64,000 nucleotides of DNA from a virus: positions 57,539 through 121,538 of the IMG/VR virus record IMGVR_UViG_3300049324_000034; one strand, 5' to 3'. Each line of letters begins with the position of its first letter. Within the stretch, counting starts at the first letter, position 1. Shown one piece after another: positions 1 through 64,000 of the stretch. Under the pieces are notes generated by a model. It searched no databases and had not been told where the DNA came from. It saw only the letters and a list, made by a program, of their open reading frames with translations. The translations under genes were made by a program, and so were the position numbers.

Positions 1-2
1 TG

Positions 3-320
3 ATAATCCAGTCCGGCCGATGGTTGCGCACCCCCGCCTACGGCAACCTGTTGCGCATCATGCCCGCCGACACCTGGGGCGCCATCTACCTCATCGTGGC
101 GGCTTTACTGATCGGCGGCATCGTTTACCGGAAGTACCACGCTCTCGGCATCGCCGGACATACAGCTGGCTTTGTGCTACTGGCGGTGTGGGAAGTGGGA
201 TTCATAATTCGGTGGATAACAGATCATAATACGACGATCGCCAACGTGCTCTCCTGGGGAATCTTCCTGTCACTGCTCGTGTGGTCTGCGAAGACGGCCG
301 CTCGGCGGCCGAGTCCGTGA
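3..320 (+). CDS. Membrane protein, 5' end outside window
   Basis: The frame is open to the left edge, so the true start lies upstream; at least 105 residues are visible. A first hydrophobic segment (YLIVAALLIGGIVY) is followed by a second (GFVLLAVWEVGFII) and a third (VLSWGIFLSLLVW), suggesting a three-helix membrane protein. Its stop overlaps the GTG start of the next gene. It sits in the late-gene cluster upstream of the lysis genes, so a role in lysis or in the virion is possible, but no family was recognised. Confidence 0.6.
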   Translation: MIQSGRWLRTPAYGNLLRIMPADTWGAIYLIVAALLIGGIVYRKYHALGIAGHTAGFVLLAVWEVGFIIRWITDHNTTIANVLSWGIFLSLLVWSAKTAARRPSP

Positions 321-658
321 ATGCCACAGTCCTCACCACAATAATCGGACTGGCTATCACGGCCATCGGAACGATCCTGTTCCCGCTCTACCTCAATCGC
401 AGCAAGCACACCGAGACCGTCGCCGAACAGGACTCGGTAGACAGTCGCGAAGTAGCAAAGATGTTCAAGGAAGAACGCGACCGGCTCCAGCTCCGCCTCG
501 ACACCATGCAAGCGAACTACGAGCGCCAGATGGCCACCATGGAAGCCGGGTGGCGCTCGCAGCACGACAAGGATCAGGCACAGATCAATGACCTGCGGGC
601 TGAGCTGCAAGGCGTCTACCGCCAGCTCTACCAGCAGCCCCCGCGTCCCGCTCCGTGA
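317..658 (+). CDS. Small membrane-anchored coiled-coil protein
   Basis: 113 residues from the GTG at 317, which overlaps the preceding stop by 4 bp (GTGA). One N-terminal membrane segment (about residues 4-27, TIIGLAITAIGTILFPLYL) is followed by a charged, heptad-like region (about 35-105) rich in Glu, Arg and Gln, then a Pro-rich tail. This is the layout of membrane-anchored spanin or holin-accessory proteins, but that is inference from shape only. Confidence 0.65.
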   Translation: MNATVLTTIIGLAITAIGTILFPLYLNRSKHTETVAEQDSVDSREVAKMFKEERDRLQLRLDTMQANYERQMATMEAGWRSQHDKDQAQINDLRAELQGVYRQLYQQPPRPAP

Positions 659-1461
659 ATGCGACGCTCCTGGGGGCACTGCTGCTGGCGGTGTCCCTGG
701 TGAGCGTGGTGATTTATATGAGTGCCCTGGGGCAATTACTGATCGGAACTCGACGGCCCGGACTGGTGCGTACCGCCGTCTGTCGCCTGTTCGCCGCATT
801 GCTCTATGTCGGGGTCGGACTGACCACTTTGCAAACCAGTCAGAACGGACCGCTCATCGGACTGGGAGTATTCACCGTTGTTCAGCTCATGTGGCAAGCC
901 AATTCCGTGGCCGACGTCAGGCTAGCCCGACAGGCGAGAGGTGATCGCATGCCAGACCCACATTTCGACCCACCGGGCGTCACCGATCCAGTGGCGAATT
1001 ACGCTGTGCCATTGCCTCCGGCCGTAGTCGCCGCCGAGATCGACCGGCTGTCGGAGAAGATGAACAAAATAACACGCCGCTTCGACAAGAAGCAGGAGGA
1101 CGAAGCGGGAGAACGTGCCACCCACCAACTTTGGCGCGGTATTGTAGTGTTCGCTGTCATCCTGGGAATATGTGGTCTCATCTTCAGTTTGGTTGTGTTC
1201 GGTCGCGCCGATCGAGCCGACGCACTCGCCCAGCAGAATGCGCAGCTCATCGCCCAGATGCGCTTGACTCAGGATCGCTTGAACCTGTCAGTGCACGAGA
1301 ATTGTGTGCTCTACGGGATACTCTTATCGACCTACAGCACCCGAGCTAAGGCCGCCAGCCCAGGGGGACCGGAAACTTACGACTCCGACTTCCGCAGGGC
1401 TCTCGCCAGCTCGGATCATCTCGGATGCAACTTGACCCCACCGCCGGGGCTGCCAAGCTGA
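655..1461 (+). CDS. Multi-pass membrane protein with internal coiled coil
   Basis: 268 residues from the GTG at 655 (4-bp overlap with the gene before). Three hydrophobic segments lie in the first 90 residues, a charged soluble stretch with a short coiled coil follows (about 125-150), and a fourth membrane helix lies near 163-183 (IVVFAVILGICGLIFSLVVF). The C-terminus carries several Asn/Gln and Cys residues. No family recognised. It forms a unit with the two membrane genes upstream. Confidence 0.65.
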   Translation: MNATLLGALLLAVSLVSVVIYMSALGQLLIGTRRPGLVRTAVCRLFAALLYVGVGLTTLQTSQNGPLIGLGVFTVVQLMWQANSVADVRLARQARGDRMPDPHFDPPGVTDPVANYAVPLPPAVVAAEIDRLSEKMNKITRRFDKKQEDEAGERATHQLWRGIVVFAVILGICGLIFSLVVFGRADRADALAQQNAQLIAQMRLTQDRLNLSVHENCVLYGILLSTYSTRAKAASPGGPETYDSDFRRALASSDHLGCNLTPPPGLPS

Positions 1462-1662
1462 CCCACCCTTGCGTCGGGCTCTCGGCGCGTCGCCCCGATA
1501 ACCCGGTGCGCACGCTCGATGATGGCGGGCGTGACCGAAGACCACGCGCAGCACGCTGGAGCCGTCGGGCACGAGCGGCACGGGCACCCGACCGACTCTG
1601 GCCGGTCGCTCATGCAGGAACTACGTCACATCCAGCGGCAGCACCGACACATTGGAGACCTC

Positions 1663-1941
1663 ATGGCTGACGAGCAGACCCAGATCGACCGCCTCAACAC
1701 CGACGTGGGCAACTACGTCACCGCGATGCGTGGGCAGGTTCAGTCCCTGAAGGACCAGCTCGCCACCGTCTCGGGTCAGGTGTCGACCGCAGCGGCCGAC
1801 CAGATGTCCGCTGATGCGCAGGGCCTGTCCGACACCCTGGACAAGCTGGAGGCCGCGTTCGCGCAGGACAACCCCCCGGCCGCTCCGGCTGACCCTGGCA
1901 CCGGTACCGACCCAAACGCCCCGGCCGCCCGCCGTCGGTGA
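1663..1941 (+). CDS. Small coiled-coil late protein
   Basis: 92 residues from ATG 1663, preceded by a GGAGA ribosome site. The middle is a long amphipathic helix (Asp/Gln/Leu-rich) and the tail is Ala/Pro-rich. An in-frame upstream ATG at 1612 would add 17 residues but lacks a good ribosome site. Similar small coiled-coil proteins sit between tail and lysis genes in many actinophages; the function is unknown. The roughly 200 bp before it (1462-1662) hold nothing else I can support. Confidence 0.6.
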   Translation: MADEQTQIDRLNTDVGNYVTAMRGQVQSLKDQLATVSGQVSTAAADQMSADAQGLSDTLDKLEAAFAQDNPPAAPADPGTGTDPNAPAARRR

Positions 1942-2027
1942 TCAGCAAGATCCTGGAGTTCCTGGCGATCAAGAAGTTGATCAATTGGCTTCGCGGTAAG
2001 CCGAAGCCGCCAGCCGACTCCGCATGA
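1938..2027 (+). CDS. 29-residue peptide
   Basis: GTG at 1938 overlaps the preceding stop by 4 bp. The peptide is a short amphipathic helix (ISKILEFLAIKKLINWL) with a Lys/Pro-rich tail and ends 4 nt before a strong terminator. The helix would suit membrane association, but the gene is called mainly on its coupling to the gene upstream. Confidence 0.45.
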   Translation: MISKILEFLAIKKLINWLRGKPKPPADSA

Positions 2028-2031
2028 ACGT

Positions 2032-2067
2032 CCGGTCCGGGGGGACTCCTCGCGCCCCCCGGACCGG
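2032..2067 (+). terminator. Strong intrinsic hairpin terminator
   Basis: A perfect 13-bp GC stem (CCGGTCCGGGGGG at 2032-2044 pairing with 2055-2067) closes a 10-nt loop directly after the small gene ending at 2027. There is no long T-tract, as is usual in actinobacteria. It separates the upstream membrane genes from the endolysin operon; the endolysin ribosome site (GAGGAGG) lies just after it. Confidence 0.75.
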
Positions 2068-2086
2068 CACTTAACGAGGAGGACCC

Positions 2087-3037
2087 ATGCGCCACCCCTA
2101 CCTGGGGAGCGTCCTGTGGTCCGACGTGTCGAAGTACCAGACCTGGGTAGACGACACCTACCCCTACCAGGTGCTCGCCATCCGCAGCAACGACGGCACC
2201 TACCGCGACGACAAGTTCCCCGCCAACCTCGCGTGGTCGAAGTACGCCCTGGACACGAGCCGGCTCCGGGCGCTGATCGACTACGTCGTGTACCGGCCCA
2301 ACTGGCAACAGACCCTCGACACGCTCAAGGCGATGGTCGGCACCCCGGATCCCCGCATGGCCGTCATGGTCGATGTGGAGTCCTGGAGTGGCCAGATCAA
2401 AGGTGACCAGTCGGTTGGGGTGAACAACCTGGTCAACGGGCTGGCCGCCTGGCTCGGCGACAACCGCAAGGTCATCGGCTACGGCAACACCGGAGACCTG
2501 AACAGCCTATGGCCCCGCAAGCCCACCGGAATGCGCCTGATCATCGCCGCCTACGGGTCGAACCCGGACTACCCCGGCAAGCTGGGCCACCAGTTCACCG
2601 ACGGCGTCACGAAAGATCACCTACTCGTGCCCCCGTTCGGCTACGCCGACGTCAACTCAGCCGACGGCTACGACATCGACTCATTCTGCACCGCGCTGGG
2701 GATCGGTAACCCGCCCACGTTAGGAGAAGACATGCCCGCCAACGAATGGGCCACCAGCACTACCCCACAGCAACACGCGGCGTGCTACCCGATCGGTGCG
2801 AAGGTCTCCAGTCTGACCGCCCAGGGCTGGCTGAGCATCTTCCCCAGCACCGACGCCGACATTCACGCCGACATCTACGGGGGTGGCCGGATCCTGGCCA
2901 CCTTCACGGAGAAGGCCGCCGGGGTCAACAGATGGTGGAAAGAGCTGCCAGACGGCACGGAGGGGGCGCTGGTGACGATCTCGACGAAGGTGCCCGGTGT
3001 AGCCGGCTGGTGTTTGGAACTGAAGCCGAAACCGTGA
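2087..3037 (+). CDS. Endolysin, GH25-like muramidase
   Basis: 316 residues. The N-terminal about 200 residues read as a glycoside hydrolase 25 (lysozyme/N-acetylmuramidase) barrel: WSDVSKYQ near residue 9, AIRSNDGTY near 29, VMVDVESW near 88-95 (the DxE pair expected to be catalytic) and later IGYGNTGD and LIIAAYGS strands. The last about 90 residues form a separate domain that may bind the wall. It cleaves peptidoglycan at lysis. The gene has a strong GAGGAGG site and lies directly before a holin-like gene. No lysin B (mycolyl-arabinogalactan esterase) was seen in the window. Confidence 0.85.
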   Translation: MRHPYLGSVLWSDVSKYQTWVDDTYPYQVLAIRSNDGTYRDDKFPANLAWSKYALDTSRLRALIDYVVYRPNWQQTLDTLKAMVGTPDPRMAVMVDVESWSGQIKGDQSVGVNNLVNGLAAWLGDNRKVIGYGNTGDLNSLWPRKPTGMRLIIAAYGSNPDYPGKLGHQFTDGVTKDHLLVPPFGYADVNSADGYDIDSFCTALGIGNPPTLGEDMPANEWATSTTPQQHAACYPIGAKVSSLTAQGWLSIFPSTDADIHADIYGGGRILATFTEKAAGVNRWWKELPDGTEGALVTISTKVPGVAGWCLELKPKP

Positions 3038-3048
3038 GGGGAAAGTAG

Positions 3049-3414
3049 ATGCTGAAGATCTTCGGGCGCGAGCCCGCGCAGTGGGCGCACCTGCTGGGTG
3101 GCCTGCTGATGATGCTGGTGCCCATCCTGCACCTGACCCCCGACCTGACCGGTGCCGTCCTGGCCGTCATCGCCGCCGGATCCGGGATCCTCACCGCCGC
3201 CACGGCCGGTGCTGAGAAGGCCGCCCCGCTGGTCGCCGGCCTGATCAAAGCACTGCTCGCGGTTGCGATCGCCGTGCACTTCGACCTCTCGCCCGAGGTC
3301 CAAGCCGGGATCATGGTGTTCGTCGAGGCCACTGTCGGCTTCTACCTGCGCACCCAGATCGTCGCCCCGGTCGCTCCCGCTCCCGTACCTGTGGCGGCAC
3401 CGCAAGCGATATGA
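3049..3414 (+). CDS. Holin-like membrane protein
   Basis: 121 residues with hydrophobic segments near 12-28, 34-55 and 62-100, and a Pro/Ala-rich tail. It starts 11 nt after the endolysin stop with a GGGGAAAG-type ribosome site. Size, membrane layout and position beside the endolysin fit a holin that opens the cell membrane for lysis; holins are too diverse for motif proof. Confidence 0.65.
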   Translation: MLKIFGREPAQWAHLLGGLLMMLVPILHLTPDLTGAVLAVIAAGSGILTAATAGAEKAAPLVAGLIKALLAVAIAVHFDLSPEVQAGIMVFVEATVGFYLRTQIVAPVAPAPVPVAAPQAI

Positions 3415-3767
3415 GCCGGCCGAGCCTGAAGCAGGGGACATCGCGGACGGTCCGCGCTTTCAACATCGTTGATGGCGCGGATCAGCCGCTGACTGTCACC
3501 GGCTGGCTTGTCCACGGGGTCGCCCGCGCCGACAACGATGAGGGCCCGGTGCTCGCCGAATGGTCGGACACCCCCACAGGTTTCCAGGGCCGGGCGACCG
3601 CGTCGGGGCGCACGGTGAACCTGTTCATCACCCCGGCGATGTCACTGGCCTGGGTTTGTGATCGCGTCGTCATCCAGGCGAAGATCACCAATCCACTCGA
3701 CGCCACGCAGGTGGAACGGATCATCGACGTGGTCTACGACTTCGACCGGGAGGTCATCCCCGCATGA
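3411..3767 (+). CDS. Small structural-type protein
   Basis: 118 residues, ATGA overlap with the holin-like gene. Predicted mostly beta strand, with no signal peptide or membrane helix. It opens with SRPSLKQGTSRTVRAF and contains alternating hydrophobic strands. Position among late genes suggests a head-tail or minor tail component; I recognise no catalytic motif. Confidence 0.6.
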   Translation: MSRPSLKQGTSRTVRAFNIVDGADQPLTVTGWLVHGVARADNDEGPVLAEWSDTPTGFQGRATASGRTVNLFITPAMSLAWVCDRVVIQAKITNPLDATQVERIIDVVYDFDREVIPA

Positions 3768-4066
3768 CACAGGGACTCGTGCTGCACCGTGACTGGGTGT
3801 GCGCCAAAGACTGCGGCAGCTCCGCACGCACCTACGACTCCGCCCTGCCCCACCACCCGTGCAAGGCCATGGCCGGACTCATGGTGCCCCTGATCCTCGC
3901 GGGCACGAAAGCCAAGGTCGAAGCACAGCCCAGGCAGGACTACGTCGGCAAAGAGATCGTGCAGCGCGACGCCGACGGCAAGGTTTGGATGTCCACGGTT
4001 GTCACCAGGGATGAGGGTCAGGACTGCTCTGTCTACGCCCCCACCGCACTAGGTAAGAGGGAGTAG
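3764..4066 (+). CDS. Small late protein with paired Cys/His (zinc-like)
   Basis: 100 residues, ATGA overlap with the gene upstream. The N-terminus has WVCAKDCGS and HHPCKAM, which could bind a metal. The C-terminal half (VEAQPRQDYVGKEIVQRDADG, then TRDEGQDCSVYAPTA) matches a protein type I know from tail regions of actinophage genomes. Its role there is not established. Confidence 0.65.
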   Translation: MTQGLVLHRDWVCAKDCGSSARTYDSALPHHPCKAMAGLMVPLILAGTKAKVEAQPRQDYVGKEIVQRDADGKVWMSTVVTRDEGQDCSVYAPTALGKRE

Positions 4067-4068
4067 CA

Positions 4069-4380
4069 GTGACCGAGCAAGAGATCGAGCAGCAGCGGCG
4101 TGAGGACGTCGCCGCTGTTGACCTGCATGTGCGGGAGGTCGCCGCCGCGCAGGAGCGGGTCAACGGGGCCGCCGACAAGGTCGAGAAGTTCACTGATCAC
4201 CTCAAGAATCTCAAAGAAGATCTGCGGGCAGCGAAGGCGAACCTCGCGGTCGAAGAGGAGATCCTGACGAAGGTCCGCAAGCGCGCCGCTGACGTTCTCG
4301 CCGAAGGCCCGGTCTCCATCAGTGGCGAAATGGTGTACGCGGTCGCCGAGACCGCCCACGGCCTGGGGAGCGTGAACTGA
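4069..4380 (+). CDS. Coiled-coil late protein
   Basis: 103 residues from GTG 4069. It is almost entirely a charged alpha-helical coiled coil (Glu, Lys, Ala and Asp repeats from residue 2 to about 75), with a short globular end. Its stop overlaps the next start (TGATG). Probably a structural or scaffold-type part of the tail fibre unit; this is inference from position. Confidence 0.6.
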   Translation: MTEQEIEQQRREDVAAVDLHVREVAAAQERVNGAADKVEKFTDHLKNLKEDLRAAKANLAVEEEILTKVRKRAADVLAEGPVSISGEMVYAVAETAHGLGSVN

Positions 4381-4850
4381 TGGCGTTCACCGCCAGCCAC
4401 ATCAACCGTTCATACCTCGCGGATGTCCTCGACAACACCACCGCACTGGATCTCGGGTCGGACGCTTTCAAGGCCGCCCTGTTCGGCAACACGGGCACCC
4501 CGGATGAGAACGCCACCTCCGCCAACACCGCGTTCGGCGTCGGCCAGTGGGTCACCGGTAACGAGATCTCCCAAGCCGGCCAGTGGCCCACGGGTGGCGT
4601 CGCCCTGACCAGCCCATCACTGAACTCGGGCACGTCGGATGTGGTGTTCTTTACCGCCTCGAACACTGCTTCCGGTGCGGCGGCGACCCTGGCGAACATC
4701 TACGGCGTCATGGTCTACGACACCACCGTGGCAACGCCGGTCGCCAGCCAAGGGATCTGTTTCAACTACTACGGCGGCCCCAACTCCGTCACCAACGGCA
4801 CCTTCACCTCCGTATGGGCAGGTACCGGCATCGCGCGGTTCACTCTCTAG
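4380..4850 (+). CDS. Minor tail-type protein
   Basis: 156 residues rich in Gly, Ser, Thr and Asn with alternating beta strands; the N-terminus MAFTASHINRSYLADVLDN and the TALDLGSDAFKAALF strand resemble small minor-tail proteins common in actinophages. It directly precedes the giant repeat protein and was probably acquired or expressed with it as a fibre module. Confidence 0.6.
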   Translation: MAFTASHINRSYLADVLDNTTALDLGSDAFKAALFGNTGTPDENATSANTAFGVGQWVTGNEISQAGQWPTGGVALTSPSLNSGTSDVVFFTASNTASGAAATLANIYGVMVYDTTVATPVASQGICFNYYGGPNSVTNGTFTSVWAGTGIARFTL

Positions 4851-4884
4851 GCGTTTGCTTGGGCTAACGGGATAGGAGCTGTGG

Positions 4885-7800
4885 GTGGCGACACGGCTCT
4901 ATTTCAACAACACCACAGCCCCCTATACCCCGCCCACCATTCGGGGCACCTGGAGCACTACCGCTAGCGCAGTCACAAAGTTGCTGGGCGCGGTACACGA
5001 CACGGGTGCGCCAGCCACGGTCGCCATCGCTGAAGCGGTCACCACTAACCCCTACAACGTGCTGTGGGGAAGATGGGTCTCCGCACCAGCGGTAGCCGCA
5101 GGGAACCTCTCCGGCGTCGTCTCCTGGGCTGTCGGTGTCAAGGAATCGAGCCTTAGCGCCAACGATTTCCTGCGCATTCACATTTACGTCACTACCGGTA
5201 GCACCGACACCCCGCGCGGCACGCTGCTCACCAACCTCACCGACACGGTCGAGTTCACCACCACTGCCGCTGGCATCTCCGCCCTCGACAAAGCGATCAG
5301 CACCGTGGCCGTGCAGGTCGGTGACCGTGTCGTCGTAGAGATCGGCTACCAGGCGCAGAACACCGTCACCACGCCGTTCACCGGCACCATGAACTACGGC
5401 GGCAACCAGTTCTTTCGGGACCTGCTCGCCAACGGCGCCGGAGCACGCGGCACCGACCCCGCTACCCGCTTTGGCTGGGTGCAGTTCTCCGACCCGAACA
5501 ACGTGCTCGCCGCCGCCCCGGTCGCCGCCGCGAACCGCTGTTGGAATCCGTCAGCGAAGACCTTCCAGGACTTCTGGTCAACGGCGGCCGGGACCACGGT
5601 CACCTCACCCCCTCAGACCGGCTTCAGCCGCACCACCGGGCTGCACGTCGTCGTCGGAACCGCCGGGGACCCGAACGTCAACCTCCCCGTAGTCCCGGCA
5701 GGCGTCGGGGAGACGTGGTCGATCTCCGTCCAGGCCAAGGGGTCGATCACTGCCGGGAACACCACAACCTGTTGGCTGAACTTCACTGACGCAAACGGGA
5801 GCTTCCTCACCCCGAACCCTTCCCAGAACATCACGCTATCCAGCACTGCACAAACAATCACGTTCAACAATTACACCGCGCCCGCCAACACCGCCTATGT
5901 CGGAATGTCCATCGAGGGCACCGCTGCGGTCGGCGACACTTTCGACGTCACCTGCGCCTATTACGACATTGTCAGTGCCGTACCGGGCTATAACGATGGC
6001 GATTCCACGCTGTGGTCCTGGGACAATGGCCTCACTGACGGTGACTCGGCATCGCGCGCCCTGCCGGCGACCAACGCCAGCGCACCCACGGCCACCGCGA
6101 CAGCAGCGGCGAACAACCCGAGCACCACTGTCGCTCCCGCCGCCCCGAGCGCCACCAGCGCCGCCAGTGCGCCGGCCCCGGCCGCCAGCGTCCGAGCCAA
6201 CCCCACGACAGCGGCCAGCGCGGCCAGCGCCCCCGTCCCGTCGGTGTCAGTGGCCGCCAATGCGATCACTGCCACCGCTGTAGGCAGCGCCCCCGCCCCG
6301 TCAGTGGCGGTGCTGGGCAACGCGGTCACCTCGACCGCAGTGGGCACCGCCCCGGCCCCCAGCGTGTCGACCAGTGTCAGCGCCACAGCCGCCACCGCCA
6401 CGGCCACGGCGGCAGCCCTGGGCGCCACCGGCAAGGTCTCGCCCACACCGGGGGTCGCCACTACGGCGGGCAGCGCCCCAACCCCGTCGGTGGCGGTCAC
6501 CGCACCCGCCGGGCTCGCCACCGTCACGGGCAGCGCGCCGCCACCGGCCGCCAGCGTGGCCCCCAGTCCGTCCAGCGCCACGGTCCTGGGCACCGCCCCG
6601 GCACCGGGGGCCAGTGCGACCTCCGGCCCGGCCACGGCCACCGCAGTGGTCAGTGCGCCGGCACCGGGGGTCAGCGTCGCCCCCACGGCCCCGACCGCGA
6701 CCAGTGCGGGCAGCGCACCCGGCGTCACTGGCAAGACCAGCCCGAGCGCCAGCGTCGCCACCGCAGTGGGCAGCGCGCCGGCCCCGGCCGCCAGCGTGGC
6801 CCCCTGCCCCACTACCGCGACCAGTGCGGGCAGTGCACCGCCACCAGTGGCCAGCGTGGCGGTCACCCCCGGCACGGCGACCAGTGCGGGCAGTGCCCCC
6901 AACGCGGCCGGGGTGGTCGCCGTGGTTGGGCTCGCCGCCACCGCCACCGCAGCGGGCAGCGCGCCAGCGCCCACACCCCGGATCCAGCCGACCGCGCCGG
7001 CTGCGATCGCCAGCGGTAGCGCCCCGACGCCGGCCGCACAGATCGCCCCCACCGCCCCCACAGCGACAGCGGCGGGTACAGCGCCGGAACCCGGCGCCAG
7101 CTCGGCAGCGGGCCCCACAACGGCCACCGTGACCGCCACCGCGCCCACCCCATCCACCGACGTCACCACCGGGGCGCCCACCGCCACCGCAACGGGCACC
7201 GCCCCGGACGCTGTGGGGTCCAGTGCGTCGCACACCGACGCCACCCCGGCCACTGCCACCGCCACCGCCCTGGCGCCCGACGCGTCGGTCACGGTCGCCT
7301 CTACACCGGGCACGGCCCTCGCCGCCGGTAGCGCCTTGAATACCGCTACTGAAGTAGCGGTCAGCGCACCAACAGCGGCCAGCGCGGGCAGTGCGCCGGC
7401 ACCGACGGGCCGTGTCGAAGTCTTCGCTGGCGCGGCCACCGCCACCGCAGCGGGCAGCGCCCCGGCGCCCACCCCGGCCATAACCTCCAGCCCGGCCACC
7501 GCCACCGCAGCGGGCAGCGCCCCCGCGCCGTTCGGTGCGGTCGACGGCCAGAACGTCAACGCCACCGCCCAAACCGCCATCGCGGTGGGCAGTGCACCCA
7601 TGCCGGGCGTGTCCATCACGTCAGCGGTGTTCGCCGCCACTGCCACCGCTGCGGGCAGCGCGCCGGCACCCACGAGCCGGGTGACGGCTAGTGCGGGCAC
7701 CGCCACCGCCACCGCCACGGCGCTCTCGCCGACGGTGCGGGTCGCCCCGCAGGCCAGTCCAGCGGTCAGCGTGGGCACCGCGCCAGGGGTCATCGGATCC

Positions 7801-8184
7801 ACCGCCGCCCTGACTTTCGCCCAAACCGCGACCGCCACCGGCAGTGCCCCGACACCGTCCCCGTCAGTGGCGGCCAACGCGGGGCTCGCCGCTGTGACCG
7901 GGGTGGCGGCCCGGCCGTCGGGCCGGGTGGTGGTCGGCGCTCCAACAGCTGTCGCGGTGGGCAGTGCCCCGGCACCGTTCCCGTCGGTGACCTTCGTCTG
8001 GCCGCCCAGCGCGGGCGCCCTGGGGGTCACTGAGCTGGCCGCCGGGGTGCTCGTGCTGGCGACGATTGCCGCCGCTACCGTGGAAGTCGCGGTCACCGCA
8101 GACAGTGAAGATGATCTAGTTGGGGTGGCCAGTGCGAATACCGCAGTCATTGGGGTGGCTACCGGCACGCCGGGAACCGAGTAG
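4885..8184 (+). CDS. Giant Ala/Pro/Ser/Thr repeat protein, likely tail fibre or minor tail
   Basis: 1,099 residues. Residues 1 to about 370 are beta-rich and globular, with many Thr/Asn and a jelly-roll feel, as in minor tail proteins. From about 385 to about 1,050 the protein is an imperfect repeat built on TATAxGSAPAPxxxV-like units of roughly 17-22 residues; the last about 50 residues are again less repetitive and hydrophobic. GTG 4885 has AGGAG at 4875-4879; another GTG at 4881 is too close. Ala/Pro/Thr/Ser repeats form extended, possibly O-glycosylated stalks. A long antisense frame here is a product of the repeat, not a gene. Confidence 0.75.
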   Translation: MATRLYFNNTTAPYTPPTIRGTWSTTASAVTKLLGAVHDTGAPATVAIAEAVTTNPYNVLWGRWVSAPAVAAGNLSGVVSWAVGVKESSLSANDFLRIHIYVTTGSTDTPRGTLLTNLTDTVEFTTTAAGISALDKAISTVAVQVGDRVVVEIGYQAQNTVTTPFTGTMNYGGNQFFRDLLANGAGARGTDPATRFGWVQFSDPNNVLAAAPVAAANRCWNPSAKTFQDFWSTAAGTTVTSPPQTGFSRTTGLHVVVGTAGDPNVNLPVVPAGVGETWSISVQAKGSITAGNTTTCWLNFTDANGSFLTPNPSQNITLSSTAQTITFNNYTAPANTAYVGMSIEGTAAVGDTFDVTCAYYDIVSAVPGYNDGDSTLWSWDNGLTDGDSASRALPATNASAPTATATAAANNPSTTVAPAAPSATSAASAPAPAASVRANPTTAASAASAPVPSVSVAANAITATAVGSAPAPSVAVLGNAVTSTAVGTAPAPSVSTSVSATAATATATAAALGATGKVSPTPGVATTAGSAPTPSVAVTAPAGLATVTGSAPPPAASVAPSPSSATVLGTAPAPGASATSGPATATAVVSAPAPGVSVAPTAPTATSAGSAPGVTGKTSPSASVATAVGSAPAPAASVAPCPTTATSAGSAPPPVASVAVTPGTATSAGSAPNAAGVVAVVGLAATATAAGSAPAPTPRIQPTAPAAIASGSAPTPAAQIAPTAPTATAAGTAPEPGASSAAGPTTATVTATAPTPSTDVTTGAPTATATGTAPDAVGSSASHTDATPATATATALAPDASVTVASTPGTALAAGSALNTATEVAVSAPTAASAGSAPAPTGRVEVFAGAATATAAGSAPAPTPAITSSPATATAAGSAPAPFGAVDGQNVNATAQTAIAVGSAPMPGVSITSAVFAATATAAGSAPAPTSRVTASAGTATATATALSPTVRVAPQASPAVSVGTAPGVIGSTAALTFAQTATATGSAPTPSPSVAANAGLAAVTGVAARPSGRVVVGAPTAVAVGSAPAPFPSVTFVWPPSAGALGVTELAAGVLVLATIAAATVEVAVTADSEDDLVGVASANTAVIGVATGTPGTE

Positions 8185-8191
8185 GGGGGAC

Positions 8192-8545
8192 GTGGCCAAG
8201 CACAGTCTGTTAGAGCCCGAGCAGCCCCGTAAGCGGGACAGACTGGTGTGCATCTACCTGGGGGAACCGAGCAGTGCCGAGTCGGCCGTGCGGGAGTGCC
8301 GCGTGCAGAGCCCACCGTGCGGGGCGCAGGTGCAAGTACCGCTGCTGATGGTGCCGTTCATCGAGTCCGGGGAACTGGTCGCCTCCTGCCGGCGCTGCAA
8401 CGCCGGCCGGCCGCTGAAAATGCACCCGCACGAAATGGCCCATCTGGAGAAGCGGGGACTCCTGGGAGCCGCGCAGAATCGCCTCACGGAGATCAATGAG
8501 GAGTTGGGTTGCCCACCGGACCCTGACCCGCTTACGGCTCAGTGA
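8192..8545 (+). CDS. Small Cys-rich protein at end of late operon
   Basis: 117 residues from GTG 8192, preceded by a GGGGGGA ribosome site 7 nt after the fibre stop. Cysteines at LVCIYLG, RECRVQSPPCGA and SCRRCNAG suggest a zinc-binding fold; the SCRRCNAGRPLKMHPHEM region is the most recognisable. Its end overlaps the end of the convergent minus-strand gene by 14 bp. Function unknown. Confidence 0.6.
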   Translation: MAKHSLLEPEQPRKRDRLVCIYLGEPSSAESAVRECRVQSPPCGAQVQVPLLMVPFIESGELVASCRRCNAGRPLKMHPHEMAHLEKRGLLGAAQNRLTEINEELGCPPDPDPLTAQ

Positions 8546-9116
8546 CCGTGCGGGCTGCCAGCCTGATCTCCGGGGCGCGGGCAGTGAACCAGTCGGCGTG
8601 GTCGCGCATCATGTGTTCGCGCACCGCCGGCCACGAGTAGAGCAGCCGGGGCGTCGGCGAGTTGACCTCCATGATCGCCACAGGCGGGGGGAATCCCGCT
8701 TCGAGCTTCCAGCGGTGCAGCGTCGTCACGGGCACGGTGGACACCCGCGACATCCCGTGCAGCGACACGGCCTGGATCTTGATCGCACCGGCCCGGTCGA
8801 CCGTGGGCAGGTTCGCGAACTCCTCACGCACGTTGTGTCGCGCGGCGACCTGATTGTGGTAGTCGGCGACCTGATCGGGGTGCCACAGGGGCACGCCTTC
8901 GAGGTCCCAGCGGGGCCGGGCGATCTGGCGCATCCGGGAACGCTCACCCGTGTAGGCCGTGGACAGCATGGCGGTGAGGATGTGGGCGGTGGATACCCCG
9001 ATCTGGGCGGCCACCTCACCGATGGGTAGTGCGTCGAGAGGGTAGGTGCTCACCTGCTCGGCTTCGGCGCGCCAGCGTGGCCGCGTGGGCTTTGGGTTGG
9101 TCACGGCAACGGTCAC
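8532..9116 (-). CDS. DNA-binding protein with two helix-turn-helix-like segments
   Basis: 194 residues from the GTG at 9116, which overlaps the upstream stop (GTGA) and has a GAGGGGG site. A first HTH-like segment is LPIGEVAAQIGVSTAHILT (about residues 31-49). Near the C-terminus VTTLHRWKLEAGFPPP followed by SWPAVREHMM resembles AlpA/MerR-type DNA-binding domains. It is the last gene of the leftward operon, three genes downstream of the large terminase, so a small-terminase or regulatory role is possible; neither is proven. Confidence 0.6.
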   Translation of the reverse strand: MTVAVTNPKPTRPRWRAEAEQVSTYPLDALPIGEVAAQIGVSTAHILTAMLSTAYTGERSRMRQIARPRWDLEGVPLWHPDQVADYHNQVAARHNVREEFANLPTVDRAGAIKIQAVSLHGMSRVSTVPVTTLHRWKLEAGFPPPVAIMEVNSPTPRLLYSWPAVREHMMRDHADWFTARAPEIRLAARTVTEP

Positions 9117-9511
9117 CTGTCCCCCTCGTTTCTCTGTCGCTCGGACTCCATGGAAGCGGAGCACCAGGCGAGCCCGGTGTGCCACGCACTGTCGGGGCCG
9201 ACCATGCCGGCGACGACGAGCTGGTCGGCGTGACCAACGACTACGACGGAGACAGCGCCAGGACGGGCGAACAGAGACATGCGGGCGCCCTTGCCACCTT
9301 CGGGGTCCTGCTCTAGTCGGTAGCGGGCGTCCTGGGCGAGTTGGGGATCGTAGGTGGGCACGATCAGTGCGTCGGGGTTGGCGGCGGCGAGTATGGCGTC
9401 TACCAGCTTCGCCAGGTCGACGATGGGCTGGTCGTCGTTGACTCCCTCGACGACGGGCGAGGATGCGAGCACTTCACGCGCCGCCCGAATGGCGGCAGGT
9501 CGATCTAGCAT
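9113..9511 (-). CDS. Small soluble protein
   Basis: 132 residues, ATG at 9511 with an AGGGAG site. No domain recognised; an alpha-helical N-terminus (IRAAREVLASSP, then VDLAKLVDAILAAANPD) and a beta-rich C-terminus. It is the first gene after the promoter at 9531-9553 and is coupled to the DNA-binding gene downstream. Confidence 0.6.
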   Translation of the reverse strand: MLDRPAAIRAAREVLASSPVVEGVNDDQPIVDLAKLVDAILAAANPDALIVPTYDPQLAQDARYRLEQDPEGGKGARMSLFARPGAVSVVVVGHADQLVVAGMVGPDSAWHTGLAWCSASMESERQRNEGDR

Positions 9512-9530
9512 GCGGACTCCCTTCGGTAGA

Positions 9531-9553
9531 TCGGAACACCGTTAACTCTACCA
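9531..9553 (-). promoter_or_regulatory. Promoter/leader element TAGAGT-N8-TTCCGA
   Basis: Read on the minus strand: TGG TAGAGT, 8 nt, TTCCGA, with G before TTCCGA. It lies 26 nt before the ATG at 9511 and would drive 9511 to 8532. Confidence 0.65.
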
Positions 9554-9583
9554 GGTGGGAGCGGATGATCTGGAGTGAGTCCA

Positions 9584-9636
9584 GGCCCCCAGGGGTCCGT
9601 CCCCGCCGCGTGCGGCAGGTTCACCCCTGGAGGGCC
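9584..9636 (-). other. Large branched hairpin in untranslated region
   Basis: GGCCCCCAGGGGT (9584-9596) pairs with 9623-9636 apart from one bulged base, and an inner stem GCCGC/GCGGC (9605-9609 with 9612-9616) sits in the loop. It lies in the 215-bp gap between genes, downstream of the TTCCAA-type promoter at 9701-9723, so it may be a terminator or a short structured RNA. Confidence 0.5.
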
Positions 9637-9700
9637 GACCTGGGGAGCTACCCCGGCCGGCGGCAGCCGACTCGTACAGCCGGTGCCCCACTTCGCTCTG

Positions 9701-9723
9701 TTGGAATAAGTCCAACCCTACCA
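9701..9723 (-). promoter_or_regulatory. Variant promoter TAGGGT-N8-TTCCAA
   Basis: Read on the minus strand: TGG TAGGGT, 8 nt, TTCCAA. This is the only member whose last two bases are AA and whose base before TTCC is not G. There is no start codon nearby; transcription would run through the hairpin at 9584-9636. Confidence 0.5.
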
Positions 9724-9726
9724 CGG

Positions 9727-10437
9727 TCAGCCGGGGATGGCGCCACCGGATGCGAGAGCCATCCGCCGCGACGTCCGCGCCAGCTCCGTGCGCTTCATCC
9801 CCTTGCGCCACTCCGGGTAGGTCTCCCCGAACTTCTGCGTCACCTTGCCGTCGACCATCTGCACGATGTAGCCGCCCCGCGTCATCTGGAAAGGTTTCGT
9901 GCATCGCTTCATGTAGTCGAAGCCCCCGCGCGCCTGCGGGTCGAACCAGTTCTCCGTGACGAAGTTGCTCACCATCACCTGGGTGGTGTCCACCTGCACC
10001 GCATAGGAGTCCGACTCCACCGGGTCGCCCACCTCAAGGGCGATCGAATGCCGGCCATCAACATCAGCCCACCGGTTGCACGACGGGTCGACGAACGTCT
10101 CCAGCACCTCGTGACTGAGCACTGAGGCGATCGACAGCTTCGCAGTCAACGCGTTGCCGCCGTTGTCCAGCACCGGGCGTGCGAACACCCGCCCGTAGAT
10201 CACGCCCTTGTCTTCGGTGTGCCAGCCCAGCGCCCCGGCCTGATCAGAGTCGTCGAGGACACCGATGACCCACGAGCCGGGAGGGGCGTGCGCCTCATCG
10301 ACCGCGTACACCACGGTCATCGGCACCAGCCGCCACGCCGGGGAGGCGTGATCGCGCAGCTGCGTCCAGCACGCCCTGGTCATGAGCTGAACGTCGGCGT
10401 TACTCACCAGCGTCGACTTATTAACTACGGTGATCAA
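9727..10437 (-). CDS. Zincin-like protein next to terminase
   Basis: 236 residues, ATG 10437 with an AGGAG site. ASVLSHEVLETFVDPSCNRW (about residues 104-123) contains an HE pair followed by conserved Glu and Asp, as in the metallopeptidase-like proteins of actinophage head/terminase regions, but the canonical second zinc His (HExxH) is absent, so activity is uncertain. It is the gene immediately downstream of the large terminase and might process a virion protein; this is inference. Confidence 0.55.
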   Translation of the reverse strand: MITVVNKSTLVSNADVQLMTRACWTQLRDHASPAWRLVPMTVVYAVDEAHAPPGSWVIGVLDDSDQAGALGWHTEDKGVIYGRVFARPVLDNGGNALTAKLSIASVLSHEVLETFVDPSCNRWADVDGRHSIALEVGDPVESDSYAVQVDTTQVMVSNFVTENWFDPQARGGFDYMKRCTKPFQMTRGGYIVQMVDGKVTQKFGETYPEWRKGMKRTELARTSRRMALASGGAIPG

Positions 10438-10476
10438 TTATCACTCCTAGTAGGTTGCGGACGGATCGCGGCCACA

Positions 10477-12006
10477 CTATGCGATTACCCGCACTGGCGA
10501 GGGCCCCTTCATTGCCAGCGCCGGCATCAATCCCACGGCCGCCCATACCGCCGCGTCCAGCTCGTTCGGGGACTCCGGGTCACCGGGCACCCATGAGGTG
10601 AAACCGTCCTCGATACCGGGGATGCCCCCGACGATGTGGGCCCGGCACTGCTCGAATACCCCAGCGACCGGCTCCGCGCGGGTGCGTTTACCCAGGCTCG
10701 CGTGCACCTTCACGACGCGCGGCGTGCGAGTCTCCATCTCTTTCGCGACCATCCGCAGCATCGTGGTGCACAGGTCCCCGCCTTGGTTGGTCTCCACGAT
10801 CATCGCGTCGGCATCCCAATCTTCCGCGACCTGGAGGGCCTTCAGCGCCCACGAGCGCGGCGTGCCCCGCATCGTGTGATCCGCCAGGAAGTACAGGTGC
10901 AGCCCCTCCACTTCGGCCGGCCGGCCCACCCATCCGTTCATCGGCGGCCCACCGAGCCCGGCGACGACGATGCCGCACGCATCGGAGGTCTCCCCAGCGG
11001 TCACGGCCGGGTCGACACCGACGACGATGCGCCGCAGCAGGGGCACGTGATTGGCGTCCATGACCCGCGTGGCGTCGATCAGCGCCACGGTCACCAGGGC
11101 GCCCTCGACCTCGTCGAGGAGTTCCCCGTCGAGTTCCTGGCGCCCCAGGGTGGTGCCCGCGTAGCGCGCCCGGACGGTGTCGAGGAAAACCTGGGAGAGG
11201 TTCGCGGCGTTGTCCATCGTTGAGCCACGGAGCAGGGTGACGTTGGGGTCGCCGCGTTTGCCCCGCTCATTCAGCTCTTTGATGATCTTGTTACCGCGCT
11301 TGGGCGTCGTCGTGATCAGCCGCCGGGACGAACCGATACGGGTAGCGAACTCAATGCCCTCTTCCCACGTCTCTTTCAGATTGCGCCACGAGCCCAGCTC
11401 ATCAGCCCACACCCCGTTGAGGTTCTTACCGCGAAGCCGGGCCGGGGCATCATCACTGGCCAGATAGATCAGCGACCCGTTGCGCAGCCGGATCTCATAC
11501 TTGGACTTGTCGTAGCTGACCAGGTCATCGCCCAGCGCCACCAGCAGGCCCGACGGTCCTTCGACGCAAATCTGCCGGGCGTCGGAGAACGTCGGCGCGA
11601 CCACCGCCCAGTTACCCACCTCCGACAGCGCCCACTCAGCGAACGCGTTGGACGCCGCCCACGTCTTACCGGTGCCACGGCCGGCCAGGAACATGATGTA
11701 GGCCGTCGTCGACTCCGCCAGCTCCAGCTGCACCTTGCGCGCGGTGGCCCGCCACGGGCGCGGCGGGGGCGGCTCCAAGCACCGCAACGCGATCAGACTG
11801 GGGCTGACCTCATCAACCCACTCCGGGACCTCACTGCCCAGCGCATCCCAGTCGACACCGCGCCCGATCTGTGGCGGGGCCATCAGATCCGAGGTGGTGG
11901 GCTGCGCGGGAATGGACCGGATCAGCGCGGTGGCGGCAGCGAAAATGGCGGCATCGGGTTCGTCGGCGCCGACACGGGTGTAGGCGCCCCGTGGTGGGGC
12001 CGTCAC
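10477..12006 (-). CDS. terL: Terminase large subunit
   Basis: 509 residues. ATPase motor: Walker A GRGTGKT at 109-115, Walker B VWADE at 199-203, and the coupling-like TTTPKRGNK near 232-240. Nuclease domain: IVVGVDPAVT (Asp near 332), MIVETNQGGD near 400, and NELDAAVWA near the end. It packages DNA into the prohead and cuts it to length. The start is GTG 12006. Unusually it lies on the minus strand at the far end of the replication operon, convergent with the structural genes. No certain small subunit was found beside it. Confidence 0.93.
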   Translation of the reverse strand: MTAPPRGAYTRVGADEPDAAIFAAATALIRSIPAQPTTSDLMAPPQIGRGVDWDALGSEVPEWVDEVSPSLIALRCLEPPPPRPWRATARKVQLELAESTTAYIMFLAGRGTGKTWAASNAFAEWALSEVGNWAVVAPTFSDARQICVEGPSGLLVALGDDLVSYDKSKYEIRLRNGSLIYLASDDAPARLRGKNLNGVWADELGSWRNLKETWEEGIEFATRIGSSRRLITTTPKRGNKIIKELNERGKRGDPNVTLLRGSTMDNAANLSQVFLDTVRARYAGTTLGRQELDGELLDEVEGALVTVALIDATRVMDANHVPLLRRIVVGVDPAVTAGETSDACGIVVAGLGGPPMNGWVGRPAEVEGLHLYFLADHTMRGTPRSWALKALQVAEDWDADAMIVETNQGGDLCTTMLRMVAKEMETRTPRVVKVHASLGKRTRAEPVAGVFEQCRAHIVGGIPGIEDGFTSWVPGDPESPNELDAAVWAAVGLMPALAMKGPSPVRVIA

Positions 12007-12015
12007 AAGCGGAGA

Positions 12016-12288
12016 CTAAGCGGAGCGACGCTCCACAAGGTCATGACACGCGTCGAGCAGCACCTGCACGGCACGCGCGACATCCTGATCAGTCCAGCGG
12101 GCTAGCGACTCCGGGCTGATGTCGAGATTGCTGGCCAGGATCGTCTCATAGAAGTCCACGGCGGCCCGGTGAATGGCGAGGCCAGCCCGCGATATAGGGA
12201 ACAGGGTCGGCATGGCTTTGATGACAGCCTCATCGACCTGAAGTGGCATGGTGACGAACGTTCCTACGGGTGCGTCACCATGGGTCAC
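12016..12288 (-). CDS. Small protein upstream of terminase
   Basis: 90 residues from GTG 12288 (GGGAGA site); another GTG at 12306 is possible. All-helical, with an acidic C-terminal half (ISPESLARWTDQDVARAVQVLLD). It overlaps the end of the VRR-NUC gene and ends 9 bp before the terminase start. Position would allow a small terminase subunit, but no DNA-binding motif is visible. Confidence 0.55.
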   Translation of the reverse strand: MTHGDAPVGTFVTMPLQVDEAVIKAMPTLFPISRAGLAIHRAAVDFYETILASNLDISPESLARWTDQDVARAVQVLLDACHDLVERRSA

Positions 12289-12706
12289 CTTTGGATCTCC
12301 CGTCACCTGGATACTCGAAATCGTTGCGCCAGCCCGGTTCTTGCAGGTGGGACAGGAGTTGCTCAAGTTCAGCGACGGTACGTACATACCCGGCGAGCGC
12401 TCCCGCATCTTGCCACCGCCGTAACTCTCCGAGTTGAGCAGGGGTCGGTTCGTAGCCGTCGGTCTTGCATTCGATGACCACCATGCGGCCCTGCACACAC
12501 GCCATCACGTCAGGGGTGCCCCGCTTGCCGGCGCCGGTCATGTGCTTGGCGATGCAGTAGCCCTTGATCAGCCGGATCTTGCGCATCACCGCGTCCTTGA
12601 CACTGGCCTCCGATGGTGGCCGGGCCTTGCGTGCCCGCGACTTCGTCACCGGGACGCGCTGGGCGTCCAGCTCGGCGACCACCGTGAAACCGCTGAAGTC
12701 AGCCAC
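12275..12706 (-). CDS. VRR-NUC domain nuclease
   Basis: 143 residues from GTG 12706 with a GAGGGAG site. It shows the VRR-NUC core of the PD-(D/E)XK superfamily: KRGTPDVMA (Asp66) followed by MVVIECKTD (Glu79, Lys81), then the conserved PTPAQLGELRRWQDAGA helix. Stand-alone phage VRR-NUC proteins are structure-selective nucleases, probably resolving branched DNA during replication or before packaging. It lies between the UvrD-like helicase and the terminase. Confidence 0.88.
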   Translation of the reverse strand: MADFSGFTVVAELDAQRVPVTKSRARKARPPSEASVKDAVMRKIRLIKGYCIAKHMTGAGKRGTPDVMACVQGRMVVIECKTDGYEPTPAQLGELRRWQDAGALAGYVRTVAELEQLLSHLQEPGWRNDFEYPGDGRSKGDPW

Positions 12707-13019
12707 CCGTCCACTCCCTCATGATCATGCCGCTGCGGCCATCCCGGCGGGTCAACGTCTGGTGCCCCGCTTCCGAGCAACCCTCCGCGATCCCTTCGAG
12801 CACCAGCAGGTCGGGCACGACCACCATGGAGCCCGCCGCGCCCCGCGCGCACCCACAGGTGCAGATGATCACCCGCTCCAGCTCGTCGGGCATCGTGCCC
12901 AACAGGATCACTGAGCTGTCCAGCTTCAGCGCCGCGTCCAACGCCATGTGCTGTGCCCGTGCCAGGCGCGGCGCCGGCAGATCAGCGGCGGGAATGTAGG
13001 AGAAGCCCTCAACGGTCAT
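12699..13019 (-). CDS. Small protein with Cys cluster
   Basis: 106 residues, ATG 13019 overlapping the helicase stop (ATGA). IICTCGCARG gives a CxCxC cluster. The rest is a mixed alpha/beta fold without a recognised motif. It is translationally coupled to the helicase upstream and overlaps the nuclease downstream. Confidence 0.55.
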   Translation of the reverse strand: MTVEGFSYIPAADLPAPRLARAQHMALDAALKLDSSVILLGTMPDELERVIICTCGCARGAAGSMVVVPDLLVLEGIAEGCSEAGHQTLTRRDGRSGMIMREWTGG

Positions 13020-14740
13020 CGGACCTCCATCTCGCGCGGGCACAGCACACCATCAGGAATGTGGCGCTCGGTAGATCCCAGCACGACGCAGGTTTCCTTC
13101 GCGCGGGTTAACCCGACATAGAACTGGCGCACAGTGTGATCGCGGGCGCGGCCACCGCGCACCCACTCACCCCAGCCGGCACCCGACACCGACGGGCACA
13201 GGTACACCACATCGGCCTGACCGCCCTTCACGGAGTGGATCGTGCCCACCGTGACCGGCGCGGGGTCCATCAACGCTGCCGGACCGTGCGCGCGGGCCAC
13301 CTCCGCCGGGTAGCCGACCTTGTCGGCGTACTTGTTCGCCACCGACTCCAGCAACCATCCCAGCTCAGGTTCGGTCGCCCGGATCAGCGCGTCCTCACTG
13401 GCGAACAGGGCCTCGACCTGGGCGATACTCAACTCGCCGGCCGGCAGCATCTTCATCGCCGTCTTCGCGCCCCGTGCCAGGCCGGCGTCGGAGCGGACCA
13501 GCTCAAGCCAGGCGCGCACGTCGTCACCGGTCCACAGCCGCGCCCGATCGCCCAGCGCGCGCTCGTCGAGGACGAGGTAGCGGAACAGCCGCTCGGCTGT
13601 GGTCATGCCCTTGGCGGCACGCAGCGGGTTCCACCTGCTCTCCAGGGGCCGGTAGCGGTTAGCGAAGGGCACCCCGAGCTTGCGCAGGTTCGACACCAGC
13701 ACGCGCAGCATGTACTCACACGCCGCGATCACCATCACCTGACGGCCGGCGTGCGCGTCGCGGGCGATCGCTTCAGCGGTGCGCATGGATTCGATGGGGT
13801 GCGACACCGAGTAGGTCTGCCCGTCGACGTCACGGGGACGGTAGGGCTTGTCCCGGCGGTGACTGCACAGTTCGATCCAGGTCTGCGCCACGGTGTGCAG
13901 CGATGCGGGGATGCGCCAGGACTGGTCGAGTACCCGGTCGGTGATGTCGACACCGAGCTGCGGGCCACCGTCGAGGCCGGTGCCCAGAGACAGGATCGGG
14001 TCGGCGTTGCCGCCGCGCCAGCCCATGATGGCCTGATCGTCGTCCAGGGCGAGCACGGTGCGGTCAGCGTGGGCGCCCCAGGCGAGCACGAGCGCGGTCT
14101 CCAGCGGGGTCATGTCCTGGGCCTCATCGGAGATGATCACCTTGGGGCTGCCGGGGGCGCGTTCACCGTCCATGGCGCGGGCCAGCGCGACCTGGATCAT
14201 GTCGGTGAAGTCGATCGCGCCCGTGTCGCGCTTCCAGCCCTCCCAGTGCTGCGCGAACTCGCGCACCGCCGCCGGCATGTCGGCGACCGGGATCAACTGG
14301 GAGCGGGCCATGTCGTAGGCGGCGATCAGCTCGTCACCACCATCACCACCGGGACCCATGTCACCGACGTTGTCGGGGCTGCCCCGGCGGCCGTCGGAAG
14401 TGATCCGCCAGTCGGCGCGCACGCGGGAGTTCCAATCCTTCAGAACCTTGGCGTCCAGTGCGACATCCGGGGTGCCGATCGCCCGGTAGGCCGCCGAGTG
14501 CAGCGTCCCCACCTGGCGCTCCGGCAGGGGCAGATCCATGCCGGCCAGGGACTTCGCGGCCGTGACGGTGAAGCTGGTGACCAGAACCGACTCTGTGCCG
14601 TGCTCGGCGACGGCGTCGCGGATCATGCCTTTCAGCGTGGTCGACTTCCCGGTGCCGGGCGGCCCGTAGATGCGCTCCACGCTGCCTTGGGCAAGTAGGT
14701 GAACGGTGGCTGTGGTCAAGTCGTCAAGCGGTGACGTCAT
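13016..14740 (-). CDS. UvrD/Rep-like SF1 DNA helicase
   Basis: 574 residues. Motif I GPPGTGKST (about 26-34), Ia LVTSFTVTAAKSL, II VIISDEAQDM, III LALDDDQAIMGWRGG, V VGTIHSVKGGQADVVY and VI YVGLTRAKE are all visible, with a C-terminal region fully shorter than bacterial UvrD (about 700 residues). It unwinds DNA 3'-5' by family knowledge, presumably in replication restart or recombination. It is the first gene behind the promoter at 14761-14783. Confidence 0.9.
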   Translation of the reverse strand: MTSPLDDLTTATVHLLAQGSVERIYGPPGTGKSTTLKGMIRDAVAEHGTESVLVTSFTVTAAKSLAGMDLPLPERQVGTLHSAAYRAIGTPDVALDAKVLKDWNSRVRADWRITSDGRRGSPDNVGDMGPGGDGGDELIAAYDMARSQLIPVADMPAAVREFAQHWEGWKRDTGAIDFTDMIQVALARAMDGERAPGSPKVIISDEAQDMTPLETALVLAWGAHADRTVLALDDDQAIMGWRGGNADPILSLGTGLDGGPQLGVDITDRVLDQSWRIPASLHTVAQTWIELCSHRRDKPYRPRDVDGQTYSVSHPIESMRTAEAIARDAHAGRQVMVIAACEYMLRVLVSNLRKLGVPFANRYRPLESRWNPLRAAKGMTTAERLFRYLVLDERALGDRARLWTGDDVRAWLELVRSDAGLARGAKTAMKMLPAGELSIAQVEALFASEDALIRATEPELGWLLESVANKYADKVGYPAEVARAHGPAALMDPAPVTVGTIHSVKGGQADVVYLCPSVSGAGWGEWVRGGRARDHTVRQFYVGLTRAKETCVVLGSTERHIPDGVLCPREMEVR

Positions 14741-14760
14741 CGAGTACCCCCTAGTGCGGA

Positions 14761-14783
14761 CCGGAACACTACGGAGGGTATCA
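14761..14783 (-). promoter_or_regulatory. Promoter/leader element TACCCT-N8-TTCCGG
   Basis: Minus strand: TGA TACCCT, 8 nt, TTCCGG with G in front, 27 nt before the helicase ATG at 14740. The TGA of the extended -10 is also the stop codon of the upstream gene. It shares the TGATACCCT form with the site at 34623-34645. Confidence 0.7.
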
Positions 14784-15332
14784 GATAGGGGGGTATTGGG
14801 GCGGCACGATCGACTCCCGGCCCGGCAATGTCGCCACCGGCCGCGCCGTCATCGTCATCACATCCGGCAGTAGCCCCAGCGTGGCCCACAGCAACGCGTC
14901 GACATCATCGAAACCGACCTCGATCCCCTGGTTGATCCGCATGCCGGGGATACGGTTGTGCAGCTCGGGCGCAGTAATTACCACCTTGCCCAACCCACCG
15001 GGCACCAGCGGGTGCACCTGATGGTTCCACTTGCCCATCATGGTCAACTGCCGGTTGGAGTCGGCCACCACGATCAACCGAGACCACCCAGGCCACCCGT
15101 CTGCGCGACGCCCGTTGACCAGCCACTGGATCAGCTCAGACGTCTTGCCCCGGTAGCGCGGCCGGGCGATCAGCAGCGGCCCGTCGGTCCGCCGGTCAGT
15201 TCGGGGTGTCTCTACTGGGGCACCGGCCTCCAGTAGGTCAAGCAGTTCCATGAGCACCGTGGGGCACCCGGTACCGGCGGCGAGACGTTCCGTGGCCAGT
15301 CGGGCCTCCTCAACCATCGCCCTGGGAATCAC
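14781..15332 (-). CDS. P-loop-like protein of unknown function
   Basis: 183 residues from GTG 15332 with a GGAGGA site. LLIARPRYRGKTSELIQWL (about 53-71) resembles a degenerate Walker A, and SRLIVVADSN plus GKVVITAPELHN are strand-like elements that follow, as in a small terminase-like or ATPase fold. FDDVDALLWATLGLLPD is acidic and could be a Walker B equivalent. A stripped P-loop NTPase is plausible but unproven. Confidence 0.6.
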   Translation of the reverse strand: MIPRAMVEEARLATERLAAGTGCPTVLMELLDLLEAGAPVETPRTDRRTDGPLLIARPRYRGKTSELIQWLVNGRRADGWPGWSRLIVVADSNRQLTMMGKWNHQVHPLVPGGLGKVVITAPELHNRIPGMRINQGIEVGFDDVDALLWATLGLLPDVMTMTARPVATLPGRESIVPPQYPPI

Positions 15333-15490
15333 TGCGCCTCCTCCGGTGTCGCCTGCTGGCTGGTGTCACCGTCGAGAGCACCGGACAGGACCGCTTCGTT
15401 TTCCTGCTGGGTGGCATACCAGTCGCCCCAGTTCGCCAGCAGGTCATCGAAGATCAGCGTCGGCGCGTCGGGCGACTCAGGTTCATCCAC
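15329..15490 (-). CDS. Small acidic protein
   Basis: 53 residues from GTG 15490, overlapping the DUF3307-like gene by 8 bp and the next start by 4 bp (GTGA). Highly acidic, with a central aromatic stretch (FDDLLANWGDWYATQQENEAV) and an acidic tail. The tight coupling on both sides supports it; the function is unknown. Confidence 0.55.
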   Translation of the reverse strand: MDEPESPDAPTLIFDDLLANWGDWYATQQENEAVLSGALDGDTSQQATPEEAQ

Positions 15491-15932
15491 GTCGCGCCGC
15501 CATCGCCAGCGCCGCGACGAACAGGCACCCGTGATGCAATGCCTGATCGGCCAGATACATGCCCTGCGGGAACTGGAACTTCACCGTCCCCCGCCGCGCG
15601 GAGACCGTCAGATCAGCGAACCCCGACGAGCCCGTGGCATCAAGCACGGCCGCGACCGGCCAGCGGCGGTCGATGAACGCGTGGCTCGCGGCGGAGATCA
15701 CCGTTCCGGCCAGTAGGCCCCAGCGACCGCACCGCAGTCCCGTGGCGGCCAGCACAGCGCCCACCGCGACCGCCTGGGCGCCCTGATAGGTGGCGATGTG
15801 CCCGGCCATCGCCGACCAGTCCTTCGCCTTGCGGTTCGCCTGGTGGTCGGTCTGCGCGACGTGGTCACCCACGTTGTGGGCGGCCCACAAGCTCGGCAGG
15901 AGCACCGCAAACGCGAGCGGGTCAACCTTCAT
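15483..15932 (-). CDS. DUF3307-like membrane protein
   Basis: 149 residues, ATG 15932 with a GAGGCA site. FAVLLPSLWAAHNVGDHVAQTDHQANRKA (HxxxD and QTD) and ASHAFIDRRWPV match the DUF3307 pattern of small integral membrane proteins found in bacteria and actinobacterial mobile elements. Three to four hydrophobic segments follow. The molecular role of the family is not known. Confidence 0.65.
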   Translation of the reverse strand: MKVDPLAFAVLLPSLWAAHNVGDHVAQTDHQANRKAKDWSAMAGHIATYQGAQAVAVGAVLAATGLRCGRWGLLAGTVISAASHAFIDRRWPVAAVLDATGSSGFADLTVSARRGTVKFQFPQGMYLADQALHHGCLFVAALAMAARRG

Positions 15933-16170
15933 CTGGTGCCTCCAATTTCGGCATGAAAACAAGATCACATATCGCGGCGCTGTCGCGGCGAACCAGCACG
16001 CCCTCCCCGTCGGCGTTGACCTCCAGCACCATCCACCCGGAATTGCCCAGCAGGTAGGGCACCTTCGCGCGACACGCCTCCCTGTCGACATCACCCTGAA
16101 ACGTCACCGTCAGATGGAAATCCCCGGAGTAACCGATGGCGGCGAACGCGGCCGGGACCTCCACGCTCAC
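15922..16170 (-). CDS. Small unknown protein
   Basis: 82 residues from GTG 16170, GTGA overlap with the gene upstream and 11-bp overlap with the DUF3307-like gene. Alternating beta strands (DFHLTVTFQGDVD; WMVLEVNADGEGVLVRRD) suggest a compact beta or alpha/beta fold. No family recognised. Confidence 0.55.
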   Translation of the reverse strand: MSVEVPAAFAAIGYSGDFHLTVTFQGDVDREACRAKVPYLLGNSGWMVLEVNADGEGVLVRRDSAAICDLVFMPKLEAPDEG

Positions 16171-16439
16171 TCCCAGCACCTCTTGTCCCGCCCGTGCAGC
16201 CCCATGATTCGGGCCACCGCTTGCGCAGGGGACTCCGTGGCGGGGTCGGTGAACACCCGCATCGCCGTCGACCCGTGGATCGCACACCACGACATTCCGT
16301 GCACGATCAGCATCGCGGGCCTCTCGGAGATCTCCAGCGGTGCCGACTCGTGATAGGCGCAACCCACACACACCCAGCCGTGTCCACTGGCCGACCACAC
16401 CGCACCATTGACCGGGACCTCCGGCGCCGGGCCGGTCAC
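16167..16439 (-). CDS. Small Cys/His-containing protein
   Basis: 90 residues from GTG 16439 (GTGA overlap). WVCVGCAYHESAP and SWCAIHGST give a CxxC and a CxxH, a probable zinc site. A Pro-rich linker and helical C-terminus follow. One of many zinc-type small proteins in this operon. Confidence 0.58.
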   Translation of the reverse strand: MTGPAPEVPVNGAVWSASGHGWVCVGCAYHESAPLEISERPAMLIVHGMSWCAIHGSTAMRVFTDPATESPAQAVARIMGLHGRDKRCWE

Positions 16440-16927
16440 GCCGCCCACCGCTTATTGCCGGCCAGGTTCAGGTCGCACCGGACCTGCCACACTTCCCGGC
16501 CAACTCGCTCCTGCTCATGGATCGGTGCCATCACCAGCCGCGCCGCCAGCTCCGCATCGCGCGGCACCGGCATCAGCCCGTCGCCTTTGCGGGTCTTCCA
16601 GGCCCGCCCGATACCGCAGATCGCCGAATGCAGAGCGTTGGAGCGAAACGTGAGGTCTTCGCCCCAGTGCTCCTCCAGCTCCTCCCGGACACCGCCGTAG
16701 AGGTAGCCGCCGCACACCACGACCAACCACTGCGCTGCCGTATCGCAATGCGCGCACACATGGAAGACGTCCCAGCGGTCCGCGTCCGGCCCCAAGCCGG
16801 TCGCGTAGTGATACCGCTCGCCCTTAACGATGGTCCGGTCGCACTCGAAGCACTTGTGGTCTTTGCGGGCGGTGCACTTAGTTTCCCGATAGACCTTCCA
16901 CGGGTCGCAATCCTGGATGCGGCACAT
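16436..16927 (-). CDS. Zinc-binding protein, CxxC-rich
   Basis: 163 residues from ATG 16927 (GGAGGG site; a GTG at 16930 is an alternative). CRIQDCDPW, KCTARKDHKCFECDRTI and VCAHCDTA provide several metal-binding cysteines; KCFECDRTIVKGERYHYATG is the treble-clef-like pattern seen in small phage proteins that resemble HNH or LIM-type knuckles. The C-terminal half is helical. Function unknown. Confidence 0.6.
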   Translation of the reverse strand: MCRIQDCDPWKVYRETKCTARKDHKCFECDRTIVKGERYHYATGLGPDADRWDVFHVCAHCDTAAQWLVVVCGGYLYGGVREELEEHWGEDLTFRSNALHSAICGIGRAWKTRKGDGLMPVPRDAELAARLVMAPIHEQERVGREVWQVRCDLNLAGNKRWAA

Positions 16928-17592
16928 CACGCGCCCTCCAGCCGAACCAGGGTCATGCAGTGGTTGCGGACGTCCTCGCTCTTGACGTTGCGCTGGCAGT
17001 CCCCAGTGCCGTGCAGGTGGACCTCCAGGCGGTGATGCCACCACACATCCCCGGTGATCGGGTTACCGCAGCCACCACAGCGATACTCCCGCCAACCCCG
17101 CGTAAAGATCTTGTCGGCCTTGTCGATGACCGCCCGGTCGAGGTTGATGCCGGCCTGCTCGGCGTGAGAGCGGATGGCGAGCACCACTCGGACCATGGCG
17201 ATGCCCACCGCGCTCCACTCGCCGGACCGCCGGGCGTGCCCCAGTGCCCGGCGCAACGGCTGGGCGAGTTGGGTGACGTAGTAACTGGGCGCCTTGTCGG
17301 CGAACACCATCTCCGGCGTCGCGCCATCAGTCCACGCCGCCAGCTCCGCATCGAGGTCGACCTGCGGAAGGTAGTGGTTCAACAGATAGATGGTGATCAG
17401 TACATCGGCGAACTCCTCGCGCAGCTCCCGCGCCGTTCCGTCCAGGAGGGCCCGATCCAGCTCGTCGCCCTCCTCGACCATCGACATGAACTGGATTGCC
17501 GGCATGTACTGCGGTGGAGCCGGAAACTCCCGGCCCACCTCGCGAGCAATCCGCTCTGCCAACTTCGCCATGTTCACAGTGGTAGTAGCCAT
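16927..17592 (-). CDS. MazG-like nucleotide pyrophosphohydrolase with C-terminal zinc ribbon
   Basis: 221 residues, ATG 17592 (TGATG with the gene upstream). The all-alpha NTP-PPase signature is clear: EExxE (Glu40, 41, 44) then ExxD (Glu60, Asp63) in LREEFADVLITIY. The C-terminal part adds CGGCGN and further His/Cys residues, so the protein is longer than minimal phage MazG domains. The family hydrolyses NTPs to NMP plus pyrophosphate, for example to clear modified or excess dNTPs. Nudix and DUF1643 genes lie in the same operon. Confidence 0.78.
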   Translation of the reverse strand: MATTTVNMAKLAERIAREVGREFPAPPQYMPAIQFMSMVEEGDELDRALLDGTARELREEFADVLITIYLLNHYLPQVDLDAELAAWTDGATPEMVFADKAPSYYVTQLAQPLRRALGHARRSGEWSAVGIAMVRVVLAIRSHAEQAGINLDRAVIDKADKIFTRGWREYRCGGCGNPITGDVWWHHRLEVHLHGTGDCQRNVKSEDVRNHCMTLVRLEGA

Positions 17593-18122
17593 CAGGGCCT
17601 CGATCCGAAGGTCACAAGCTCGGTCGCATACCCCAGGGTCAGGGGATGCTTGGGTTCGCCCGACTTCACAGTGCCCAGGCACATCGGCGGCCGGGGACTG
17701 TGGCGCCAGATCCGCGCGGTCACCTCCGGTGCGCGGGTCGCCGCGTACGGGGTCGCACCCCAGCCGCACACCACGAGGGCGGCACCGCGCACCGCTGTGC
17801 TGATGTAGTGGTCGTTCTCCGGTCCCACGGCGTCAATACCGGGGACGAGTAGGGCTTTCGGGTCGCGGGAGCGCCAGGCGAACAGGTTGACGACGGTGAT
17901 ACCGCCGCACTTCCACGACATCGCGAAACCCATGCACTTCCTGATCGTGGCGTCGTCGGAGCGCGCGTCAGCGGTGCTCGGGTTCAGCATGACCCACACG
18001 CAGTAGGGCAGTCGGGGATTCCACACCCGAGTGAGCTGGTAGCGGTACTCGGAGTGCTCACCCCGGATCACCGCGTCTTTGCACACCAGATGCGGTGGCG
18101 GTTGCATCGTCGCTGTAGTCAT
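17592..18122 (-). CDS. DUF1643 family protein
   Basis: 176 residues; ATG 18122 gives an ATGA overlap, with ATG 18131 as alternative. The family pattern is clear in order: VWVMLNPSTADA, DDATIRKCMGFA, GGITVVNLFAWRSRDP, GPENDHYI, LVVCGWG and a C-terminal GTVKSGEPKHPL. DUF1643 proteins are widespread in bacteria and phages and have no established activity; the conserved Asn-Pro-Ser and Lys/His-Pro motifs suggest an enzyme. Confidence 0.82.
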   Translation of the reverse strand: MTTATMQPPPHLVCKDAVIRGEHSEYRYQLTRVWNPRLPYCVWVMLNPSTADARSDDATIRKCMGFAMSWKCGGITVVNLFAWRSRDPKALLVPGIDAVGPENDHYISTAVRGAALVVCGWGATPYAATRAPEVTARIWRHSPRPPMCLGTVKSGEPKHPLTLGYATELVTFGSRP

Positions 18123-18277
18123 CGTTTCCATCCCGCCCGTTTCCGGGCTGTCCTTTTGTTCCGTCCGGTTACCTGCTGGGCGTGAGGCGGCACCTTGCCG
18201 CACTTATTGGTGACCAGATGGTCACGGGCGTACCCAGCGTTGTGGAACGCCTGCTGGCAATACGGGCAAGCCTTCAC
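18119..18277 (-). CDS. Small C2HC zinc-finger protein
   Basis: 52 residues from GTG 18277 (GTGA overlap). ACPYCQQAFHNAGYARDHLVTN with the following C gives Cx2C-x12-H-x5-C, a zinc finger, followed by a very basic tail (KRTARKRAGWKR). It probably binds nucleic acid. Too short to appear in most gene calls. Confidence 0.65.
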   Translation of the reverse strand: MKACPYCQQAFHNAGYARDHLVTNKCGKVPPHAQQVTGRNKRTARKRAGWKR

Positions 18278-19089
18278 AGAACCGACGCCCTCGTCGCCCG
18301 CTGACCATCCGGGCCGGGCGTCGGCAGGGCACTGCCCGTCGGGGCGAACGCGGGGCAGTAGGCCCGCACCTTGCACTCCGCACACACCGCGCCCGGCGTC
18401 GGTGTGAACTTCGTATCGGTCTCCGCTTGCCGCGCCGTGGCGGCCACCGCCGAGCCCGCCGCGCGGGCAGCGGTGACCTCAATCGGTGCGGACACCGCGA
18501 CCGCCGCGTTGATCGACGCGATCTCGATCTTGACCCGCTTCGGGGCGTAGGTGCGGCCCGCGCACAACGCGCCCAGCGCAAGCTGGCGATTGCGCTGCAA
18601 GTCTCGAGAGCGGGGTAGCTCAACGGTGGACTTCCAGTCCCGCACCACCAGCGCGCTGTCTCGCTCGTAGAGCACATCGGCCCGGTAGACGATCGGCACC
18701 CCGTCGACGGCGATCTCCATGTTGACCTCAGTGCCGATCACGAAGTCGCCAGGCTGGGGTCCCAGGTGATGCAGCGCGCGCATCACCGTGTCGTAGGCCT
18801 CGTCGAGATCAAGGGTGTCCTCGACGTTCGCGCGGATCGCCGCTTCGATGATGGCGGAGTCGACAACATCACCGACCCGGCGATAGGTCACCGCCGGGGC
18901 CAGGTCCCGCCGCCGGCAGTCATCCCATTGGGCGTAGCCGACGGCGAGCCCGGCGTGCAGCACAATTCCCCGCGCGCTCTCTGCGGTGTCCTCTGGTTCG
19001 ACGTTGGCGACGTTGCGCAGCCACCACGCGCGCGGGCACTCGCTGTAGAGCCGGTGCGCGGACACACTCCAGGGTCGACGTAGCGTCAT
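18274..19089 (-). CDS. Cas4/RecB-like PD-(D/E)XK exonuclease
   Basis: 271 residues, ATG 19089. The pattern fits Cas4/RecB-like nucleases that carry an iron-sulphur cluster: N-terminal Cys in SECPRAWW (Cys18), GIVLHAGLA helix, YRADVLYERDSALVVRDWKST (Asp-x(n)-Asp-x-Lys active site), QLALGALCAG helix, and the C-terminal CAECKVRAYC triplet. Such phage enzymes resect DNA ends for recombination. It is surrounded by small zinc proteins and lies in the replication operon; no CRISPR array or other cas gene is present. Confidence 0.82.
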   Translation of the reverse strand: MTLRRPWSVSAHRLYSECPRAWWLRNVANVEPEDTAESARGIVLHAGLAVGYAQWDDCRRRDLAPAVTYRRVGDVVDSAIIEAAIRANVEDTLDLDEAYDTVMRALHHLGPQPGDFVIGTEVNMEIAVDGVPIVYRADVLYERDSALVVRDWKSTVELPRSRDLQRNRQLALGALCAGRTYAPKRVKIEIASINAAVAVSAPIEVTAARAAGSAVAATARQAETDTKFTPTPGAVCAECKVRAYCPAFAPTGSALPTPGPDGQRATRASVL

Positions 19090-19523
19090 CGCAGGATGCA
19101 CCCCCGGTGCGGGCTGCTGTGATAGCCCCGCTTCGGGTCGCAGCGGTCACCGACGGCACCGAACTCGGCCTGCTCAACTAGGCGTGCCTGCGCCCACCGC
19201 AGCGCGGCGGCGTAGTCGGCACCAGCATCGGGCGAACTGAGATCACTCAACGTCGTCCCGGTCGCCCGATGGTCGAGCCACCAGGTGCGGTCGACCACAG
19301 TGACGTCGACTGAACCGAACGTGGCGCACAGCGCTCCGGTGGCCGTGATCCGCACATCGGTGGGCTGAGTCAAGGCCAGCACCGTGAATCTCGCGTCCTC
19401 CAGGGTGTCCAGGACGAAAGCGGTCATCTCCTCTGAGGTGGTGGGGACCTCCTCGCCGCGCATGAACCTGCGGAGGCGAATCGAAAACGCGTTCGCCAAG
19501 ACTTCTGCTGGGGTCGGACTCAC
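19086..19523 (-). CDS. Unknown soluble protein
   Basis: 145 residues from GTG 19523 (GTGA overlap with the zinc-ribbon gene upstream). An alpha-helical start (TPAEVLANAFSIRLRRFMRGEEVP) is followed by beta strands and a Cys/His-rich end (RCDPKRGYHSSPHRGCILR). No family recognised. Confidence 0.55.
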   Translation of the reverse strand: MSPTPAEVLANAFSIRLRRFMRGEEVPTTSEEMTAFVLDTLEDARFTVLALTQPTDVRITATGALCATFGSVDVTVVDRTWWLDHRATGTTLSDLSSPDAGADYAAALRWAQARLVEQAEFGAVGDRCDPKRGYHSSPHRGCILR

Positions 19524-19882
19524 ACTGCCACCGCCGTTTCCGGGTCCGCGTCGGACCACTCTTTGATCTGGCCGGTCTCTCGGTCGATGCGAATGCCGCG
19601 ATGCGGCAAGCGGTGACCGTCGGCGAGCAGGCAGCGGTAGTGGTGCTCGGCCAGCTCGGCATAGTTGGGCGCGTCTTTCACCAGCGGGTAGTCCACCCAG
19701 GGATGGCGCTCGGCGGTGCACTGCGCGGCGTCGTCGATCCGGTAGCCGTGGTCGCCGCCGCTTGACCAAGTTAGTTCGCAGTGATCACAGTCGTACCCGT
19801 CGCCTGTAGCGGTCGTCTCGGTGAGGCACAGAGGGCAGTCGGGGGCGTTGAACTCCAGGTCAGGTACTGCTGGGGCCGACAT
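19520..19882 (-). CDS. Zinc-ribbon protein
   Basis: 120 residues, ATG 19882. CPLCLTET and CDHCELTW form a two-knuckle zinc ribbon (about 16-36); QCTAERHPW and HHYRCLLADGH add more potential ligands. It starts inside the end of the gene upstream (23-bp overlap). Function unknown. Confidence 0.62.
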   Translation of the reverse strand: MSAPAVPDLEFNAPDCPLCLTETTATGDGYDCDHCELTWSSGGDHGYRIDDAAQCTAERHPWVDYPLVKDAPNYAELAEHHYRCLLADGHRLPHRGIRIDRETGQIKEWSDADPETAVAV

Positions 19883-20120
19883 CGGGGCCCTCCTCAGCGT
19901 TGAAAGTGATCGCGAACAGGCCCATGCCGGGTAGCTGTTGCTGACCGGGCAGGGGTGTCACCACGGGCATGCCGCCGCGACGGCGCAGCTCCACGATCAG
20001 GTTCTCGATCACGATCACCTCATCGAGGTCACTCATGCACTGCGCCCGCTCCAGGTACTCCACGAGGTCGCGCATCACATGCCCGCGCGCCTTGCGTATC
20101 CGCTCGCGTTTGCTCGCCAT
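19860..20120 (-). CDS. Small helical protein
   Basis: 86 residues, ATG 20120 (TGATG coupling). The N-terminus MASKRERIRKARGH is strongly basic, followed by two helices; the C-terminus is Gln/Pro/Gly-rich. A nucleic-acid contact is possible from the basic start. No family recognised. Confidence 0.55.
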   Translation of the reverse strand: MASKRERIRKARGHVMRDLVEYLERAQCMSDLDEVIVIENLIVELRRRGGMPVVTPLPGQQQLPGMGLFAITFNAEEGPDVGPSST

Positions 20121-20626
20121 CAGAGGGCACCCAGGGCCTTCAGTAGTGGTTCGGTCGCCGCCTGCACCGACGAGGGGACACCCTTGAACAGGGGCACGAT
20201 GTAGTCGGCGTGGAGCTCGAACCGTTCCCGACGGACCGGGTTGGTGGGGTACTGGAAAGACCACGTGCGAGCGCCCACGTTGACCAGCAGGATCCGGTCG
20301 GTGTCGGCCATACCGCCGCAGATGGGCAGCACCCGCACTCGGTAGGCGGCACCATTGCCGGGGCACCAATCGCGCCACTCCGACCGCGCCCGATCCAGGG
20401 TGAACTCTGGGCTGCGGGAGATCAGGTCCGCGATGTGCGCCTGATGTTGACGCTGCGCTCTGGCCGCCCCGCCCCGCGACGGGGGCAGCAGTACCTCAGT
20501 GCCCTTCCAGCCGCACTGGCACGCTGGGGTCGTCGCAAACGCGTGACTGCCGGTCTTGCCGGTCCTGCCCAGGTCGCGGCGGTCGGGGCGTTCAGTGTGT
20601 CCGGGTAGGACGTCGCGGCGCTTCAT
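20120..20626 (-). CDS. Unknown protein
   Basis: 168 residues, ATG 20626 overlapping the RapZ-like gene stop (ATGA). CQCGW (CxC) lies in an otherwise mixed fold; LVNVGARTWSFQYP and HADYIVPLFKG are strand-like. No catalytic motif recognised. Confidence 0.55.
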   Translation of the reverse strand: MKRRDVLPGHTERPDRRDLGRTGKTGSHAFATTPACQCGWKGTEVLLPPSRGGAARAQRQHQAHIADLISRSPEFTLDRARSEWRDWCPGNGAAYRVRVLPICGGMADTDRILLVNVGARTWSFQYPTNPVRRERFELHADYIVPLFKGVPSSVQAATEPLLKALGAL

Positions 20627-21015
20627 CGGAGCACCACGGGCTTACCGAGATCGCGGTGACCCACCACAGCTAGTCGCTGAGTCGAGGTCAGCCGGTAGGC
20701 GAGGTGATCGGCGAGAACTACGGAGCGATGCCGCCCCCCGGCACAGCCGATGGCGACCCTCAACGCCACTCCGCGCTCCAGTGCGATCGGATAGAGGGCG
20801 TCGATCGCGGTGAGTAGGCCGTTGATCAAACCGAGAGCACCGGGAGTGTCCAGTACCCGCTGAATGACCCGCACGTCCTGACCGTCGAGTTCCCGGAAGG
20901 CCGGGTCGACGTGGGGGTCTCGCAGGTGGCGCCGCACGTCGACGGTGAGGTCGTAGTCTCCGTGCAGCTCACCGTGTAGGTAGCCGAACGATCTGATAAT
21001 GACGGGGTTGGACAA
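20623..21015 (-). CDS. RapZ C-terminal-domain-like protein
   Basis: 130 residues from TTG 21015 with an AGGAGG site. It matches the C-terminal half of RapZ (RNase adaptor) rather than the full about 285-residue protein: DVRRHLRDPHVDP (about 26-38), LDGQDVRV, AIGCAGGRHRSV (88-99) and GHRD (119-122). In bacteria this domain senses a small-molecule or RNA signal; the N-terminal P-loop kinase-like half is missing here. First gene behind the promoter at 21036-21058. Its phage role is unknown. Confidence 0.8.
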   Translation of the reverse strand: MSNPVIIRSFGYLHGELHGDYDLTVDVRRHLRDPHVDPAFRELDGQDVRVIQRVLDTPGALGLINGLLTAIDALYPIALERGVALRVAIGCAGGRHRSVVLADHLAYRLTSTQRLAVVGHRDLGKPVVLR

Positions 21016-21035
21016 GGGAACCTCCTGGACGTCGA

Positions 21036-21058
21036 CCGGAACGAGGTTCAGCCTACCA
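21036..21058 (-). promoter_or_regulatory. Promoter/leader element TAGGCT-N8-TTCCGG
   Basis: Minus strand: TGG TAGGCT, 8 nt, TTCCGG with G in front; 27 nt before the TTG start at 21015. It drives the RapZ-like to DUF1643/MazG part of the operon. Confidence 0.75.
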
Positions 21059-21064
21059 TACCGG

Positions 21065-21343
21065 CTAGACCTTGCCGCGACGGGAATACGCCCCCCGCGA
21101 CCGCGTCGGCGACTGATTCGGGATCACCGGCTCCGCGCCCCCATCATCGAGCGCGGCCATCGCCGCCGGAATACAACGCGGATGCACCCCACCGTGCGCC
21201 GGATGACGCCACACCGTCGAATGCCCACACACGATGCAGCGGTGCAGCGGCCCGTCATCAACCAGCACCGCCAGCCACAACAGCGTCTCAATCGGCCCGA
21301 CAACATCGACCACCCCCGTGTCGGAACCGACCCACTCACTCAC
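21065..21343 (-). CDS. Small zinc-type protein
   Basis: 92 residues from GTG 21343 (8-bp overlap with the primase end). RCIVCGHSTVWRHPAHGGVHPRC holds CxxC plus His/Cys ligands, a likely zinc knuckle; the C-terminus is basic (SPTRSRGAYSRRGKV). Sits directly after the primase. Confidence 0.6.
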   Translation of the reverse strand: MSEWVGSDTGVVDVVGPIETLLWLAVLVDDGPLHRCIVCGHSTVWRHPAHGGVHPRCIPAAMAALDDGGAEPVIPNQSPTRSRGAYSRRGKV

Positions 21344-23666
21344 CGCCGATCACCCGGATGTCATTGCGCTTGTCGTCGCTGTCACGCTGCGCCGCCCGCA
21401 TCCCCACCTGCGCCCACAACTCCGCGTCCACCAGATCCTCCGGCACCCGAACCCACTGCTCCGCGTCATGCACCACCCGATTGCCCTCCTCAATACCCAT
21501 CCCCGCACGCACCTTGCAGCGCAACTCCCCCAGCGTGTCGCCCATGTGCGCCGCATCCGGCGGGGTGTGCCCCAGGCGCTGCATCGCGCCCCGGATGTTC
21601 ACCAGCGGAATCCACACCCCGTCGTCATCAGTCACCCACGGGTCGCGCGTCGTGCACGCCGTAGCGAACAACCCCGTGCCCGTCGAATGCCGCAACAGCC
21701 CCACCACCGCTAGGCGCATCGCCTCAGCCGGGGTACCGGCCGGCATGTCCCGGCACAGCTCGTACATCAGCTTCAGACCCTGCTCATCGGAACGCCACTC
21801 CCGCACCACATCGACGAACAGGTTCAGGTCGTGCTGCAAGATCCCCGACACCCGCGCGCGGGCATCCCAGTCGCCCTTGGCGTGCCAGCGCGTCGCCCCC
21901 ACCGAGCCCGGCCGCCACGTGCCCCCCTTGACCACGGAGTCGACACTGCGCCGCAGCCACACCCGGACCTCGTTGTTGCCGGTGAGCTTGCGTTCCCCCA
22001 CCGCCCACACCGTCACCCCCGGCGGCAACCCCAGGGCCGTGGACAGCTGTGCGCACTGCAACTCCTCCGTGGAGTTGCGCGGCCCGCGCGGCAGCGAGTC
22101 GTCAATGCCCTGACGGGGCGCGACCGCCGCGTCGGCGTGCTCGGCCAGTAGGTCGGGCTCCACCGGGGGCACCGCCCGCAGCAAGGGCGGTTCCGGGACG
22201 TCGCCCTCATCGCCCGATCCGGATCCAACGCTGACGTCGTTTTCGTTGGAATCCGACGTCGAAGCTCCAACCTCAGTTGGTGCCGGCGCCTGAACCTCCA
22301 ACGTAACGGCGTTTTCGTTATAGGCCGGTCCGTCATCTACAACTTCTGATGTAGGTGCGTCTACAGCATCTGAGGTAGCTCCCAGATTGGGTTCAGTTTG
22401 GAGCTGGTTTGGAGCTGGGTTGTCGTCGTCACCCTGGGCGGTCACCTCCGCCGTGACCGCCTGGATCGCCGCCAGGTGTCCCTCCGTCGTCGACTCCCGC
22501 GCCCGCATCGACGCCAGCACCCGGCCGATGGTGCGACCGATGTAGTAGGCGCCCCGCCGGGCCGGATCAACCTTCTCCACCCGGTGATCCACCCGCAGCC
22601 GCCGGCACATCAACGCCTCGGCGACGCAGTCCAGGCCGATGTTCTCCCGCAGCAGTGCCGTCACCAGCGCCGCGTCAATGCTGGAATGATCGTTGTCGTA
22701 CTGGGCGTCGGCCGCCCCGGACCAGATCGCCGCCAACTCCGGTGCCCACCCCGAGTCGAGGATCGCTTCCAGCCAGTCCGGCACGTAAGCCGGTGCGAGC
22801 AGGCGCACGCCCGCCCACAGGCCCGGCAGGTCCACTCCCGCGATGGTCTGCCCACCGTTGCCGGCGTCCCCACCGCGCAGGGGTCCGAGCAGCTTCTCCG
22901 GCGCGAGCACCGCCCGGATGTCGTCGAGGTCGTAACGGCGTGACGCGTCGACATCGAGCAGCACCACCGGGCGGTGGTCGCCCTCGACCTTGTGGTTCCA
23001 ACTACCGGGGCAGCGCACCAGACGGTTCGTGTCCGTCGTCGGGTCCACATGCCAGCCACCCAGGCGTTTCGCCCGGATCTGGAGGCTCTTGACGAACGAC
23101 CACGCCAGCTCCTCCCCGGCCGCCCGGTCAGCGGCGATACGGGAAGGGTCGATGATCGGCACGCCGTCATCGTCGAAGTCCACGCAGCCATAGATCAGCG
23201 GCTCGGCCAGGCGCCAGTGCGCCTGCACCCCGTGGCCGGTGTTGACCAGCGCGGTAGGCGCCAGGCCGGTGCAGCGGGCGACCGCGACAGCGGTCTCCAG
23301 ATCGGGAACCAGGGGCATGCGGGAACCGTGCGCCACCCCAGCGATGTCGATGTCGGACCACAACCAGGCCAGGCCGTCCACATCAGCCATGGCCAGGCGC
23401 TTGAAAGCCTTGCCGGTCTGCGGGTCGATCGCGCGGGCGCCACGCGTGAGGCCCACCCCGACGTAGACCCCCACCGTGGTACTGGCTGCGGCGTGGGTGG
23501 TGATCGCAGACGCAAGGCTGTCCGCCGTAGCAGGCAGCCAATGCGTCTGCGGTCCCAGCGCCCCGGATGAGAACGTTGAGAGCGTCAACCTCAACCCGTC
23601 CAGCATCCCGCCGTGATCGCCGAGCAGCGCGCCTGCGAAGGTTCGCGCCTGCTCGGCGTCGCTCAC
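21336..23666 (-). CDS. AEP-type (prim-pol-like) primase, replication protein
   Basis: 776 residues from GTG 23666. The N-terminal about 260 residues carry AEP primase features: WSDIDIAG (Asp105, Asp107 for metals), NTGHGVQAHWRL, and NRLVRCPGSWNHK. A long acidic, low-complexity linker (about 430-520) separates this from a C-terminal domain with DPWVTDDDGVWIPL. It probably primes or initiates phage DNA replication. No Walker A helicase domain is apparent in the same protein, unlike many phage primase-helicases; a separate DNA polymerase was not seen in this window. Confidence 0.75.
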   Translation of the reverse strand: MSDAEQARTFAGALLGDHGGMLDGLRLTLSTFSSGALGPQTHWLPATADSLASAITTHAAASTTVGVYVGVGLTRGARAIDPQTGKAFKRLAMADVDGLAWLWSDIDIAGVAHGSRMPLVPDLETAVAVARCTGLAPTALVNTGHGVQAHWRLAEPLIYGCVDFDDDGVPIIDPSRIAADRAAGEELAWSFVKSLQIRAKRLGGWHVDPTTDTNRLVRCPGSWNHKVEGDHRPVVLLDVDASRRYDLDDIRAVLAPEKLLGPLRGGDAGNGGQTIAGVDLPGLWAGVRLLAPAYVPDWLEAILDSGWAPELAAIWSGAADAQYDNDHSSIDAALVTALLRENIGLDCVAEALMCRRLRVDHRVEKVDPARRGAYYIGRTIGRVLASMRARESTTEGHLAAIQAVTAEVTAQGDDDNPAPNQLQTEPNLGATSDAVDAPTSEVVDDGPAYNENAVTLEVQAPAPTEVGASTSDSNENDVSVGSGSGDEGDVPEPPLLRAVPPVEPDLLAEHADAAVAPRQGIDDSLPRGPRNSTEELQCAQLSTALGLPPGVTVWAVGERKLTGNNEVRVWLRRSVDSVVKGGTWRPGSVGATRWHAKGDWDARARVSGILQHDLNLFVDVVREWRSDEQGLKLMYELCRDMPAGTPAEAMRLAVVGLLRHSTGTGLFATACTTRDPWVTDDDGVWIPLVNIRGAMQRLGHTPPDAAHMGDTLGELRCKVRAGMGIEEGNRVVHDAEQWVRVPEDLVDAELWAQVGMRAAQRDSDDKRNDIRVIGGE

Positions 23667-24583
23667 GTCCCTGCGCCCTCGCCGTGGTCAGCGAAGTCGC
23701 CGCCCAGACCGGTGTCGCCCGACGGTGCCGGAGCGTCACCCGCTGCGGCAGCGGCCAACACCTCCGGGGTGAGCAGCGCACCGAACGCATCGGAGTAGGC
23801 CTTCGCGGCGTGCGCCGGAGAACCCTCCTCCGGTCCGCCCGCCTTCGTCGCCCGAACACCGGGCAGCGCACCAGCGAGCTTGACCACGATCTCGCCGTAC
23901 TTGTTACCGTTCTTAACCCGCTCCACCAGGGAGAACGCCAGCTTGAAACCGGAGTAGTGCGCGCGGGTCTTCACCGTCAGTTCGATCATCGCCTTGCGCA
24001 CCGCCGCCAGCGACGTCGGCGGAACCTGGATCAGCATCGGCAGCATCGACTGCGCCTCCAGCACGAACAGCAGCTTCTGCTGCTTACACGCCTTGCCCTT
24101 CGCGCCTTCCTTCGGTGAGCTACCCCACTGATCCATCGGACAGCCGGCGCACAACCGCTTGGGGTTCGCCCCCAGCACCACCACCGGAAGGTTCTCGTGA
24201 GACAGATCCCCCAGGTCCCCGTAGAGGCCCATCGGGTCCGGCGTCTTGCCGTCGGTCGACCAGCACGACGGGGGTTCGCTGGACAGCTCCACGCCGGGCC
24301 AGTACACCCGTGAGTCCGCCCAGTGAATCGGGATCGCCTCGATCACCGGCACCCGAGTGGCGGCCCCCAGCGCACTGGGGATCTTCCATTCGGTGTCGCC
24401 GCCCGTGGGCACTCCCACTCGCACGAGGTCGGACAGATCCAGCTTGCCGCCCACGTTGGCGCCGAAGGCTTCCAGCATCCCGTCGATGCCTTCGATCAAC
24501 GCCGGGTAATCCTCGACGTCAATCTGCTCAAGCGTCGCCAGCAACCCCGTGGGCTGCCGCTTCGCAACCGTTCCACCTGCCAT
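23663..24583 (-). CDS. Probable DNA-replication accessory (ssDNA-binding-like) protein
   Basis: 306 residues, ATG 24583 with a GGAGGAG site. RLCAGCPMDQWGS and ACKQQKLL suggest a small metal site in the middle; the second half (LPMLIQVPPTSLAAV, HYSGFKLAFSLVE) looks like an OB-type or annealing-protein core and the tail is acidic and disordered (AAAGDAPAPSGDTGLGGDF), as in ssDNA-binding proteins. Located directly upstream of the primase. The assignment is tentative. Confidence 0.5.
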   Translation of the reverse strand: MAGGTVAKRQPTGLLATLEQIDVEDYPALIEGIDGMLEAFGANVGGKLDLSDLVRVGVPTGGDTEWKIPSALGAATRVPVIEAIPIHWADSRVYWPGVELSSEPPSCWSTDGKTPDPMGLYGDLGDLSHENLPVVVLGANPKRLCAGCPMDQWGSSPKEGAKGKACKQQKLLFVLEAQSMLPMLIQVPPTSLAAVRKAMIELTVKTRAHYSGFKLAFSLVERVKNGNKYGEIVVKLAGALPGVRATKAGGPEEGSPAHAAKAYSDAFGALLTPEVLAAAAAGDAPAPSGDTGLGGDFADHGEGAGT

Positions 24584-24697
24584 GTTCCACCACTCCTCCT
24601 GCTAGAAGACCCCAGCGAACCCACTGCCCACCGGGGGGTAACACCACCCTCCAAACCGGGCACGGGGAGCGTTCAGCTTGCCCCGCACCCGGAGGTT

Positions 24698-25270
24698 TCA
24701 GCGGCCCGACGCGCCGTCAGGGGCACCGTCGAGCACAGAACTCGAAGCCCCAGCCATCCGGGCCCGCGCCCGGCTCGGGCGCGAGTTGGTGAAGCCGACC
24801 TTCCACACCTCTGAAGGTTCGATCAGCGCCGCCACGTGTGGCGGGATCGGCTTGCCCTCGTCCTCCAGGTCACGCAGCCACGCCGACAGCGTGTTCGAGT
24901 TGTAACCCTCTGGAGTGATCATGTGGGCCAGTCCGTCAGCGCGCAGGGCGGCGGCCACCTCGGTGGCTGTGGTCTCCTCAGCGCGCTTACGCGCCCAGAT
25001 CGTCGAACGCAGCGTGCCCTTGATGCCGTCGAGCCGAATCTCATCGGTGCCGGCGGCGACGTACTGCTCCGTGAGCTGCGCCTGCCCTTCGTCGATCAGT
25101 ACGGCGAGTTCCTTGATGCGGCGGGAGTGTTCCTTACGCTCGTCCTCCCAGGCCTTGACCTGGCGCAACAACTGAGGGTCGACACTGATGCCGACCGGGG
25201 CTGGCGGGGTGGGATCGGAGTCGCCGACGGCCAGGGCCGGGGCCTCACTTTGGGTAGCGGAAGTAGACAT
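24698..25270 (-). CDS. Coiled-coil protein upstream of ssDNA-binding-like gene
   Basis: 190 residues, ATG 25270 with GAGGAG. A helix-rich middle (about 35-90, RQVKAWEDERKEHSRRIKEL) followed by a segment IRLDGIKGTLRSTIWARKRAEE resembles host-nuclease-inhibitor or Gp157-like proteins of siphoviruses. First gene behind the promoter at 25293-25315. Confidence 0.55.
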   Translation of the reverse strand: MSTSATQSEAPALAVGDSDPTPPAPVGISVDPQLLRQVKAWEDERKEHSRRIKELAVLIDEGQAQLTEQYVAAGTDEIRLDGIKGTLRSTIWARKRAEETTATEVAAALRADGLAHMITPEGYNSNTLSAWLRDLEDEGKPIPPHVAALIEPSEVWKVGFTNSRPSRARARMAGASSSVLDGAPDGASGR

Positions 25271-25292
25271 CTGGATCTCCTCACTCAGTGGA

Positions 25293-25315
25293 CCGGAACA
25301 AATGAAACCTTACCA
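25293..25315 (-). promoter_or_regulatory. Promoter/leader element TAAGGT-N8-TTCCGG
   Basis: Minus strand: TGG TAAGGT, 8 nt, TTCCGG with G in front; 29 nt before ATG 25270. It drives the coiled-coil, ssDNA-binding-like and primase genes. Confidence 0.75.
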
Positions 25316-25321
25316 CACTGA

Positions 25322-25882
25322 TCAGCTGTTGTGACGCAGGGTGCATCCGTGTTTGCGAAGCAGGGCCGTCGAGTTCAGCACCCCCCGGACATCACTGGGG
25401 GTGGACGGAATGTAGACCTTCGCCCCGTCAGGGGCGTGGACACGCAGGTGGCGAGACGTCTGCTCGTAATGGACACCCTCATCGCGCAGCATCCGCAGCA
25501 AGCCGTCATGGTCCTGCGGGCCGGTCTGCTGCGCCGGGCGACGCTTACGCCGCGTGGGGCCCTGGGTGCGCCCGTTGTACTGCGCCGGCACCGCACCCTG
25601 CTCATAACGCCACGTGGCCAGAATCGAGCCGTCCGCGCTGACCAGCACCACCTGACCCGCCGCCCAGCGGCGCTCCCGGTCAAGGTGATCGGAGTCCGGG
25701 GTGACCATCTCCGGGTCGTAGTAGGCCCGTGTGATCGCCGCGACGCGCACCTTGCGGCTAGCGGCGACGCGGATCCGGTCGGTGCAGGGGGGCAGGCAGA
25801 TCTCGCCCCAGTCGATGTCTTCGGCTTCGCCCCGAGCCCAGGCGTGCAGTCCGGCTAGGTCGTCGTCGGTAATAGGGTCCAT
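25322..25882 (-). CDS. Unknown protein with HicA-like C-terminus
   Basis: 186 residues, ATG 25882 with GAGGGAGA. The N-terminus is acidic; the last about 60 residues (LLRMLRDEGVHYEQTSRHLRVH, then IPSTPSDVRG) look like a small dsRBD/HicA-type fold. The middle has RRKRRPAQQ, a basic linker. No paired antitoxin-like gene is evident, so a toxin role is not claimed. Confidence 0.5.
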   Translation of the reverse strand: MDPITDDDLAGLHAWARGEAEDIDWGEICLPPCTDRIRVAASRKVRVAAITRAYYDPEMVTPDSDHLDRERRWAAGQVVLVSADGSILATWRYEQGAVPAQYNGRTQGPTRRKRRPAQQTGPQDHDGLLRMLRDEGVHYEQTSRHLRVHAPDGAKVYIPSTPSDVRGVLNSTALLRKHGCTLRHNS

Positions 25883-25910
25883 CGCGGTCTCTCCCTCGGT
25901 ACGTTGGGTG

Positions 25911-25933
25911 CCGGAACAGGACCCAACTTACCA
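25911..25933 (-). promoter_or_regulatory. Promoter/leader element TAAGTT-N8-TTCCGG
   Basis: Minus strand: TGG TAAGTT, 8 nt, TTCCGG with G in front; 35 nt before ATG 25882. Confidence 0.72.
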
Positions 25934-25935
25934 CA

Positions 25936-26796
25936 CTATGTAGTCGCGGGCACCCTCGGTAACAACGGCCAGCACCCCACGGCTTGCGCCGCCACCCGAT
26001 CCGCCGCCTGCGGCAGCTGCTCAATCCACGCCTTGCACTCCACCTCGGTCATCTCCCCGCGCGCGACCTTCTCCCACGCCTTCTCCACTGCCTTCGGAGT
26101 GCGCCAGTACTCGGCCAGACTGAGCTGGCCCTCCTCATGCCAACGGACCTGCGCCTCATGCAGCGCGGCGGCATCCCCGCCAGCGATCAACGCCCGAGCC
26201 GCCTTCGTCGCCTTGTTCGGCGGCCACTTCCCGCGCGGCCACGTGTTGTTACAACACCGTGCGGTGATCTTGTGAGCCAGCCGTCCAGCCGCCAGGCAGT
26301 CCGCCATCGCATCGTGGGCGTCATCGCCCAACGGGATGCCGTAATGCCGGCACTGACTCGACAGCGTCCGCTCCCCAGTGCGGTACATATCGCACGCCTT
26401 GTCCAACAACAGTGTGTCAATCACCGGGCCCCGCACCCGCAGCTCCACACCCATCGCGCGACCCAACTCGCGATCGGTCAGCGTGAGGTCATAGCCGATG
26501 TTGTGCCCGATGATCGGCACATTGGGCGACCACACGGTCAGGACGTGCAGCAGTTTGTGCATCACATGCTCAATGGGCTCGCCCTCGCGCTGCGCCCGCT
26601 CTGTGGTGATCTTGTGCACTGCCACCGCCTCGGCCGGGATCTCCCGGCGCGGCTGAACCAACCACTTCAGCGCCCGTGGGTCGCGACCAGGCGTTAGGTG
26701 CACCACCGCCGCTTGGATCATGAACGCCTCATCGGGATCCGGGGAATCCGACTCAATGTCGAACAGCAACCGCTGCTCAGCGTTCCAATGCGTCAC
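25936..26796 (-). CDS. DnaQ-like DEDDh 3'-5' exonuclease
   Basis: 286 residues from GTG 26796 (GTGA overlap). Exo I LLFDIESDS (Asp13, Glu15), Exo II IIGHNIGYD (Asp103) and Exo III HDAMAD (His161, Asp166) are complete, so the enzyme should be active. A C-terminal about 100-residue extension follows with a helical region and no known domain. Proofreading, DNA recycling or RNA turnover are all possible roles. It lies between the SNF2-like helicase and the primase module. Confidence 0.85.
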   Translation of the reverse strand: MTHWNAEQRLLFDIESDSPDPDEAFMIQAAVVHLTPGRDPRALKWLVQPRREIPAEAVAVHKITTERAQREGEPIEHVMHKLLHVLTVWSPNVPIIGHNIGYDLTLTDRELGRAMGVELRVRGPVIDTLLLDKACDMYRTGERTLSSQCRHYGIPLGDDAHDAMADCLAAGRLAHKITARCCNNTWPRGKWPPNKATKAARALIAGGDAAALHEAQVRWHEEGQLSLAEYWRTPKAVEKAWEKVARGEMTEVECKAWIEQLPQAADRVAAQAVGCWPLLPRVPATT

Positions 26797-27059
26797 CGCC
26801 GCCGCCCCCCGTTGCTCGCCACCGACTTGCACGACGCCAAGTGAGCCCGGTAGAGCCCGCCCCGCGTCCTGCGCACGGTCTCACGCTCAACGCGGGGCAC
26901 CGTGCGCACCCGCAACACCTGGGAACGCCACGCCACTTCGAGCATCCCGTCAGGATGCGGCTCGGGCTCCACCGCCATCGGCACGCCGTTGTCGGTCGTG
27001 GCCACCATCACCAGCGCCCGACACGCACCGCACGGGGTAACCCTGCCCAACGCTTCCAC
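26793..27059 (-). CDS. Zinc-ribbon protein
   Basis: 88 residues from GTG 27059 with GGAGGTT. VTPCGACRALVMVATTDNGVPM and the later HLASC give CxxC...HxxxC, the pattern of small zinc-ribbon proteins often seen in actinophage replication operons. The C-terminus is basic. First gene behind the promoter at 27082-27104. Confidence 0.62.
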   Translation of the reverse strand: MEALGRVTPCGACRALVMVATTDNGVPMAVEPEPHPDGMLEVAWRSQVLRVRTVPRVERETVRRTRGGLYRAHLASCKSVASNGGRRR

Positions 27060-27081
27060 GAACGAACCTCCACATTGCGAG

Positions 27082-27104
27082 CCGGAACGAACCTCAGTCT
27101 ACCG
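27082..27104 (-). promoter_or_regulatory. Promoter/leader element TAGACT-N8-TTCCGG
   Basis: Minus strand: CGG TAGACT, 8 nt, TTCCGG with G in front; 29 nt before GTG 27059. Confidence 0.72.
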
Positions 27105-27120
27105 GGAGGGTCCGACCGAC

Positions 27121-29082
27121 CTAGAACCCTTCGAGTCCACCCAGGGCCAGCGCATACTGCTCCGCTTCACGCTCGGCATCCGGGACCGGACGCGGCGCGT
27201 CGACATCGGCGCCCTTACGCAACCACGCCGGCAGGTTCGGCAACTCACCACGCACCGAGCCCGGCGGGACCTCCATCTTCGGAAGCTCACTACTCGCCCG
27301 CTCCGCCACGTGATTAAGGTAAGCGCGCTCCACCGACTCGATGACGTTCTCTTTGCGAGCCAGCGCCGTATAAACATCCGCGTCAACCGTGTTCTCAGCG
27401 ATCAGGTAGAAGTTCGCCACCGACCGGGTCTGCCCCGGTCGATCGAGTCGCTTCTGGGCCTGCTGAAACAGCCACAGCTCCCCGCCCACCGAATACCACA
27501 CGCAAATCCGCGACCGCGTTAAGTCGATACCCACCCCGCCCGCCGCGATCTGCACCCCCAGTAGGTCACACTCCGGGTGCATCTTCGCGTCAGCATCCAG
27601 GCCGTCCTTACGCGGCCCCGAGATCTCCCGATACCGCAACCCCAGCTTCTTAGCCAGCCGCTCCACAGCAGCCAGGTGCGGGGAGTACTTACAGAACACC
27701 ACCACCGGCTCCGGCCGCGAACGGCCATCATGGCCACCCTTGCGACACCCCACCTCATCGAGCAGCACACCCAACGCGTCGGCCTTCGCCGTGGACACCA
27801 CCGTGACCCGGCCATCGTCATCAGTGACCGCACCGCCCGTGATCTGCGCCCACCGCAACCGCTCCACACCAGCGTTAGCCGGCGTCACCGTGCGCACATC
27901 ACCGTCCGGGGTGGCCTCCTCGCCGGCCGCCACCGCCGCAGCGGTGATCTCCGCGACCCCCGTGTCGCGGATCGCGTCGTAAACCAGCCGGGCCTTGGGC
28001 TCCAGCTCGAAGGCCCGAATGGTGTGCGTCACCGGGGGCAGCTCCAGATCAACCTCAGGCACGTAGGCGATCGAATGGAACCGCCGGGAAAACTCCAGGC
28101 GCTTGGTCTTGCGCACGTCCACCGGGAACTCCCGCAGCCCATCAGCGGTCTTGCGGGTGACGATGAACTCGGTAGCGAACTCGGTGTAGTTCGTCCCGAA
28201 AATCGACGGATCCAACGCCCGGTAGGTGCCATAGATGTCCGCTGGGGTCTGGGGCATCAACGTCCCCGACAGTCCCCACCGCCGTTCAATCTGGTTCACC
28301 CACGACGCGGCCGTGCGCGACATCGCCCCACCCGCCGACTTCAGCCGGTGCGCCTCGTCATAAACCACCAGCTGCACACCCATCGACGCCAGGTCCGCGC
28401 TCGCCAGCGGATCGGCCACCAGGGCCTCGTAGCCCACGATGCACGCGTGCGGGCGCCCACAGGTGCACGCGTACAGCGCCCGCATGGCGTCGAAACGCTC
28501 CTCCAGGGTCAGCTTCTTAATCGTCCTACGGCGCGTGTAGCGCGTCCCGTTGTCGACATGCCACTCCCGATTGGAGTGCAGTCGCAACTCACGCGGGAAC
28601 ACTCCGAACGTCGCTGTCGGTACCACCATCAGCGTCTTTTTGATGTTGAGCAGGTTCATTCCGCCCACCACCATCAGCGACTTGCCCGTGCCCATCCCCG
28701 CGCCGATCGCCGCGCACGTGCAGTCACCCAGGTAGTTGATCCCCCGCTTCTGATGCGACCACGGATCGGTCGCCAAGATCTCATGCCAGGCCAGCTCCGG
28801 CAGCGGTGCCGACTCGTCAGCGGCCAGCGAACGCCGCGCTTCCCGCGAGTGCGCCTCGGTCGCCAACGCCATCACGCGCGGCGACACCATCGCACCCGAC
28901 TCCGACAAGATCGTCAGAAGCGCGGCGGCCGTCCCCGGCGACACCGGCATCGCCCACCCCGGCGGCCTACCCCCAGCCCAGTACGCGCCCGGCAGGTCGC
29001 TGATCGCCTCATGCCACGGGAACACGTTCGCCGCCACCAGCCGGCCCCGGCCGTCGATACCCACCTGCGGCTTGACGGTCAC
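27121..29082 (-). CDS. SNF2-like (SF2) DNA helicase/translocase
   Basis: 653 residues from GTG 29082 (GTGA overlap). Motifs in order: AIGAGMGTGKSLM (I), VVYDEAHRLK (II), WGLSGTLMPQ (III), GVQIAAGGVGIDLT (V) and QKRLDRPGQ (VI). The arrangement is typical of phage SNF2/Swi2-like ATPases acting in replication or recombination. A CTCGRPHAC motif between motifs I and II may bind zinc. Residues before about 120 form an additional N-terminal domain. Confidence 0.88.
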   Translation of the reverse strand: MTVKPQVGIDGRGRLVAANVFPWHEAISDLPGAYWAGGRPPGWAMPVSPGTAAALLTILSESGAMVSPRVMALATEAHSREARRSLAADESAPLPELAWHEILATDPWSHQKRGINYLGDCTCAAIGAGMGTGKSLMVVGGMNLLNIKKTLMVVPTATFGVFPRELRLHSNREWHVDNGTRYTRRRTIKKLTLEERFDAMRALYACTCGRPHACIVGYEALVADPLASADLASMGVQLVVYDEAHRLKSAGGAMSRTAASWVNQIERRWGLSGTLMPQTPADIYGTYRALDPSIFGTNYTEFATEFIVTRKTADGLREFPVDVRKTKRLEFSRRFHSIAYVPEVDLELPPVTHTIRAFELEPKARLVYDAIRDTGVAEITAAAVAAGEEATPDGDVRTVTPANAGVERLRWAQITGGAVTDDDGRVTVVSTAKADALGVLLDEVGCRKGGHDGRSRPEPVVVFCKYSPHLAAVERLAKKLGLRYREISGPRKDGLDADAKMHPECDLLGVQIAAGGVGIDLTRSRICVWYSVGGELWLFQQAQKRLDRPGQTRSVANFYLIAENTVDADVYTALARKENVIESVERAYLNHVAERASSELPKMEVPPGSVRGELPNLPAWLRKGADVDAPRPVPDAEREAEQYALALGGLEGF

Positions 29083-29393
29083 GCGCGGAACCACCGTTGC
29101 AGACGCACCGACCACACCAGCTCACCGTTCGCGGCAGCCTTCGCCAAACGGTTCAGATCCTCCGTCATCCCCTGCGCCCCCTCCGTGAACCACCCGTACT
29201 CCCGGCACTCCAACACCCCAGGCCACAGCCCAGTCCACGTCGTCGGCGGGTGCGCGCCCGCCGGCAGCGCGCACTGCACCTCCTGGCGGCCCGTCACCGA
29301 ACACCGCGCCACATCACAAAGCCCCCGGTGCTCCTCACCGGGTCGCGCACTGCAATCCGGGCAGCACAAGACCTTCGGCTCCGGGACGGTCAC
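29079..29393 (-). CDS. Zinc-ribbon protein of a common actinophage type
   Basis: 104 residues from GTG 29393 (GTGA overlap). CCPDCSARPGEEH and GLCDVARC are zinc knuckles, followed by CALPAG and TWTGLWPGVLECREYGWF, a pattern I recognise from unassigned actinophage proteins near recombination genes. It is coupled to the SNF2-like gene downstream. Confidence 0.65.
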   Translation of the reverse strand: MTVPEPKVLCCPDCSARPGEEHRGLCDVARCSVTGRQEVQCALPAGAHPPTTWTGLWPGVLECREYGWFTEGAQGMTEDLNRLAKAAANGELVWSVRLQRWFRA

Positions 29394-29656
29394 CGCGAGC
29401 ACCCCAGGTTCAGTGACTCGGCCAGCGCGAGACCATCCTCACGACAGATGACCGCCGCGCACGGCCACGCCGTCGTGCAGCCATCACTCCAGCACGCCTC
29501 ACAGATCCACGCGGGAGGCACACCCAGGCTGTCGAAGTGCGGACGGTGATACTGCCCCGGCAGACCGGTCCGTTCATCGTCGGACAGCTCCGCCATCCAC
29601 ATCCGGGCATAGACGCTGCCCGGCGGAGGCACTGGGGACGGCAACGGCGTGCTCAC
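29390..29656 (-). CDS. Small Cys-rich protein
   Basis: 88 residues from GTG 29656 (GTGA overlap with the RecD-like gene). A Pro-rich N-terminus is followed by ICEACWSDGCTTAWPCAAVICRED, with five cysteines in about 24 residues; probably metal binding. Function unknown. Confidence 0.58.
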   Translation of the reverse strand: MSTPLPSPVPPPGSVYARMWMAELSDDERTGLPGQYHRPHFDSLGVPPAWICEACWSDGCTTAWPCAAVICREDGLALAESLNLGCSR

Positions 29657-31008
29657 GTCAGCCTCAGCGAACCCTTGGACATGATGCTCACCTGATCCTG
29701 CGCGCGGGTCACCGCCGTGTAGAGCCACGACCGGGCCACCGCGTAGGACGCCTCCAGGGCCTCCCGCGCGCTCGCCCCCTCCCGCATCGCGTCCTTATAC
29801 CGGCCCGACCCGAACACATCAGCCTCATCGACCACCAACACGCGTGGCCACTCCGAGCCTTGGGACTTATGGCACGTGATCGCCTGGGCGAACGTCGCCG
29901 CCGCGATCGGCCCCCGGCCGTTCTTCACCGCTACCTGCTCGCCCTCAAGGTTCGTAAACCCGCCCTGATGCGCGATCAGCTCCCGCTCGAAGTCACCATC
30001 GAGCACCCGCATCACGTACTTGCGACCCTCCGCCCGGCAATCCAGCACCGTGAATTGCTGGCCGTTGAAAACGTTGGCCTCGCGCGAGTTGGCCAGCGTG
30101 ATGATTCGATCCCCCGCCACTGGTGCCGGGCCCCGCTTTAAGTGCATGCGGATCGCCCGAATGAGCTGCCAACGGATCCGGTTGGTGCCCACCACCACCT
30201 GGTCGTAGTCGGCCATCGCCGCGACACTCAGCGGCCCGCAGCGGCCCGAGTAGTCACCCACCATCCCGCGCACACCCAACAGTCGATCCCCCACCGGGGC
30301 GTTACGCACCGCCGTGGCGATCTTCGTCGTCGGTTGCTCCGCCGCCGTACGGTGCACCTCAGTGAGCAGGTAGTCAGGTTCCCCCGACGTGAAATATCCG
30401 GCCCCCGACACAGGCGGCAACTGCGCCGGGTCACCCAACACGATGATCCGGGCACCGAAGCTCAACAGGTCACTCGCCATCTCCGCGTTGACCATCGACG
30501 CCTCATCCAGGACCAACAGCTGCGACCCCGCAAGGTCCGACTCCTGATTCAGTACCCACCCCGGCTTGCCCAGGTTGATCTCCTCATCGCGGATCTCGCG
30601 CACCAACCGCGCCCGCTCACTGGGGTCGGTCTCATCGGCCAGCTCCGCGCGGAGGCGCTGCAACTCCTCCAGGGCCTTGTCGTACGGCTTGTAGATCAGT
30701 GAATGGATCGTTGTCGCCGGGCACCCCTTCTGGCGCAGTACGTGCGCGGCCTTACCGGTGAACGCGGCGAACGCCGCGTAATCCACACCCAGGTCCGCCA
30801 CGATGGCCTTCGCCGAGCTGGTCTTGCCGGTGCCCGCGAAACCGAACAGCTTGAAAACCTGTGACTGCATGTCGTCATAGACATCGCCCTCGCACCACCA
30901 CCGCTGCACCGCCTCCAGCGCCTCGCGCTGTTGCGGGCCGTACTCGAACCCCGACACCGTCGGCGCCTCGGTCGTCACCTCGGTCGTCACCTCGAAAGCC
31001 ACCATCAC
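29653..31008 (-). CDS. RecD/Dda-like SF1B DNA helicase
   Basis: 451 residues from GTG 31008 (the ATG at 31005 is equally possible). Motif I LFGFAGTGKTSSA, Ia AFTGKAA, II LLVLDEASMV, III IIVLGDPAQLPPV, a long insertion, then V/VI in TCHKSQGSEW and YTAVTRAQDQV. Shorter than RecD (about 600 residues) and close to phage Dda-type 5'-3' helicases. Likely helps load or unwind at phage replication forks. Confidence 0.88.
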   Translation of the reverse strand: MMVAFEVTTEVTTEAPTVSGFEYGPQQREALEAVQRWWCEGDVYDDMQSQVFKLFGFAGTGKTSSAKAIVADLGVDYAAFAAFTGKAAHVLRQKGCPATTIHSLIYKPYDKALEELQRLRAELADETDPSERARLVREIRDEEINLGKPGWVLNQESDLAGSQLLVLDEASMVNAEMASDLLSFGARIIVLGDPAQLPPVSGAGYFTSGEPDYLLTEVHRTAAEQPTTKIATAVRNAPVGDRLLGVRGMVGDYSGRCGPLSVAAMADYDQVVVGTNRIRWQLIRAIRMHLKRGPAPVAGDRIITLANSREANVFNGQQFTVLDCRAEGRKYVMRVLDGDFERELIAHQGGFTNLEGEQVAVKNGRGPIAAATFAQAITCHKSQGSEWPRVLVVDEADVFGSGRYKDAMREGASAREALEASYAVARSWLYTAVTRAQDQVSIMSKGSLRLT

Positions 31009-31421
31009 CCCACCACCTCTCTCACTGACGCCCGCAGCTCCCGCAGACGTGCCACCACCTCCGGAGTCCAACCGAACCGTTGCGCGACTTCCGTCATCGC
31101 CACCGCGTGATCATGCTTCGGATTCCCTGGATTCGAGCACTCACCGTCCTCGCAATCCCACCCGCACAGCACCGCATAAAGCCGGGCATCAACATCGGAC
31201 TGACTCCAGTCCCGCGACGAGAACGCCAACAGCTGGTCAAGCATCTTCAGCGCCTCCCGCGCGCCCCGCGCGCGAGCGTCGACCTCCGCCAGTACCGCCC
31301 GCCGCGCCACCGTGGCCAGCACCACCGCGTGGCCCTCCAGTGCCGCCATCGGCACCCCGAACGCCACCCCGGCCCGATACTCCGGGGTGGAACGGATCGC
31401 CTGCTCCACCCCGTCACTCAC
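31005..31421 (-). CDS. Small helical protein
   Basis: 138 residues from GTG 31421 (GTGA overlap with the 24-residue gene upstream). Mostly alpha helix; LYAVLCGWDCEDGECSNP holds three Cys. The C-terminal VAMTEVAQRFGWTPEVVARLRELRAS could form a small helical bundle. No family recognised. Confidence 0.55.
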   Translation of the reverse strand: MSDGVEQAIRSTPEYRAGVAFGVPMAALEGHAVVLATVARRAVLAEVDARARGAREALKMLDQLLAFSSRDWSQSDVDARLYAVLCGWDCEDGECSNPGNPKHDHAVAMTEVAQRFGWTPEVVARLRELRASVREVVG

Positions 31422-31492
31422 CACAGCACCGCCCGCATGATCAGCACTGTCACCGCGAACACCACTACGATCTGCCACCAACCCTCACTCAC
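31418..31492 (-). CDS. 24-residue membrane peptide
   Basis: GTG 31492 overlaps the upstream stop by 4 bp and its own stop overlaps the next start by 4 bp. Almost the whole peptide is a single membrane helix (WWQIVVVFAVTVLIMRAVLW). Called on its exact coupling at both ends; the function is unknown. Confidence 0.5.
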   Translation of the reverse strand: MSEGWWQIVVVFAVTVLIMRAVLW

Positions 31493-31851
31493 TCCTCGTC
31501 GTCATCGTCAGCGGTCCACTGCACGTAGATAGCCGCGTCGACCGGCCATGAGGTGATCTTGTGATTGTGGGAAGTGATCACACACGGCACCTCGCGCGGC
31601 TCAAACGGAACACCATCGAACTGACCCGGTGTCCCCTCCGTGACCTTCACTCCAAAGTTCAGAGAGCCACACCCACCGATCCAGTACCGCGACCGCAACT
31701 CGCGCACCACCATCGGTGCCGGCTCCGAATCGGGCTCGAACGGCTGCGCGGCATCCAACGCCGTCAACGCCCCCTCAAGGTCGTCAGGCAGCGACGCCGG
31801 GTCCACTTCCACCACGTCGAGGCGCGGGCGTCCGTTGGTCTCATCAGTCAT
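31489..31851 (-). CDS. Small acidic protein
   Basis: 120 residues, ATG 31851 (ATGA overlap with the Nudix gene). An acidic start (VVEVDPASLPDDLEGAL) and an acidic end (TADDDDEE) frame a beta-rich middle containing WIGGCGSLNFG. No family recognised. Confidence 0.55.
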   Translation of the reverse strand: MTDETNGRPRLDVVEVDPASLPDDLEGALTALDAAQPFEPDSEPAPMVVRELRSRYWIGGCGSLNFGVKVTEGTPGQFDGVPFEPREVPCVITSHNHKITSWPVDAAIYVQWTADDDDEE

Positions 31852-32417
31852 TGTGATGCCCACTCCAATTCGTGCAACCGAAACATGGCCAGCGTCAACT
31901 CGCGGAAATCGTAATACATATCCAACGACAGCACTTCCTCCCGAGTGAACCAACGGAAAGGGTGCTCACCGGAATGCGCGACGATCGGCAACTCCACCGT
32001 CAACAAATAGTGGTGATCAATGTGGAAATGCGGATGCTTCAGGTGATTATCCGGCCCCACCTGCTCCTCGACCACCCACCACGGGCGCGCCACCACCAAC
32101 GGCCGGTGCGGCTCCATCGGCAACGGCGGTATCACCGGGCCGCGCGGACACACCATCCGCAACCCCTTCAGGCCCGTCTCCTCCCGAACCTCCCGGTACA
32201 CCGCCCGCTCCGGTGTCTCGTCACCCTCCACATGCCCGCCAGGCGGATGCCAGTGGGCGAAACGCGGATGCCAGATTAACCCCACCATCAGCACGCCCTC
32301 AGTCATACGGAACACATGCCCGCTGACCGTGGCGTGCTTCACCACCGGGGCCAGCCCCAGATTCTCCGCACTGATCAGTCCACCGCCAGCCATATACCGC
32401 TCATTGCGTTCAGTCAT
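31848..32417 (-). CDS. Nudix hydrolase
   Basis: 189 residues, ATG 32417. The Nudix box is complete at residues 61-83: Gly61, Glu67, then REVREETGL at 75-83, matching Gx5Ex7REUxEExGU. Nudix enzymes hydrolyse nucleoside diphosphates linked to another group (for example oxidised dNTPs, ADP-ribose, NAD or capped RNA); the substrate cannot be told here. Encoded with MazG and DUF1643 genes further along the operon. Confidence 0.88.
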   Translation of the reverse strand: MTERNERYMAGGGLISAENLGLAPVVKHATVSGHVFRMTEGVLMVGLIWHPRFAHWHPPGGHVEGDETPERAVYREVREETGLKGLRMVCPRGPVIPPLPMEPHRPLVVARPWWVVEEQVGPDNHLKHPHFHIDHHYLLTVELPIVAHSGEHPFRWFTREEVLSLDMYYDFRELTLAMFRLHELEWASQ

Positions 32418-32622
32418 CGTGTGCCACCTCTCCCGGACGCATCGCCCACTCCAGGCACATCGGAATGTGATGCGCCTTGCTGTGCCACCAGTTCGTATTC
32501 CCCACATCACCATCACCGGGAGGCAGGCTGCACGACCAGTACCGCTGACCGGGCAAGATCGGATCCGTACACCGGTCACACCTGTGGCGCTTGCGTGCAA
32601 CCCGCTCCCGATGAATCGTCAT
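32410..32622 (-). CDS. Small zinc-binding protein
   Basis: 70 residues, ATG 32622 (ATGA overlap). RHRCDRCTDPILPGQRYWSCS matches the treble-clef-like first knuckle also seen in the 163-residue gene at 16436-16927. His-rich stretch WWHSKAHHIPMC may complete the metal site. Confidence 0.6.
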   Translation of the reverse strand: MTIHRERVARKRHRCDRCTDPILPGQRYWSCSLPPGDGDVGNTNWWHSKAHHIPMCLEWAMRPGEVAHDD

Positions 32623-32774
32623 CCCGGCAGATTCGCCAACAGCGACTCGTTACTGACATCCGGGAACATCACCCAGCGAAGGGCCTCCTGCACCCCAATG
32701 GCCCGATCATCGTCATCGACAGTGATAGCCGAGAACCGACCCATCATCTCTTCAACCTCAATCTGTGCCCGCAC
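32619..32774 (-). CDS. Small acidic protein
   Basis: 51 residues from GTG 32774, with GGAAGGGG upstream; two closer GTGs at 32780 and 32783 are worse placed. Its stop overlaps the next ATG (ATGA). An amphipathic acidic sequence (IEVEEMMGRFSAITVDDDDR) without a recognised motif. Too short for most gene calls. Confidence 0.5.
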   Translation of the reverse strand: MRAQIEVEEMMGRFSAITVDDDDRAIGVQEALRWVMFPDVSNESLLANLPG

Positions 32775-32789
32775 ACCCACCACCCCTTC

Positions 32790-34292
32790 CTACTTCGGAA
32801 TATCCCCGCCCTGGCATTCCTTCTCCACCAGGTCAGCGAGCTGCTTTAAGTTCATCACCTTGGCCTCGTAAAGGTTCGAGATGTTCCACAAGAACTCAAG
32901 GCCATAGCGATCGAACAGGGCCTCAGCGTCACGGTGACGCCACCGGGGCACCGCCCACGTCCCGCCGTTGTACCAACCGTTGGGGTCCGACTCATCCCAC
33001 AGGAACCCCACCGCGCAGAAGCGGCACCGACCCCCATCCCTGGACATGAACGTGTTGAACACCTGATCATCAATCGTGGCCGTGCGCATCCGCCGGATCC
33101 AGCGGTTCGTCAACGTGTCCACCAGCCACTCGATCGGCACGTCACTGCCCGCCACGCGGCGGCCACCGACCACCGGGGCGGAACGGAAACTACGCCGCCG
33201 CAGCTTGCCCACAATGCCCAGATCGGCACCGGGGTTAGCGAAATACGCTGACGGTGCACTCGACCCGAACAGCGCCGACGCCGTCCGGCCAAACCCCCGG
33301 CCCGACTCCAGGCGCGGCATGTTCGACGCTGCCATGGCTGGAGTCATCACCGTCGCCGGAGCACCCATCAACCGAGCCCGCCACGTCGAGCGGACCTCCG
33401 TCATCGGTGCCGCGACCGGCGCCACCGAGCCCCGGAACACCCGAGACAGCAGTGACTGAGGCTTGCCCGCGCCAGGCGAATAGCCCGCGCCCGGTGCGTA
33501 GGCATACCCCGCCGTGCTCATCGACTGCTCCGAGAGCACGCGCGGTGCCCGCCCGAACATCCGACCCAACGGGGACGACACCGTCGTGCCCGTGAACTCA
33601 GCCGGCACCGACTGGTCATCAACCGACTGGCCACCGAAGCTCGGCAGCGCGCTACGCGTCACCGACCGCACCGGGGCGACCGCACCCGCTACGCCGCGAC
33701 GGCGAGCCCGACGCCCGGCCGAACCCGGAACACCCGGCATCGACGCGGCGGCACGCACCAAACCCACACCGACCAGCACCGGGGCACGCACCACCGTGGC
33801 CACGCCGCTAGAGGCTCCCGCAGTAGCAGCACCTCCGCGCCCGCGCCCCCCGAAGAAGAAAAAAGCCACACCCGCGATCAGCAGCAGGGGCAGCACACCC
33901 GCCGCGCCCACCGCCGCAGTCGACAACGCACCGAAGATCGCAGCGAAGATCGAATAGCCCACGTAGCCGACCAACCCGACCACACCCAGGCCCAACACGA
34001 TCGCCACACCCGTCAGTGCCATCCCCGCGTAGTCACTGCCCGTGCGCCAGCCGCCCATATCGACATGCGACGGCTTGTCGGCCAGACCGGGCTCAGTCAC
34101 CGGGGTAGGTTCAGCCGCCGGCCCCGACGGCGGCACCGGGGCCGGCTCCACCACCGGAGTGGGGGCGACAAACGGCGGTGCCGCCGCTGCCACATCAGCC
34201 GCGAAATCCGCACCCAAATCGGCCGGATAATCGGGGATGACCACAATCTCCGGAGGCTCAGACACCTTCCGGTCAAACGGGTCAGAATCCAC
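32790..34292 (-). CDS. Membrane protein with Pro-rich N-terminus and Cys/Trp-rich C-terminal domain
   Basis: 500 residues; the GTG at 34292 overlaps the TAG stop of the upstream gene by one base. Layout: acidic Pro/Val/Ala-rich N-terminus (to about 100), two hydrophobic segments (about 112-140 and 143-170, ending AGVAFFFFGG), a long Gly/Ala/Ser/Arg-rich disordered region, and a C-terminal domain (about 385-500) with RCRFCAVGF and several Trp. It resembles effector-like or membrane-scaffold proteins but no family is known. Unusually long for its neighbourhood. Confidence 0.6.
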   Translation of the reverse strand: MDSDPFDRKVSEPPEIVVIPDYPADLGADFAADVAAAAPPFVAPTPVVEPAPVPPSGPAAEPTPVTEPGLADKPSHVDMGGWRTGSDYAGMALTGVAIVLGLGVVGLVGYVGYSIFAAIFGALSTAAVGAAGVLPLLLIAGVAFFFFGGRGRGGAATAGASSGVATVVRAPVLVGVGLVRAAASMPGVPGSAGRRARRRGVAGAVAPVRSVTRSALPSFGGQSVDDQSVPAEFTGTTVSSPLGRMFGRAPRVLSEQSMSTAGYAYAPGAGYSPGAGKPQSLLSRVFRGSVAPVAAPMTEVRSTWRARLMGAPATVMTPAMAASNMPRLESGRGFGRTASALFGSSAPSAYFANPGADLGIVGKLRRRSFRSAPVVGGRRVAGSDVPIEWLVDTLTNRWIRRMRTATIDDQVFNTFMSRDGGRCRFCAVGFLWDESDPNGWYNGGTWAVPRWRHRDAEALFDRYGLEFLWNISNLYEAKVMNLKQLADLVEKECQGGDIPK

Positions 34293-34600
34293 TACGAACC
34301 ACCTTCCGTTGGTTGGGGAAGCCAGTTCGGCAACCCCGCTTCGTACATGGTCGCTTCCACCAATACTCCCCAGTGATCGTCCGAGCCCAACAATGGGCGA
34401 TTCCACAGGGGCTGATCAGGGCAGGTGACGTGAGTGCGAACGTGGCGCACTGGTGAGGTCACTTCCCGATCCAGGTATGCCGTGTCGACGAAAATCGGTT
34501 GACAACAGCGCGGGCAGGTGCGTGTGTTGCGCGCCCACCGAACTACGGCAGAGCGAAGCTGCGGCGCGTTCGTTGGGTACCGCCGCGCAGCACGGGTCAT
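34292..34600 (-). CDS. Small zinc-type protein
   Basis: 102 residues, ATG 34600 with a GAAGGGG site. CPRCCQPIFVDTAYLDREV and HVTCPDQP provide CxxC and HxxxC-type ligands; the N-terminus is basic. It starts 29 nt downstream of the promoter at 34623-34645, which itself lies inside the upstream gene. Confidence 0.6.
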   Translation of the reverse strand: MTRAARRYPTNAPQLRSAVVRWARNTRTCPRCCQPIFVDTAYLDREVTSPVRHVRTHVTCPDQPLWNRPLLGSDDHWGVLVEATMYEAGLPNWLPQPTEGGS

Positions 34601-35847
34601 GCGGGCACCCCTTCGGTAGTCGCCGGAACAGGTACCAGGGTATCAGAACGCCACGGCCAGGTAGACGCATCCTTCAGCGCCGGGAAGATCGTTTCCGGCC
34701 ATGCGGTGCGCTTCTCCGCCTGCCGGCCCCGCTGCATCAACGACCACAGTGACGCGGCACCGGCCTCCCACTGTGGCGACTTCTCCGCCACGTGCGCCGG
34801 CCAGTCGAACCGAGTGATCGACGCGGTGCCCGAGCGCGGAGCCGTGCTCGCCACCGCCAGCCGCACCGCCACGCTGCACAACGCCCACACCAGCACGTCC
34901 GCCTCCGCACCAGACAGCCGCCAAGCCGTCGGGATCGCCACCGCGTCGCGCCGCGCCGAGCTGCCCCACGACGAGAACACCGGCCACCACGAGTGGACGT
35001 CTAGAGCCATGTCCGTCAACGGCTCACCGCAGCGCACCCGCACCGGCAGCGCACCCTTCAGCGCGAGCTTGCGGTGCGTGTCGGTGAAATCGGCAATGCT
35101 GATCGACTCACCGATCGCGACCAACAACGCCAACGGCTCGAAGATCGCCGAAACGTCGAAGCCACCCACGTTCGCACTGATCGCGGCGTTGACCTTGGAG
35201 AAGATCACAGCCGCTGCGCTGCGCCCCAGCCTGTTCGGGTACAGCGCAGCGGCGGCCGTCGGTGCCACCTCTGGCAGCTCACCAGTAACCAGCGGGATCT
35301 GCCACACCCGCGCCGCCGTGGCCAGCGTCCGGCCATCCATCGCACGGCCGCCACGAGCCAAACCCATCTGCGCCTGGCGCCACCCTGCGATGATCTCCGC
35401 AGTGCGCACCCGCAGCTGATCCACCAATTCCGTGCGCGCCCCCAGATCGTCACGGCGTAGGGGTGCTACCGCACCCGGATCGTCGCTGAGCGGTCCCCAC
35501 TCCAGCGCTAGAGCAGACACGTCGGCATTGCCACCGCTGACCTGAAACAGGCAGCGGTGCAGCGCGTCGACCATGTCGGGGCTACGCAGTGCCGCCACGA
35601 TCCGGGTAGGGGGGCGACCCTGCCTCGCACGCAGGGCAGCGGGCACCTCGTACACGGTGCCGACACCCAGTTCGGCGAGCACATCGGACGCCCCGTCGGC
35701 GAGCACATCAGCCAGGAACGGCGCGTCTGCCATCAGAGCGTCATGCACGAGGCCCAACAGGCCGTGCCGTGCTGCCGTCACCGGACTGGAGGCGAGCAGC
35801 GCCCCCAGATGCTCATCAAGGTGACTCAGGGTTAGGTTGATCTTCAC
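34597..35847 (-). CDS. Unknown protein, first gene of leftward operon
   Basis: 416 residues from GTG 35847 with GAGGAG. Rich in Ala, Leu and Val with several long amphipathic helices; AAALYPNRLGRSAAAVIFSK and VHSWWPVFSSWGSSARRD stand out but match no motif I know. Its end overlaps the next ATG (ATGA) and encloses a promoter element. Position as first gene after the origin-like region would suit an early replication or takeover function. Confidence 0.6.
   Translation of the reverse strand: MKINLTLSHLDEHLGALLASSPVTAARHGLLGLVHDALMADAPFLADVLADGASDVLAELGVGTVYEVPAALRARQGRPPTRIVAALRSPDMVDALHRCLFQVSGGNADVSALALEWGPLSDDPGAVAPLRRDDLGARTELVDQLRVRTAEIIAGWRQAQMGLARGGRAMDGRTLATAARVWQIPLVTGELPEVAPTAAAALYPNRLGRSAAAVIFSKVNAAISANVGGFDVSAIFEPLALLVAIGESISIADFTDTHRKLALKGALPVRVRCGEPLTDMALDVHSWWPVFSSWGSSARRDAVAIPTAWRLSGAEADVLVWALCSVAVRLAVASTAPRSGTASITRFDWPAHVAEKSPQWEAGAASLWSLMQRGRQAEKRTAWPETIFPALKDASTWPWRSDTLVPVPATTEGVPA
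34623..34645 (-). promoter_or_regulatory. Promoter/leader element TACCCT-N8-TTCCGG inside a gene end
   Basis: Minus strand: TGA TACCCT, 8 nt, TTCCGG with G in front, 29 nt before ATG 34600. It overlaps the last codons of the 416-residue gene, so the operon is probably re-initiated here. Confidence 0.72.
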
Positions 35848-35936
35848 TCGATACTCCTCGGTAACTTAACAACTGTCCGTATATGAACAAACAGCAGCCA
35901 GAACGGCTCAAGTGGGTAGGTAGCTGGCGGGTGTAT

Positions 35937-35960
35937 CCGGAACTTAGGCGACCATACCAC
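35937..35960 (-). promoter_or_regulatory. Promoter/leader element TATGGT-N8-TTCCGG, start of leftward operon
   Basis: Minus strand: TATGGT, 8 nt, TTCCGG with G in front. It lies 96 nt before GTG 35847, the longest leader of the set, and would launch the whole leftward operon from the divergent region. Confidence 0.65.
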
Positions 35961-36110
35961 AGCACGCACGGCACACCCTTACCTCCAAGATCACCGGCAC
36001 CGGGTGAAGGGTGCCGCGCTAGCTGACCCCCCTTCGACTCGTAGGTGCAACTAACCGCCCGTGAAACAAGAAGCCATAGTGACACCCGTCCGAGCGGCAC
36101 CGGGTCGCAC

Positions 36111-36329
36111 TTTTCGTGATCTTGGATCGTCGCAGGTCAGGGCTATATCGGCATAAGCCTATGCAGCTAGTTGCCCAAAGAAGCTATACGTCTGCGGCAC
36201 GGGGGAGGTTAGATTTGCAGCTAGATTTAGGGTCTATCCGGTCCGGTAACGAATACCTTCTTTGACCAACTAGCTGCATAGGCTTATCTCGGACCCCCTC
36301 TGACCTGCGACGATCCAAGATCACGAAAA
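36111..36329. repeat. 73-nt-arm inverted repeat, candidate origin/control region
   Basis: Left arm 36111-36183 and right arm 36257-36329 are inverted copies: 30 bp perfect (36111-36140 with 36300-36329), a 12-nt divergent block, 21 bp perfect (36153-36173 with 36267-36287) and a further CAAAGAAG match. A 73-nt centre holds GCAGCTAG almost exactly at the symmetry axis (36217-36224). Copies of the same 8-mer lie in each arm and, inverted, at 36408-36415. The region is AT-richer than its surroundings and is the only long gap without genes. Candidate replication origin or regulator-binding region; this is inference. Confidence 0.7.
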
Positions 36330-36438
36330 AAGTCGCGCGCGCGTGCGCGAGGACCGTGTCGCAGAAAAAGGCTCGCGCTATAGAGAGCCGAATCCCAGAT
36401 CTGGCAACTAGCTGCGAGACCGTCGCTACGCTGCCCCC

Positions 36439-36999
36439 GTGCCCACCGACCTCGTGGCCATCGCCGCCACTTTCGCTGACCGCCGTGAGCGGGCCACGGC
36501 GTTGATCGAACAGGCTCAGGCGTGGACGAGTCAGACCATCGACGAGTTGGGCACTTTCGACGCCTCCCCGCAAATGGATGGCGACGAGTTGGGCAACGTC
36601 TACGCCCGGCTGGTGTCGCTGTCGATCCAGCGGCTGCGGGTGGTGTCCGACCAGCTGTCCAAGGCGTTCGCCGAGCACGGCGTGGACGCGCTGGTGAAGG
36701 ACCGGCTTGCGTACAACCCCGGCACGGAGGAACTGGAGGTCATCGGGGAGCAGGTTTCGGCGCTGGCGGAGCTGGAGGCCCGTGAGCGCAAAGAGCTGCG
36801 TGAGCTTCTGACGGCCGCTGTGCGGCTTCGCCTGGAGACTCGGTCGGCGGAGGCGATCGCGGCCCAGGGGCAGCGAATGGCGGCTCTCGCGCAGGCCTTG
36901 TGCGAGGAGGCGGGCCTGGATTGGAACACCGAGGCAGCGCGCCGGCTGGCGCAGCGGGCGGTGATCCGGGCGGAGGCTGCCATGGTCCGCCCGACGTAG
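36439..36999 (+). CDS. First gene of right arm, helical protein
   Basis: 186 residues from GTG 36439. A TACGCT sequence 6 nt before the start suggests a nearly leaderless mRNA. Almost entirely alpha-helical, with acidic and Arg-rich stretches (AELEARERKELRELLTAAVRLRLETRS). No family recognised. Its position next to the inverted repeat suggests a regulator or origin-linked protein, but no DNA-binding motif is visible. Confidence 0.6.
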   Translation: MPTDLVAIAATFADRRERATALIEQAQAWTSQTIDELGTFDASPQMDGDELGNVYARLVSLSIQRLRVVSDQLSKAFAEHGVDALVKDRLAYNPGTEELEVIGEQVSALAELEARERKELRELLTAAVRLRLETRSAEAIAAQGQRMAALAQALCEEAGLDWNTEAARRLAQRAVIRAEAAMVRPT

Positions 37000-37019
37000 T
37001 AGACTGGGCAGTGTTCCGT
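36997..37019 (+). promoter_or_regulatory. Promoter/leader element TAGACT-N8-TTCCGT
   Basis: TAGACT (37000-37005), 8 nt, TTCCGT with G in front; 29 nt before ATG 37042. It overlaps the last codon and stop of the upstream gene. Confidence 0.65.
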
Positions 37020-37041
37020 ACTCGCTGCCCGTGGAGGTCCC

Positions 37042-37731
37042 ATGATCGGTATTCCGGAGCGCGTACAGCGTTTCGCTGACCACGTCGTCGAAGTGGTGGG
37101 CATCGAGCCCGCTATCGAGTCCGTCGCCGGCTACTGGCTGATCACGTTGACGGCACCGCGCGTGGTGGCCACCGCGCGGTTCAAGCGATCCAGTGGTCGC
37201 GGGGGCCGGTGGTTCTGGCATGACGGGACGTTGCTCGTCGACGGCGAACCACGCCCGGTGACGAACTCCATGGAAGAGCTTGCGAGGCTGGTTGCTGACC
37301 CTGACGGCCGCGCTGTGGCCCCAGCACCGCTTCCCGCTAGTGAGCCGCCCGGTAAGGCCCCTGCGGCCGTACAGCGCGATTTCTGGGCGATCGCCCGCAA
37401 GCTCGGCACCGACGCGGTGACCGTGGGGCGCGACGGCAAGCGCTGGGTGGTCGCCCTGGAGATGGCCAAACCCAGCGGGGCCACGGCGTCACTGCGGATC
37501 AACTACGCCAACCACGCGCACCGCTGGAACCCTGACCCCTACCACCCGTTCACGCTGATCCTCAACGGTCGCGAGTGCACCTCACAGATCAACAACCTGG
37601 CAGAGGCCATGGCGTTGATGGCCGACCAGTCCGAGCCCGGTGAGCCCGGTACGGGCCCCGCCACCGGGCCGGCGCAGGGCGCGGGGTTCGATTCGGTGGA
37701 TGTCCGGCGGCATTCGGTGATCCGGAACTGA
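37042..37731 (+). CDS. Unknown protein with internal duplication
   Basis: 229 residues, ATG 37042 with GGAGG. Residues about 28-92 (VAGYWLITL ... RWFWHDGT ... MEELARLVAD) and about 132-196 (DGKRWVVALEM ... RWNPDPYHPFT ... LAEAMALMAD) are two copies of one beta-rich domain joined by a Pro/Ala linker. A C-terminal Gly/Pro-rich tail follows. Function unknown. Confidence 0.65.
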   Translation: MIGIPERVQRFADHVVEVVGIEPAIESVAGYWLITLTAPRVVATARFKRSSGRGGRWFWHDGTLLVDGEPRPVTNSMEELARLVADPDGRAVAPAPLPASEPPGKAPAAVQRDFWAIARKLGTDAVTVGRDGKRWVVALEMAKPSGATASLRINYANHAHRWNPDPYHPFTLILNGRECTSQINNLAEAMALMADQSEPGEPGTGPATGPAQGAGFDSVDVRRHSVIRN

Positions 37732-38009
37732 TGAGTGCCGAGCGGGACGCGCTGGTCAGGCTGGTCGGCCTGACCCACGACGCAACTAGGCACGTCTCCC
37801 ACCGCACCAACGTGGTGCAGCTCTACCGCGACGCCAGCGACGTAGCCGAGCGGCGGTTGCCGGGACCTCTCGGGGTTGCCGTGGCCGCCGTGCTAGCTAC
37901 CGCTGCCGAGCGCCGTCGGCTGTCCGGGATCGGCGGGTCGCTCGGCGCGGATCAGCCGATGATGGCGCTGGCCGTCGCCGTGTTGGAGATCATCCCTGAT
38001 GACCTGTAA
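37731..38009 (+). CDS. Small helical protein
   Basis: 92 residues, ATG 37731 sharing one base with the upstream stop (TGATG). Contains RLVGLTHDATRHVSHRTNVVQLYR and a long Ala/Val-rich helix. No family recognised. Confidence 0.55.
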   Translation: MSAERDALVRLVGLTHDATRHVSHRTNVVQLYRDASDVAERRLPGPLGVAVAAVLATAAERRRLSGIGGSLGADQPMMALAVAVLEIIPDDL

Positions 38010-38015
38010 CGAACC

Positions 38016-38038
38016 CGGTAGGGTGGGCGATATACCGA
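38016..38038 (+). promoter_or_regulatory. Degenerate promoter element TAGGGT-N8-TACCGA
   Basis: TAGGGT (38019-38024), 8 nt, TACCGA. The surrounding bases closely match those of the site at 48755-48777, including TGTAAC upstream and GGGCGAT in the spacer, but the TTCCGG is degraded. ATG follows 3 nt later, so any transcript would be nearly leaderless. Confidence 0.5.
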
Positions 38039-38040
38039 GT

Positions 38041-38148
38041 ATGAAGCGCAACGCACTGATCGCAGAGATCACCGCAGCACAGACCGTCTTCGCCTACTCC
38101 CTGATCATTCTGGCAGTGGTTTTGATCGCCGCCGCTGCGCTCGTCTGA
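38041..38148 (+). CDS. 35-residue membrane peptide
   Basis: ATG 38041, TGA 38146-38148. A charged start (MKRNALIAEITAAQ) leads into a single membrane helix (SLIILAVVLIAAAALV). It is flanked by two promoter elements, which supports expression. Too short for most gene calls. Confidence 0.5.
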   Translation: MKRNALIAEITAAQTVFAYSLIILAVVLIAAAALV

Positions 38149-38154
38149 ATCGCA

Positions 38155-38177
38155 TGGTAGGCTGACCATCGTTCCGG
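38155..38177 (+). promoter_or_regulatory. Promoter/leader element TAGGCT-N8-TTCCGG
   Basis: TGG TAGGCT (38158-38163), 8 nt, TTCCGG with G in front; 32 nt before ATG 38203. Confidence 0.75.
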
Positions 38178-38202
38178 TATCCCTGAGTGAGATTGGACCC
38201 CC

Positions 38203-38418
38203 ATGACCGCACCCGAAGTGACCGCCGCACTGGGCACCCGCAAGGCCGTGCGCATCACCTTCAGTCGCAAAACCCTCCTGCACCGCGTGGACCTCGTGGT
38301 CGGCGACGACGTCACCGACACCATCGTTATCACCTCCAACGAAGACCTCGCTGAGGGCTACGCGAAAGGCGCCGCCCGCATCCTCGGCCTCGACATCACC
38401 CGACAGGACGTGCCCTGA
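38203..38418 (+). CDS. Small protein, paralogue of the next gene
   Basis: 71 residues. KAVRITFSRK and DLAEGYAKGAARILGLDITRQDV resemble RTVRITFDHD and DFVEDFAGLYAAALGLPLSRVDA in the following gene, so the two appear to be diverged copies. Function unknown. Stop and next start share one base. Confidence 0.6.
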   Translation: MTAPEVTAALGTRKAVRITFSRKTLLHRVDLVVGDDVTDTIVITSNEDLAEGYAKGAARILGLDITRQDVP

Positions 38419-38795
38419 TGGCCCCCGACAACCAGCGCCCCGCACGCATCCACCGTGCGGGGCGCCCCGGCGTGCCCACGTTCATCGTGACCATGGACGC
38501 GGGCATGACCGCCGACGACATCGCCCGCCGCAAAGAACGCCTCATAGCTCAGATCATGGGCGGCGTGCCCACCTTGATGGGCGCCCCCGCGAGCTTCACT
38601 GCGATCAAAGAGATCGCCCGTGGCCGGCGCACGGTGCGGATCACCTTCGACCACGACATCGCCCGCGCCGATGAGTGCATCGGTGAGCATCCCGTGAATC
38701 GAGTGTGCTCCTGGACAGCCCGCGACTTCGTCGAGGACTTCGCCGGCCTCTACGCGGCAGCTCTGGGCTTGCCGCTGTCAAGGGTGGACGCATGA
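38418..38795 (+). CDS. Longer paralogue of the preceding gene
   Basis: 125 residues, ATG 38418. An extra N-terminal about 50 residues (TFIVTMDAGMTADDIARRKER) precede the shared VRITF...LGL domain. No enzyme motif recognised. Confidence 0.6.
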   Translation: MAPDNQRPARIHRAGRPGVPTFIVTMDAGMTADDIARRKERLIAQIMGGVPTLMGAPASFTAIKEIARGRRTVRITFDHDIARADECIGEHPVNRVCSWTARDFVEDFAGLYAAALGLPLSRVDA

Positions 38796-39352
38796 ACGCC
38801 GACGGATCCATGAACGCACCCGACGGACCGCACGTCCGGGTGTCCTGGGCACCGGGCACCCTGGAATGGCGCGCGCACCTCATGACCCCGAACGTTGACC
38901 CGCCGGACGTGTGGCTGTGCTCGTCACCGCGCAAAGCCGATGTGCTGGCCAACGCGGCGGGCACCGCCGAACTGCGGGGCATCCCCGTCTACGAGGCGCC
39001 CATCCCGTCACCCCCAGCCGACAATGCGGAGCTGTCCGAGCATGACGTCGCTGTGGTCGTGTTCGCCAGAGTGCGGGCGGTCGACTACGGCGACGCCGCT
39101 GGTATCGCGCAGCGCGCGGTGGCCGCCGCGATCCGGGACGGCATGAAAACCGTCTACGGGAACTATCACGAGCCGTTCGGGGAACTGACCTACCGCAGTC
39201 TGCGACCCAACGCCCGGATCCCCGTGGTCGTCGCTGAAGTCCGGGACCTCGATGTGTGCCTCGGTGACTCCAGTGTGCGCATCGTGCCCACGTCGAAGCC
39301 CTACCGGCGCCTTGAGGAGTCCCGCGCCCGCTGGGCGGAGGACCAGTCATGA
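38792..39352 (+). CDS. Unknown soluble protein
   Basis: 186 residues, ATG 38792 (ATGA overlap). Alternating strands and helices; ELSEHDVAVVVFARVRAVDY and RIPVVVAEVRDLDVC are hydrophobic core strands. The C-terminus is charged. No family recognised. Confidence 0.55.
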   Translation: MNADGSMNAPDGPHVRVSWAPGTLEWRAHLMTPNVDPPDVWLCSSPRKADVLANAAGTAELRGIPVYEAPIPSPPADNAELSEHDVAVVVFARVRAVDYGDAAGIAQRAVAAAIRDGMKTVYGNYHEPFGELTYRSLRPNARIPVVVAEVRDLDVCLGDSSVRIVPTSKPYRRLEESRARWAEDQS

Positions 39353-39600
39353 ACTGGTGGGCTCTCGCAGCGTTCTACCTCGGTGTCGGGCTCGCGGTCG
39401 CCTGTAAGGACTGGGCGGAGTGGGCGCCGCGTGAGCCGAGCTTCTATGCGTGGCCCCGCGCCCGCGTGATCCTGTTCGCGGTCATGTTTTTCGCCATGAC
39501 GGTGCTCGGTTGGCCGGTGGACGTCGCTGACTGGGTTCTCGGTGTGTGGCGTCGCCGGTACCCCAAGCCTGTGACGGGGCGACGGGGGCCGGGCTCGTGA
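39349..39600 (+). CDS. Small membrane protein
   Basis: 83 residues, ATG 39349 (ATGA overlap). Two hydrophobic segments (LAAFYLGVGLAVACKDW and VILFAVMFFAMTVLGW) and a basic tail (RRRYPKPVTGRRGPGS). Confidence 0.55.
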   Translation: MNWWALAAFYLGVGLAVACKDWAEWAPREPSFYAWPRARVILFAVMFFAMTVLGWPVDVADWVLGVWRRRYPKPVTGRRGPGS

Positions 39601-39803
39601 GCCGGGACCGGTCGGCTTGGGTGCTGCTTGCCGCGATCGCCGTGGTGTACGCGACGGTCATCGGTTTGGCGGTCGTCTTGCCGGTGTGGCCGTGGCCGTG
39701 GCTGGTCGTTCGCCTGGTGCTGATCTACGGCGGCTACGAGTTCTCCAAGCGCGCGGCCCGCTGGTACCTCCACGCTGGCCGGCTACCCCGGTGGTGGTCG
39801 TGA
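39597..39803 (+). CDS. Small membrane protein
   Basis: 68 residues from GTG 39597 (GTGA overlap). Two membrane helices (WVLLAAIAVVYATVIGLAVVL and WLVVRLVLIYGGYEF) followed by a basic tail. Second in a run of coupled membrane genes. Confidence 0.55.
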   Translation: MSRDRSAWVLLAAIAVVYATVIGLAVVLPVWPWPWLVVRLVLIYGGYEFSKRAARWYLHAGRLPRWWS

Positions 39804-40129
39804 CCAGCTCGTGCGCGTGCCAGCGCCAGTGCTGCCACTGCGGTCAGGCAGTTACGGTCGTGCCCCGGCGGGCAACCTGGGAGCGGTACGTGGCCCTGTG
39901 GGTGTCCGCCACGTTCATCGGCGTCAACGTCGCGGTCGCCTACACGCTGCCCGAGTCGTGGGGCGCATGGCGCTGGTTGCCCACCCTGTTCGCCTGGGGG
40001 GCGGTGACGCTCGGCCCCGTTTGGGCCTACCGCTATCGGGTGCGTCGTCGGGCGTCGAAGTCAGCGGCAGCGATCGCCGCCTACCGGAACATCAGGCCAT
40101 CGGATCCGAGTGAGGTGCGTCGTGGGTGA
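39800..40129 (+). CDS. Membrane protein with N-terminal Cys cluster
   Basis: 109 residues from GTG 39800 (GTGA overlap). CACQRQCCHCG at the N-terminus is a probable metal site, followed by two membrane helices (YVALWVSATFIGVNVAVAY and LPTLFAWGAVTLGPVWAY) and a basic tail. Function unknown. Confidence 0.58.
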   Translation: MTSSCACQRQCCHCGQAVTVVPRRATWERYVALWVSATFIGVNVAVAYTLPESWGAWRWLPTLFAWGAVTLGPVWAYRYRVRRRASKSAAAIAAYRNIRPSDPSEVRRG

Positions 40130-40451
40130 CATTCCGAGCGTGCCCGAGCTGGAGGCCCGCCGCGAGGCTGCCAACGCGGCAGCTATGGACGCCGCCGTTT
40201 TCGATACGCGCTGGTACGCCGCGATGCGCGACTACCACCGGGCGGAGCAGGAGATCGACTCCGCCCGGTGGCGCCTGGCGTGTGCGTCGTGGCAGTGGAT
40301 CCAGGGTCTTGAAATGCTGATGGGTGCTCGCGATGACGCTTACCGGTGGATGGTTGTTACGGGTGTCGCTCGGTTGCGGTGGATCCGGCGCAGCAGTGAG
40401 CTAATGGACTACCTACCGCCCAGTAAAGAGCTGGCGGTGCGCCGTGACTGA
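40122..40451 (+). CDS. Small helical protein, first of tandem pair
   Basis: 109 residues from GTG 40122. The core RWYAAMRDYHRAEQEIDSARWRLA is repeated in the next gene as RWYSAMRDYQRAEEALDSARWYSA, indicating a tandem duplication. Overall aromatic and Arg-rich helices. Function unknown. Confidence 0.62.
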   Translation: MGDIPSVPELEARREAANAAAMDAAVFDTRWYAAMRDYHRAEQEIDSARWRLACASWQWIQGLEMLMGARDDAYRWMVVTGVARLRWIRRSSELMDYLPPSKELAVRRD

Positions 40452-40752
40452 TTTCAGTGGTCCTTCGGAGCTGCGGTCACGCCACGACGCGACCATTGTG
40501 GCGTTCCTGGATGCTTTCGCGCTCGGTTCACGCTGGTATTCGGCGATGCGCGACTACCAGCGCGCGGAGGAAGCCCTGGACAGTGCCCGCTGGTATTCGG
40601 CGTGCGAGTCCTACCAGTGGTGCCGGCGCGACCTGGTGGTGGAGTGGTCGATCCTCGTGCAGTGGCGGGCCCTGCGGTTCGCCTACGGGTGCTCGTACCA
40701 CTCACCGGGGCGCGAGCTGGTGCTACGGCGCGAGAACGGGGCGAGCCGGTGA
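40444..40752 (+). CDS. Small helical protein, second of tandem pair
   Basis: 102 residues, GTG start at 40444 (8-bp overlap with the first copy). Shares the WYxAMRDYxRAExxxDSARW core and the ELxxRR end of its neighbour. The two have diverged in the other regions. Confidence 0.62.
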   Translation: MTDFSGPSELRSRHDATIVAFLDAFALGSRWYSAMRDYQRAEEALDSARWYSACESYQWCRRDLVVEWSILVQWRALRFAYGCSYHSPGRELVLRRENGASR

Positions 40753-40841
40753 CGTGGTATCGCATCACGAACGCGATCTACTGGGTGTTGCTGATCGGTG
40801 CACCTGTGTTCTTGGGCCTGTTGATGACGGGGGTTATTTGA
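40749..40841 (+). CDS. 30-residue membrane peptide
   Basis: GTG 40749 (GTGA overlap), ending next to ATG 40841. A single membrane helix (IYWVLLIGAPVFLGLLMTGVI) after a short polar start. Called on its coupling. Confidence 0.5.
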   Translation: MTWYRITNAIYWVLLIGAPVFLGLLMTGVI

Positions 40842-41290
40842 TGACTGGACCTTTGGCTACGAGCAGCGCGGCGGACCGGGCCGCGCTGTGGACAGTGTTC
40901 ATGGCGGTCGCCACGGCCACGGCGATGGTGCTGGAGTGGGTGTGGGGCGCTGGGTGGCGCTGGGAGTTGTCCAGCCTGATCCTGGGCTTGGCGGCCACTG
41001 CACTGCCGATGGTGGCCGCTTCGCTGTGGAAGTCTTACGAGACGTCGCGATCGTCGGTGGACTGGCTGGATATGCCACCGTTCGCGCCGGCAGTGGTGCG
41101 ACCTGGCGCGGTCGATGAGGTACCCGAGCCGAGCGTGGGGCCGTCGTCGGCGGGCTCGGCTGCGCCACCGCAGCCTCCGGTGAACTTCGGCAGCATGGCC
41201 CCGCCGGCCGCGTATTTCGATCCGATGGCAGCGAATCCGGATCTGGTGGATCCGACGGTGCGGTTCCCGAGCACGCGGGGGGGTTCGTGA
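40841..41290 (+). CDS. Membrane protein with Pro-rich tail
   Basis: 149 residues, ATG 40841 (one-base overlap, TGATG). Two membrane helices (about 16-32 and 39-58) and a disordered Pro/Ala/Ser-rich C-terminal half (about 85-149). No family recognised. Confidence 0.58.
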   Translation: MTGPLATSSAADRAALWTVFMAVATATAMVLEWVWGAGWRWELSSLILGLAATALPMVAASLWKSYETSRSSVDWLDMPPFAPAVVRPGAVDEVPEPSVGPSSAGSAAPPQPPVNFGSMAPPAAYFDPMAANPDLVDPTVRFPSTRGGS

Positions 41291-41625
41291 TTCATCAGGC
41301 CCTGCTGGCGCGGGCTAAGCGGGTGCTGGACTCACCGTCGACTGATGACGAGGTGTCTCCGGAGAGGTTGATGGTTCGGGAGCTGGTGGCGGCGATCGAA
41401 GCGGAGACCGCCGGCCCGAATGATGTGATGGTGCGTTTGGGGCCGGCGTCGCTGCCGGCGGTGCTGTACGCGTCGACCCATGGTGGCGTCGTCAACGTGT
41501 CGCATGAGGATGCGGCGGGTTCGGAGTGGCTGGGGCAGCATCTGAATCGTTTGCAGGCGCGGATCGCGGTGGTGGTGTTGGAGTACACGGTCGAAGTGTT
41601 GCGCGCCGTGCACAACATCGACTAG
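41287..41625 (+). CDS. Small soluble protein
   Basis: 112 residues from GTG 41287 (GTGA overlap). Helix-rich with SPERLMVRELVAAIEAET. No family recognised; it ends the unit before the next promoter. Confidence 0.55.
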   Translation: MIHQALLARAKRVLDSPSTDDEVSPERLMVRELVAAIEAETAGPNDVMVRLGPASLPAVLYASTHGGVVNVSHEDAAGSEWLGQHLNRLQARIAVVVLEYTVEVLRAVHNID

Positions 41626-41630
41626 TGGTG

Positions 41631-41653
41631 TGGTAGGCTCGGTCACGTTCCGA
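41631..41653 (+). promoter_or_regulatory. Promoter/leader element TAGGCT-N8-TTCCGA
   Basis: TGG TAGGCT (41634-41639), 8 nt, TTCCGA with G in front; 28 nt before ATG 41675. Confidence 0.7.
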
Positions 41654-41674
41654 CCGACCGCTAGGGAGACACCA

Positions 41675-41992
41675 ATGCTCGAACCACGCATGGCCGCCAT
41701 CCTGGGCCAGCTCGAAGACCTCGCCCAATACCTCGACCGCACCGACGACGACGGCGCTCCCCGCTTGCGGGCCATCATCGCCGACCGCTTCGACTGCGGT
41801 GTCGAAGTCTCTTGGACCGACACCACCCACGGCCACGTACGCACCGGCATGTACCTCGACGCCATCGTCGACGATGACGACATCCTCGCCCGCGTTGTCC
41901 CCACTGAGCGGCTCGCCGGAGACGGCACCCTGGGCGCTCTGCTCATTCCTCGCGAAGACCTGCGCTACTCCCAGGCGGTGGCTCATGGCTGA
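41675..41992 (+). CDS. Small acidic protein
   Basis: 105 residues, ATG 41675 (AGGGAGA site). Acidic with a beta-rich middle (VEVSWTDTTHGHVRTGMYLD). First gene of a promoter unit running to about 45615. Confidence 0.58.
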   Translation: MLEPRMAAILGQLEDLAQYLDRTDDDGAPRLRAIIADRFDCGVEVSWTDTTHGHVRTGMYLDAIVDDDDILARVVPTERLAGDGTLGALLIPREDLRYSQAVAHG

Positions 41993-42428
41993 GACGCCCG
42001 ACCTGACCGGCATGACTTTCCAGGGTTACCTGTTCGCCTACTACCGAGCGCTGGTCGCCGCCTTCGGCGAGCCGGCGGTCACTGACGGCAAAACCGAAGC
42101 CCGCTGGGCTATCAACACTCCTCACGGGCCGGTCATCATCTACAACCGCAGCGACCTGCCCGCCACGGAAGCGATCTCCTGGGCCCTCGACGCACGCAAC
42201 CTCAGCCCCGGCATCTGGGCCAACAACCAGCTCCCCGACGCCTACGGCCCCGATGGGCCCTATGGGTCGAAAGAGGACAAGCTGCGCGAGGCACTGCTGG
42301 AGCTGGCCGGGGCGTTTGAGCGCGACGCCCGCAATGCCCGCTGTGGCGTCGGCTACTCCGATGGGATCGCCGATGCTTACACCGCTGCCGCGTCCCGGCT
42401 GCGTACCACCCTGGGGGCCATCTCGTGA
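41985..42428 (+). CDS. Unknown soluble protein
   Basis: 147 residues, ATG 41985 (8-bp overlap). An N-terminal alpha/beta part (ARWAINTPHGPVIIYNRSDLP) is followed by a charged helix. No family recognised. Confidence 0.55.
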   Translation: MAETPDLTGMTFQGYLFAYYRALVAAFGEPAVTDGKTEARWAINTPHGPVIIYNRSDLPATEAISWALDARNLSPGIWANNQLPDAYGPDGPYGSKEDKLREALLELAGAFERDARNARCGVGYSDGIADAYTAAASRLRTTLGAIS

Positions 42429-42715
42429 CCGGCCTGCCCACCACAGAGCAGTGGCAGAAGATGCTCACCGATCATGTTGACGACATGACCGAAGTGATCA
42501 ACATGGTGGAGTCGCAGCGCGCCCTGATCAAGGACTATCAGCGCCAGGTCACTCGCGCGGAAAGCCTCCTAGCCGAGTCCCACGCTCGCGAACGCAGTCT
42601 CGGCATGAAGCTGCGCATGCTCGCCTCCCGCTGGTCACGTCAGCCCGAAGGCTCCACCATCACCCACGAAGTCGCCGGGGCAGCACTGTCAGCGGTCCTC
42701 GACGGTGAGTCGTGA
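42425..42715 (+). CDS. Small coiled-coil protein
   Basis: 96 residues from GTG 42425 (GTGA overlap). Most of the length is a charged helix (about 15-65, EVINMVESQRALIKDYQRQV) followed by a basic patch (RSLGMKLRMLASRWSRQP). Confidence 0.58.
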   Translation: MTGLPTTEQWQKMLTDHVDDMTEVINMVESQRALIKDYQRQVTRAESLLAESHARERSLGMKLRMLASRWSRQPEGSTITHEVAGAALSAVLDGES

Positions 42716-42930
42716 TCGGCCTCTCGGAGTCGCGGCGCCGCGAACGCGAGCAAGAGCTTCGCCGGGCGCACCGCTACGTGGTGGCCGCGTCACTACTGGG
42801 CGCCCTGACCGTGATCACCCCCATCGCGCTGTCCCCGGTGTGGGCGGCGATCGCCGACGGGTTCATCACGGTGGTCGTGCTGTTCTGCGCCTTCCAGGCC
42901 GGCGTCATCATCGGGGAGGTTTTCAAGTGA
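42712..42930 (+). CDS. Small two-helix membrane protein
   Basis: 72 residues from GTG 42712. A basic N-terminus (SRRREREQELRRAHRY) is followed by two membrane helices (LLGALTVITPIALS and GFITVVVLFCAFQAGVII). Positive N-terminus suggests N-in topology. Confidence 0.58.
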   Translation: MIGLSESRRREREQELRRAHRYVVAASLLGALTVITPIALSPVWAAIADGFITVVVLFCAFQAGVIIGEVFK

Positions 42931-43286
42931 GCCGCTACATGGATGCCGGCGGTCGCGACCTCGTCCTGTGCGCCCGCGATGGGGGCGGCTACTGGGTGCG
43001 CCGCGCCGATAACCGCCGCACCCTGGGCGTGGTCGTGAAGGTGAAGTCCCAGTGGAACTGGGAGACCACCTCCAACGCGTTCCGGGGCGATGGGCGCCCA
43101 GGCCGTGAGCGTGACGGCGCTGCCGTTGACCGCGTCCCTGAGGCACTGACCGGCCGTGGCCGGGCGCGCATTCAGGCCGATGCGTGCGCGTGCCTCGTCG
43201 AATACCTCGACGCCCGCCGGGCGCCGGTCCTGGGATACGCGCCGCACCCTGATGTTTCGGTGGCGCAGGAAGTGGGTTGCTCGTGA
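42927..43286 (+). CDS. Unknown soluble protein
   Basis: 119 residues from GTG 42927 (GTGA overlap). Beta-rich start (LVLCARDGGGYWVRRADNRRTLG) and helical end. No family recognised. Confidence 0.55.
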   Translation: MSRYMDAGGRDLVLCARDGGGYWVRRADNRRTLGVVVKVKSQWNWETTSNAFRGDGRPGRERDGAAVDRVPEALTGRGRARIQADACACLVEYLDARRAPVLGYAPHPDVSVAQEVGCS

Positions 43287-43657
43287 AGGACACTCGCGGT
43301 GGTGCCTGGGGCATCTTCGCTGTTGTGGTCGTGCTCGGCACGCTCGGTTCGATCTATTCCAAGACCGGTGGGGTGGGCAGCTTCATGCTCGGTGACGCGC
43401 CCTCATGGTTGCTCTACTGGGCCGGCGGGGCTGTCGCCGTCGTTTACGCCGCCTGGGCGGTCGTGGCCGTGATCGGGCACATCCAGAATCCGCGCAATCG
43501 GATGGTGTGGGCGCCCGGTCCTGACGAGCCCACGAAAGAGGACGTCGCCCGTACCAACGCCTACTGGGAGGCCACCCGGCCCATGGAGCGCGTCGATGTG
43601 CCCGTGGCGCCGCCCATCCCGTTCGCCCGCCCCGCCCGTAAGGATGATGCGGCGTGA
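43283..43657 (+). CDS. Membrane protein
   Basis: 124 residues from GTG 43283 (GTGA overlap; a TTG at 43277 is less likely). Two membrane helices (WGIFAVVVVLGTLGSIY and LLYWAGGAVAVVYAAWAVVAVIG) and a charged Pro-rich tail. Confidence 0.58.
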   Translation: MKDTRGGAWGIFAVVVVLGTLGSIYSKTGGVGSFMLGDAPSWLLYWAGGAVAVVYAAWAVVAVIGHIQNPRNRMVWAPGPDEPTKEDVARTNAYWEATRPMERVDVPVAPPIPFARPARKDDAA

Positions 43658-43932
43658 TCGCTTTCCTGATGCTGATCGTGCTCGGTGGGCTGTTCGTCTA
43701 TTGGGCGCACCAGTTCTACAAGCTGGCCCGCTTCGGTGCGGTCGCTCCGGAGTTGATGCGCCGTGATCGTGGCGATGACCTGTTCGCCGCTGCCGGCATG
43801 GTCGTGCTCGGTTTTGTGGCCGGCTTCTACTACCGGTGGTGGCTGGGTGTGGTGTTCGCCTTCGTGTGCCTGTTGCAGGTCACGTGCGCGGCACTGCGCA
43901 CCTACTACTTGCATCGGACGGTGCCGTTGTGA
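43654..43932 (+). CDS. Membrane protein
   Basis: 92 residues from GTG 43654 (GTGA overlap). Hydrophobic segments at about 2-17, 47-62 and 66-80 with RYYRWW-type aromatic ends. Part of a run of membrane genes. Confidence 0.57.
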   Translation: MIAFLMLIVLGGLFVYWAHQFYKLARFGAVAPELMRRDRGDDLFAAAGMVVLGFVAGFYYRWWLGVVFAFVCLLQVTCAALRTYYLHRTVPL

Positions 43933-44210
43933 CCTCCGACCTGATCAAGGTGGTGATCATGACGGCTTGTGCCGGGTTCAATGTCAGGGGCTCCTACAAG
44001 CTGTGGCGCGACGGGCTGCACTGTGCCAACTGTGCCCGCATAGGCCGGCCGATTTACGCGGTCCTTCTGGCGGCTGGTTCCGCGATAGCTGCCGCCTCTT
44101 TTGTTAACGGCGACTGGATCGAGGGGACGGCGGCCGGCGTGATCGTTGCCTCGTTCGTCTTCGACCTTGCTTACGTCAACCGTTTCCTAGACAGGCAGGA
44201 GAAGCTGTGA
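43929..44210 (+). CDS. Membrane protein
   Basis: 93 residues from GTG 43929 (GTGA overlap). CANCARIGRPIY suggests a metal or disulfide motif before two membrane helices (VLLAAGSAIAAASFV and TAAGVIVASFVFDLAY). Confidence 0.57.
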   Translation: MTSDLIKVVIMTACAGFNVRGSYKLWRDGLHCANCARIGRPIYAVLLAAGSAIAAASFVNGDWIEGTAAGVIVASFVFDLAYVNRFLDRQEKL

Positions 44211-44428
44211 GCAGTCCGCAGCGGTGGACCGATCCGGTCACGATCAGTGAGAACGGTGATCGGATGGTGGTGGAGACCACGTATGACAACGGCGACCGCT
44301 GCCAGATGATCTTCGTGCGCTTCGGTACCACCTGGCTGATCACTCTGTGCCATCCGGGCATGCCGGCCATCGTGCTGCCGGCCGAGCACGCCACCGCGCT
44401 GGCCTACGGACTGCGTCGGGGGGCCTGA
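44207..44428 (+). CDS. Small soluble protein
   Basis: 73 residues from GTG 44207 (GTGA overlap). Beta-rich (MVVETTYDNGDRCQMIFVRF; TTWLITLCHP). No family recognised. Confidence 0.57.
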   Translation: MSSPQRWTDPVTISENGDRMVVETTYDNGDRCQMIFVRFGTTWLITLCHPGMPAIVLPAEHATALAYGLRRGA

Positions 44429-45175
44429 ATGACCGCCTGCCTATTCGTCGATTTTGAGTGCACCAGCCTCGACTCCTACGCCACCTACCTAGAGGTCGCC
44501 TGGGCGATGTGCGACATCAACGGCACCCAACGCACCCCGTTGCGGTCGCGGTACTGCGCGTTCGCCGCACCCGGTGTCACCCTGATGCTGCCCCAGGCGC
44601 GTTCGGCCACCACAGCGCCCGTGTGGACGGCCAGCGCAGTCAACGACACCGATCAGGTGGCCCTGGACATGGCCGTCGAGTCGGGCCTGTTCGACGACTG
44701 GCTGGCGTGTCCCCGCGAGCTGGTTCTCACCGATGGCACGGAGCTTCAGCGGCTCCTGCTCGACGACGTGATCTCACACAGCCTGCCCGACGAGTACGTG
44801 CACATCGCCGGGGCCGGCGCGGCGCGCTTCGACTACCGCGTCTTGGAGGTGCACTGCCCTGGGGTGCTGCCAGTGAAAGGCGCGCGGCAGCCGACGCACT
44901 ACCGGCCGGTGGACACTTCGATCGCCCAGACTGCGCTGTTGGGCAACAACAGCGAAGACAAAATGATCAAGTGGGCGATCGCGACCTACGCCGACGGTAT
45001 TGACACCATCGAAACCGGCCGCCCCCCGGCGTGCATGTACCTCGGTGACGTCACCGACTGGTCCGTCTTCCGCCACCGCGCTGCCCCCGACGTGGCCCGC
45101 TCCATTGTCATCCAGCGGGCCCTGTGGCGTTACGCCGAACCGTTGCGCCTCGAACTGGGCCTGGGGGTCTCGTGA
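44429..45175 (+). CDS. DEDDh exonuclease-like protein
   Basis: 248 residues, ATG 44429 directly after the upstream stop. Exo I FVDFECTSLD (Asp8, Glu10), an Exo II-like GAGAARFDYRVLE (Asp135) and an Exo III-like FRHRAAPDVARS (His216, Asp221) give the DEDDh order of DnaQ/oligoribonuclease-like enzymes, with an insertion of about 60 residues between I and II. A second, clearer DnaQ-like gene lies at 25936-26796. It may degrade DNA or RNA; the substrate cannot be read from the sequence. Confidence 0.72.
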   Translation: MTACLFVDFECTSLDSYATYLEVAWAMCDINGTQRTPLRSRYCAFAAPGVTLMLPQARSATTAPVWTASAVNDTDQVALDMAVESGLFDDWLACPRELVLTDGTELQRLLLDDVISHSLPDEYVHIAGAGAARFDYRVLEVHCPGVLPVKGARQPTHYRPVDTSIAQTALLGNNSEDKMIKWAIATYADGIDTIETGRPPACMYLGDVTDWSVFRHRAAPDVARSIVIQRALWRYAEPLRLELGLGVS

Positions 45176-45342
45176 CTATCACTCTGTTGGCTGGAATCGG
45201 CGCCCTGCTCGCCCTCGTGCTACTGGCGGTGCTGGCCATCATCAGTCAGGTCAGCACGAACGAGACGCCCGAGTTCGTCTACCTCGTGGGCCTCGCCCTG
45301 GCAGTGGCGGCCTGGATCATGCTCAGCAAAGCGGGCTTTTGA
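45172..45342 (+). CDS. Small membrane protein
   Basis: 56 residues from GTG 45172 (GTGA overlap). Two membrane helices (LLAGIGALLALVLLAVLAII and FVYLVGLALAVAAWIML). Confidence 0.55.
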   Translation: MTITLLAGIGALLALVLLAVLAIISQVSTNETPEFVYLVGLALAVAAWIMLSKAGF

Positions 45343-45615
45343 TTGGCGGACTCGTCGAAGCCACCCGCGAGCGACAAGGAACGCGCGGAGCGCCTGGCCC
45401 TGAACACGCGCCACGGCGGCCTGGTGGTGCTGCGCGGCGGTTACTGGGATGCCAACACGCTGTGGCAGGACCAGTACGACGTGCTGCCGCAGGGGAGCAC
45501 GAAACGCACCGGCTACCCGTCGGGTACCGGCATTTACGCGCGCACTGAGACCTTCGAGGACACCCGCCTGGGCTATGGCCGGGCGCGGGTCTACCAGTGG
45601 ACCCCGAACACCTGA
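45343..45615 (+). CDS. Small basic protein
   Basis: 90 residues; TTG 45343 is the only start in frame. Positively charged N-terminus (KPPASDKERAERLALNTRHG), aromatic middle (YWDANTLWQDQYD). The last codons run into the promoter at 45613-45635. Start codon is uncertain. Confidence 0.5.
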   Translation: MADSSKPPASDKERAERLALNTRHGGLVVLRGGYWDANTLWQDQYDVLPQGSTKRTGYPSGTGIYARTETFEDTRLGYGRARVYQWTPNT

Positions 45616-45635
45616 TAGGGTCGGTTGTGTTCCGT
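45613..45635 (+). promoter_or_regulatory. Promoter/leader element TAGGGT-N8-TTCCGT
   Basis: TGA TAGGGT (45616-45621), 8 nt, TTCCGT with G in front; 26 nt before ATG 45655. TGA is the upstream stop codon. Confidence 0.72.
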
Positions 45636-45654
45636 CCTCTCGAGAGAAGGCACC

Positions 45655-45981
45655 ATGGCCGACCTGCCCGTTAACGTCGAGGTCACCCAGTACCTCGTAT
45701 CCTGCCTGCCGGAGCATTACGGCGTCCGCCGGCACTTCATGCTCACTGTCGAATACCGGGGCCCGGACTCGTGGGCGGTGTGCTCATTCGGTGGCGTCTA
45801 CAGCGTCGACGGCCAGTGGACTTCTGAGCCGAGTTCGTCAGAGCGCAGCGACAACTGGAAAGTCCGCTACCGCATGCCCCTAGCTCAGGCCCTTGCCCTC
45901 GCCCAGCGGCTGGCGCCGGCCCTGACGTGCAACGGGGTCACCGTGGCCGCTGCCCTGGAGCGCGGGCCGGAGTGGCGGTGA
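45655..45981 (+). CDS. Small soluble protein
   Basis: 108 residues, ATG 45655 (GAGAAGG site). Beta-rich, aromatic (HFMLTVEYRGPDSWAVCSFG). No family recognised. First gene of a unit. Confidence 0.57.
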   Translation: MADLPVNVEVTQYLVSCLPEHYGVRRHFMLTVEYRGPDSWAVCSFGGVYSVDGQWTSEPSSSERSDNWKVRYRMPLAQALALAQRLAPALTCNGVTVAAALERGPEWR

Positions 45982-46127
45982 ACCCCAACGCCGGTCAACC
46001 CCTGTTGAATCTTATTGACTGGATCGACGGCACCGTGGCACAGCTGTTGGCCGCCACGCACCTCAACGTCTTGGCCGTGGTCACCCTGCTGGGGTTGATC
46101 TGGCTGGTATCGGCGTGCGTGGGGTGA
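45978..46127 (+). CDS. Small membrane peptide
   Basis: 49 residues from GTG 45978 (GTGA overlap). One clear membrane helix (LNVLAVVTLLGLIWLVSACVG) after an amphipathic start. Confidence 0.52.
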   Translation: MNPNAGQPLLNLIDWIDGTVAQLLAATHLNVLAVVTLLGLIWLVSACVG

Positions 46128-46137
46128 GCGTTTACCG

Positions 46138-46380
46138 TTGCCCGTTATGTGCCGAGACGTGCGACTTCAGGTGCTGCCTTGCCCAGGGTGCGGCAAGGTT
46201 GGGACTCTCGCCGCGTGCCCGAAGATGATCACTTCGCTGGCTGACCCACCCCTGCTGGTGGATGGGCGGCAGGTGTTAGCACGGGAGGTTGACGCGCTGG
46301 TGTGCACGGCGGCACCGTGTCGCTACTACTGGTTGTCGGGCGTGGTCAGCGAGATCCCCGTGACGTCGCGGCGCGCCTGA
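46138..46380 (+). CDS. Small zinc-ribbon-type protein
   Basis: 80 residues from TTG 46138; ATG 46147 gives 77 residues and is the more likely start. PCPGCGKVGT and later VCTAAPCRYYW form a CxxC pair and a second Cys pair. An overlapping frame opens at GTG 46124 with VYRCPLCAETC and is broken by a stop after 34 codons, so a frameshifted zinc ribbon is possible. Stop lies just before the next promoter. Confidence 0.5.
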   Translation: MPVMCRDVRLQVLPCPGCGKVGTLAACPKMITSLADPPLLVDGRQVLAREVDALVCTAAPCRYYWLSGVVSEIPVTSRRA

Positions 46381-46402
46381 TTGACGCGGTAGCCGGTTTG
46401 GG

Positions 46403-46426
46403 TGGTAGGGTAGGGATCTGTTCCGG
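46403..46426 (+). promoter_or_regulatory. Promoter/leader element TAGGGT-N9-TTCCGG
   Basis: TGG TAGGGT (46406-46411), 9 nt, TTCCGG with G in front; the only member with 9 nt. TTGACG lies at 46381-46386, 19 nt upstream. 35 nt before ATG 46455. Confidence 0.68.
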
Positions 46427-46454
46427 TCCTGTTCCCGAGTGAAACGAGCACCCC

Positions 46455-46880
46455 ATGACCCGCATCCAGGTAGGCGACGTCCTCCAAGAGTCCAACGGCG
46501 ACGAACTGCACGTCTACGTCCACCAGTACGCCGACGAAGAGCACGACGAGGTCGAGATCAAGGGCGAAGCTGCCATGATCAGCTTCGATCCCAGCACCCC
46601 CCAGGGGCGCACCCAGGTCAACGCCCTCATCGCGCGCCTACAGGAAGCCCTCGCCCTCCACGGGCAGTCTTGCGAAAAACTCTACGGTCAGCTCAAGGTT
46701 GGTGACTGGTGCGTCGGCATCCGCCTACCCGTCGGAAACGACGAACGCTGCACCAGCGAACTACCCCACCCCGAACACGGCTCCGTCCAGTGCTCACGCA
46801 CCGCCCACGACGACCCCCACCACGTCACCGTCGACGAGCACTACGACGTCATCGCCGCCGTGCACCCCGCTGATGCCTAG
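46455..46880 (+). CDS. Unknown acidic protein
   Basis: 141 residues, ATG 46455. Very acidic N-terminus (YADEEHDEVEIKGEA) and a Cys/His-containing C-terminal half (CTSELPHPEHGSVQCSRTAHDDPHHV), a possible metal-binding stretch. No family recognised. Confidence 0.57.
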   Translation: MTRIQVGDVLQESNGDELHVYVHQYADEEHDEVEIKGEAAMISFDPSTPQGRTQVNALIARLQEALALHGQSCEKLYGQLKVGDWCVGIRLPVGNDERCTSELPHPEHGSVQCSRTAHDDPHHVTVDEHYDVIAAVHPADA

Positions 46881-47202
46881 AGGGGGACCGGGCAGCGCCG
46901 CACCCCGCAAGCTGCCCAGCGGGTGGCCTCGCACCGACCCGTTCCTCGTCTGGTCCTATATCGAAGGCGCGTGGTGGCGCGTCGACTGCGCGCTCAGCCT
47001 CGACGCTGCCCGTGACGCCGCCGACACGCGCCAGATCAACGTCACGGCCGGAACCAACGGCAACGCACACAACGGCACCCGCCCGATTAAGCCCCGCGCG
47101 GGTGCCCAGTTCGTCGCCACCGCCCGCGACGGTGACCCACAATCTCAGTGGGAAGCCACCCACTGGTATCTGGCGCTGGTCGCGGCGGAGGTCCGACTGT
47201 GA
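46873..47202 (+). CDS. Unknown protein
   Basis: 109 residues, ATG 46873 (8-bp overlap). Trp-rich (RTDPFLVWSYIEGAWWRVD) with a Gly/Asn-rich middle and helix-rich end. No family recognised. Confidence 0.53.
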   Translation: MPRGGPGSAAPRKLPSGWPRTDPFLVWSYIEGAWWRVDCALSLDAARDAADTRQINVTAGTNGNAHNGTRPIKPRAGAQFVATARDGDPQSQWEATHWYLALVAAEVRL

Positions 47203-47303
47203 CCCCCGCCGATCCGGACTTCTGGATCCTGCTGGGTGCGATCTGCGCCCCCTGGGCATTGATTGCCCTGTTTTTCGCCATCGCTGGACTGTTCCGCCGC
47301 TGA
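47199..47303 (+). CDS. 34-residue membrane peptide
   Basis: GTG 47199 (GTGA overlap), TGA 47301-47303. One membrane helix (WILLGAICAPWALIALFFAIAG) followed by RR. A GTTCCGG leader element follows directly. Confidence 0.5.
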   Translation: MTPADPDFWILLGAICAPWALIALFFAIAGLFRR

Positions 47304-47306
47304 CCC

Positions 47307-47313
47307 GTTCCGG
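47307..47313 (+). promoter_or_regulatory. GTTCCGG leader element without -10
   Basis: GTTCCGG at 47307, 31 nt before ATG 47338. The -10 position expected for the promoter class (47294-47299) reads CCGCCG and is not a -10. Same orientation as the genes. Confidence 0.45.
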
Positions 47314-47337
47314 TCCGCTCAACTGAGGGAGAACGCT

Positions 47338-47760
47338 ATGACCGCTGCACGCGTAGTAGACGAAGATCGAGAGAAGAATCCCGACTGGGTGATTTGCGCC
47401 CGGATCATGTGGGGGCAGGACCCACTGTGCGAACCGAGCGAAGCCGAGATCCGCGCTGCGGTGTGGATCCTGCTCGACAGGGGACGCAACATCGTTCAGA
47501 TCAAGCGCGACACGGTGCTGACCGACCAGCAGGTTGATCGCACCGTGGAGCTGCGTCGCCTGGCCCGCCAGCCCGACACCGGCCCCCGCCCGTGCGGGGG
47601 AATGACCCCCAAGCTGGCCCGCAAGCTCGCCCCCAGTCCCCAGTTGCGCTGGGTGCTGACCGGGGTCGGCAAGGTCGGCGGTAGCAGCCTGGCCCCCTAC
47701 CTGGCCGAGCCGGCGGCCGTGATGCTGCTGGCCGGGGCACTGCTGGCACCGGTCGGCTGA
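47338..47760 (+). CDS. Unknown soluble protein
   Basis: 140 residues, ATG 47338 with GAGGGAG. Contains WVICARIMWGQDPLC, a charged helix, and a Gly/Ala-rich C-terminal hydrophobic stretch (AAVMLLAGALLAPVG). No family recognised. Confidence 0.56.
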   Translation: MTAARVVDEDREKNPDWVICARIMWGQDPLCEPSEAEIRAAVWILLDRGRNIVQIKRDTVLTDQQVDRTVELRRLARQPDTGPRPCGGMTPKLARKLAPSPQLRWVLTGVGKVGGSSLAPYLAEPAAVMLLAGALLAPVG

Positions 47761-47763
47761 GCT

Positions 47764-48252
47764 GTGACGACGTTGACGCGGTCGCGGCTCGTCCTGGCGG
47801 CAGCGGTGGGCGTGGTGTCCGTGGTGGCGTCCTGCGCCGGGTGGGAGATCCAGGTCGCCGCGACCGCGTTGGCCGTGACCGCCGCGACGGTGATCACGTG
47901 GCGTTGGGACACCTCGTGGGTACCGGACCGGGCCTATCAGCAGTGGAAGCGCGACACCCAGGCGGCCATTGATGCCCTGGACGAGGCGCAGCAGGACTAC
48001 CTACGGTTGCCCGTGTGTGAACGGCAGCGCCCGGAGAACCGCGAGCTGTGGCTGCGCACGCAGGATCTGAAGACGGTGCTGAACGCGCGGTTTGAGCACC
48101 GCACTCTGGACATGCCGATCCTGGAGCCGATCAAGATGTGCTCAGCGTGCGGCTACTTCGGGGCCCTGTTCGCCGAGCTGGCACCGGGGGGATTGCGGTG
48201 GGTGCGGACGTGCCCAGGGTGCGGCACGCGATGGATGGAGCCCAACGGATGA
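47764..48252 (+). CDS. Membrane-anchored zinc-ribbon protein
   Basis: 162 residues from GTG 47764. One or two membrane helices at the start (LVLAAAVGVVSVVASCAG and VAATALAVTAATVITW), a helical middle, and a C-terminal zinc ribbon (MCSACGYFGAL ... TCPGCGTRW). Similar layout occurs at 60552-61061. Confidence 0.6.
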   Translation: MTTLTRSRLVLAAAVGVVSVVASCAGWEIQVAATALAVTAATVITWRWDTSWVPDRAYQQWKRDTQAAIDALDEAQQDYLRLPVCERQRPENRELWLRTQDLKTVLNARFEHRTLDMPILEPIKMCSACGYFGALFAELAPGGLRWVRTCPGCGTRWMEPNG

Positions 48253-48494
48253 CAGGTCCCGAGCTGGCCCGGCTGTTGCGGCTCGTCGCTGACGGCCGCG
48301 AGGAGTACGCCACGTCGATTCCCGAAGAGGTGGCGAACTCGTCGCTGCGTGAGCAGCGCGACACCCTGTTGACAGAGGCTGCCGCGTTCCGGTCGGCCGC
48401 ATTGTTGGCTGAAGGAGATATGTCGGGGGTGTGGCGGTTGCTGCCCACCTGGCGGATGACCACTGAGGTGCGCGCTCTGATGGAGCGCGCGTGA
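48249..48494 (+). CDS. Small helical protein
   Basis: 81 residues, ATG 48249 (ATGA overlap). Two charged helices (ELARLLRLVADGREEYATSI; LREQRDTLLTEAAAFRSAAL). No family recognised. Confidence 0.56.
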   Translation: MTGPELARLLRLVADGREEYATSIPEEVANSSLREQRDTLLTEAAAFRSAALLAEGDMSGVWRLLPTWRMTTEVRALMERA

Positions 48495-48748
48495 GCGCCC
48501 CGTGGCGGGCGGTGACGCTGTCGTCTGGCCCGTATTCGGGCCGGGGTGGCATGTTGGGGCCGGAGACCGCGCGGCGGTCGCGGCGCTGGACTCTGGTGCT
48601 GGAGTGCGGGCATGAGGTGAACCGCACGGTGCGCTACGGGCCGCATTCCGACGGCGATGAGCGGTCGAGGGGTGGTACTCAGTTCCGTTCGGGGGCTGAT
48701 GTGTTGCCGGCGCCGCGTCGAGTTCGATGCGAGCATTGCGACTTGTAA
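48491..48748 (+). CDS. Small zinc-type protein
   Basis: 85 residues from GTG 48491 (GTGA overlap). LECGHEVNRTVRY and RVRCEHCDL hold CGH and CxxC ligands, a likely zinc knuckle. Arg-rich. Last codons overlap the start of the next promoter region. Confidence 0.57.
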   Translation: MSAPWRAVTLSSGPYSGRGGMLGPETARRSRRWTLVLECGHEVNRTVRYGPHSDGDERSRGGTQFRSGADVLPAPRRVRCEHCDL

Positions 48749-48754
48749 CAAACC

Positions 48755-48777
48755 TGGTAGGCTGGGCGATGTTCCGG
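48755..48777 (+). promoter_or_regulatory. Promoter/leader element TAGGCT-N8-TTCCGG with -35
   Basis: TGG TAGGCT (48758-48763), 8 nt, TTCCGG with G in front; TTGCGA at 48736-48741 is a good -35 at 16 nt. 40 nt before GTG 48811. Surrounding sequence is shared with the site at 38016-38038. Confidence 0.78.
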
Positions 48778-48810
48778 TTACAACGTCCGCACAACGCCAG
48801 GGAGCACCCC

Positions 48811-49323
48811 GTGACCACCGCAACCGCCGCCCGCAACAGCGCCAGCAAGCCCCAGGTCGCCGACATCCAGCGACTCCTGGGCCAGCTCGACGCGCGCAGC
48901 GTGGACACCACCGGCTACCGCACCGGGTACAACCAGCTCTGGACCGACGGACAGTTCACCGAACAGTTCGCTTCGATCGTGCTCCGCGACCTACTGCGCC
49001 AGCTCGAAGCCATCGACGCCCGCAAGTCCGAAGTCCCCACCGGCCGCTACGCGGTCGCGACCGACGCCGGGCACTACGCCTTCTACCGCGTGTGGAAAGG
49101 CGACCGCGCGACCCTGGTGTTCCTCCAGCTCTCCGACGACGAACAGCGCCTGAACCGTTCGGCCGCCGCCGCCATCCTGGCCAAGATCGCAGCTGCGGGT
49201 GTCCTGGAGGCCAGCAAGACCTACGGCCGCGAGATCGGGGTGTGCGGGGTGTGCAACCGCACCCTGACCAACCCGGAGTCGATCGCAAACGGAATCGGCC
49301 CGATCTGCGCGGCTCGCCTCTAA
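48811..49323 (+). CDS. DUF6011-like protein
   Basis: 170 residues from GTG 48811 with AGGGAGC. The C-terminus VCGVCNRTLTNPESIANGIGPICAARL matches the zinc-containing DUF6011 end found in many actinophage proteins (CxxC, Gly-Ile-Gly-Pro, Cys). The N-terminal 100 residues are helical with VPTGRYAVATDAGHYAFYRVWKG. Function unknown. Confidence 0.72.
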   Translation: MTTATAARNSASKPQVADIQRLLGQLDARSVDTTGYRTGYNQLWTDGQFTEQFASIVLRDLLRQLEAIDARKSEVPTGRYAVATDAGHYAFYRVWKGDRATLVFLQLSDDEQRLNRSAAAAILAKIAAAGVLEASKTYGREIGVCGVCNRTLTNPESIANGIGPICAARL

Positions 49324-49341
49324 CCCGAGAGGGGGTGAGCA

Positions 49342-49401
49342 GTGAGCAACCCCGAAGGCTGGGATTCCGTCAAGGGCGGCGTGGACTGGCCGCCCAACTA
49401 G
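49342..49401 (+). CDS. 19-residue peptide
   Basis: GTG 49342 with GAGAGGGGG just before, stop TAG 49399-49401. Trp-rich (EGWDSVKGGVDWPPN). A strong ribosome site supports it, but length makes it uncertain. Confidence 0.4.
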   Translation: MSNPEGWDSVKGGVDWPPN

Positions 49402-49499
49402 AGCCCTGTCCGATGCGACCCGGTGCCCGGAAGGGACGCCGCGTAGCCCGCCTAAGAAGCGGGCAGAAGGGAGGCAACCAGGACACACGCCGTCAGAGT

Positions 49500-49527
49500 C
49501 CCCCGCCGGGGTGAGAGCCGGCGGGGG
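49500..49527 (+). terminator. Hairpin terminator
   Basis: CCCCCGCCGG (49500-49509) pairs perfectly with 49518-49527 around an 8-nt loop. A smaller CCCGC/GCGGG stem lies at 49447-49463. Together they fill most of the 152-nt gap before ATG 49554. Confidence 0.62.
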
Positions 49528-49553
49528 CACCCTACCCGCAACCAGGAGGACCA

Positions 49554-49736
49554 ATGTTTGGACGCAATTCCCAGCCCGAGCTGACCGAGCGGCATCTCGC
49601 CGCTGTCGCCACCGACCGGCGCGCCAGTGCTCTGGCGAAAGACCCCAGCGACATCCCCGGCATGACCCAAGCCGAACTCAACGACGTCATCAACACCGGC
49701 ACGATCCCCGCCGCGCTACTGCGCGAAATCCTGTAG
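49554..49736 (+). CDS. Small helical protein
   Basis: 60 residues, ATG 49554 with AGGAGG. Contains RHLAAVATDRRASALAK and a C-terminal helix TIPAALLREIL. No family recognised. Confidence 0.58.
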   Translation: MFGRNSQPELTERHLAAVATDRRASALAKDPSDIPGMTQAELNDVINTGTIPAALLREIL

Positions 49737-49748
49737 CACCTTGCCGAC

Positions 49749-49755
49749 GTTCCGG
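49749..49755 (+). promoter_or_regulatory. GTTCCGG leader element without -10
   Basis: GTTCCGG at 49749, 30 nt before ATG 49779. No TANNNT box at the expected position. Same orientation as the genes. Confidence 0.45.
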
Positions 49756-49778
49756 CCCCGCCCGAAAGAGAGACCGAT

Positions 49779-49919
49779 ATGCCATCACACGCACAGTGGG
49801 GCGCCGCGTGGCGCGCCTCCGCCGCCAATGAGCGCGCCGACGGAAACGAGGAGGGCGCCGACTACGGCGATTACCTCGCCGACCAGAACGACAATGCCGA
49901 CGCTGCCGGGCGCCCGTAG
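49779..49919 (+). CDS. 46-residue acidic protein
   Basis: ATG 49779, stop TAG 49917-49919. Acidic with Asp/Asn repeats (NEEGADYGDYLADQNDNAD). Lies between two GTTCCGG elements, which supports it. Confidence 0.5.
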   Translation: MPSHAQWGAAWRASAANERADGNEEGADYGDYLADQNDNADAAGRP

Positions 49920-49935
49920 TACCTCCCAGATTGAC

Positions 49936-49961
49936 CCCCTGTCGGTTACGCCCGGCAGGGG
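49936..49961 (+). terminator. Hairpin terminator
   Basis: CCCCTGTCGG (49936-49945) pairs with 49952-49961 with one wobble pair around a 6-nt loop. It follows the 46-residue gene and lies 14 nt before the next GTTCCGG element. Confidence 0.58.
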
Positions 49962-49975
49962 CACCCACAACCACC

Positions 49976-49982
49976 GTTCCGG
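49976..49982 (+). promoter_or_regulatory. GTTCCGG leader element without -10
   Basis: GTTCCGG at 49976, 29 nt before ATG 50005, directly after a terminator-like hairpin. No TANNNT box at the expected distance. Confidence 0.45.
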
Positions 49983-50004
49983 CCCGACCGAAAGAGACAA
50001 GACC

Positions 50005-50697
50005 ATGGCAACTGCCCAGCCCAAAGCCAACCGCCGCTACGTCGACCGCACCGTGATCGAACTGAAAACTGGTGACGTGTTCACCCTCGACGGAGGCGCC
50101 ACCTACCACGAGTGCGCCGTCAACCTGTGCGCCACCGGCACCATCGCTGTCGCCCACGACTCCGGCCAAACCGTCCGCATCGACGTCGAAGGTACCGACC
50201 AGCCCTGCACCGTCCAGGTCGACTACGTCCGGGTGCGTATCGTGCTGCCCCTCGACGTCGACGTGGCCGCATGGAATGAGATTTACGGCAGTGAGGGCGC
50301 CACTGTGGCCGAGGTGCGGGCGGACGTCAAGAACTACTTCGACCCCGCCAGCCTCATCCCGAACCACCTGGCTGACATCGTCAAAGTGGCCGCCGCCGAT
50401 CCCTTCGGTCCCCCCGAGACTCGGATCGAGTACTTCCGCGTCGCCTCTGAGGACTGGTGGGAGTGCCCGTGTGGCAATTCTCCTGACGGCACCGGTTTGG
50501 TGATCGCCATGCCCGACGGCACGCCATCGGACTCCGACCCCACCTACGCCTCACATCAGACCCTGGTGTGCCTGGAGTGCGGTCGCTACGCCATCCCCGT
50601 CTACCACACGGTCGACGGCGTGCGCGTGACCACCGTCAGGGGCCGCCGTGATGTGGGTGAGGTGCAGGCAGCGGCCCGCCGGGAGGGTCTGGTCTGA
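50005..50697 (+). CDS. Unknown protein with C-terminal zinc-ribbon-like domain
   Basis: 230 residues, ATG 50005. The N-terminal about 90 residues are beta-rich (RTVIELKTGDVFTLDGGATYH ... VRIVLPLDVDV). The C-terminal half has WWECPCGNSPDG and LVCLECGRYAI, a two-knuckle zinc ribbon. Looks like two domains fused. No family recognised. Confidence 0.6.
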   Translation: MATAQPKANRRYVDRTVIELKTGDVFTLDGGATYHECAVNLCATGTIAVAHDSGQTVRIDVEGTDQPCTVQVDYVRVRIVLPLDVDVAAWNEIYGSEGATVAEVRADVKNYFDPASLIPNHLADIVKVAAADPFGPPETRIEYFRVASEDWWECPCGNSPDGTGLVIAMPDGTPSDSDPTYASHQTLVCLECGRYAIPVYHTVDGVRVTTVRGRRDVGEVQAAARREGLV

Positions 50698-50710
50698 CAC
50701 CGAAGCAATG

Positions 50711-50733
50711 TGGTAACGTCTGGGGTGTTCCGG
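50711..50733 (+). promoter_or_regulatory. Promoter/leader element TAACGT-N8-TTCCGG
   Basis: TGG TAACGT (50714-50719), 8 nt, TTCCGG with G in front; 56 nt before ATG 50783. Confidence 0.7.
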
Positions 50734-50782
50734 TCGATAGACCGAGTGTCAAGCTCACCGCCCCGAAGGGAAACCGCCCGAA

Positions 50783-51061
50783 ATGATCACCCGCGTTCGC
50801 AACCTGACCCGCATGAACACCATCGCCCTCGACAACGTCATGATCTGCACCCAGGTCGGCACCACGTTCGCCGAGTTCGAGGGCTCCCCCGTCCAAGCAC
50901 TCGCCAAGGTCACCACCGCCATGTCCAAGCGCGGCGCGGACTCCACCTACCACTCCCTGCTCGCTGTGCGCCGCAAGCTCGTTGACGCCGCAAACAACTG
51001 GGACGGCAACCTCGACGGCCAGACACTCGCCATGACACGGCACGTCACGGTCACTCGATGA
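50783..51061 (+). CDS. Small soluble protein
   Basis: 92 residues, ATG 50783. A beta-rich start (TIALDNVMICTQVGTTFAEFEG) and a helical end. No family recognised; its stop overlaps the next start (ATGA). Confidence 0.57.
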   Translation: MITRVRNLTRMNTIALDNVMICTQVGTTFAEFEGSPVQALAKVTTAMSKRGADSTYHSLLAVRRKLVDAANNWDGNLDGQTLAMTRHVTVTR

Positions 51062-51288
51062 ACGCCCCGATCCGGGCTCGCTCGCTGGTCTTTGGCCCCC
51101 GTCGGCCCAACGGTGAACACGGCACCTTCGGCCACCGCGTCACCGCGTTCTCCGCACCTACCGTTCAGTTCCTGATCTCGATGTACGGCTCAGAGACGGC
51201 AACCGCACCCAATTGCAAGCTCCGCGCCCAGAACATCTGCCTCGCCGCCTACTGGCGGGCCGTGGCAGACGAACAAAGCCGCACCTGA
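51058..51288 (+). CDS. Small soluble protein
   Basis: 76 residues, ATG 51058 (ATGA overlap). RARSLVFGPRRPNGEHGTFG is basic; the rest is helical with KLRAQNICLAAYWRAVAD. No family recognised. Confidence 0.55.
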   Translation: MNAPIRARSLVFGPRRPNGEHGTFGHRVTAFSAPTVQFLISMYGSETATAPNCKLRAQNICLAAYWRAVADEQSRT

Positions 51289-51294
51289 CCCACC

Positions 51295-51338
51295 GCGCGC
51301 CCCAGGTTTGACCAATCCCGGCCAACCCTGGGGCGCGC
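51295..51338 (+). terminator. Hairpin terminator
   Basis: GCGCGCCCCAGG (51295-51306) pairs perfectly over 12 bp with 51327-51338 around a 20-nt loop, directly after the stop at 51288. It isolates the CDF transporter gene. Confidence 0.65.
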
Positions 51339-51377
51339 TGCTGTAACAAACCAACCCCGCGCAGCGACATATGAAGT

Positions 51378-51384
51378 GTTCCGG
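51378..51384 (+). promoter_or_regulatory. GTTCCGG leader element without clear -10
   Basis: GTTCCGG at 51378, 43 nt before ATG 51421. The -10 position reads CGACAT, a poor box; a terminator ends 40 nt upstream, so some promoter must lie here. Confidence 0.45.
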
Positions 51385-51420
51385 CATTAACCCCGCACCA
51401 TTCCCCGAAGGAATCCCCCG

Positions 51421-52086
51421 ATGACCGCCGCGCTCGCCACCCCTGACGACACCGAATCCGTCTCTACCCTGCTCGTGGGATTCGCCATCAACGCCGTCAT
51501 CGCGGGCGCGAAACTCACCCTCGGTGTCCTCACCGGGTCCGCGTCGATGCTCGCCGAAGCCGCCCACTCCGCCGTCGACATGCTGTCGGAGGTCTTCCTG
51601 CTCACCGGGGCGCGGCACTCCCGCACCTGGTCCAAGGGCTCCTACTTCTGGGGCCTGCTCGCGTGCGTGAACCTGTTCCTGTCCGGCGCCGTCTGGGCCG
51701 CTTATGAGGGCATCCGGTCACTGGTCGGCACCGAGGTCGCCGACTCCCTGGGCTGGGTCAGCCTCGCCGTGCTCGCCGGGTCGGCCGCCATGGAGTCAGT
51801 GTCGTGGCGCACCGCGTACCGCACCCTGAACGCCCAACGGGGCGACACCCCGTGGCGGATCTACCTGCGGACCTGCCCGAACGTCGCGGTCCTGACCCTG
51901 TTCTTTGAGGACACTGCCGACATCATCGGCTGCTTCCTGGCCGGGACCGGTGTCGCCCTGGGCCTGCTAGTCACCGGGACGGCACTGTGGGACGGCGTCG
52001 CATCCCTGCTGATCTCCGCACTGCTCACCGGCATGGCCTACGTGCTCGGCAGCCGCAACGCCAAACTGCTCACCGCCACAGCCTGA
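51421..52086 (+). CDS. Cation diffusion facilitator (CDF)-like transporter
   Basis: 221 residues, ATG 51421. CDF features in order: a helix with GAKLTLGVLTGSASMLAEAAHSAVDM (HxxxD metal site, His52/Asp56), LLTGARHSRTW, YFWGLLACVNLFLSGAVWAAYEGI, then a helix with FFEDTADIIGCFLAG at the usual second metal-site position (Glu/Asp instead of HxxxD) and a final helix WDGVASLLISALLTGMA. Six membrane helices are expected and the cytoplasmic C-terminal domain is absent. By family such proteins export zinc or other divalent cations in exchange for protons. A cation exporter is unusual in a phage. Flanked by terminators on both sides. Confidence 0.8.
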   Translation: MTAALATPDDTESVSTLLVGFAINAVIAGAKLTLGVLTGSASMLAEAAHSAVDMLSEVFLLTGARHSRTWSKGSYFWGLLACVNLFLSGAVWAAYEGIRSLVGTEVADSLGWVSLAVLAGSAAMESVSWRTAYRTLNAQRGDTPWRIYLRTCPNVAVLTLFFEDTADIIGCFLAGTGVALGLLVTGTALWDGVASLLISALLTGMAYVLGSRNAKLLTATA

Positions 52087-52129
52087 ACGTTGCCTGGGAG
52101 TCGGCTGTCAGGAGGTAACGAATCCCCCT

Positions 52130-52172
52130 CTCGTGTCGATGTAACTAGTGCACACTCATCAATCGACGCGAG
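52130..52172 (+). other. Hairpin upstream of a small Arg-rich gene
   Basis: CTCGTGTCGAT (52130-52140) pairs with 52162-52172 with one wobble pair around a 21-nt loop. It lies between the CDF gene and ATG 52182; possibly a terminator or a regulatory hairpin. Confidence 0.45.
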
Positions 52173-52181
52173 GGAGTCGCG

Positions 52182-52340
52182 ATGCAGATTTCGAGCATCT
52201 TTACGTCAGGCATGGGCCTGACCGACCGCGATGGCGATGACCAGCGCAACCGTGAGCGGCGTGGCGAAGAGGAGCGGCGCCGTCGGGGCGGACGCTGGGA
52301 TCTCGACCGCAACCGTCACTGGTACTGGCACCGCTGGTAG
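52182..52340 (+). CDS. 52-residue Arg-rich protein
   Basis: ATG 52182 with GAGGGAG, stop TAG 52338-52340. The middle and end are Arg-rich (RNRERRGEEERRRRGGR) and the C-terminus is aromatic (NRHWYWHRW). Possibly nucleic-acid binding. No family recognised. Confidence 0.52.
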   Translation: MQISSIFTSGMGLTDRDGDDQRNRERRGEEERRRRGGRWDLDRNRHWYWHRW

Positions 52341-52361
52341 GCCATCAACCTACCGCGCCTC

Positions 52362-52398
52362 ACCGACCCCATCCGAGATCGTTTCGGGTGGGGTCGGT
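52362..52398 (+). terminator. Strong hairpin terminator
   Basis: ACCGACCCCATCCGA (52362-52376) pairs with 52384-52398 over 15 bp with one wobble, 7-nt loop, followed by T residues. A new promoter follows 60 nt downstream. Confidence 0.72.
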
Positions 52399-52460
52399 TT
52401 CGTCTGCGGGCACGCTAGCGGGCGGTTTGGGGCGTCGGCTTGTGCACCGCACGGCACACC

Positions 52461-52483
52461 TGGTAGGGTCGGTCTTGTTCCGG
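52461..52483 (+). promoter_or_regulatory. Promoter/leader element TAGGGT-N8-TTCCGG with -35
   Basis: TGG TAGGGT (52464-52469), 8 nt, TTCCGG with G in front; TTGTGC at 52440-52445, 18 nt upstream. 39 nt before ATG 52516. Confidence 0.78.
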
Positions 52484-52515
52484 TAACCCGATCCGATTCT
52501 AGGAGTACATCCGCC

Positions 52516-52695
52516 ATGTCCGCGCCAGTCCGCACCGTCTTCGCCCAGTCCCTGCCCACCCGCCTGCACAAGCGCTACGTCGAACCCGACGCCCGCCGTC
52601 GCGCCAGCGACCACAGTGCCCACGGCCAGATCCGAGGCCGGGGCGCTTGCAAGAACGCCGCCGTCGTCGCCTCGCTCGCCGAGTGGGGGTTCTGA
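52516..52695 (+). CDS. Small basic protein
   Basis: 59 residues, ATG 52516 (AGGAGT site). Basic (RLHKRYVEPDARRRASDHSA) with a C-terminal helix. No family recognised. Confidence 0.57.
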   Translation: MSAPVRTVFAQSLPTRLHKRYVEPDARRRASDHSAHGQIRGRGACKNAAVVASLAEWGF

Positions 52696-52698
52696 GCC

Positions 52699-52920
52699 AT
52701 GAGCAAGTCACTGCGCGAGCGGTGGAACACTCCCCTTCCTCCGCTCGGCAGCATCGCGCTCACCGCGATCGTTGTCGCGGAGTCGGCGATCCTCGTGGTG
52801 CTCTCCGTCGCCACCCATCACATCTTCATCGCGATGGTGGTGTCGGTCGCGTTCCTCATCTCACTGAACGGTCTCCGCAGGGCCGTCCGCCGCTACCGCA
52901 GTGGACGGGGGCGGTCGTGA
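52699..52920 (+). CDS. Small membrane protein
   Basis: 73 residues, ATG 52699. Two membrane helices (IALTAIVVAESAILVVLSVA and HIFIAMVVSVAFLISLNGL) with a basic tail (RRAVRRYRSGRGRS). N-in topology is likely. Confidence 0.58.
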   Translation: MSKSLRERWNTPLPPLGSIALTAIVVAESAILVVLSVATHHIFIAMVVSVAFLISLNGLRRAVRRYRSGRGRS

Positions 52921-53081
52921 TGTTCGGCAGCCGCCAGTCACCCGACGCCGCATCCGCCGACACCCTGCGCGGTCACGCGGCGGAAGTCGCCCAAGACCCG
53001 CGCATGTCCGAAGACCTCCGGCGCATCGTGAACAACGTCGGCCAACAGGCCGACTATGAGGCCGGGGAGTACCGGTCATGA
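52917..53081 (+). CDS. Small helical protein
   Basis: 54 residues from GTG 52917 (ATG 52920 is an alternative). Acidic helix (SEDLRRIVNNVGQQADYEAG). Coupled on both sides. Confidence 0.5.
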   Translation: MMFGSRQSPDAASADTLRGHAAEVAQDPRMSEDLRRIVNNVGQQADYEAGEYRS

Positions 53082-53236
53082 GCAACCAGCCCGAAATGGC
53101 CCCCGAGACCGAAGTGCGCGCACTGAGCACCCTCTGGAAAGTCCAGGTCAACGCGGGCAACGACGAGCGCGCGCAGGCGACCCTCGACCGAGTCCACCGC
53201 CTCCAGTGGGAGATCGGTCGGGCGGAGCGGACATGA
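53078..53236 (+). CDS. 52-residue helical protein
   Basis: ATG 53078 (ATGA overlap), TGA 53234-53236 overlapping the next ATG. Two amphipathic helices (TEVRALSTLWKVQVN; ERAQATLDRVHRLQWEIGR). Too short for most gene calls but exactly coupled. Confidence 0.5.
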   Translation: MSNQPEMAPETEVRALSTLWKVQVNAGNDERAQATLDRVHRLQWEIGRAERT

Positions 53237-53517
53237 GCACCACCCTGCGCACCGACGACGCCCTATGGCTGGTGCAACCCGGCCAGATGTACTTCGACAG
53301 TCACGCCGCTGACGGGATCCTGCGCCTCTACGTCGACGGCTACCGGGGCCGCGTACTGGTCTCTCGCGACACCTTCGCCTGGCTGATCCGCACCGAAGAC
53401 GGGGACGGCCAGGTCGGCTACACCACCCTGGCCGGTCGCTTCGACGTCATCGTCTCGGTTGCCGAAACGATGCTCGCCGGGCTCGCCCGCAAAGCCGGCG
53501 TCGAGGCCATCCGGTGA
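53233..53517 (+). CDS. Small beta-rich protein
   Basis: 94 residues, ATG 53233 (ATGA overlap). Beta-rich with ILRLYVDGYRGRVLVSRDTFAW and a helical end. No family recognised. Confidence 0.55.
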   Translation: MSTTLRTDDALWLVQPGQMYFDSHAADGILRLYVDGYRGRVLVSRDTFAWLIRTEDGDGQVGYTTLAGRFDVIVSVAETMLAGLARKAGVEAIR

Positions 53518-53654
53518 ACTGGCTCGTCGTGGCCCTGCTCGCGCTGGCCATGACCGTCGTCTTCCTCGCCCTCCTGTGGGGGGCGTGGGTGGTGACCCTG
53601 CTGATCGCTGTCATCGCATGCCGACTACTCGCAAGAATGGAACAGATCCAATGA
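53514..53654 (+). CDS. 46-residue two-helix membrane peptide
   Basis: GTG 53514 (GTGA overlap), TGA 53652-53654. Two membrane helices (VVALLALAMTVVFLALLW and VVTLLIAVIACRLLA). Coupled on both sides. Confidence 0.52.
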   Translation: MNWLVVALLALAMTVVFLALLWGAWVVTLLIAVIACRLLARMEQIQ

Positions 53655-54184
53655 GCCGCCTGAAGGTCTACACCTACCGCAACTCCAGTGACACATTCCT
53701 GCCGGCGGACGTCATCGCCGCCCTGGACGAACACAGCCACATCCGCCAGGGCCGCATGTTCATCTGGGCGGCCAGCGCAGTGGAGGCAGTCGGAAGACTG
53801 GCCGCCTTGAGCCTTAGCTACCGCTCGGCACGGGTGCTGCAACTCGCCGCCGGCCCCACCGTTGATGGTCTCGCCGCTGCCTGTGACTGGCCGGCAGGCA
53901 CCGTGCTCGCCATGCGCCTGTCCGGGCGCAGTCCCGTCATCGAGATCACCGATCCGTCTTCCGACGACGTCCTCGCTCTGAGTCGCCGGGCGCTGCGTCG
54001 CGTCGGGGTTTTCTCCTACGACGGACACCTCATGCCCTTGCCCGAGCACGGTGAAGGCGAAATCGAAGTCACCGATTCCATGGTCAACGCTGCGCTGAAC
54101 TCCTACCCGTCGCTCATTCCCGACTTCGAGCAGATGCGCGACGCCATCACCGCCGCGCTGCGTGCCAGGAAGGCCACGTCATGA
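53651..54184 (+). CDS. Unknown protein
   Basis: 177 residues, ATG 53651 (ATGA overlap). Alternating strands and helices; YTYRNSSDTFLPADVIAALDEH and IEITDPSSDDVLALSRRALRR. No motif recognised. Confidence 0.56.
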   Translation: MSRLKVYTYRNSSDTFLPADVIAALDEHSHIRQGRMFIWAASAVEAVGRLAALSLSYRSARVLQLAAGPTVDGLAAACDWPAGTVLAMRLSGRSPVIEITDPSSDDVLALSRRALRRVGVFSYDGHLMPLPEHGEGEIEVTDSMVNAALNSYPSLIPDFEQMRDAITAALRARKATS

Positions 54185-55107
54185 AAAACGATCCCCGTGA
54201 TGAACTGCGCCTGGGTATGGGCCTGGAGATCCGCGACCAGCTCATGGATCACCCCGAGATCACCGGGGAGAAGATCCGCGACATCGTGGACGCCATTATC
54301 AAAGGCTGGTCAGTGACCCGCAAGGATTACCCCAACATTGATCAGCACCCCCTGGAGGACGACAGCCACGGCCACCGGCTCGTTCTTACTGGCCCGTTCG
54401 TACCCGAAACCGATGAGGAGCGCATCGAGCGGGAACTGTGGTACGAGGCGTATTCCTGGAGTGCCGACGACGGTCCCCCGCCTGTGCGGGTCGGTGTTCG
54501 GCAGCTTCTACGGCAGGACACCTGGTGGCGCATGAACGCCACTCCCGAGCGCCAGGAGGGTGACAACCGCACGGTGGCCATCCGTGTTGAGGACATGACC
54601 CACGATCACCGGCTGGCCCTGCTCGCCTGGTTGCGCAGCAAAGCCCGCAACCTGCACGCCAGCGTCTTCACTGAGCTAAGGGGGGCGCCTGACGACGTGT
54701 GGTCCTCTCACGAGCGGCAGAGTCCGCGTGAGTGGCTGGAGGAGCAGGAGCTAATCCAGGCTCTCGTGCACTGGACGACGCCGGTAGCGGAGTCCCCGCT
54801 GACGTGGCGGCCGATGAACGAGGCACCGTCCGGTGCGCAAGCGGTGATCGTGGTCCGCTACCAGGGTCCCGACGGGGAGCTGACCGCCCAGGTGACCCCG
54901 TCACTGCCCTACGGGTGGGTGACCTTCCCCGACTACGACCCACTGATGGTCTCCGACGGTCTCGGTGGATTCGACTACGCCGATCCCACTGGGTGGCGTG
55001 AGCTGCGCGACGACGAACTACCCAAGCCGGTCGAACCCTTCGACACGAACTGTGATCACGGGTACGCCGACGACGAGCACTGCCCGCAGTGCTGCGGGGA
55101 CTGCTGA
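54181..55107 (+). CDS. Unknown protein with C-terminal Cys/His cluster
   Basis: 308 residues, ATG 54181 (ATGA overlap). The C-terminus CDHGYADDEHCPQCCGDC packs five cysteines and two His in 18 residues, a clear zinc-type cluster. The N-terminus (LRLGMGLEIRDQLMDHPEIT) is helical; VEDMTHDHRLALLAWLRSKARNLH is the most conserved-looking stretch. Function unknown; among the longest of the right-arm genes. Confidence 0.6.
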   Translation: MKNDPRDELRLGMGLEIRDQLMDHPEITGEKIRDIVDAIIKGWSVTRKDYPNIDQHPLEDDSHGHRLVLTGPFVPETDEERIERELWYEAYSWSADDGPPPVRVGVRQLLRQDTWWRMNATPERQEGDNRTVAIRVEDMTHDHRLALLAWLRSKARNLHASVFTELRGAPDDVWSSHERQSPREWLEEQELIQALVHWTTPVAESPLTWRPMNEAPSGAQAVIVVRYQGPDGELTAQVTPSLPYGWVTFPDYDPLMVSDGLGGFDYADPTGWRELRDDELPKPVEPFDTNCDHGYADDEHCPQCCGDC

Positions 55108-55110
55108 ACC

Positions 55111-55479
55111 GTGCGCAGCGAATCGCAGATCCTGGCTATGCGTGACCGAGTCCACCGTAATTTACTGATCAACGGTGGGGAGATGACCGAAGTTGTCCTG
55201 ACCATCTTCGACTGGATCGTTTACCCGCACACGCCCGACGGGGACGTGATCGACCTCGCCGACGGACTCGACCTCGACGAGGAGTACGAACCGCGCCTGG
55301 AAGACCTCGCCGTCGCCCTGATCGACGCAGTGGCCCCCTCCACCCTGCCCGCCACGGAGGAGTCCCTGAGTCGCATGGCCCCGGCACAGCTCACCGAACT
55401 GGCCGCCGCCGCCCGTAAAGTCGATCGGCTGTGCAAGGCCGAGGCGACAGTCCGTAAAGCGAAGGAAGCCAAAAAATGA
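55111..55479 (+). CDS. Small acidic helical protein
   Basis: 122 residues from GTG 55111. Acidic (DVIDLADGLDLDEEYEPRLED) then a basic helical tail (LCKAEATVRKAKEAKK). It is coupled to the winged-helix gene (ATGA). Confidence 0.56.
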   Translation: MRSESQILAMRDRVHRNLLINGGEMTEVVLTIFDWIVYPHTPDGDVIDLADGLDLDEEYEPRLEDLAVALIDAVAPSTLPATEESLSRMAPAQLTELAAAARKVDRLCKAEATVRKAKEAKK

Positions 55480-55751
55480 TCAGGCATTGGCGCACCCGTC
55501 GGGCCGTCGCCATCGTCCGAGCGGTGCGCCGGATCAAAGACAAGCCCACAGGCATCAGCGCCCAACGCAAGACGATGCTGCTCGCCCACCTACGCGACAA
55601 CCCCGAACCGATCACCCATCACGACGTTGCCGCCCTGTTCGGGATCCATTTGCGGAGTGCGTCGAGGCTGCTTGCTGAACTGGTCGACGAGGGCCTGATC
55701 TGCCGAGTTGACACCGCCCGCTACCACCTCACGAGGGATGACCACGAATGA
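55476..55751 (+). CDS. Winged-helix DNA-binding protein
   Basis: 91 residues, ATG 55476 (ATGA overlap). A basic start (RHWRTRRAVAIVRAVRRI) is followed by a winged-helix pattern: PITHHDVAALFGIHLRSASRLLAELVDEGLI with a beta wing CRVDTARYHLT. A probable transcription regulator. The only clear regulator candidate in the right arm. Confidence 0.68.
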   Translation: MIRHWRTRRAVAIVRAVRRIKDKPTGISAQRKTMLLAHLRDNPEPITHHDVAALFGIHLRSASRLLAELVDEGLICRVDTARYHLTRDDHE

Positions 55752-57106
55752 ATGGGCCTCTGATCGACAAGGCGTGGATCGACGAGGTCGCCACGGCGCC
55801 GTCGCGCCGCGACTTCCACGCCACCTACCTCACCGACCCCACCGCGATGGCCGCCGCGCAACGCATGGCCGCCACCACCGGGGAAGACGGGTGGGCGGCG
55901 GCCTGGACCTTGGCCCAAACGCTGCCCCCGGCGTTCTCCTCGCACGACGCGGCCGGCGCGCGCGAAATCCTCGCCCCCTCGACTCGACTGTCCGTACCGG
56001 AGGAAGCGGGCCTGAGGCGGGCATCGTCACGCGGCTACTACCGGAACCCCAACATCGCGCTCGGCAACAGCGACATGGCCCCCAGCATGGTCCGCCAGGC
56101 ACGCCCCGGTGAGACGGTCCGGCCCGACCTGCGCTGCCCCCCGTGCTGCGGTAGGGCCGGCGAGCCCGAGGAGTCGGGGATGCCGGGGCAGGTGTACCGG
56201 TGCACCGACTGTGGCCACTCGTGGGAGTACCAGCCCCCGCAGTCCCGTGGGCAGGTCGATGACGTGTTCGGCATTGCGCGCGGCCAATTCGGGGTGTACC
56301 TGCGGGCCATGGCAATGGTGGGCCGGGAACGGGCGGGCCTGTTCGACGGGGAGATCGGGTACGTCCCAGGCGGGGTCACCTACGCGCGCCCAGCCGGCGG
56401 CACCTGCTCGAACGAGAACCCGTGCCCGGATTGCCGGCAGGCGATCGCCAGTGAGCAGGCCGCCGCTGATCCGGAGAACACGGCGGCCGAGCTGGCACGT
56501 CGTCGCCAACAGACGGCCGAACTGCTCGCCGAAGCCTTCGAGGTGCCCGTGGAGTTCGTCACCGCCCCCACGCTCACCCAGGAAGCTTTGGACTGGGCCG
56601 CCGTGCAGGATTCGCGCCACGACGCTGACCCGATGTTCATTGGGGTAAGCCCTGACCGGACCGCGTGGGCAGCGTCGCGGGGGGCGTTCTCGGAACGGTG
56701 GGAGCCCCAGGGGTTCATGTGGGCGTCTGACCCGCCCGCGCCTGGGCCGATCGTGTCGGTCGCTGAGCAGCAGGCGATCGACGCGGGCGCGATCACCGCT
56801 GAGCAGGCCCGTGCGGCGTTCCGGGAGTTCTATGACCGGCCGTGGGGGCCGCGCCCGGCGGACCCGGCAACTGAGCGAAGCGAACGCTTCGAGCTGCGCA
56901 ACACCCTGGAGATGGCGTCGCGTAACCCGCCTACGGAGCTGGCGCTGGGGATGCCGTTGATGCGCGAGGCGATCCGCAGGGGCCTGGTTCGTGAGGATCA
57001 GCCGTCGTGGCGGGCGTTCGTTCGGGGCATGCCGATGCGGGTGGGGTTGACGCCGCTTGGACAGGTGGAGTTATTGAGGGTGTGTCGCGAGTTGCGCAGC
57101 CGGTGA
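55748..57106 (+). CDS. Unknown protein with central zinc ribbons
   Basis: 452 residues, ATG 55748 (ATGA overlap). Two zinc knuckles: LRCPPCCGRAG ... VYRCTDCGHSW (about 129-158), and CSNENPCPDCRQ (about 222-233). An N-terminal region (GYYRNPNIALGNSDMAPSM) and a long C-terminal helix-rich region with RWEPQGFMWASD follow. It is the last gene before the promoter at 57111. No family recognised. Confidence 0.62.
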   Translation: MNGPLIDKAWIDEVATAPSRRDFHATYLTDPTAMAAAQRMAATTGEDGWAAAWTLAQTLPPAFSSHDAAGAREILAPSTRLSVPEEAGLRRASSRGYYRNPNIALGNSDMAPSMVRQARPGETVRPDLRCPPCCGRAGEPEESGMPGQVYRCTDCGHSWEYQPPQSRGQVDDVFGIARGQFGVYLRAMAMVGRERAGLFDGEIGYVPGGVTYARPAGGTCSNENPCPDCRQAIASEQAAADPENTAAELARRRQQTAELLAEAFEVPVEFVTAPTLTQEALDWAAVQDSRHDADPMFIGVSPDRTAWAASRGAFSERWEPQGFMWASDPPAPGPIVSVAEQQAIDAGAITAEQARAAFREFYDRPWGPRPADPATERSERFELRNTLEMASRNPPTELALGMPLMREAIRRGLVREDQPSWRAFVRGMPMRVGLTPLGQVELLRVCRELRSR

Positions 57107-57110
57107 AAAC

Positions 57111-57133
57111 TGGTAGGGTCGGTATTGTTCCGG
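57111..57133 (+). promoter_or_regulatory. Promoter/leader element TAGGGT-N8-TTCCGG with -35
   Basis: TGG TAGGGT (57114-57119), 8 nt, TTCCGG with G in front; TTGCGC at 57092-57097, 16 nt upstream. 30 nt before ATG 57157. Confidence 0.8.
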
Positions 57134-57156
57134 TACCGCTCTACTGAGGAGACACC

Positions 57157-57369
57157 ATGGCGAACACCGCCATCCCGCACAACATCGCCGTCATCGGCCG
57201 TCGACTGAACGATCTTTACGTCCTGGACACCGACGAAGGTGACAGCTGGAACCGCCTCTACACCGCCGCGCTGGCCCAAGGTCGCCTCGACGACGACATG
57301 GCCCTGCGGTTCATCGGCGGCATGATCGAAACACTGATCGTCATCGAAGACCGCGCACCAGCCCACTGA
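57157..57369 (+). CDS. Small soluble protein
   Basis: 70 residues, ATG 57157 with GAGGAGA. Contains NIAVIGRRLNDLYVLDTDEGD and a helix with MIETLIVIEDR. No family recognised; a single-gene unit ending in a terminator. Confidence 0.58.
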   Translation: MANTAIPHNIAVIGRRLNDLYVLDTDEGDSWNRLYTAALAQGRLDDDMALRFIGGMIETLIVIEDRAPAH

Positions 57370-57373
57370 CTCA

Positions 57374-57406
57374 CTGCCCGGCCCGACTCCCGTGCGGGCC
57401 GGGCAG
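57374..57406 (+). terminator. Strong hairpin terminator
   Basis: CTGCCCGGCCCG (57374-57385) pairs perfectly with 57395-57406 around a 9-nt loop, 4 nt after the stop of the previous gene. Confidence 0.75.
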
Positions 57407-57434
57407 GCTTCTATCTATCGGAAGGATCCCGCAG

Positions 57435-57719
57435 ATGAGAACCATCGAAGTCCGCGTCCACCACGCCGACCCCGCCATGCCCATCGCTCGCATCGACTGG
57501 CCCTGGAACAACGCCAGCGACCTCGTCGGCATCGTGCCCGCGCTGGAACGTCACGGTCTGCGCGTGACCACCGACGTCCCCGCCCACGATGTTCGCTACA
57601 GCGGTTTCACTGGCCGGCTCACTGCCAGCTCGTCAGGCTTCTACTTCGACGTCGAGGCCAGCAACTGCGCCGTCCGGCCCGCCCCCTCGTACGCTGCCCA
57701 AGCCAAGCCCCAGTCATGA
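57435..57719 (+). CDS. Small soluble protein
   Basis: 94 residues, ATG 57435 with GGAAGG. Beta-rich start (TIEVRVHHADPAMPIARIDWP). No promoter of the repeated class precedes it although it follows a terminator. No family recognised. Confidence 0.56.
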   Translation: MRTIEVRVHHADPAMPIARIDWPWNNASDLVGIVPALERHGLRVTTDVPAHDVRYSGFTGRLTASSSGFYFDVEASNCAVRPAPSYAAQAKPQS

Positions 57720-58132
57720 CCGCCGGCAAGTCGACCGTCGCCGACCTCGTCCCCGCCCTGCGGGAGATCACGCCCGAGCTGGCCGCCCAGATCGACGACG
57801 GCTTGGTCCTGATCTGGTTCCTCGGTGACCCCACCGCGTGCCCGGTCGGTATCGAACGCGTCAACTGGCACGCCGTCACCACTGAAGCGCCCACCATGCT
57901 GAAGCACACCATCGACGCCATCCGGTGGCGGGAGAAGCACCTGCGCGACGCGAACGTCGCTGAGTGGGTCGCGTCGCGCCGGGCACCGCGCCTGCTCCTG
58001 TGGATCACCGACGAGGTGGCTTACGACAACGTGCTTGATGTCATGGCCATCGCTTTGACTGGTCGCATCACGGGGATCGACGTGGTGTGTGCGACGGAGC
58101 TGCAACGCGGGCGCTTCCACGTCCACCCGTAG
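57716..58132 (+). CDS. Unknown soluble protein
   Basis: 138 residues, ATG 57716 (ATGA overlap). Contains LVLIWFLGDPTACPVGIERVN and RAPRLLLWITDEVAYDNVLDVMAIA, a repeated alpha/beta pattern. No family recognised. Confidence 0.57.
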   Translation: MTAGKSTVADLVPALREITPELAAQIDDGLVLIWFLGDPTACPVGIERVNWHAVTTEAPTMLKHTIDAIRWREKHLRDANVAEWVASRRAPRLLLWITDEVAYDNVLDVMAIALTGRITGIDVVCATELQRGRFHVHP

Positions 58133-58134
58133 CA

Positions 58135-58157
58135 TGGTACGGTCGGCATTGTTCCGG
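58135..58157 (+). promoter_or_regulatory. Promoter/leader element TACGGT-N8-TTCCGG
   Basis: TGG TACGGT (58138-58143), 8 nt, TTCCGG with G in front; 29 nt before ATG 58180. Confidence 0.72.
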
Positions 58158-58179
58158 TCCCGAGTGAGAGAAGACCCCG

Positions 58180-58530
58180 ATGGCCAAGGTCGCGAAACTC
58201 AAGCACAACCACGAACTACTCCCCTTCGGTGCCTACGTCGCTGAAGGCGAGTGCCCGCGCTGCGACCAGCTCCGTATCGAGAAGCTGGCCATGGGTGAGA
58301 CCCCGCACAACCACGCGCCCACCCCGTGGGCTCGTCGCGTCGAGGGTTGCCCCCGGTGCGTCGAGCTGGCCAACGGTGCACCCAAACGGCTGTCCCAAGC
58401 CGACCGGCAGGCCGAGTGGGACCGGAAGCGCTCCGAGGCGATCGCGGCGCACACGAACGAGAACTGCCACTACATGACCCGCACCTCGGCCGGACACTGG
58501 ACCGGCGTGTGCGTCTGCTTCGACTGGTGA
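58180..58530 (+). CDS. Protein with two CPRC repeats
   Basis: 116 residues, ATG 58180 (GAGAGAAG site). Two repeats: LPFGAYVAEGECPRCDQL and WARRVEGCPRCVEL, each preceded by a His-containing stretch (KHNHELLP; HNHAPTPWA). The C-terminus ends with CVCFDW. A probable zinc protein with an internal duplication. Confidence 0.62.
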   Translation: MAKVAKLKHNHELLPFGAYVAEGECPRCDQLRIEKLAMGETPHNHAPTPWARRVEGCPRCVELANGAPKRLSQADRQAEWDRKRSEAIAAHTNENCHYMTRTSAGHWTGVCVCFDW

Positions 58531-58534
58531 CCCG

Positions 58535-58720
58535 GTGGACACCGTAGAACGTGTGTGGCGCAAGAACTTCAGCGACGCCGCCGACGCAATTCCTACATCA
58601 TGGCTATACACCGACAAAGACGGCCTGATGTGGATCTATCCCGATTACGCCGACATGGCCGTGGCGCAGCTCTACCGCAACCTGGCCATCGTTGGCTTTG
58701 CGAAAGGCTGGATGCCATGA
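58535..58720 (+). CDS. Small aromatic protein
   Basis: 61 residues from GTG 58535. Aromatic-rich (SWLYTDKDGLMWIYPDYADM). No family recognised. It overlaps the lipoprotein start (ATGA). Confidence 0.55.
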   Translation: MDTVERVWRKNFSDAADAIPTSWLYTDKDGLMWIYPDYADMAVAQLYRNLAIVGFAKGWMP

Positions 58721-59547
58721 AAACCGTCCCCCGATGGGTCCGAGCACTCCTGCTGGCGCTAATCGCCTGCCTGCTCGCCATCCCCGTCCTGTCCGCGTGC
58801 GGCAGCGACAATCCCGTGAACAACGCCGCCGACGAGTCCACCATCCGACCCGACCCCATCCGCACCGCCAGCGGTGCCCTGTGCACCCCGTGGATCAACC
58901 AGCCCGGTGAAGCCGACGGGTCCGGCTACCCCGCGTGCGACGAGCCCATTCCCCACGAACGCCCCGTACGCGACCCCGGCATGTCCGCCGCTGACTGGTT
59001 CCTGGCTGGTGTGCTGTGGGACAACGCCATGGGCCACTCCAACTTCTACTACGGCCCCAACTACTACGACCGGTACATCGGTCCCGCGTGGAACCGCCAC
59101 CCCGGCTACTCCGGCTACGGGTGGGGACATCAGCCGATCACCCGCGTCGATGCCCGCACCTACAACACGACCATCGTGCACGTGAACAAGACCTACGCGG
59201 CCGATGAGAAAAAAGCCGCCGCCAACCCCGCGACCAGCGGCTACCACTCCGCTGCCGGTAAGCCCTACAACGGCAAGACCGTCCCGAAGACCGTATTCAA
59301 GGGCTCCAATGTGCCTGTGACTGGTCCCGCCGGCAGTGCCCGCAGCTCGAACACCCCGAGCACGGGAAGCACCAAGACCGCCCCTGCTCCCAGTAAGGGC
59401 AGCAACACCAGTCCCGGCACTGGCTACAGCAAGGGCAGCAACTCCAGCAGTTCCAGCGGTCGCAGTAGCTCCAGTTCGTCCAGCTCCAGTAGCTCAAGTC
59501 GTTCCAGCAGTGGCAGTAGCTCCAGCAGTAGCCGCAGCGGGAAGTGA
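58717..59547 (+). CDS. Secreted lipoprotein with Ser-rich tail
   Basis: 276 residues, ATG 58717 (ATGA overlap). A signal peptide (VRALLLALIACLLAIPVLSAC) ends in a lipobox LSAC with the lipidated Cys28. The mature domain (about 29-180) is aromatic and Gly-rich (SNFYYGPNYYDRYIGPAWNRH). From about 195 the protein is Ser/Thr/Gly/Pro-rich, ending in a nearly pure Ser stretch (about 235-276). It would sit on the outer face of the cell membrane, with the Ser tail spanning the wall. Phage lipoproteins can block superinfection; this is inference. Confidence 0.75.
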   Translation: MKTVPRWVRALLLALIACLLAIPVLSACGSDNPVNNAADESTIRPDPIRTASGALCTPWINQPGEADGSGYPACDEPIPHERPVRDPGMSAADWFLAGVLWDNAMGHSNFYYGPNYYDRYIGPAWNRHPGYSGYGWGHQPITRVDARTYNTTIVHVNKTYAADEKKAAANPATSGYHSAAGKPYNGKTVPKTVFKGSNVPVTGPAGSARSSNTPSTGSTKTAPAPSKGSNTSPGTGYSKGSNSSSSSGRSSSSSSSSSSSSRSSSGSSSSSSRSGK

Positions 59548-59551
59548 CGTC

Positions 59552-60094
59552 GTGGCCCTCGAAATCAGCATCTGCGCTCTACTCGCCTGCCCCCGCGTGG
59601 AGCCCTCCGCCTGGCAAACCCGGTTCTCCCAGACCGAACTGGTCGACCCGGACCCGAAGGTGGCCAAAGAGTTCTTAGAGTTGGAGATCGACACTGAGGG
59701 CCTGGAGTACGGGGAGACCGACACGGACGTGCTGGTCTCCACCATCCACCCCGGCCACATCGAGAACAGTCTTCTGATCACTCACGCCGACATGGAGGTT
59801 TACGACGGACAGGAGGATGTGTGGGAACTGGGCACCTGGACGGTGTGCGGCATCTTCGAGGACAACGGGCAGTGCTATTCCGATGTCTGGGCCGCCCACG
59901 GACCCCTGGCCGCCTACGGCACCGCGTGGAACCACTGGAACAAGCGGGGCCGCAACCTGTGGATCGCCGGGGCGCACCCCGGTGATGAGGCCCGCACCCT
60001 GTGGTCCCCGACGTTCGCCGACCCCACCTGCACGACAGAGGACGCCATGGCGCAGCGTCTGGCCGAACTGATCCCTGGGAGGCAGACCCAATGA
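59552..60094 (+). CDS. Unknown soluble protein
   Basis: 180 residues from GTG 59552, four nt after the lipoprotein stop. Acidic (DTEGLEYGETDTDVLVSTIHPGH) with a WxLGTWTVCGIFEDNGQCY region. No family recognised. Confidence 0.57.
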   Translation: MALEISICALLACPRVEPSAWQTRFSQTELVDPDPKVAKEFLELEIDTEGLEYGETDTDVLVSTIHPGHIENSLLITHADMEVYDGQEDVWELGTWTVCGIFEDNGQCYSDVWAAHGPLAAYGTAWNHWNKRGRNLWIAGAHPGDEARTLWSPTFADPTCTTEDAMAQRLAELIPGRQTQ

Positions 60095-60483
60095 TCACGA
60101 TCACTCAACCGCCCCCGCTGGCCGAAGCCGACCGCTATCTACTGGCGATTTTGCAGCAGGTTCGGTACGCGCTGCGCCGGTCGCCGACATTCCAACCGCA
60201 CGACGCGGGGTACTGCGATGTTGTGCGCGCGTGGCGCGCACTGACCAACCAGCTGTTCGGCCGTGACATCGCCCACGCCTACCGGGTCGAAGCGGAGAGA
60301 TCCGGCGACGTCGACGCGGTGCTCGCCACCGCGTTCGAGTTGACCGCCCACGAGGTGGCGAAAGACGACGAACGCTGGCCCGACGTGGTGCTGCGCAACG
60401 CTCGCCCCACCACGGATCGGTTCGAGCTGTTGGCGGCTCGCGCGCTGGAGATCCGGCAGGAGGGTGCACCCGTACGGCCGTAG
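60091..60483 (+). CDS. Small helical protein
   Basis: 130 residues, ATG 60091 (ATGA overlap). Mainly helical, with RYLLAILQQVRYALRRSPTFQPHD and AYRVEAERSGDVDAVLATAF. No family recognised. Confidence 0.57.
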   Translation: MITITQPPPLAEADRYLLAILQQVRYALRRSPTFQPHDAGYCDVVRAWRALTNQLFGRDIAHAYRVEAERSGDVDAVLATAFELTAHEVAKDDERWPDVVLRNARPTTDRFELLAARALEIRQEGAPVRP

Positions 60484-60502
60484 CACCCACCACCTAGCTA
60501 CC

Positions 60503-60525
60503 TGGTATGGTAGGACCTGTTCCGG
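60503..60525 (+). promoter_or_regulatory. Promoter/leader element TATGGT-N8-TTCCGG
   Basis: TGG TATGGT (60506-60511), 8 nt, TTCCGG with G in front; 33 nt before ATG 60552. Confidence 0.75.
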
Positions 60526-60551
60526 TCCCCCTGAGTGAGAGAAGTCCTGTC

Positions 60552-61061
60552 ATGGCGCAGACCGCCATCCCCACCGACTACTGCCCCGACTGCCGCCTCA
60601 TCAACGGCCTACCCCCCACCACCGACCCCGTCGGCACCTACCAGTCCTGCCCTAGCTGCAACCCCGACACACCCATCCTGTGCTGCCCCGAGCACCGCTC
60701 CGCCGCCCTGGCCAACCTCGACCTGCCCGCCAACACCTACTACCACTGCCCCCTCTGCGACGACGAATGGGTCAACGGCCCCGACAACCCTCCGTGGCGC
60801 GCCTACGACTACGGCATGGCCCTGCTCGCCCTGACCTGGCTGACCTTCCAGTGCGGCGTGTACTTCGTCTTCCTGCTCGGTTTCGTCCTCGTCCTGCACC
60901 AGAACTACGGCCACACCCCCGACGACGCGGTCATGCCGAGCGCCTTCTACGCGTTCCTGGTATTCATTCTGTGGATCACCGTGCTGTTCCCCGCCCTGTG
61001 GTGGGCTGTCGACGAGACCTGCCGCCGCGTGTGGCGCGGCATCTGGGGACAGGCACTGTGA
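60552..61061 (+). CDS. Membrane protein with N-terminal zinc ribbons
   Basis: 169 residues, ATG 60552 with GAGAGAAG. YCPDCRLINGLP, SCPSCNPD, LCCPEHRS and HCPLCDDEW form several zinc knuckles in the first 80 residues. Two membrane helices follow (ALTWLTFQCGVYFVFLLGFVLVL and FYAFLVFILWITVLFPALWW). The zinc part would face the cytoplasm. Function unknown. Confidence 0.65.
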   Translation: MAQTAIPTDYCPDCRLINGLPPTTDPVGTYQSCPSCNPDTPILCCPEHRSAALANLDLPANTYYHCPLCDDEWVNGPDNPPWRAYDYGMALLALTWLTFQCGVYFVFLLGFVLVLHQNYGHTPDDAVMPSAFYAFLVFILWITVLFPALWWAVDETCRRVWRGIWGQAL

Positions 61062-61303
61062 GCCGCCGACCCGGCAGCGTGCCCCTTACCGGCATCCTGC
61101 GCGCCTGGCTCACCATCTACGTCCTGATCTGGCCCGCCCTACTCGTCGTCGCCTTCGACTGGGCCTTCGGCCCCCAATCCACGGCCACCTCCGTGGCGTT
61201 CCTCATCGCCGTCGGATGGGCACTGTGGCGGTGGCGGCAGGTCGCCAAACGCATCCACACCGTTCGCGTCAAAACACCCCGACGCAGAAGGGCACACCGA
61301 TGA
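61058..61303 (+). CDS. Small membrane protein
   Basis: 81 residues from GTG 61058 (GTGA overlap). Two membrane helices (AWLTIYVLIWPALLVVAF and ATSVAFLIAVGWALW) and a basic tail (RQVAKRIHTVRVKTPRRRRAHR, Arg/Lys-rich). Confidence 0.58.
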   Translation: MSRRPGSVPLTGILRAWLTIYVLIWPALLVVAFDWAFGPQSTATSVAFLIAVGWALWRWRQVAKRIHTVRVKTPRRRRAHR

Positions 61304-61509
61304 GCCGCCCCACCACACCCCCCGACATGCTGCGTCGGCTCGCCGACATCGGTGCCATCGACGACTACCAGCTCGACGACGGGCACCACCGAGTCACCGT
61401 CAAAGGTGACCCGTCCTGGCTGACCGCCGACGAGGTCAACGTGTTCCTACTCGGCTTCGGCGCCGCCATCGACCACTCCAACCGCCGGATTGGAGACCTG
61501 CTTACATGA
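61300..61509 (+). CDS. Small soluble protein
   Basis: 69 residues, ATG 61300 (ATGA overlap). Contains MLRRLADIGAIDDYQLDDGHH and an acidic C-terminal helix. No family recognised. Confidence 0.55.
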   Translation: MSRPTTPPDMLRRLADIGAIDDYQLDDGHHRVTVKGDPSWLTADEVNVFLLGFGAAIDHSNRRIGDLLT

Positions 61510-61694
61510 ACGGCCTCGACGGACTCCTCGCCTACATGCTCGCCCAAGCAGTGGGAGTGATCCTGCTGGCGCTGGCCATCATCGGCGGGGTCGCGCTGTT
61601 CCACCACCACATCGCCTACTGGGCCGCCTTCCTGATCGCCTTCGCCGTCGTCTACGGCGGCATCTTCATCTTCGAGGGGGACTGGATCGAATGA
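61506..61694 (+). CDS. Small membrane protein
   Basis: 62 residues, ATG 61506 (ATGA overlap). Two membrane helices (LAYMLAQAVGVILLALAII and YWAAFLIAFAVVYGGIFIF). Confidence 0.57.
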   Translation: MNGLDGLLAYMLAQAVGVILLALAIIGGVALFHHHIAYWAAFLIAFAVVYGGIFIFEGDWIE

Positions 61695-62113
61695 GCAGGC
61701 GTCTACTTCTAGGCGCCTGCCTGGCGCTCGCCCTGGCCGGTGCCGCCTGCGAGGTCCCAGCGAGCACGACCGGCCCGCACTGCACAGCGACCCTCGAAAA
61801 CGACCGCACTCGCACCGTGTGCACCACCGTGGAAGGCGAGCCCGACCCGCGCACCGTCGAGGACTGCAGGCTCAACATCACTGGCGAGCACACGGTCTGC
61901 GTCGTGACCCGCCCCGGACAGGTGCCGGTCACGACGTACCACTGCGGGATCAACGACGTGTTCATGCGCCACGTCTACGGCCTGGAGCCACAAGCGCACA
62001 ACGCCGACGCCGCTGACGCCTACTGCACACACCAGGTGCAGGCCCACATCGCGGAGCAGGAGCAGCAGACCGGCGGCCCGTGCCCGCTGATCTGCATGCG
62101 GCCCGACCAGTAA
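61691..62113 (+). CDS. Small secreted Cys-rich lipoprotein
   Basis: 140 residues, ATG 61691 (ATGA overlap). Signal peptide (RRLLLGACLALALAGAAC) with lipobox AGAAC and Cys20. The mature part has nine further cysteines, likely disulfide-paired. It would be anchored outside the membrane. Second lipoprotein in this arm. Ends before a terminator. Confidence 0.68.
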   Translation: MSRRLLLGACLALALAGAACEVPASTTGPHCTATLENDRTRTVCTTVEGEPDPRTVEDCRLNITGEHTVCVVTRPGQVPVTTYHCGINDVFMRHVYGLEPQAHNADAADAYCTHQVQAHIAEQEQQTGGPCPLICMRPDQ

Positions 62114-62117
62114 CACC

Positions 62118-62148
62118 GGACACCCGGTCAGCGACATACCGGGTGTCC
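62118..62148 (+). terminator. Hairpin terminator
   Basis: GGACACCCGGT (62118-62128) pairs perfectly with 62138-62148 around a 9-nt loop, 5 nt after the stop. Confidence 0.68.
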
Positions 62149-62157
62149 CGCTTCACC

Positions 62158-62164
62158 GTTCCGG
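62158..62164 (+). promoter_or_regulatory. GTTCCGG leader element without -10
   Basis: GTTCCGG at 62158, 25 nt before ATG 62183 and 10 nt after a terminator hairpin. The expected -10 position reads GTCCCG. Confidence 0.45.
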
Positions 62165-62182
62165 CCCCCAGGAGTACCCGAA

Positions 62183-62347
62183 ATGATCATCTACGCGATG
62201 CTGCGGCTGTTCGTCGCCCTAGCTGGCATCGTCGCCACCGTGTGCGTCTTCAGCGCCGTCGCCTTCGCCTACCTACTCGCCCTGCCCATCGCTGGCATCG
62301 TCTACTACGCCACCGGCCGCTGGATCCTGAAACGGAGCACCCGATGA
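62183..62347 (+). CDS. 54-residue two-helix membrane peptide
   Basis: ATG 62183 with AGGAG. Two membrane helices (MLRLFVALAGIVATVCVFSA and FAYLLALPIAGIVYYAT) and a basic tail (WILKRSTR). ATGA overlap with the nuclease gene that follows. Confidence 0.55.
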   Translation: MIIYAMLRLFVALAGIVATVCVFSAVAFAYLLALPIAGIVYYATGRWILKRSTR

Positions 62348-63306
62348 GACGCCACCGCAAGCCGAACCCACTGTTCGACCCCGACCACGAGCCCAGCGAT
62401 ATGGCCGCGATCCGGGCCGACGACGCCCTACTCGACAGCCTCCACGCCGCCCAGCCGCCCACAGGTGCGGTCGACCCGTTCCGCGAGGAACTTGCCAAGC
62501 TGCGGGACTCCGCACGCGGTGACGAACCCGAACTGGTCACCGTCGACACCGCCCAGCACGCCATCCGGTGCGGCCGGCGAGCACGGAGGCGCCGCCGCTG
62601 GTTCCCGTGGGTGTTCGTCATCGGTTGTGTGGTGGCCGGCGTCCTTCTCCTGGCGCTCACCGGGTGCGGGGTGGGCGCTATCGACTCCCTGGCGGTCCCC
62701 GCCCCGACAACCGCACAGCCTGACCCCGGTGGGCTTCCGTCACTGCCGCCGGAGGAGGCGCGGGCCCTGATGGCACCCATCGGCGACGGCGGCCCGAAGG
62801 TCATCATCGCGCCGACCGCGCACGTCACCGGCACCTACCCGACCCGCTGCGTGCGGGGCGCGGCCGATGACCCGCGACTGCCAGTGATGGCGTGCACGCC
62901 GGGCTCGGTGCGCAGCGACATCACCGACGACACGAAAGCCGCCACGATCTGCAATCCGCACTGGTCGACGAGCACGATCCGGGCCCCGAAGTCTGAGACG
63001 GACCGGCTGAAAACGATCGCGATGCAGGCTTACGGGGTGCCCGCGTCGGCGCGGGCCACGACGGAGCTGGATCACGACGAGCCGCTGGAGCTGGGTGGCA
63101 GCAACGACGTGAGCAACTTCTGGGCGGAGCGATCCGATCTGTCGGGGCAGGGGTTCCGCAACTCGAAAGACGACGTTGAGAATCGCCTGCATGCGGCGGT
63201 GTGTGGCCGCATCCCCGGTATGCGCCCGGTGTCGTTGCGCGACGCTCAGATCGCGATCGCGCGGGATTGGGTGACGGCTGAAGCGGTGCTGCACGTCGCC
63301 GCCTAG
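62344..63306 (+). CDS. Membrane-tethered HNH-like nuclease
   Basis: 320 residues, ATG 62344 (ATGA overlap). The N-terminal about 85 residues are charged and probably cytoplasmic, ending in GRRARRRRRW. One membrane helix follows (87-108, FPWVFVIGCVVAGVLLLALTGC) ending in a lipobox-like LTGC. The extracytoplasmic domain ends in an HNH-like core: TTELDHDEPLELGGSNDVSNFW (Asp-His near 243-244, Asn254) and NSKDDVENRLHAAVC (Lys275, Asn280). The geometry predicts a nuclease outside the cell membrane, which might cut incoming DNA. Activity not shown. Confidence 0.68.
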   Translation: MRRHRKPNPLFDPDHEPSDMAAIRADDALLDSLHAAQPPTGAVDPFREELAKLRDSARGDEPELVTVDTAQHAIRCGRRARRRRRWFPWVFVIGCVVAGVLLLALTGCGVGAIDSLAVPAPTTAQPDPGGLPSLPPEEARALMAPIGDGGPKVIIAPTAHVTGTYPTRCVRGAADDPRLPVMACTPGSVRSDITDDTKAATICNPHWSTSTIRAPKSETDRLKTIAMQAYGVPASARATTELDHDEPLELGGSNDVSNFWAERSDLSGQGFRNSKDDVENRLHAAVCGRIPGMRPVSLRDAQIAIARDWVTAEAVLHVAA

Positions 63307-63325
63307 TTGCGCATCCCCGCAACTC

Positions 63326-63348
63326 TGGTAGGGTGGGTGTTGTTCCGG
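63326..63348 (+). promoter_or_regulatory. Promoter/leader element TAGGGT-N8-TTCCGG with -35
   Basis: TGG TAGGGT (63329-63334), 8 nt, TTCCGG with G in front; TTGCGC at 63307-63312, 16 nt upstream. 26 nt before ATG 63368. Confidence 0.8.
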
Positions 63349-63367
63349 TCCCGACCTGGAGGTCACC

Positions 63368-63640
63368 ATGACCGCGCCGCACATCACCACCCGCTCCCGC
63401 CACTACTCCCCCACACTGCGGGCCGAACTCAACGCCTACAGTGCTCAAGACGCAGCCGAGAACGCCCGCCTATGGCGCGAGATCGCCGCCGACGCCATCG
63501 GCGTCCCCCGCGACTGGGCCATCGCCGCCTACTGGCAGTCCATCGCCGACCGCAAATCTCGCTGCATCTGTGGATCTGTTCGCCCCTGGATGCCCACGAT
63601 CACCAATCCCGACTGCCCGCAGCATCACTCCAACATCTGA
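63368..63640 (+). CDS. Small protein with Cys-rich C-terminus
   Basis: 90 residues, ATG 63368 (GGAGG site). Helical N-terminus (YSAQDAAENARLWREIAADAIG) and a Cys/His end (RCICGSVRPWMP ... DCPQHH). No family recognised. Confidence 0.57.
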   Translation: MTAPHITTRSRHYSPTLRAELNAYSAQDAAENARLWREIAADAIGVPRDWAIAAYWQSIADRKSRCICGSVRPWMPTITNPDCPQHHSNI

Positions 63641-63646
63641 CCGCCC

Positions 63647-63653
63647 GTTCCGG
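63647..63653 (+). promoter_or_regulatory. GTTCCGG leader element without -10
   Basis: GTTCCGG at 63647, 26 nt before ATG 63673. The -10 position reads CATCTG, not a good box. Confidence 0.45.
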
Positions 63654-63672
63654 CACCCAGGAGACCCGCGCC

Positions 63673-63900
63673 ATGCACATCTACCACCTCGCCCGCAACG
63701 AAATCATCCACCGCGAAGAGAACGCCGCACTCGTCGTCATCGCCATCGACGAGTACGCCGCCCGTGAGCGCGCCGCCGACCTCTGCGGTCCCGAAGGCGT
63801 CGCCCCATGGCTGGAGCGCGCCGACTGCGTCCAGATCGGTGTTGCCTTGCCCGAGTTCGACGCTCACGGCTTCGCCTGCGTCGACTGCCTCGAAGCCTGA
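63673..63900 (+). CDS. Small acidic protein
   Basis: 75 residues, ATG 63673 with AGGAGA. Contains NAALVVIAIDEYAARERAADLCG; ends with Cys pair (FACVDCLEA). No family recognised. Confidence 0.57.
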   Translation: MHIYHLARNEIIHREENAALVVIAIDEYAARERAADLCGPEGVAPWLERADCVQIGVALPEFDAHGFACVDCLEA

Positions 63901-63913
63901 CCCCCGACCACCC

Positions 63914-63920
63914 GTTCCGG
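63914..63920 (+). promoter_or_regulatory. GTTCCGG leader element without -10
   Basis: GTTCCGG at 63914, 28 nt before ATG 63942. The -10 position reads CCCCCG. Same orientation as the genes. Confidence 0.42.
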
Positions 63921-63941
63921 CACCCCAGGAGAGACACCGTC

Positions 63942-64000
63942 ATGATCCCCATCAGCCACGAAGACTTCACGGCCCTCAAGGCCCTCGACGACGCCCGCCG
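63942..64000 (+). CDS. Gene cut by right edge
   Basis: ATG 63942 with AGGAGA and a GTTCCGG leader; 19 codons are visible and the frame is open at the edge. Nothing can be said about function. Confidence 0.45.
   Translation, partial: MIPISHEDFTALKALDDAR

Follow-up and report, generated by a model that had tools for sequence, protein, structure and literature searches.

Extended −10 promoters coupled to a GTTCCG leader tag, a candidate mRNA signal, in a clade of large contractile-tailed phages

Results

The window, the whole stretch of DNA that we analyzed, is 64,000 nucleotides long and corresponds to positions 57539 to 121538 of an IMG/VR virus record of 121,538 bases (G000). The record encodes sheath, baseplate, terminase, capsid, and helicase proteins, a gene content that marks it as a large contractile-tailed phage. 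A megablast search with G000 returned no match, meaning that it has no close isolates. Its terminase reaches a best identity of about 40%, and its capsid is at best 44 to 47% identical to those of Brevibacterium and Gordonia phages, so the hosts of this group are probably actinobacteria; no relative of the capsid gene was found in GTDB genomes. The relatives of G000 in IMG/VR are G002, G003, G005, G006, and G007, of which G003 is close (helicase identity of 97%) and the others have median protein identities to G000 of about 48 to 65%, while the Actinomycetia phage DSL-LC01 is distantly related (terminase, 36%). The IMG/VR record behind L010 (37% G+C) was dropped as a chance match. Genes and their starts were called with a home-made hexamer model, and the statistics for the clade come from five divergent phages (five lineages).

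The sequence TGGTANNNT-N8-TTCCGG is present in 12 exact copies in the window, with one more at 46403 that has a spacing of 9. With up to two mismatches allowed, 21 copies lie before genes, 12 on the plus strand and 9 on the minus strand; they are listed here with the window's tags that lack a −10 element.

36997..37019, plus strand: extended −10 and GTTCCGT, 29 nt before gene 37042-37731
38155..38177, plus strand: extended −10 and GTTCCGG, 32 nt before gene 38203-38418; promoter and tag also at the G006 orthologue
41631..41653, plus strand: extended −10 and GTTCCGA, 28 nt before gene 41675-41992
45613..45635, plus strand: extended −10 and GTTCCGT, 26 nt before gene 45655-45981; promoter and tag also at the G005 orthologue
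46403..46426, plus strand: extended −10 and GTTCCGG, spacing longer by 1 base, 35 nt before gene 46455-46880; promoter and tag also at the G005 and G006 orthologues
48755..48777, plus strand: extended −10 with −35 TTGCGA at 48736, and GTTCCGG, 40 nt before gene 48811-49323
50711..50733, plus strand: extended −10 and GTTCCGG, 56 nt before gene 50783-51061
52461..52483, plus strand: extended −10 and GTTCCGG, 39 nt before gene 52516-52695
57111..57133, plus strand: extended −10 and GTTCCGG, 30 nt before gene 57157-57369
58135..58157, plus strand: extended −10 and GTTCCGG, 29 nt before gene 58180-58530; promoter and tag also at the G006 orthologue
60503..60525, plus strand: extended −10 and GTTCCGG, 33 nt before gene 60552-61061
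63326..63348, plus strand: extended −10 and GTTCCGG, 26 nt before gene 63368-63640
35937..35959, minus strand: extended −10 and GTTCCGG, long leader, gene 34597-35847; kept in G003
34623..34645, minus strand: extended −10 (TGATACCCT) and GTTCCGG, at the end of gene 34597-35847, ahead of the next leftward gene; kept in G003
27082..27104, minus strand: extended −10 (CGGTAGACT) and GTTCCGG, before leftward gene group 25936-27008; identical variant in G003, similar in G002
25911..25933, minus strand: extended −10 and GTTCCGG, 35 nt before gene 25322-25882
25293..25315, minus strand: extended −10 and GTTCCGG, 29 nt before gene 24698-25270; promoter and tag also at the G002 and G005 orthologues
21036..21058, minus strand: extended −10 and GTTCCGG, 27 nt before gene 20623-21015 (RapZ C-terminal domain)
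14761..14783, minus strand: extended −10 (TGATACCCT) and GTTCCGG, before helicase gene 13016-14740
9701..9723, minus strand: extended −10 with decayed tag ATTCCAA, a second promoter upstream of the 9553 promoter
9531..9553, minus strand: extended −10 and GTTCCGA, 26 nt before gene 9113-9511; promoter and tag also at the G002 orthologue
47307..47313, plus strand: tag alone, no −10, 31 nt before gene 47338-47760; G005 and G006 orthologues likewise have the tag without −10
49749..49755, plus strand: tag alone, no −10, 30 nt before gene 49779-49919
51378..51384, plus strand: tag alone, no −10, 43 nt before gene 51421-52086; the G006 orthologue has promoter, tag, and a second tag, and the G005 orthologue has two tags
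62158..62164, plus strand: tag alone, no −10, downstream of an inverted repeat, 25 nt before gene 62183-62347
63647..63653, plus strand: tag alone, no −10, 26 nt before gene 63673-63900

The original prediction, made from the letters of the window, had counted 21 copies on both strands, which is right, and had placed all of them between 36997 and 63920, which is not: only the 12 plus-strand copies lie there, and those on the minus strand are at 9.5 to 36 kb. Its measurements of the element itself agree with ours, in that the −10 is followed by 8 nt before TTCCGG save for the 9 nt at 46403, G precedes TTCCGG in all copies except the degenerate one at 9723, and the start codon is mostly 25 to 40 nt away. 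The composite motif is real and far above chance. Ten Markov shuffles, a control that the original prediction had suggested together with a scan of the complete genome and of relatives, gave no copy at zero or one mismatch and 1.6 at two. In the whole 121.5-kb record, TGGTANNNT-N7-GTTCCGG is matched exactly at 14 places and with one mismatch at 6, the reversed pattern at none, and each of the five relatives carries the motif, with up to about 20 copies per record at one mismatch or fewer, where controls are nearly zero.

Outside this clade, the motif was not found in the related isolates Phendrix, Forza, RanchParmCat, mu1/6, DSL-LC01, Cantare, DalanDe, and Chidiebere, and 257 Gb of bacterial and archaeal genomes (GTDB) held no match to the consensus composite except one by chance, on which ground a host origin of the motif was rejected. 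Within G000, tags serve genes in the left part, the replication module, and the small-gene region, with few in the virion module; among genes with an upstream gap, 3 of 18 are tagged in the virion module versus 14 of 22 in the 94- to 121-kb region. GTTCCGG, found in 69 leaders, ranks with shifted versions of itself among the heptamers that are most enriched before genes. A second repeated element, GATANANNGNGTGT, was seen in G005 to G007, where it is too rare for interpretation.

The promoter half, TGGTANNNT, has the sequence of a host sigma-A-type extended −10 promoter in which the −35 is weak or missing. TG-N-TANNNT is the element recognized by the host sigma-A holoenzyme, and in actinobacteria the extended −10 promoters used by the primary sigma factor have this sequence and a poorly conserved −35, with transcription beginning some 7 nt farther on, at a purine that follows a pyrimidine. 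We collected 94 leaders from the five divergent phages, using the six tag bases as the search core. Among the 61 leaders that bear the −10 (TG-N-TANNNT), the gap to GTTCCG is 7 nt in 58, 8 nt in 2, and 6 nt in 1, and bases −16, −15, −13, −12, and −8 are 95 to 100% conserved; at least four of the five fixed bases are found at one spacing in 58 leaders, and the match is perfect in 54. Base −1 is T (40 leaders) or C (21 leaders) in all 61 and never a purine, and a G after a pyrimidine about 7 nt past the −10 has the signature of a sigma-A-type start. Since base −1 is always a pyrimidine, the tag should form RNA bases +1 to +6 and the transcripts should begin with GUUCCGG; we therefore infer, in keeping with the original prediction, that transcription starts at the G of GTTCCG. 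The earlier remark that a −35 is visible at few sites also holds for the clade, where a TTG-like −35 is present at 15 of 61 sites, about a quarter, compared to 5 and 2 at control positions.

Coupling of the −10 to the tag is near-obligate: 52 extended −10s in leaders are tagged, and the 7 that are not are at background level (10 for the reversed pattern). These promoters resemble sigma-A extended −10 promoters in their −10, their −35, and their start signature, while the conserved transcribed hexamer sets them apart; ordinary sigma-A promoters are not known to have one.

What looked like one element, and was predicted as a single promoter/leader element, is two separable parts, a promoter and a leader tag, since GTTCCG also occurs before genes in leaders without a −10, which the original prediction had overlooked. 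The tag is GTTCCG(G), often GUUCCGGYC in RNA, with G as base 7 in 79% of cases; it is associated with gene starts and has one orientation. Among genes with an upstream gap of at least 25 nt, we observed 19 promoterless tags (GTTCCG without TANNNT) 22 to 40 nt before start codons, compared to an expectation of 1.9 (permuted hexamers) or 3 (reverse complement), with a Poisson P value of about 3e-13, and there was no excess 63 to 94 nt before starts or before genes without a gap. No column upstream of the promoterless tags is conserved, and base −1 is a purine in 11 of 33; these tags are therefore not cryptic copies of the same promoter, and a rigidly spaced hidden promoter was rejected because the upstream columns are not conserved. 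Several promoterless tags lie directly behind inverted repeats. By eye, one promoterless tag in G006 appears to follow a tRNA-like sequence.

The two classes of leader have the same layout of tag, Shine-Dalgarno sequence, and start codon, and the leaders made from the promoters would mostly be 22 to 40 nt long. The median distance from tag to start codon is 30 nt with a promoter and 31 nt without (P = 0.21), and the distance from tag to Shine-Dalgarno sequence is 13 and 14 nt, respectively. Promoter and tag are found in both members of 32 orthologue pairs and a promoterless tag in both members of 6, while in another 6 pairs one phage has promoter and tag and the other only the tag. In eight alignable promoter-class leaders of G000 and G003, 0 of 56 tag bases and 0 of 40 −10 bases have changed, compared to 15% upstream. 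Predicted folding of the leaders is slightly weaker than that of shuffles (−5.1 versus −6.2 kcal/mol), so the tag would be read as sequence and not as a hairpin; there was also no Rfam match in the window, and a structured RNA or riboswitch was rejected on these two grounds. On coding sense strands (371 kb), GTTCCG occurs 156 times where 158.5 are expected and is thus neither avoided nor enriched, as expected if only its placement in leaders matters.

We also found the promoter and tag unit in frame inside a gene of 3,644 codons in G000, G002, G005, and G006. As we read its sequence, the first 200 residues of this protein look like an HK97-type prohead protease; the C-terminal part has a database match, to a helicase model. 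The embedded unit encodes W-Y-x-x-x-x-S-G within an otherwise variable linker, with conservation of the third-position T of the −10 and of the TCC serine codon. Next come a Shine-Dalgarno sequence, GAGGGG, and then GTG or TTG as a start in the same frame. A second, protease-free product of the gene is predicted, with its start near genome position 20914.

Discussion

On balance, we lean toward the reading that these phages combine ordinary promoters with a clade-specific, start-associated mRNA tag. In each full copy, the G of GTTCCG would be the first base transcribed from an ordinary extended −10 promoter of host type, and the host holoenzyme should read this promoter half. GUUCCG would be a separate tag, specific to the clade, that acts on the mRNA: it would mark phage 5′ leaders, and a ribosome-associated or phage-encoded factor would treat these messages differently, most likely by better translation initiation and otherwise by message protection or fate. 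The tag would then form the very 5′ end of transcripts from the promoters, and genes that are transcribed by read-through would carry it equally far ahead of their start codons. Action on mRNA is the simplest account because the distance to the start codon is similar with and without a promoter and because the tag is placed in leaders only, always on the sense strand. Translation initiation would be the likeliest step because the tag adjoins the Shine-Dalgarno sequence on its upstream side, where it would face the mRNA exit side of the 30S subunit. That the tag acts on RNA, and what kind of factor reads it, we infer from these sequence patterns; a phage protein may bind the tag, as RNA or as DNA, and no RNA-binding reader was recognized among the conserved proteins. 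A WhiB-like regulator was rejected, being absent.

Several points tell against an mRNA tag. The rigid 7-nt spacing suits a transcription initiation element at least as well, there are only about 20 true promoterless cases, some of which may be fed by unseen weak promoters, and L5 stoperators, by analogy, have the same two kinds of location, promoters and intergenic spaces, and a single orientation (PMC9283540). We entertain tentatively the bolder idea that GUUCCG is a virus-specific 5′ mRNA tag, a sequence-coded cap that a factor made or recruited by the phage would recognize at or near the 5′ end, favoring phage over host messages in translation or survival. Whether phages mark their own mRNAs by leader sequence is directly testable with reporter leaders.

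The main and a serious rival, which we nevertheless judge unlikely, is that GTTCCG(G) is bound as DNA by a phage protein, which blocks initiation at promoters and elongation in intergenic spaces as the L5 repressor does. L5-type cluster A mycobacteriophages have asymmetric 13-bp repressor sites, more than 20 per genome, in promoters and short intergenic spaces and oriented with transcription (PMC9283540). The tag shares this placement, orientation, and number, and G000, G005, and G006 have a conserved GntR/UTRA regulator. However, L5-type sites belong to temperate phages, whereas no tyrosine or serine integrase (PF00589, PF00239) was found in five records, some of them fragments, which gives no sign of lysogeny. 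In addition, the tag has a core of 6 to 7 bp instead of 13 bp and a fixed place, either at +1 or some 30 nt ahead of the start codon; coding sense strands, where a roadblock would do harm, do not avoid GTTCCG; and the start codon and Shine-Dalgarno distances are alike in both tag classes, for which an operator has no need.

It seems distinctly unlikely that the tag is an initial-transcribed-sequence element that only tunes start site choice, promoter escape, or early pausing by the host polymerase. The exact 7-nt spacing, the pyrimidine at −1, and the background level of untagged extended −10s all fit such an element, but it leaves unexplained the promoterless tags, which have the same start distance and are kept across promoterless orthologues.

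The original prediction also saw a dedicated regulon, perhaps read by a phage-modified polymerase. A genome-wide phage promoter and leader unit stands; the need for a phage RNA polymerase finds no support, as none was found with the two families searched. That the whole 23-bp unit is a promoter for a phage RNA polymerase or a phage BldN-type extracytoplasmic function (ECF) sigma factor is very improbable. T7-type promoters do include the first transcribed bases, as this unit does, and a BldN-family ECF sigma factor is encoded by G000, G003, and G006, with a tagged promoter at genome position 9437 beginning the operon of the BldN-type sigma. However, G005 has 20 sites and no sigma70 or ECF match, so a phage sigma factor is not needed, and the BldN-type sigma was rejected as the reader because it is present in three records but absent from G005. 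Neither a single-subunit nor a multisubunit polymerase was matched (PF00940, T7-type, for which a positive control was lacking, and PF00562), and TG-N-TANNNT is the sigma-A extended −10, while the variable middle of the unit is unlike a T7-type promoter. Finally, GTTCCG is a fairly common coding-strand hexamer, but a functionless tag arising by coincidence from good promoters and coding or composition bias is contradicted by the strong positional excess, the strand bias, and the conservation amid diverging flanks, and is barely credible.

By its sequence features, the nearest known kind of element is the start-associated sequence (SAS) of cluster K phages. SAS are short, oriented, clade specific, absent from the host, and placed before a subset of genes, and about half are joined to an upstream element (ESAS) that holds a putative sigma-A-like promoter (PMC11373665). 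A role in translation initiation has been proposed for SAS, whose function and reader are not established (PMC3203893, PMC11373665, PMC12699233). The tag described here is likewise short, of one orientation, clade specific, associated with gene starts, and often joined to a sigma-A-like promoter. In contrast, the cluster K SAS is a 13-mer, GGGATAGGAGCCC, that includes the Shine-Dalgarno sequence and lies 3 to 9 nt from the start codon (PMC11373665), whereas GTTCCG lies a median of 30 nt from the start and about 13 nt before the Shine-Dalgarno sequence, mostly at the predicted +1. ESAS also have 17-bp inverted repeats (PMC11373665), and none surround the promoter here, where the logo has no further conserved columns. 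With a tag that is nearly obligate at promoters, independent of promoters elsewhere, and embedded in coding sequence, these phages offer a cleaner case than cluster K.

A further comparison is with DSL-LC01, whose leaders contain no GTTCCG. This phage also repeats an extended −10 before many small genes, with conserved sequence around it. The sequence itself differs, being GATTCTAAAG-TGTTATAAT-AGAATCA, and it has inverted-repeat arms that flank the −10 and are operator-like.

Internal unit and tagged genes

We found that a giant gene (genome record 20254-31188; L002:254-11188) contains an in-frame internal promoter, GTTCCG(G) tag, Shine-Dalgarno sequence and start codon, downstream of a prohead-protease-like domain. 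This arrangement is conserved in four phages and predicts two products. A tagged promoter also precedes a gene for a small protein that matches only the RapZ C-terminal domain (window 20623-21015). The gene for a BldN-family ECF sigma factor (genome record 9772-10488; L001:9772-10488) is present in this phage (G000) and in the relatives G003 and G006, and is absent from G005.

Other leader and promoter elements

Another short element, GATANANNGNGTGT, was found in part of the leaders of the relatives G005, G006 and G007, where it adjoins or overlaps the tags.

Copies of GATANANNGNGTGT (sequence handle:position)
L062:15602
L063:6441
L069:4811
L069:12828
L075:1885

In the isolated Actinomycetia phage DSL-LC01 (sequence L044, 1063-11432), approximately 20 promoters have the form GATTCTAAAG-TGTTATAAT-AGAATCA, with the -10 flanked by inverted-repeat arms; these repeated promoters apparently constitute an operator-promoter regulon.
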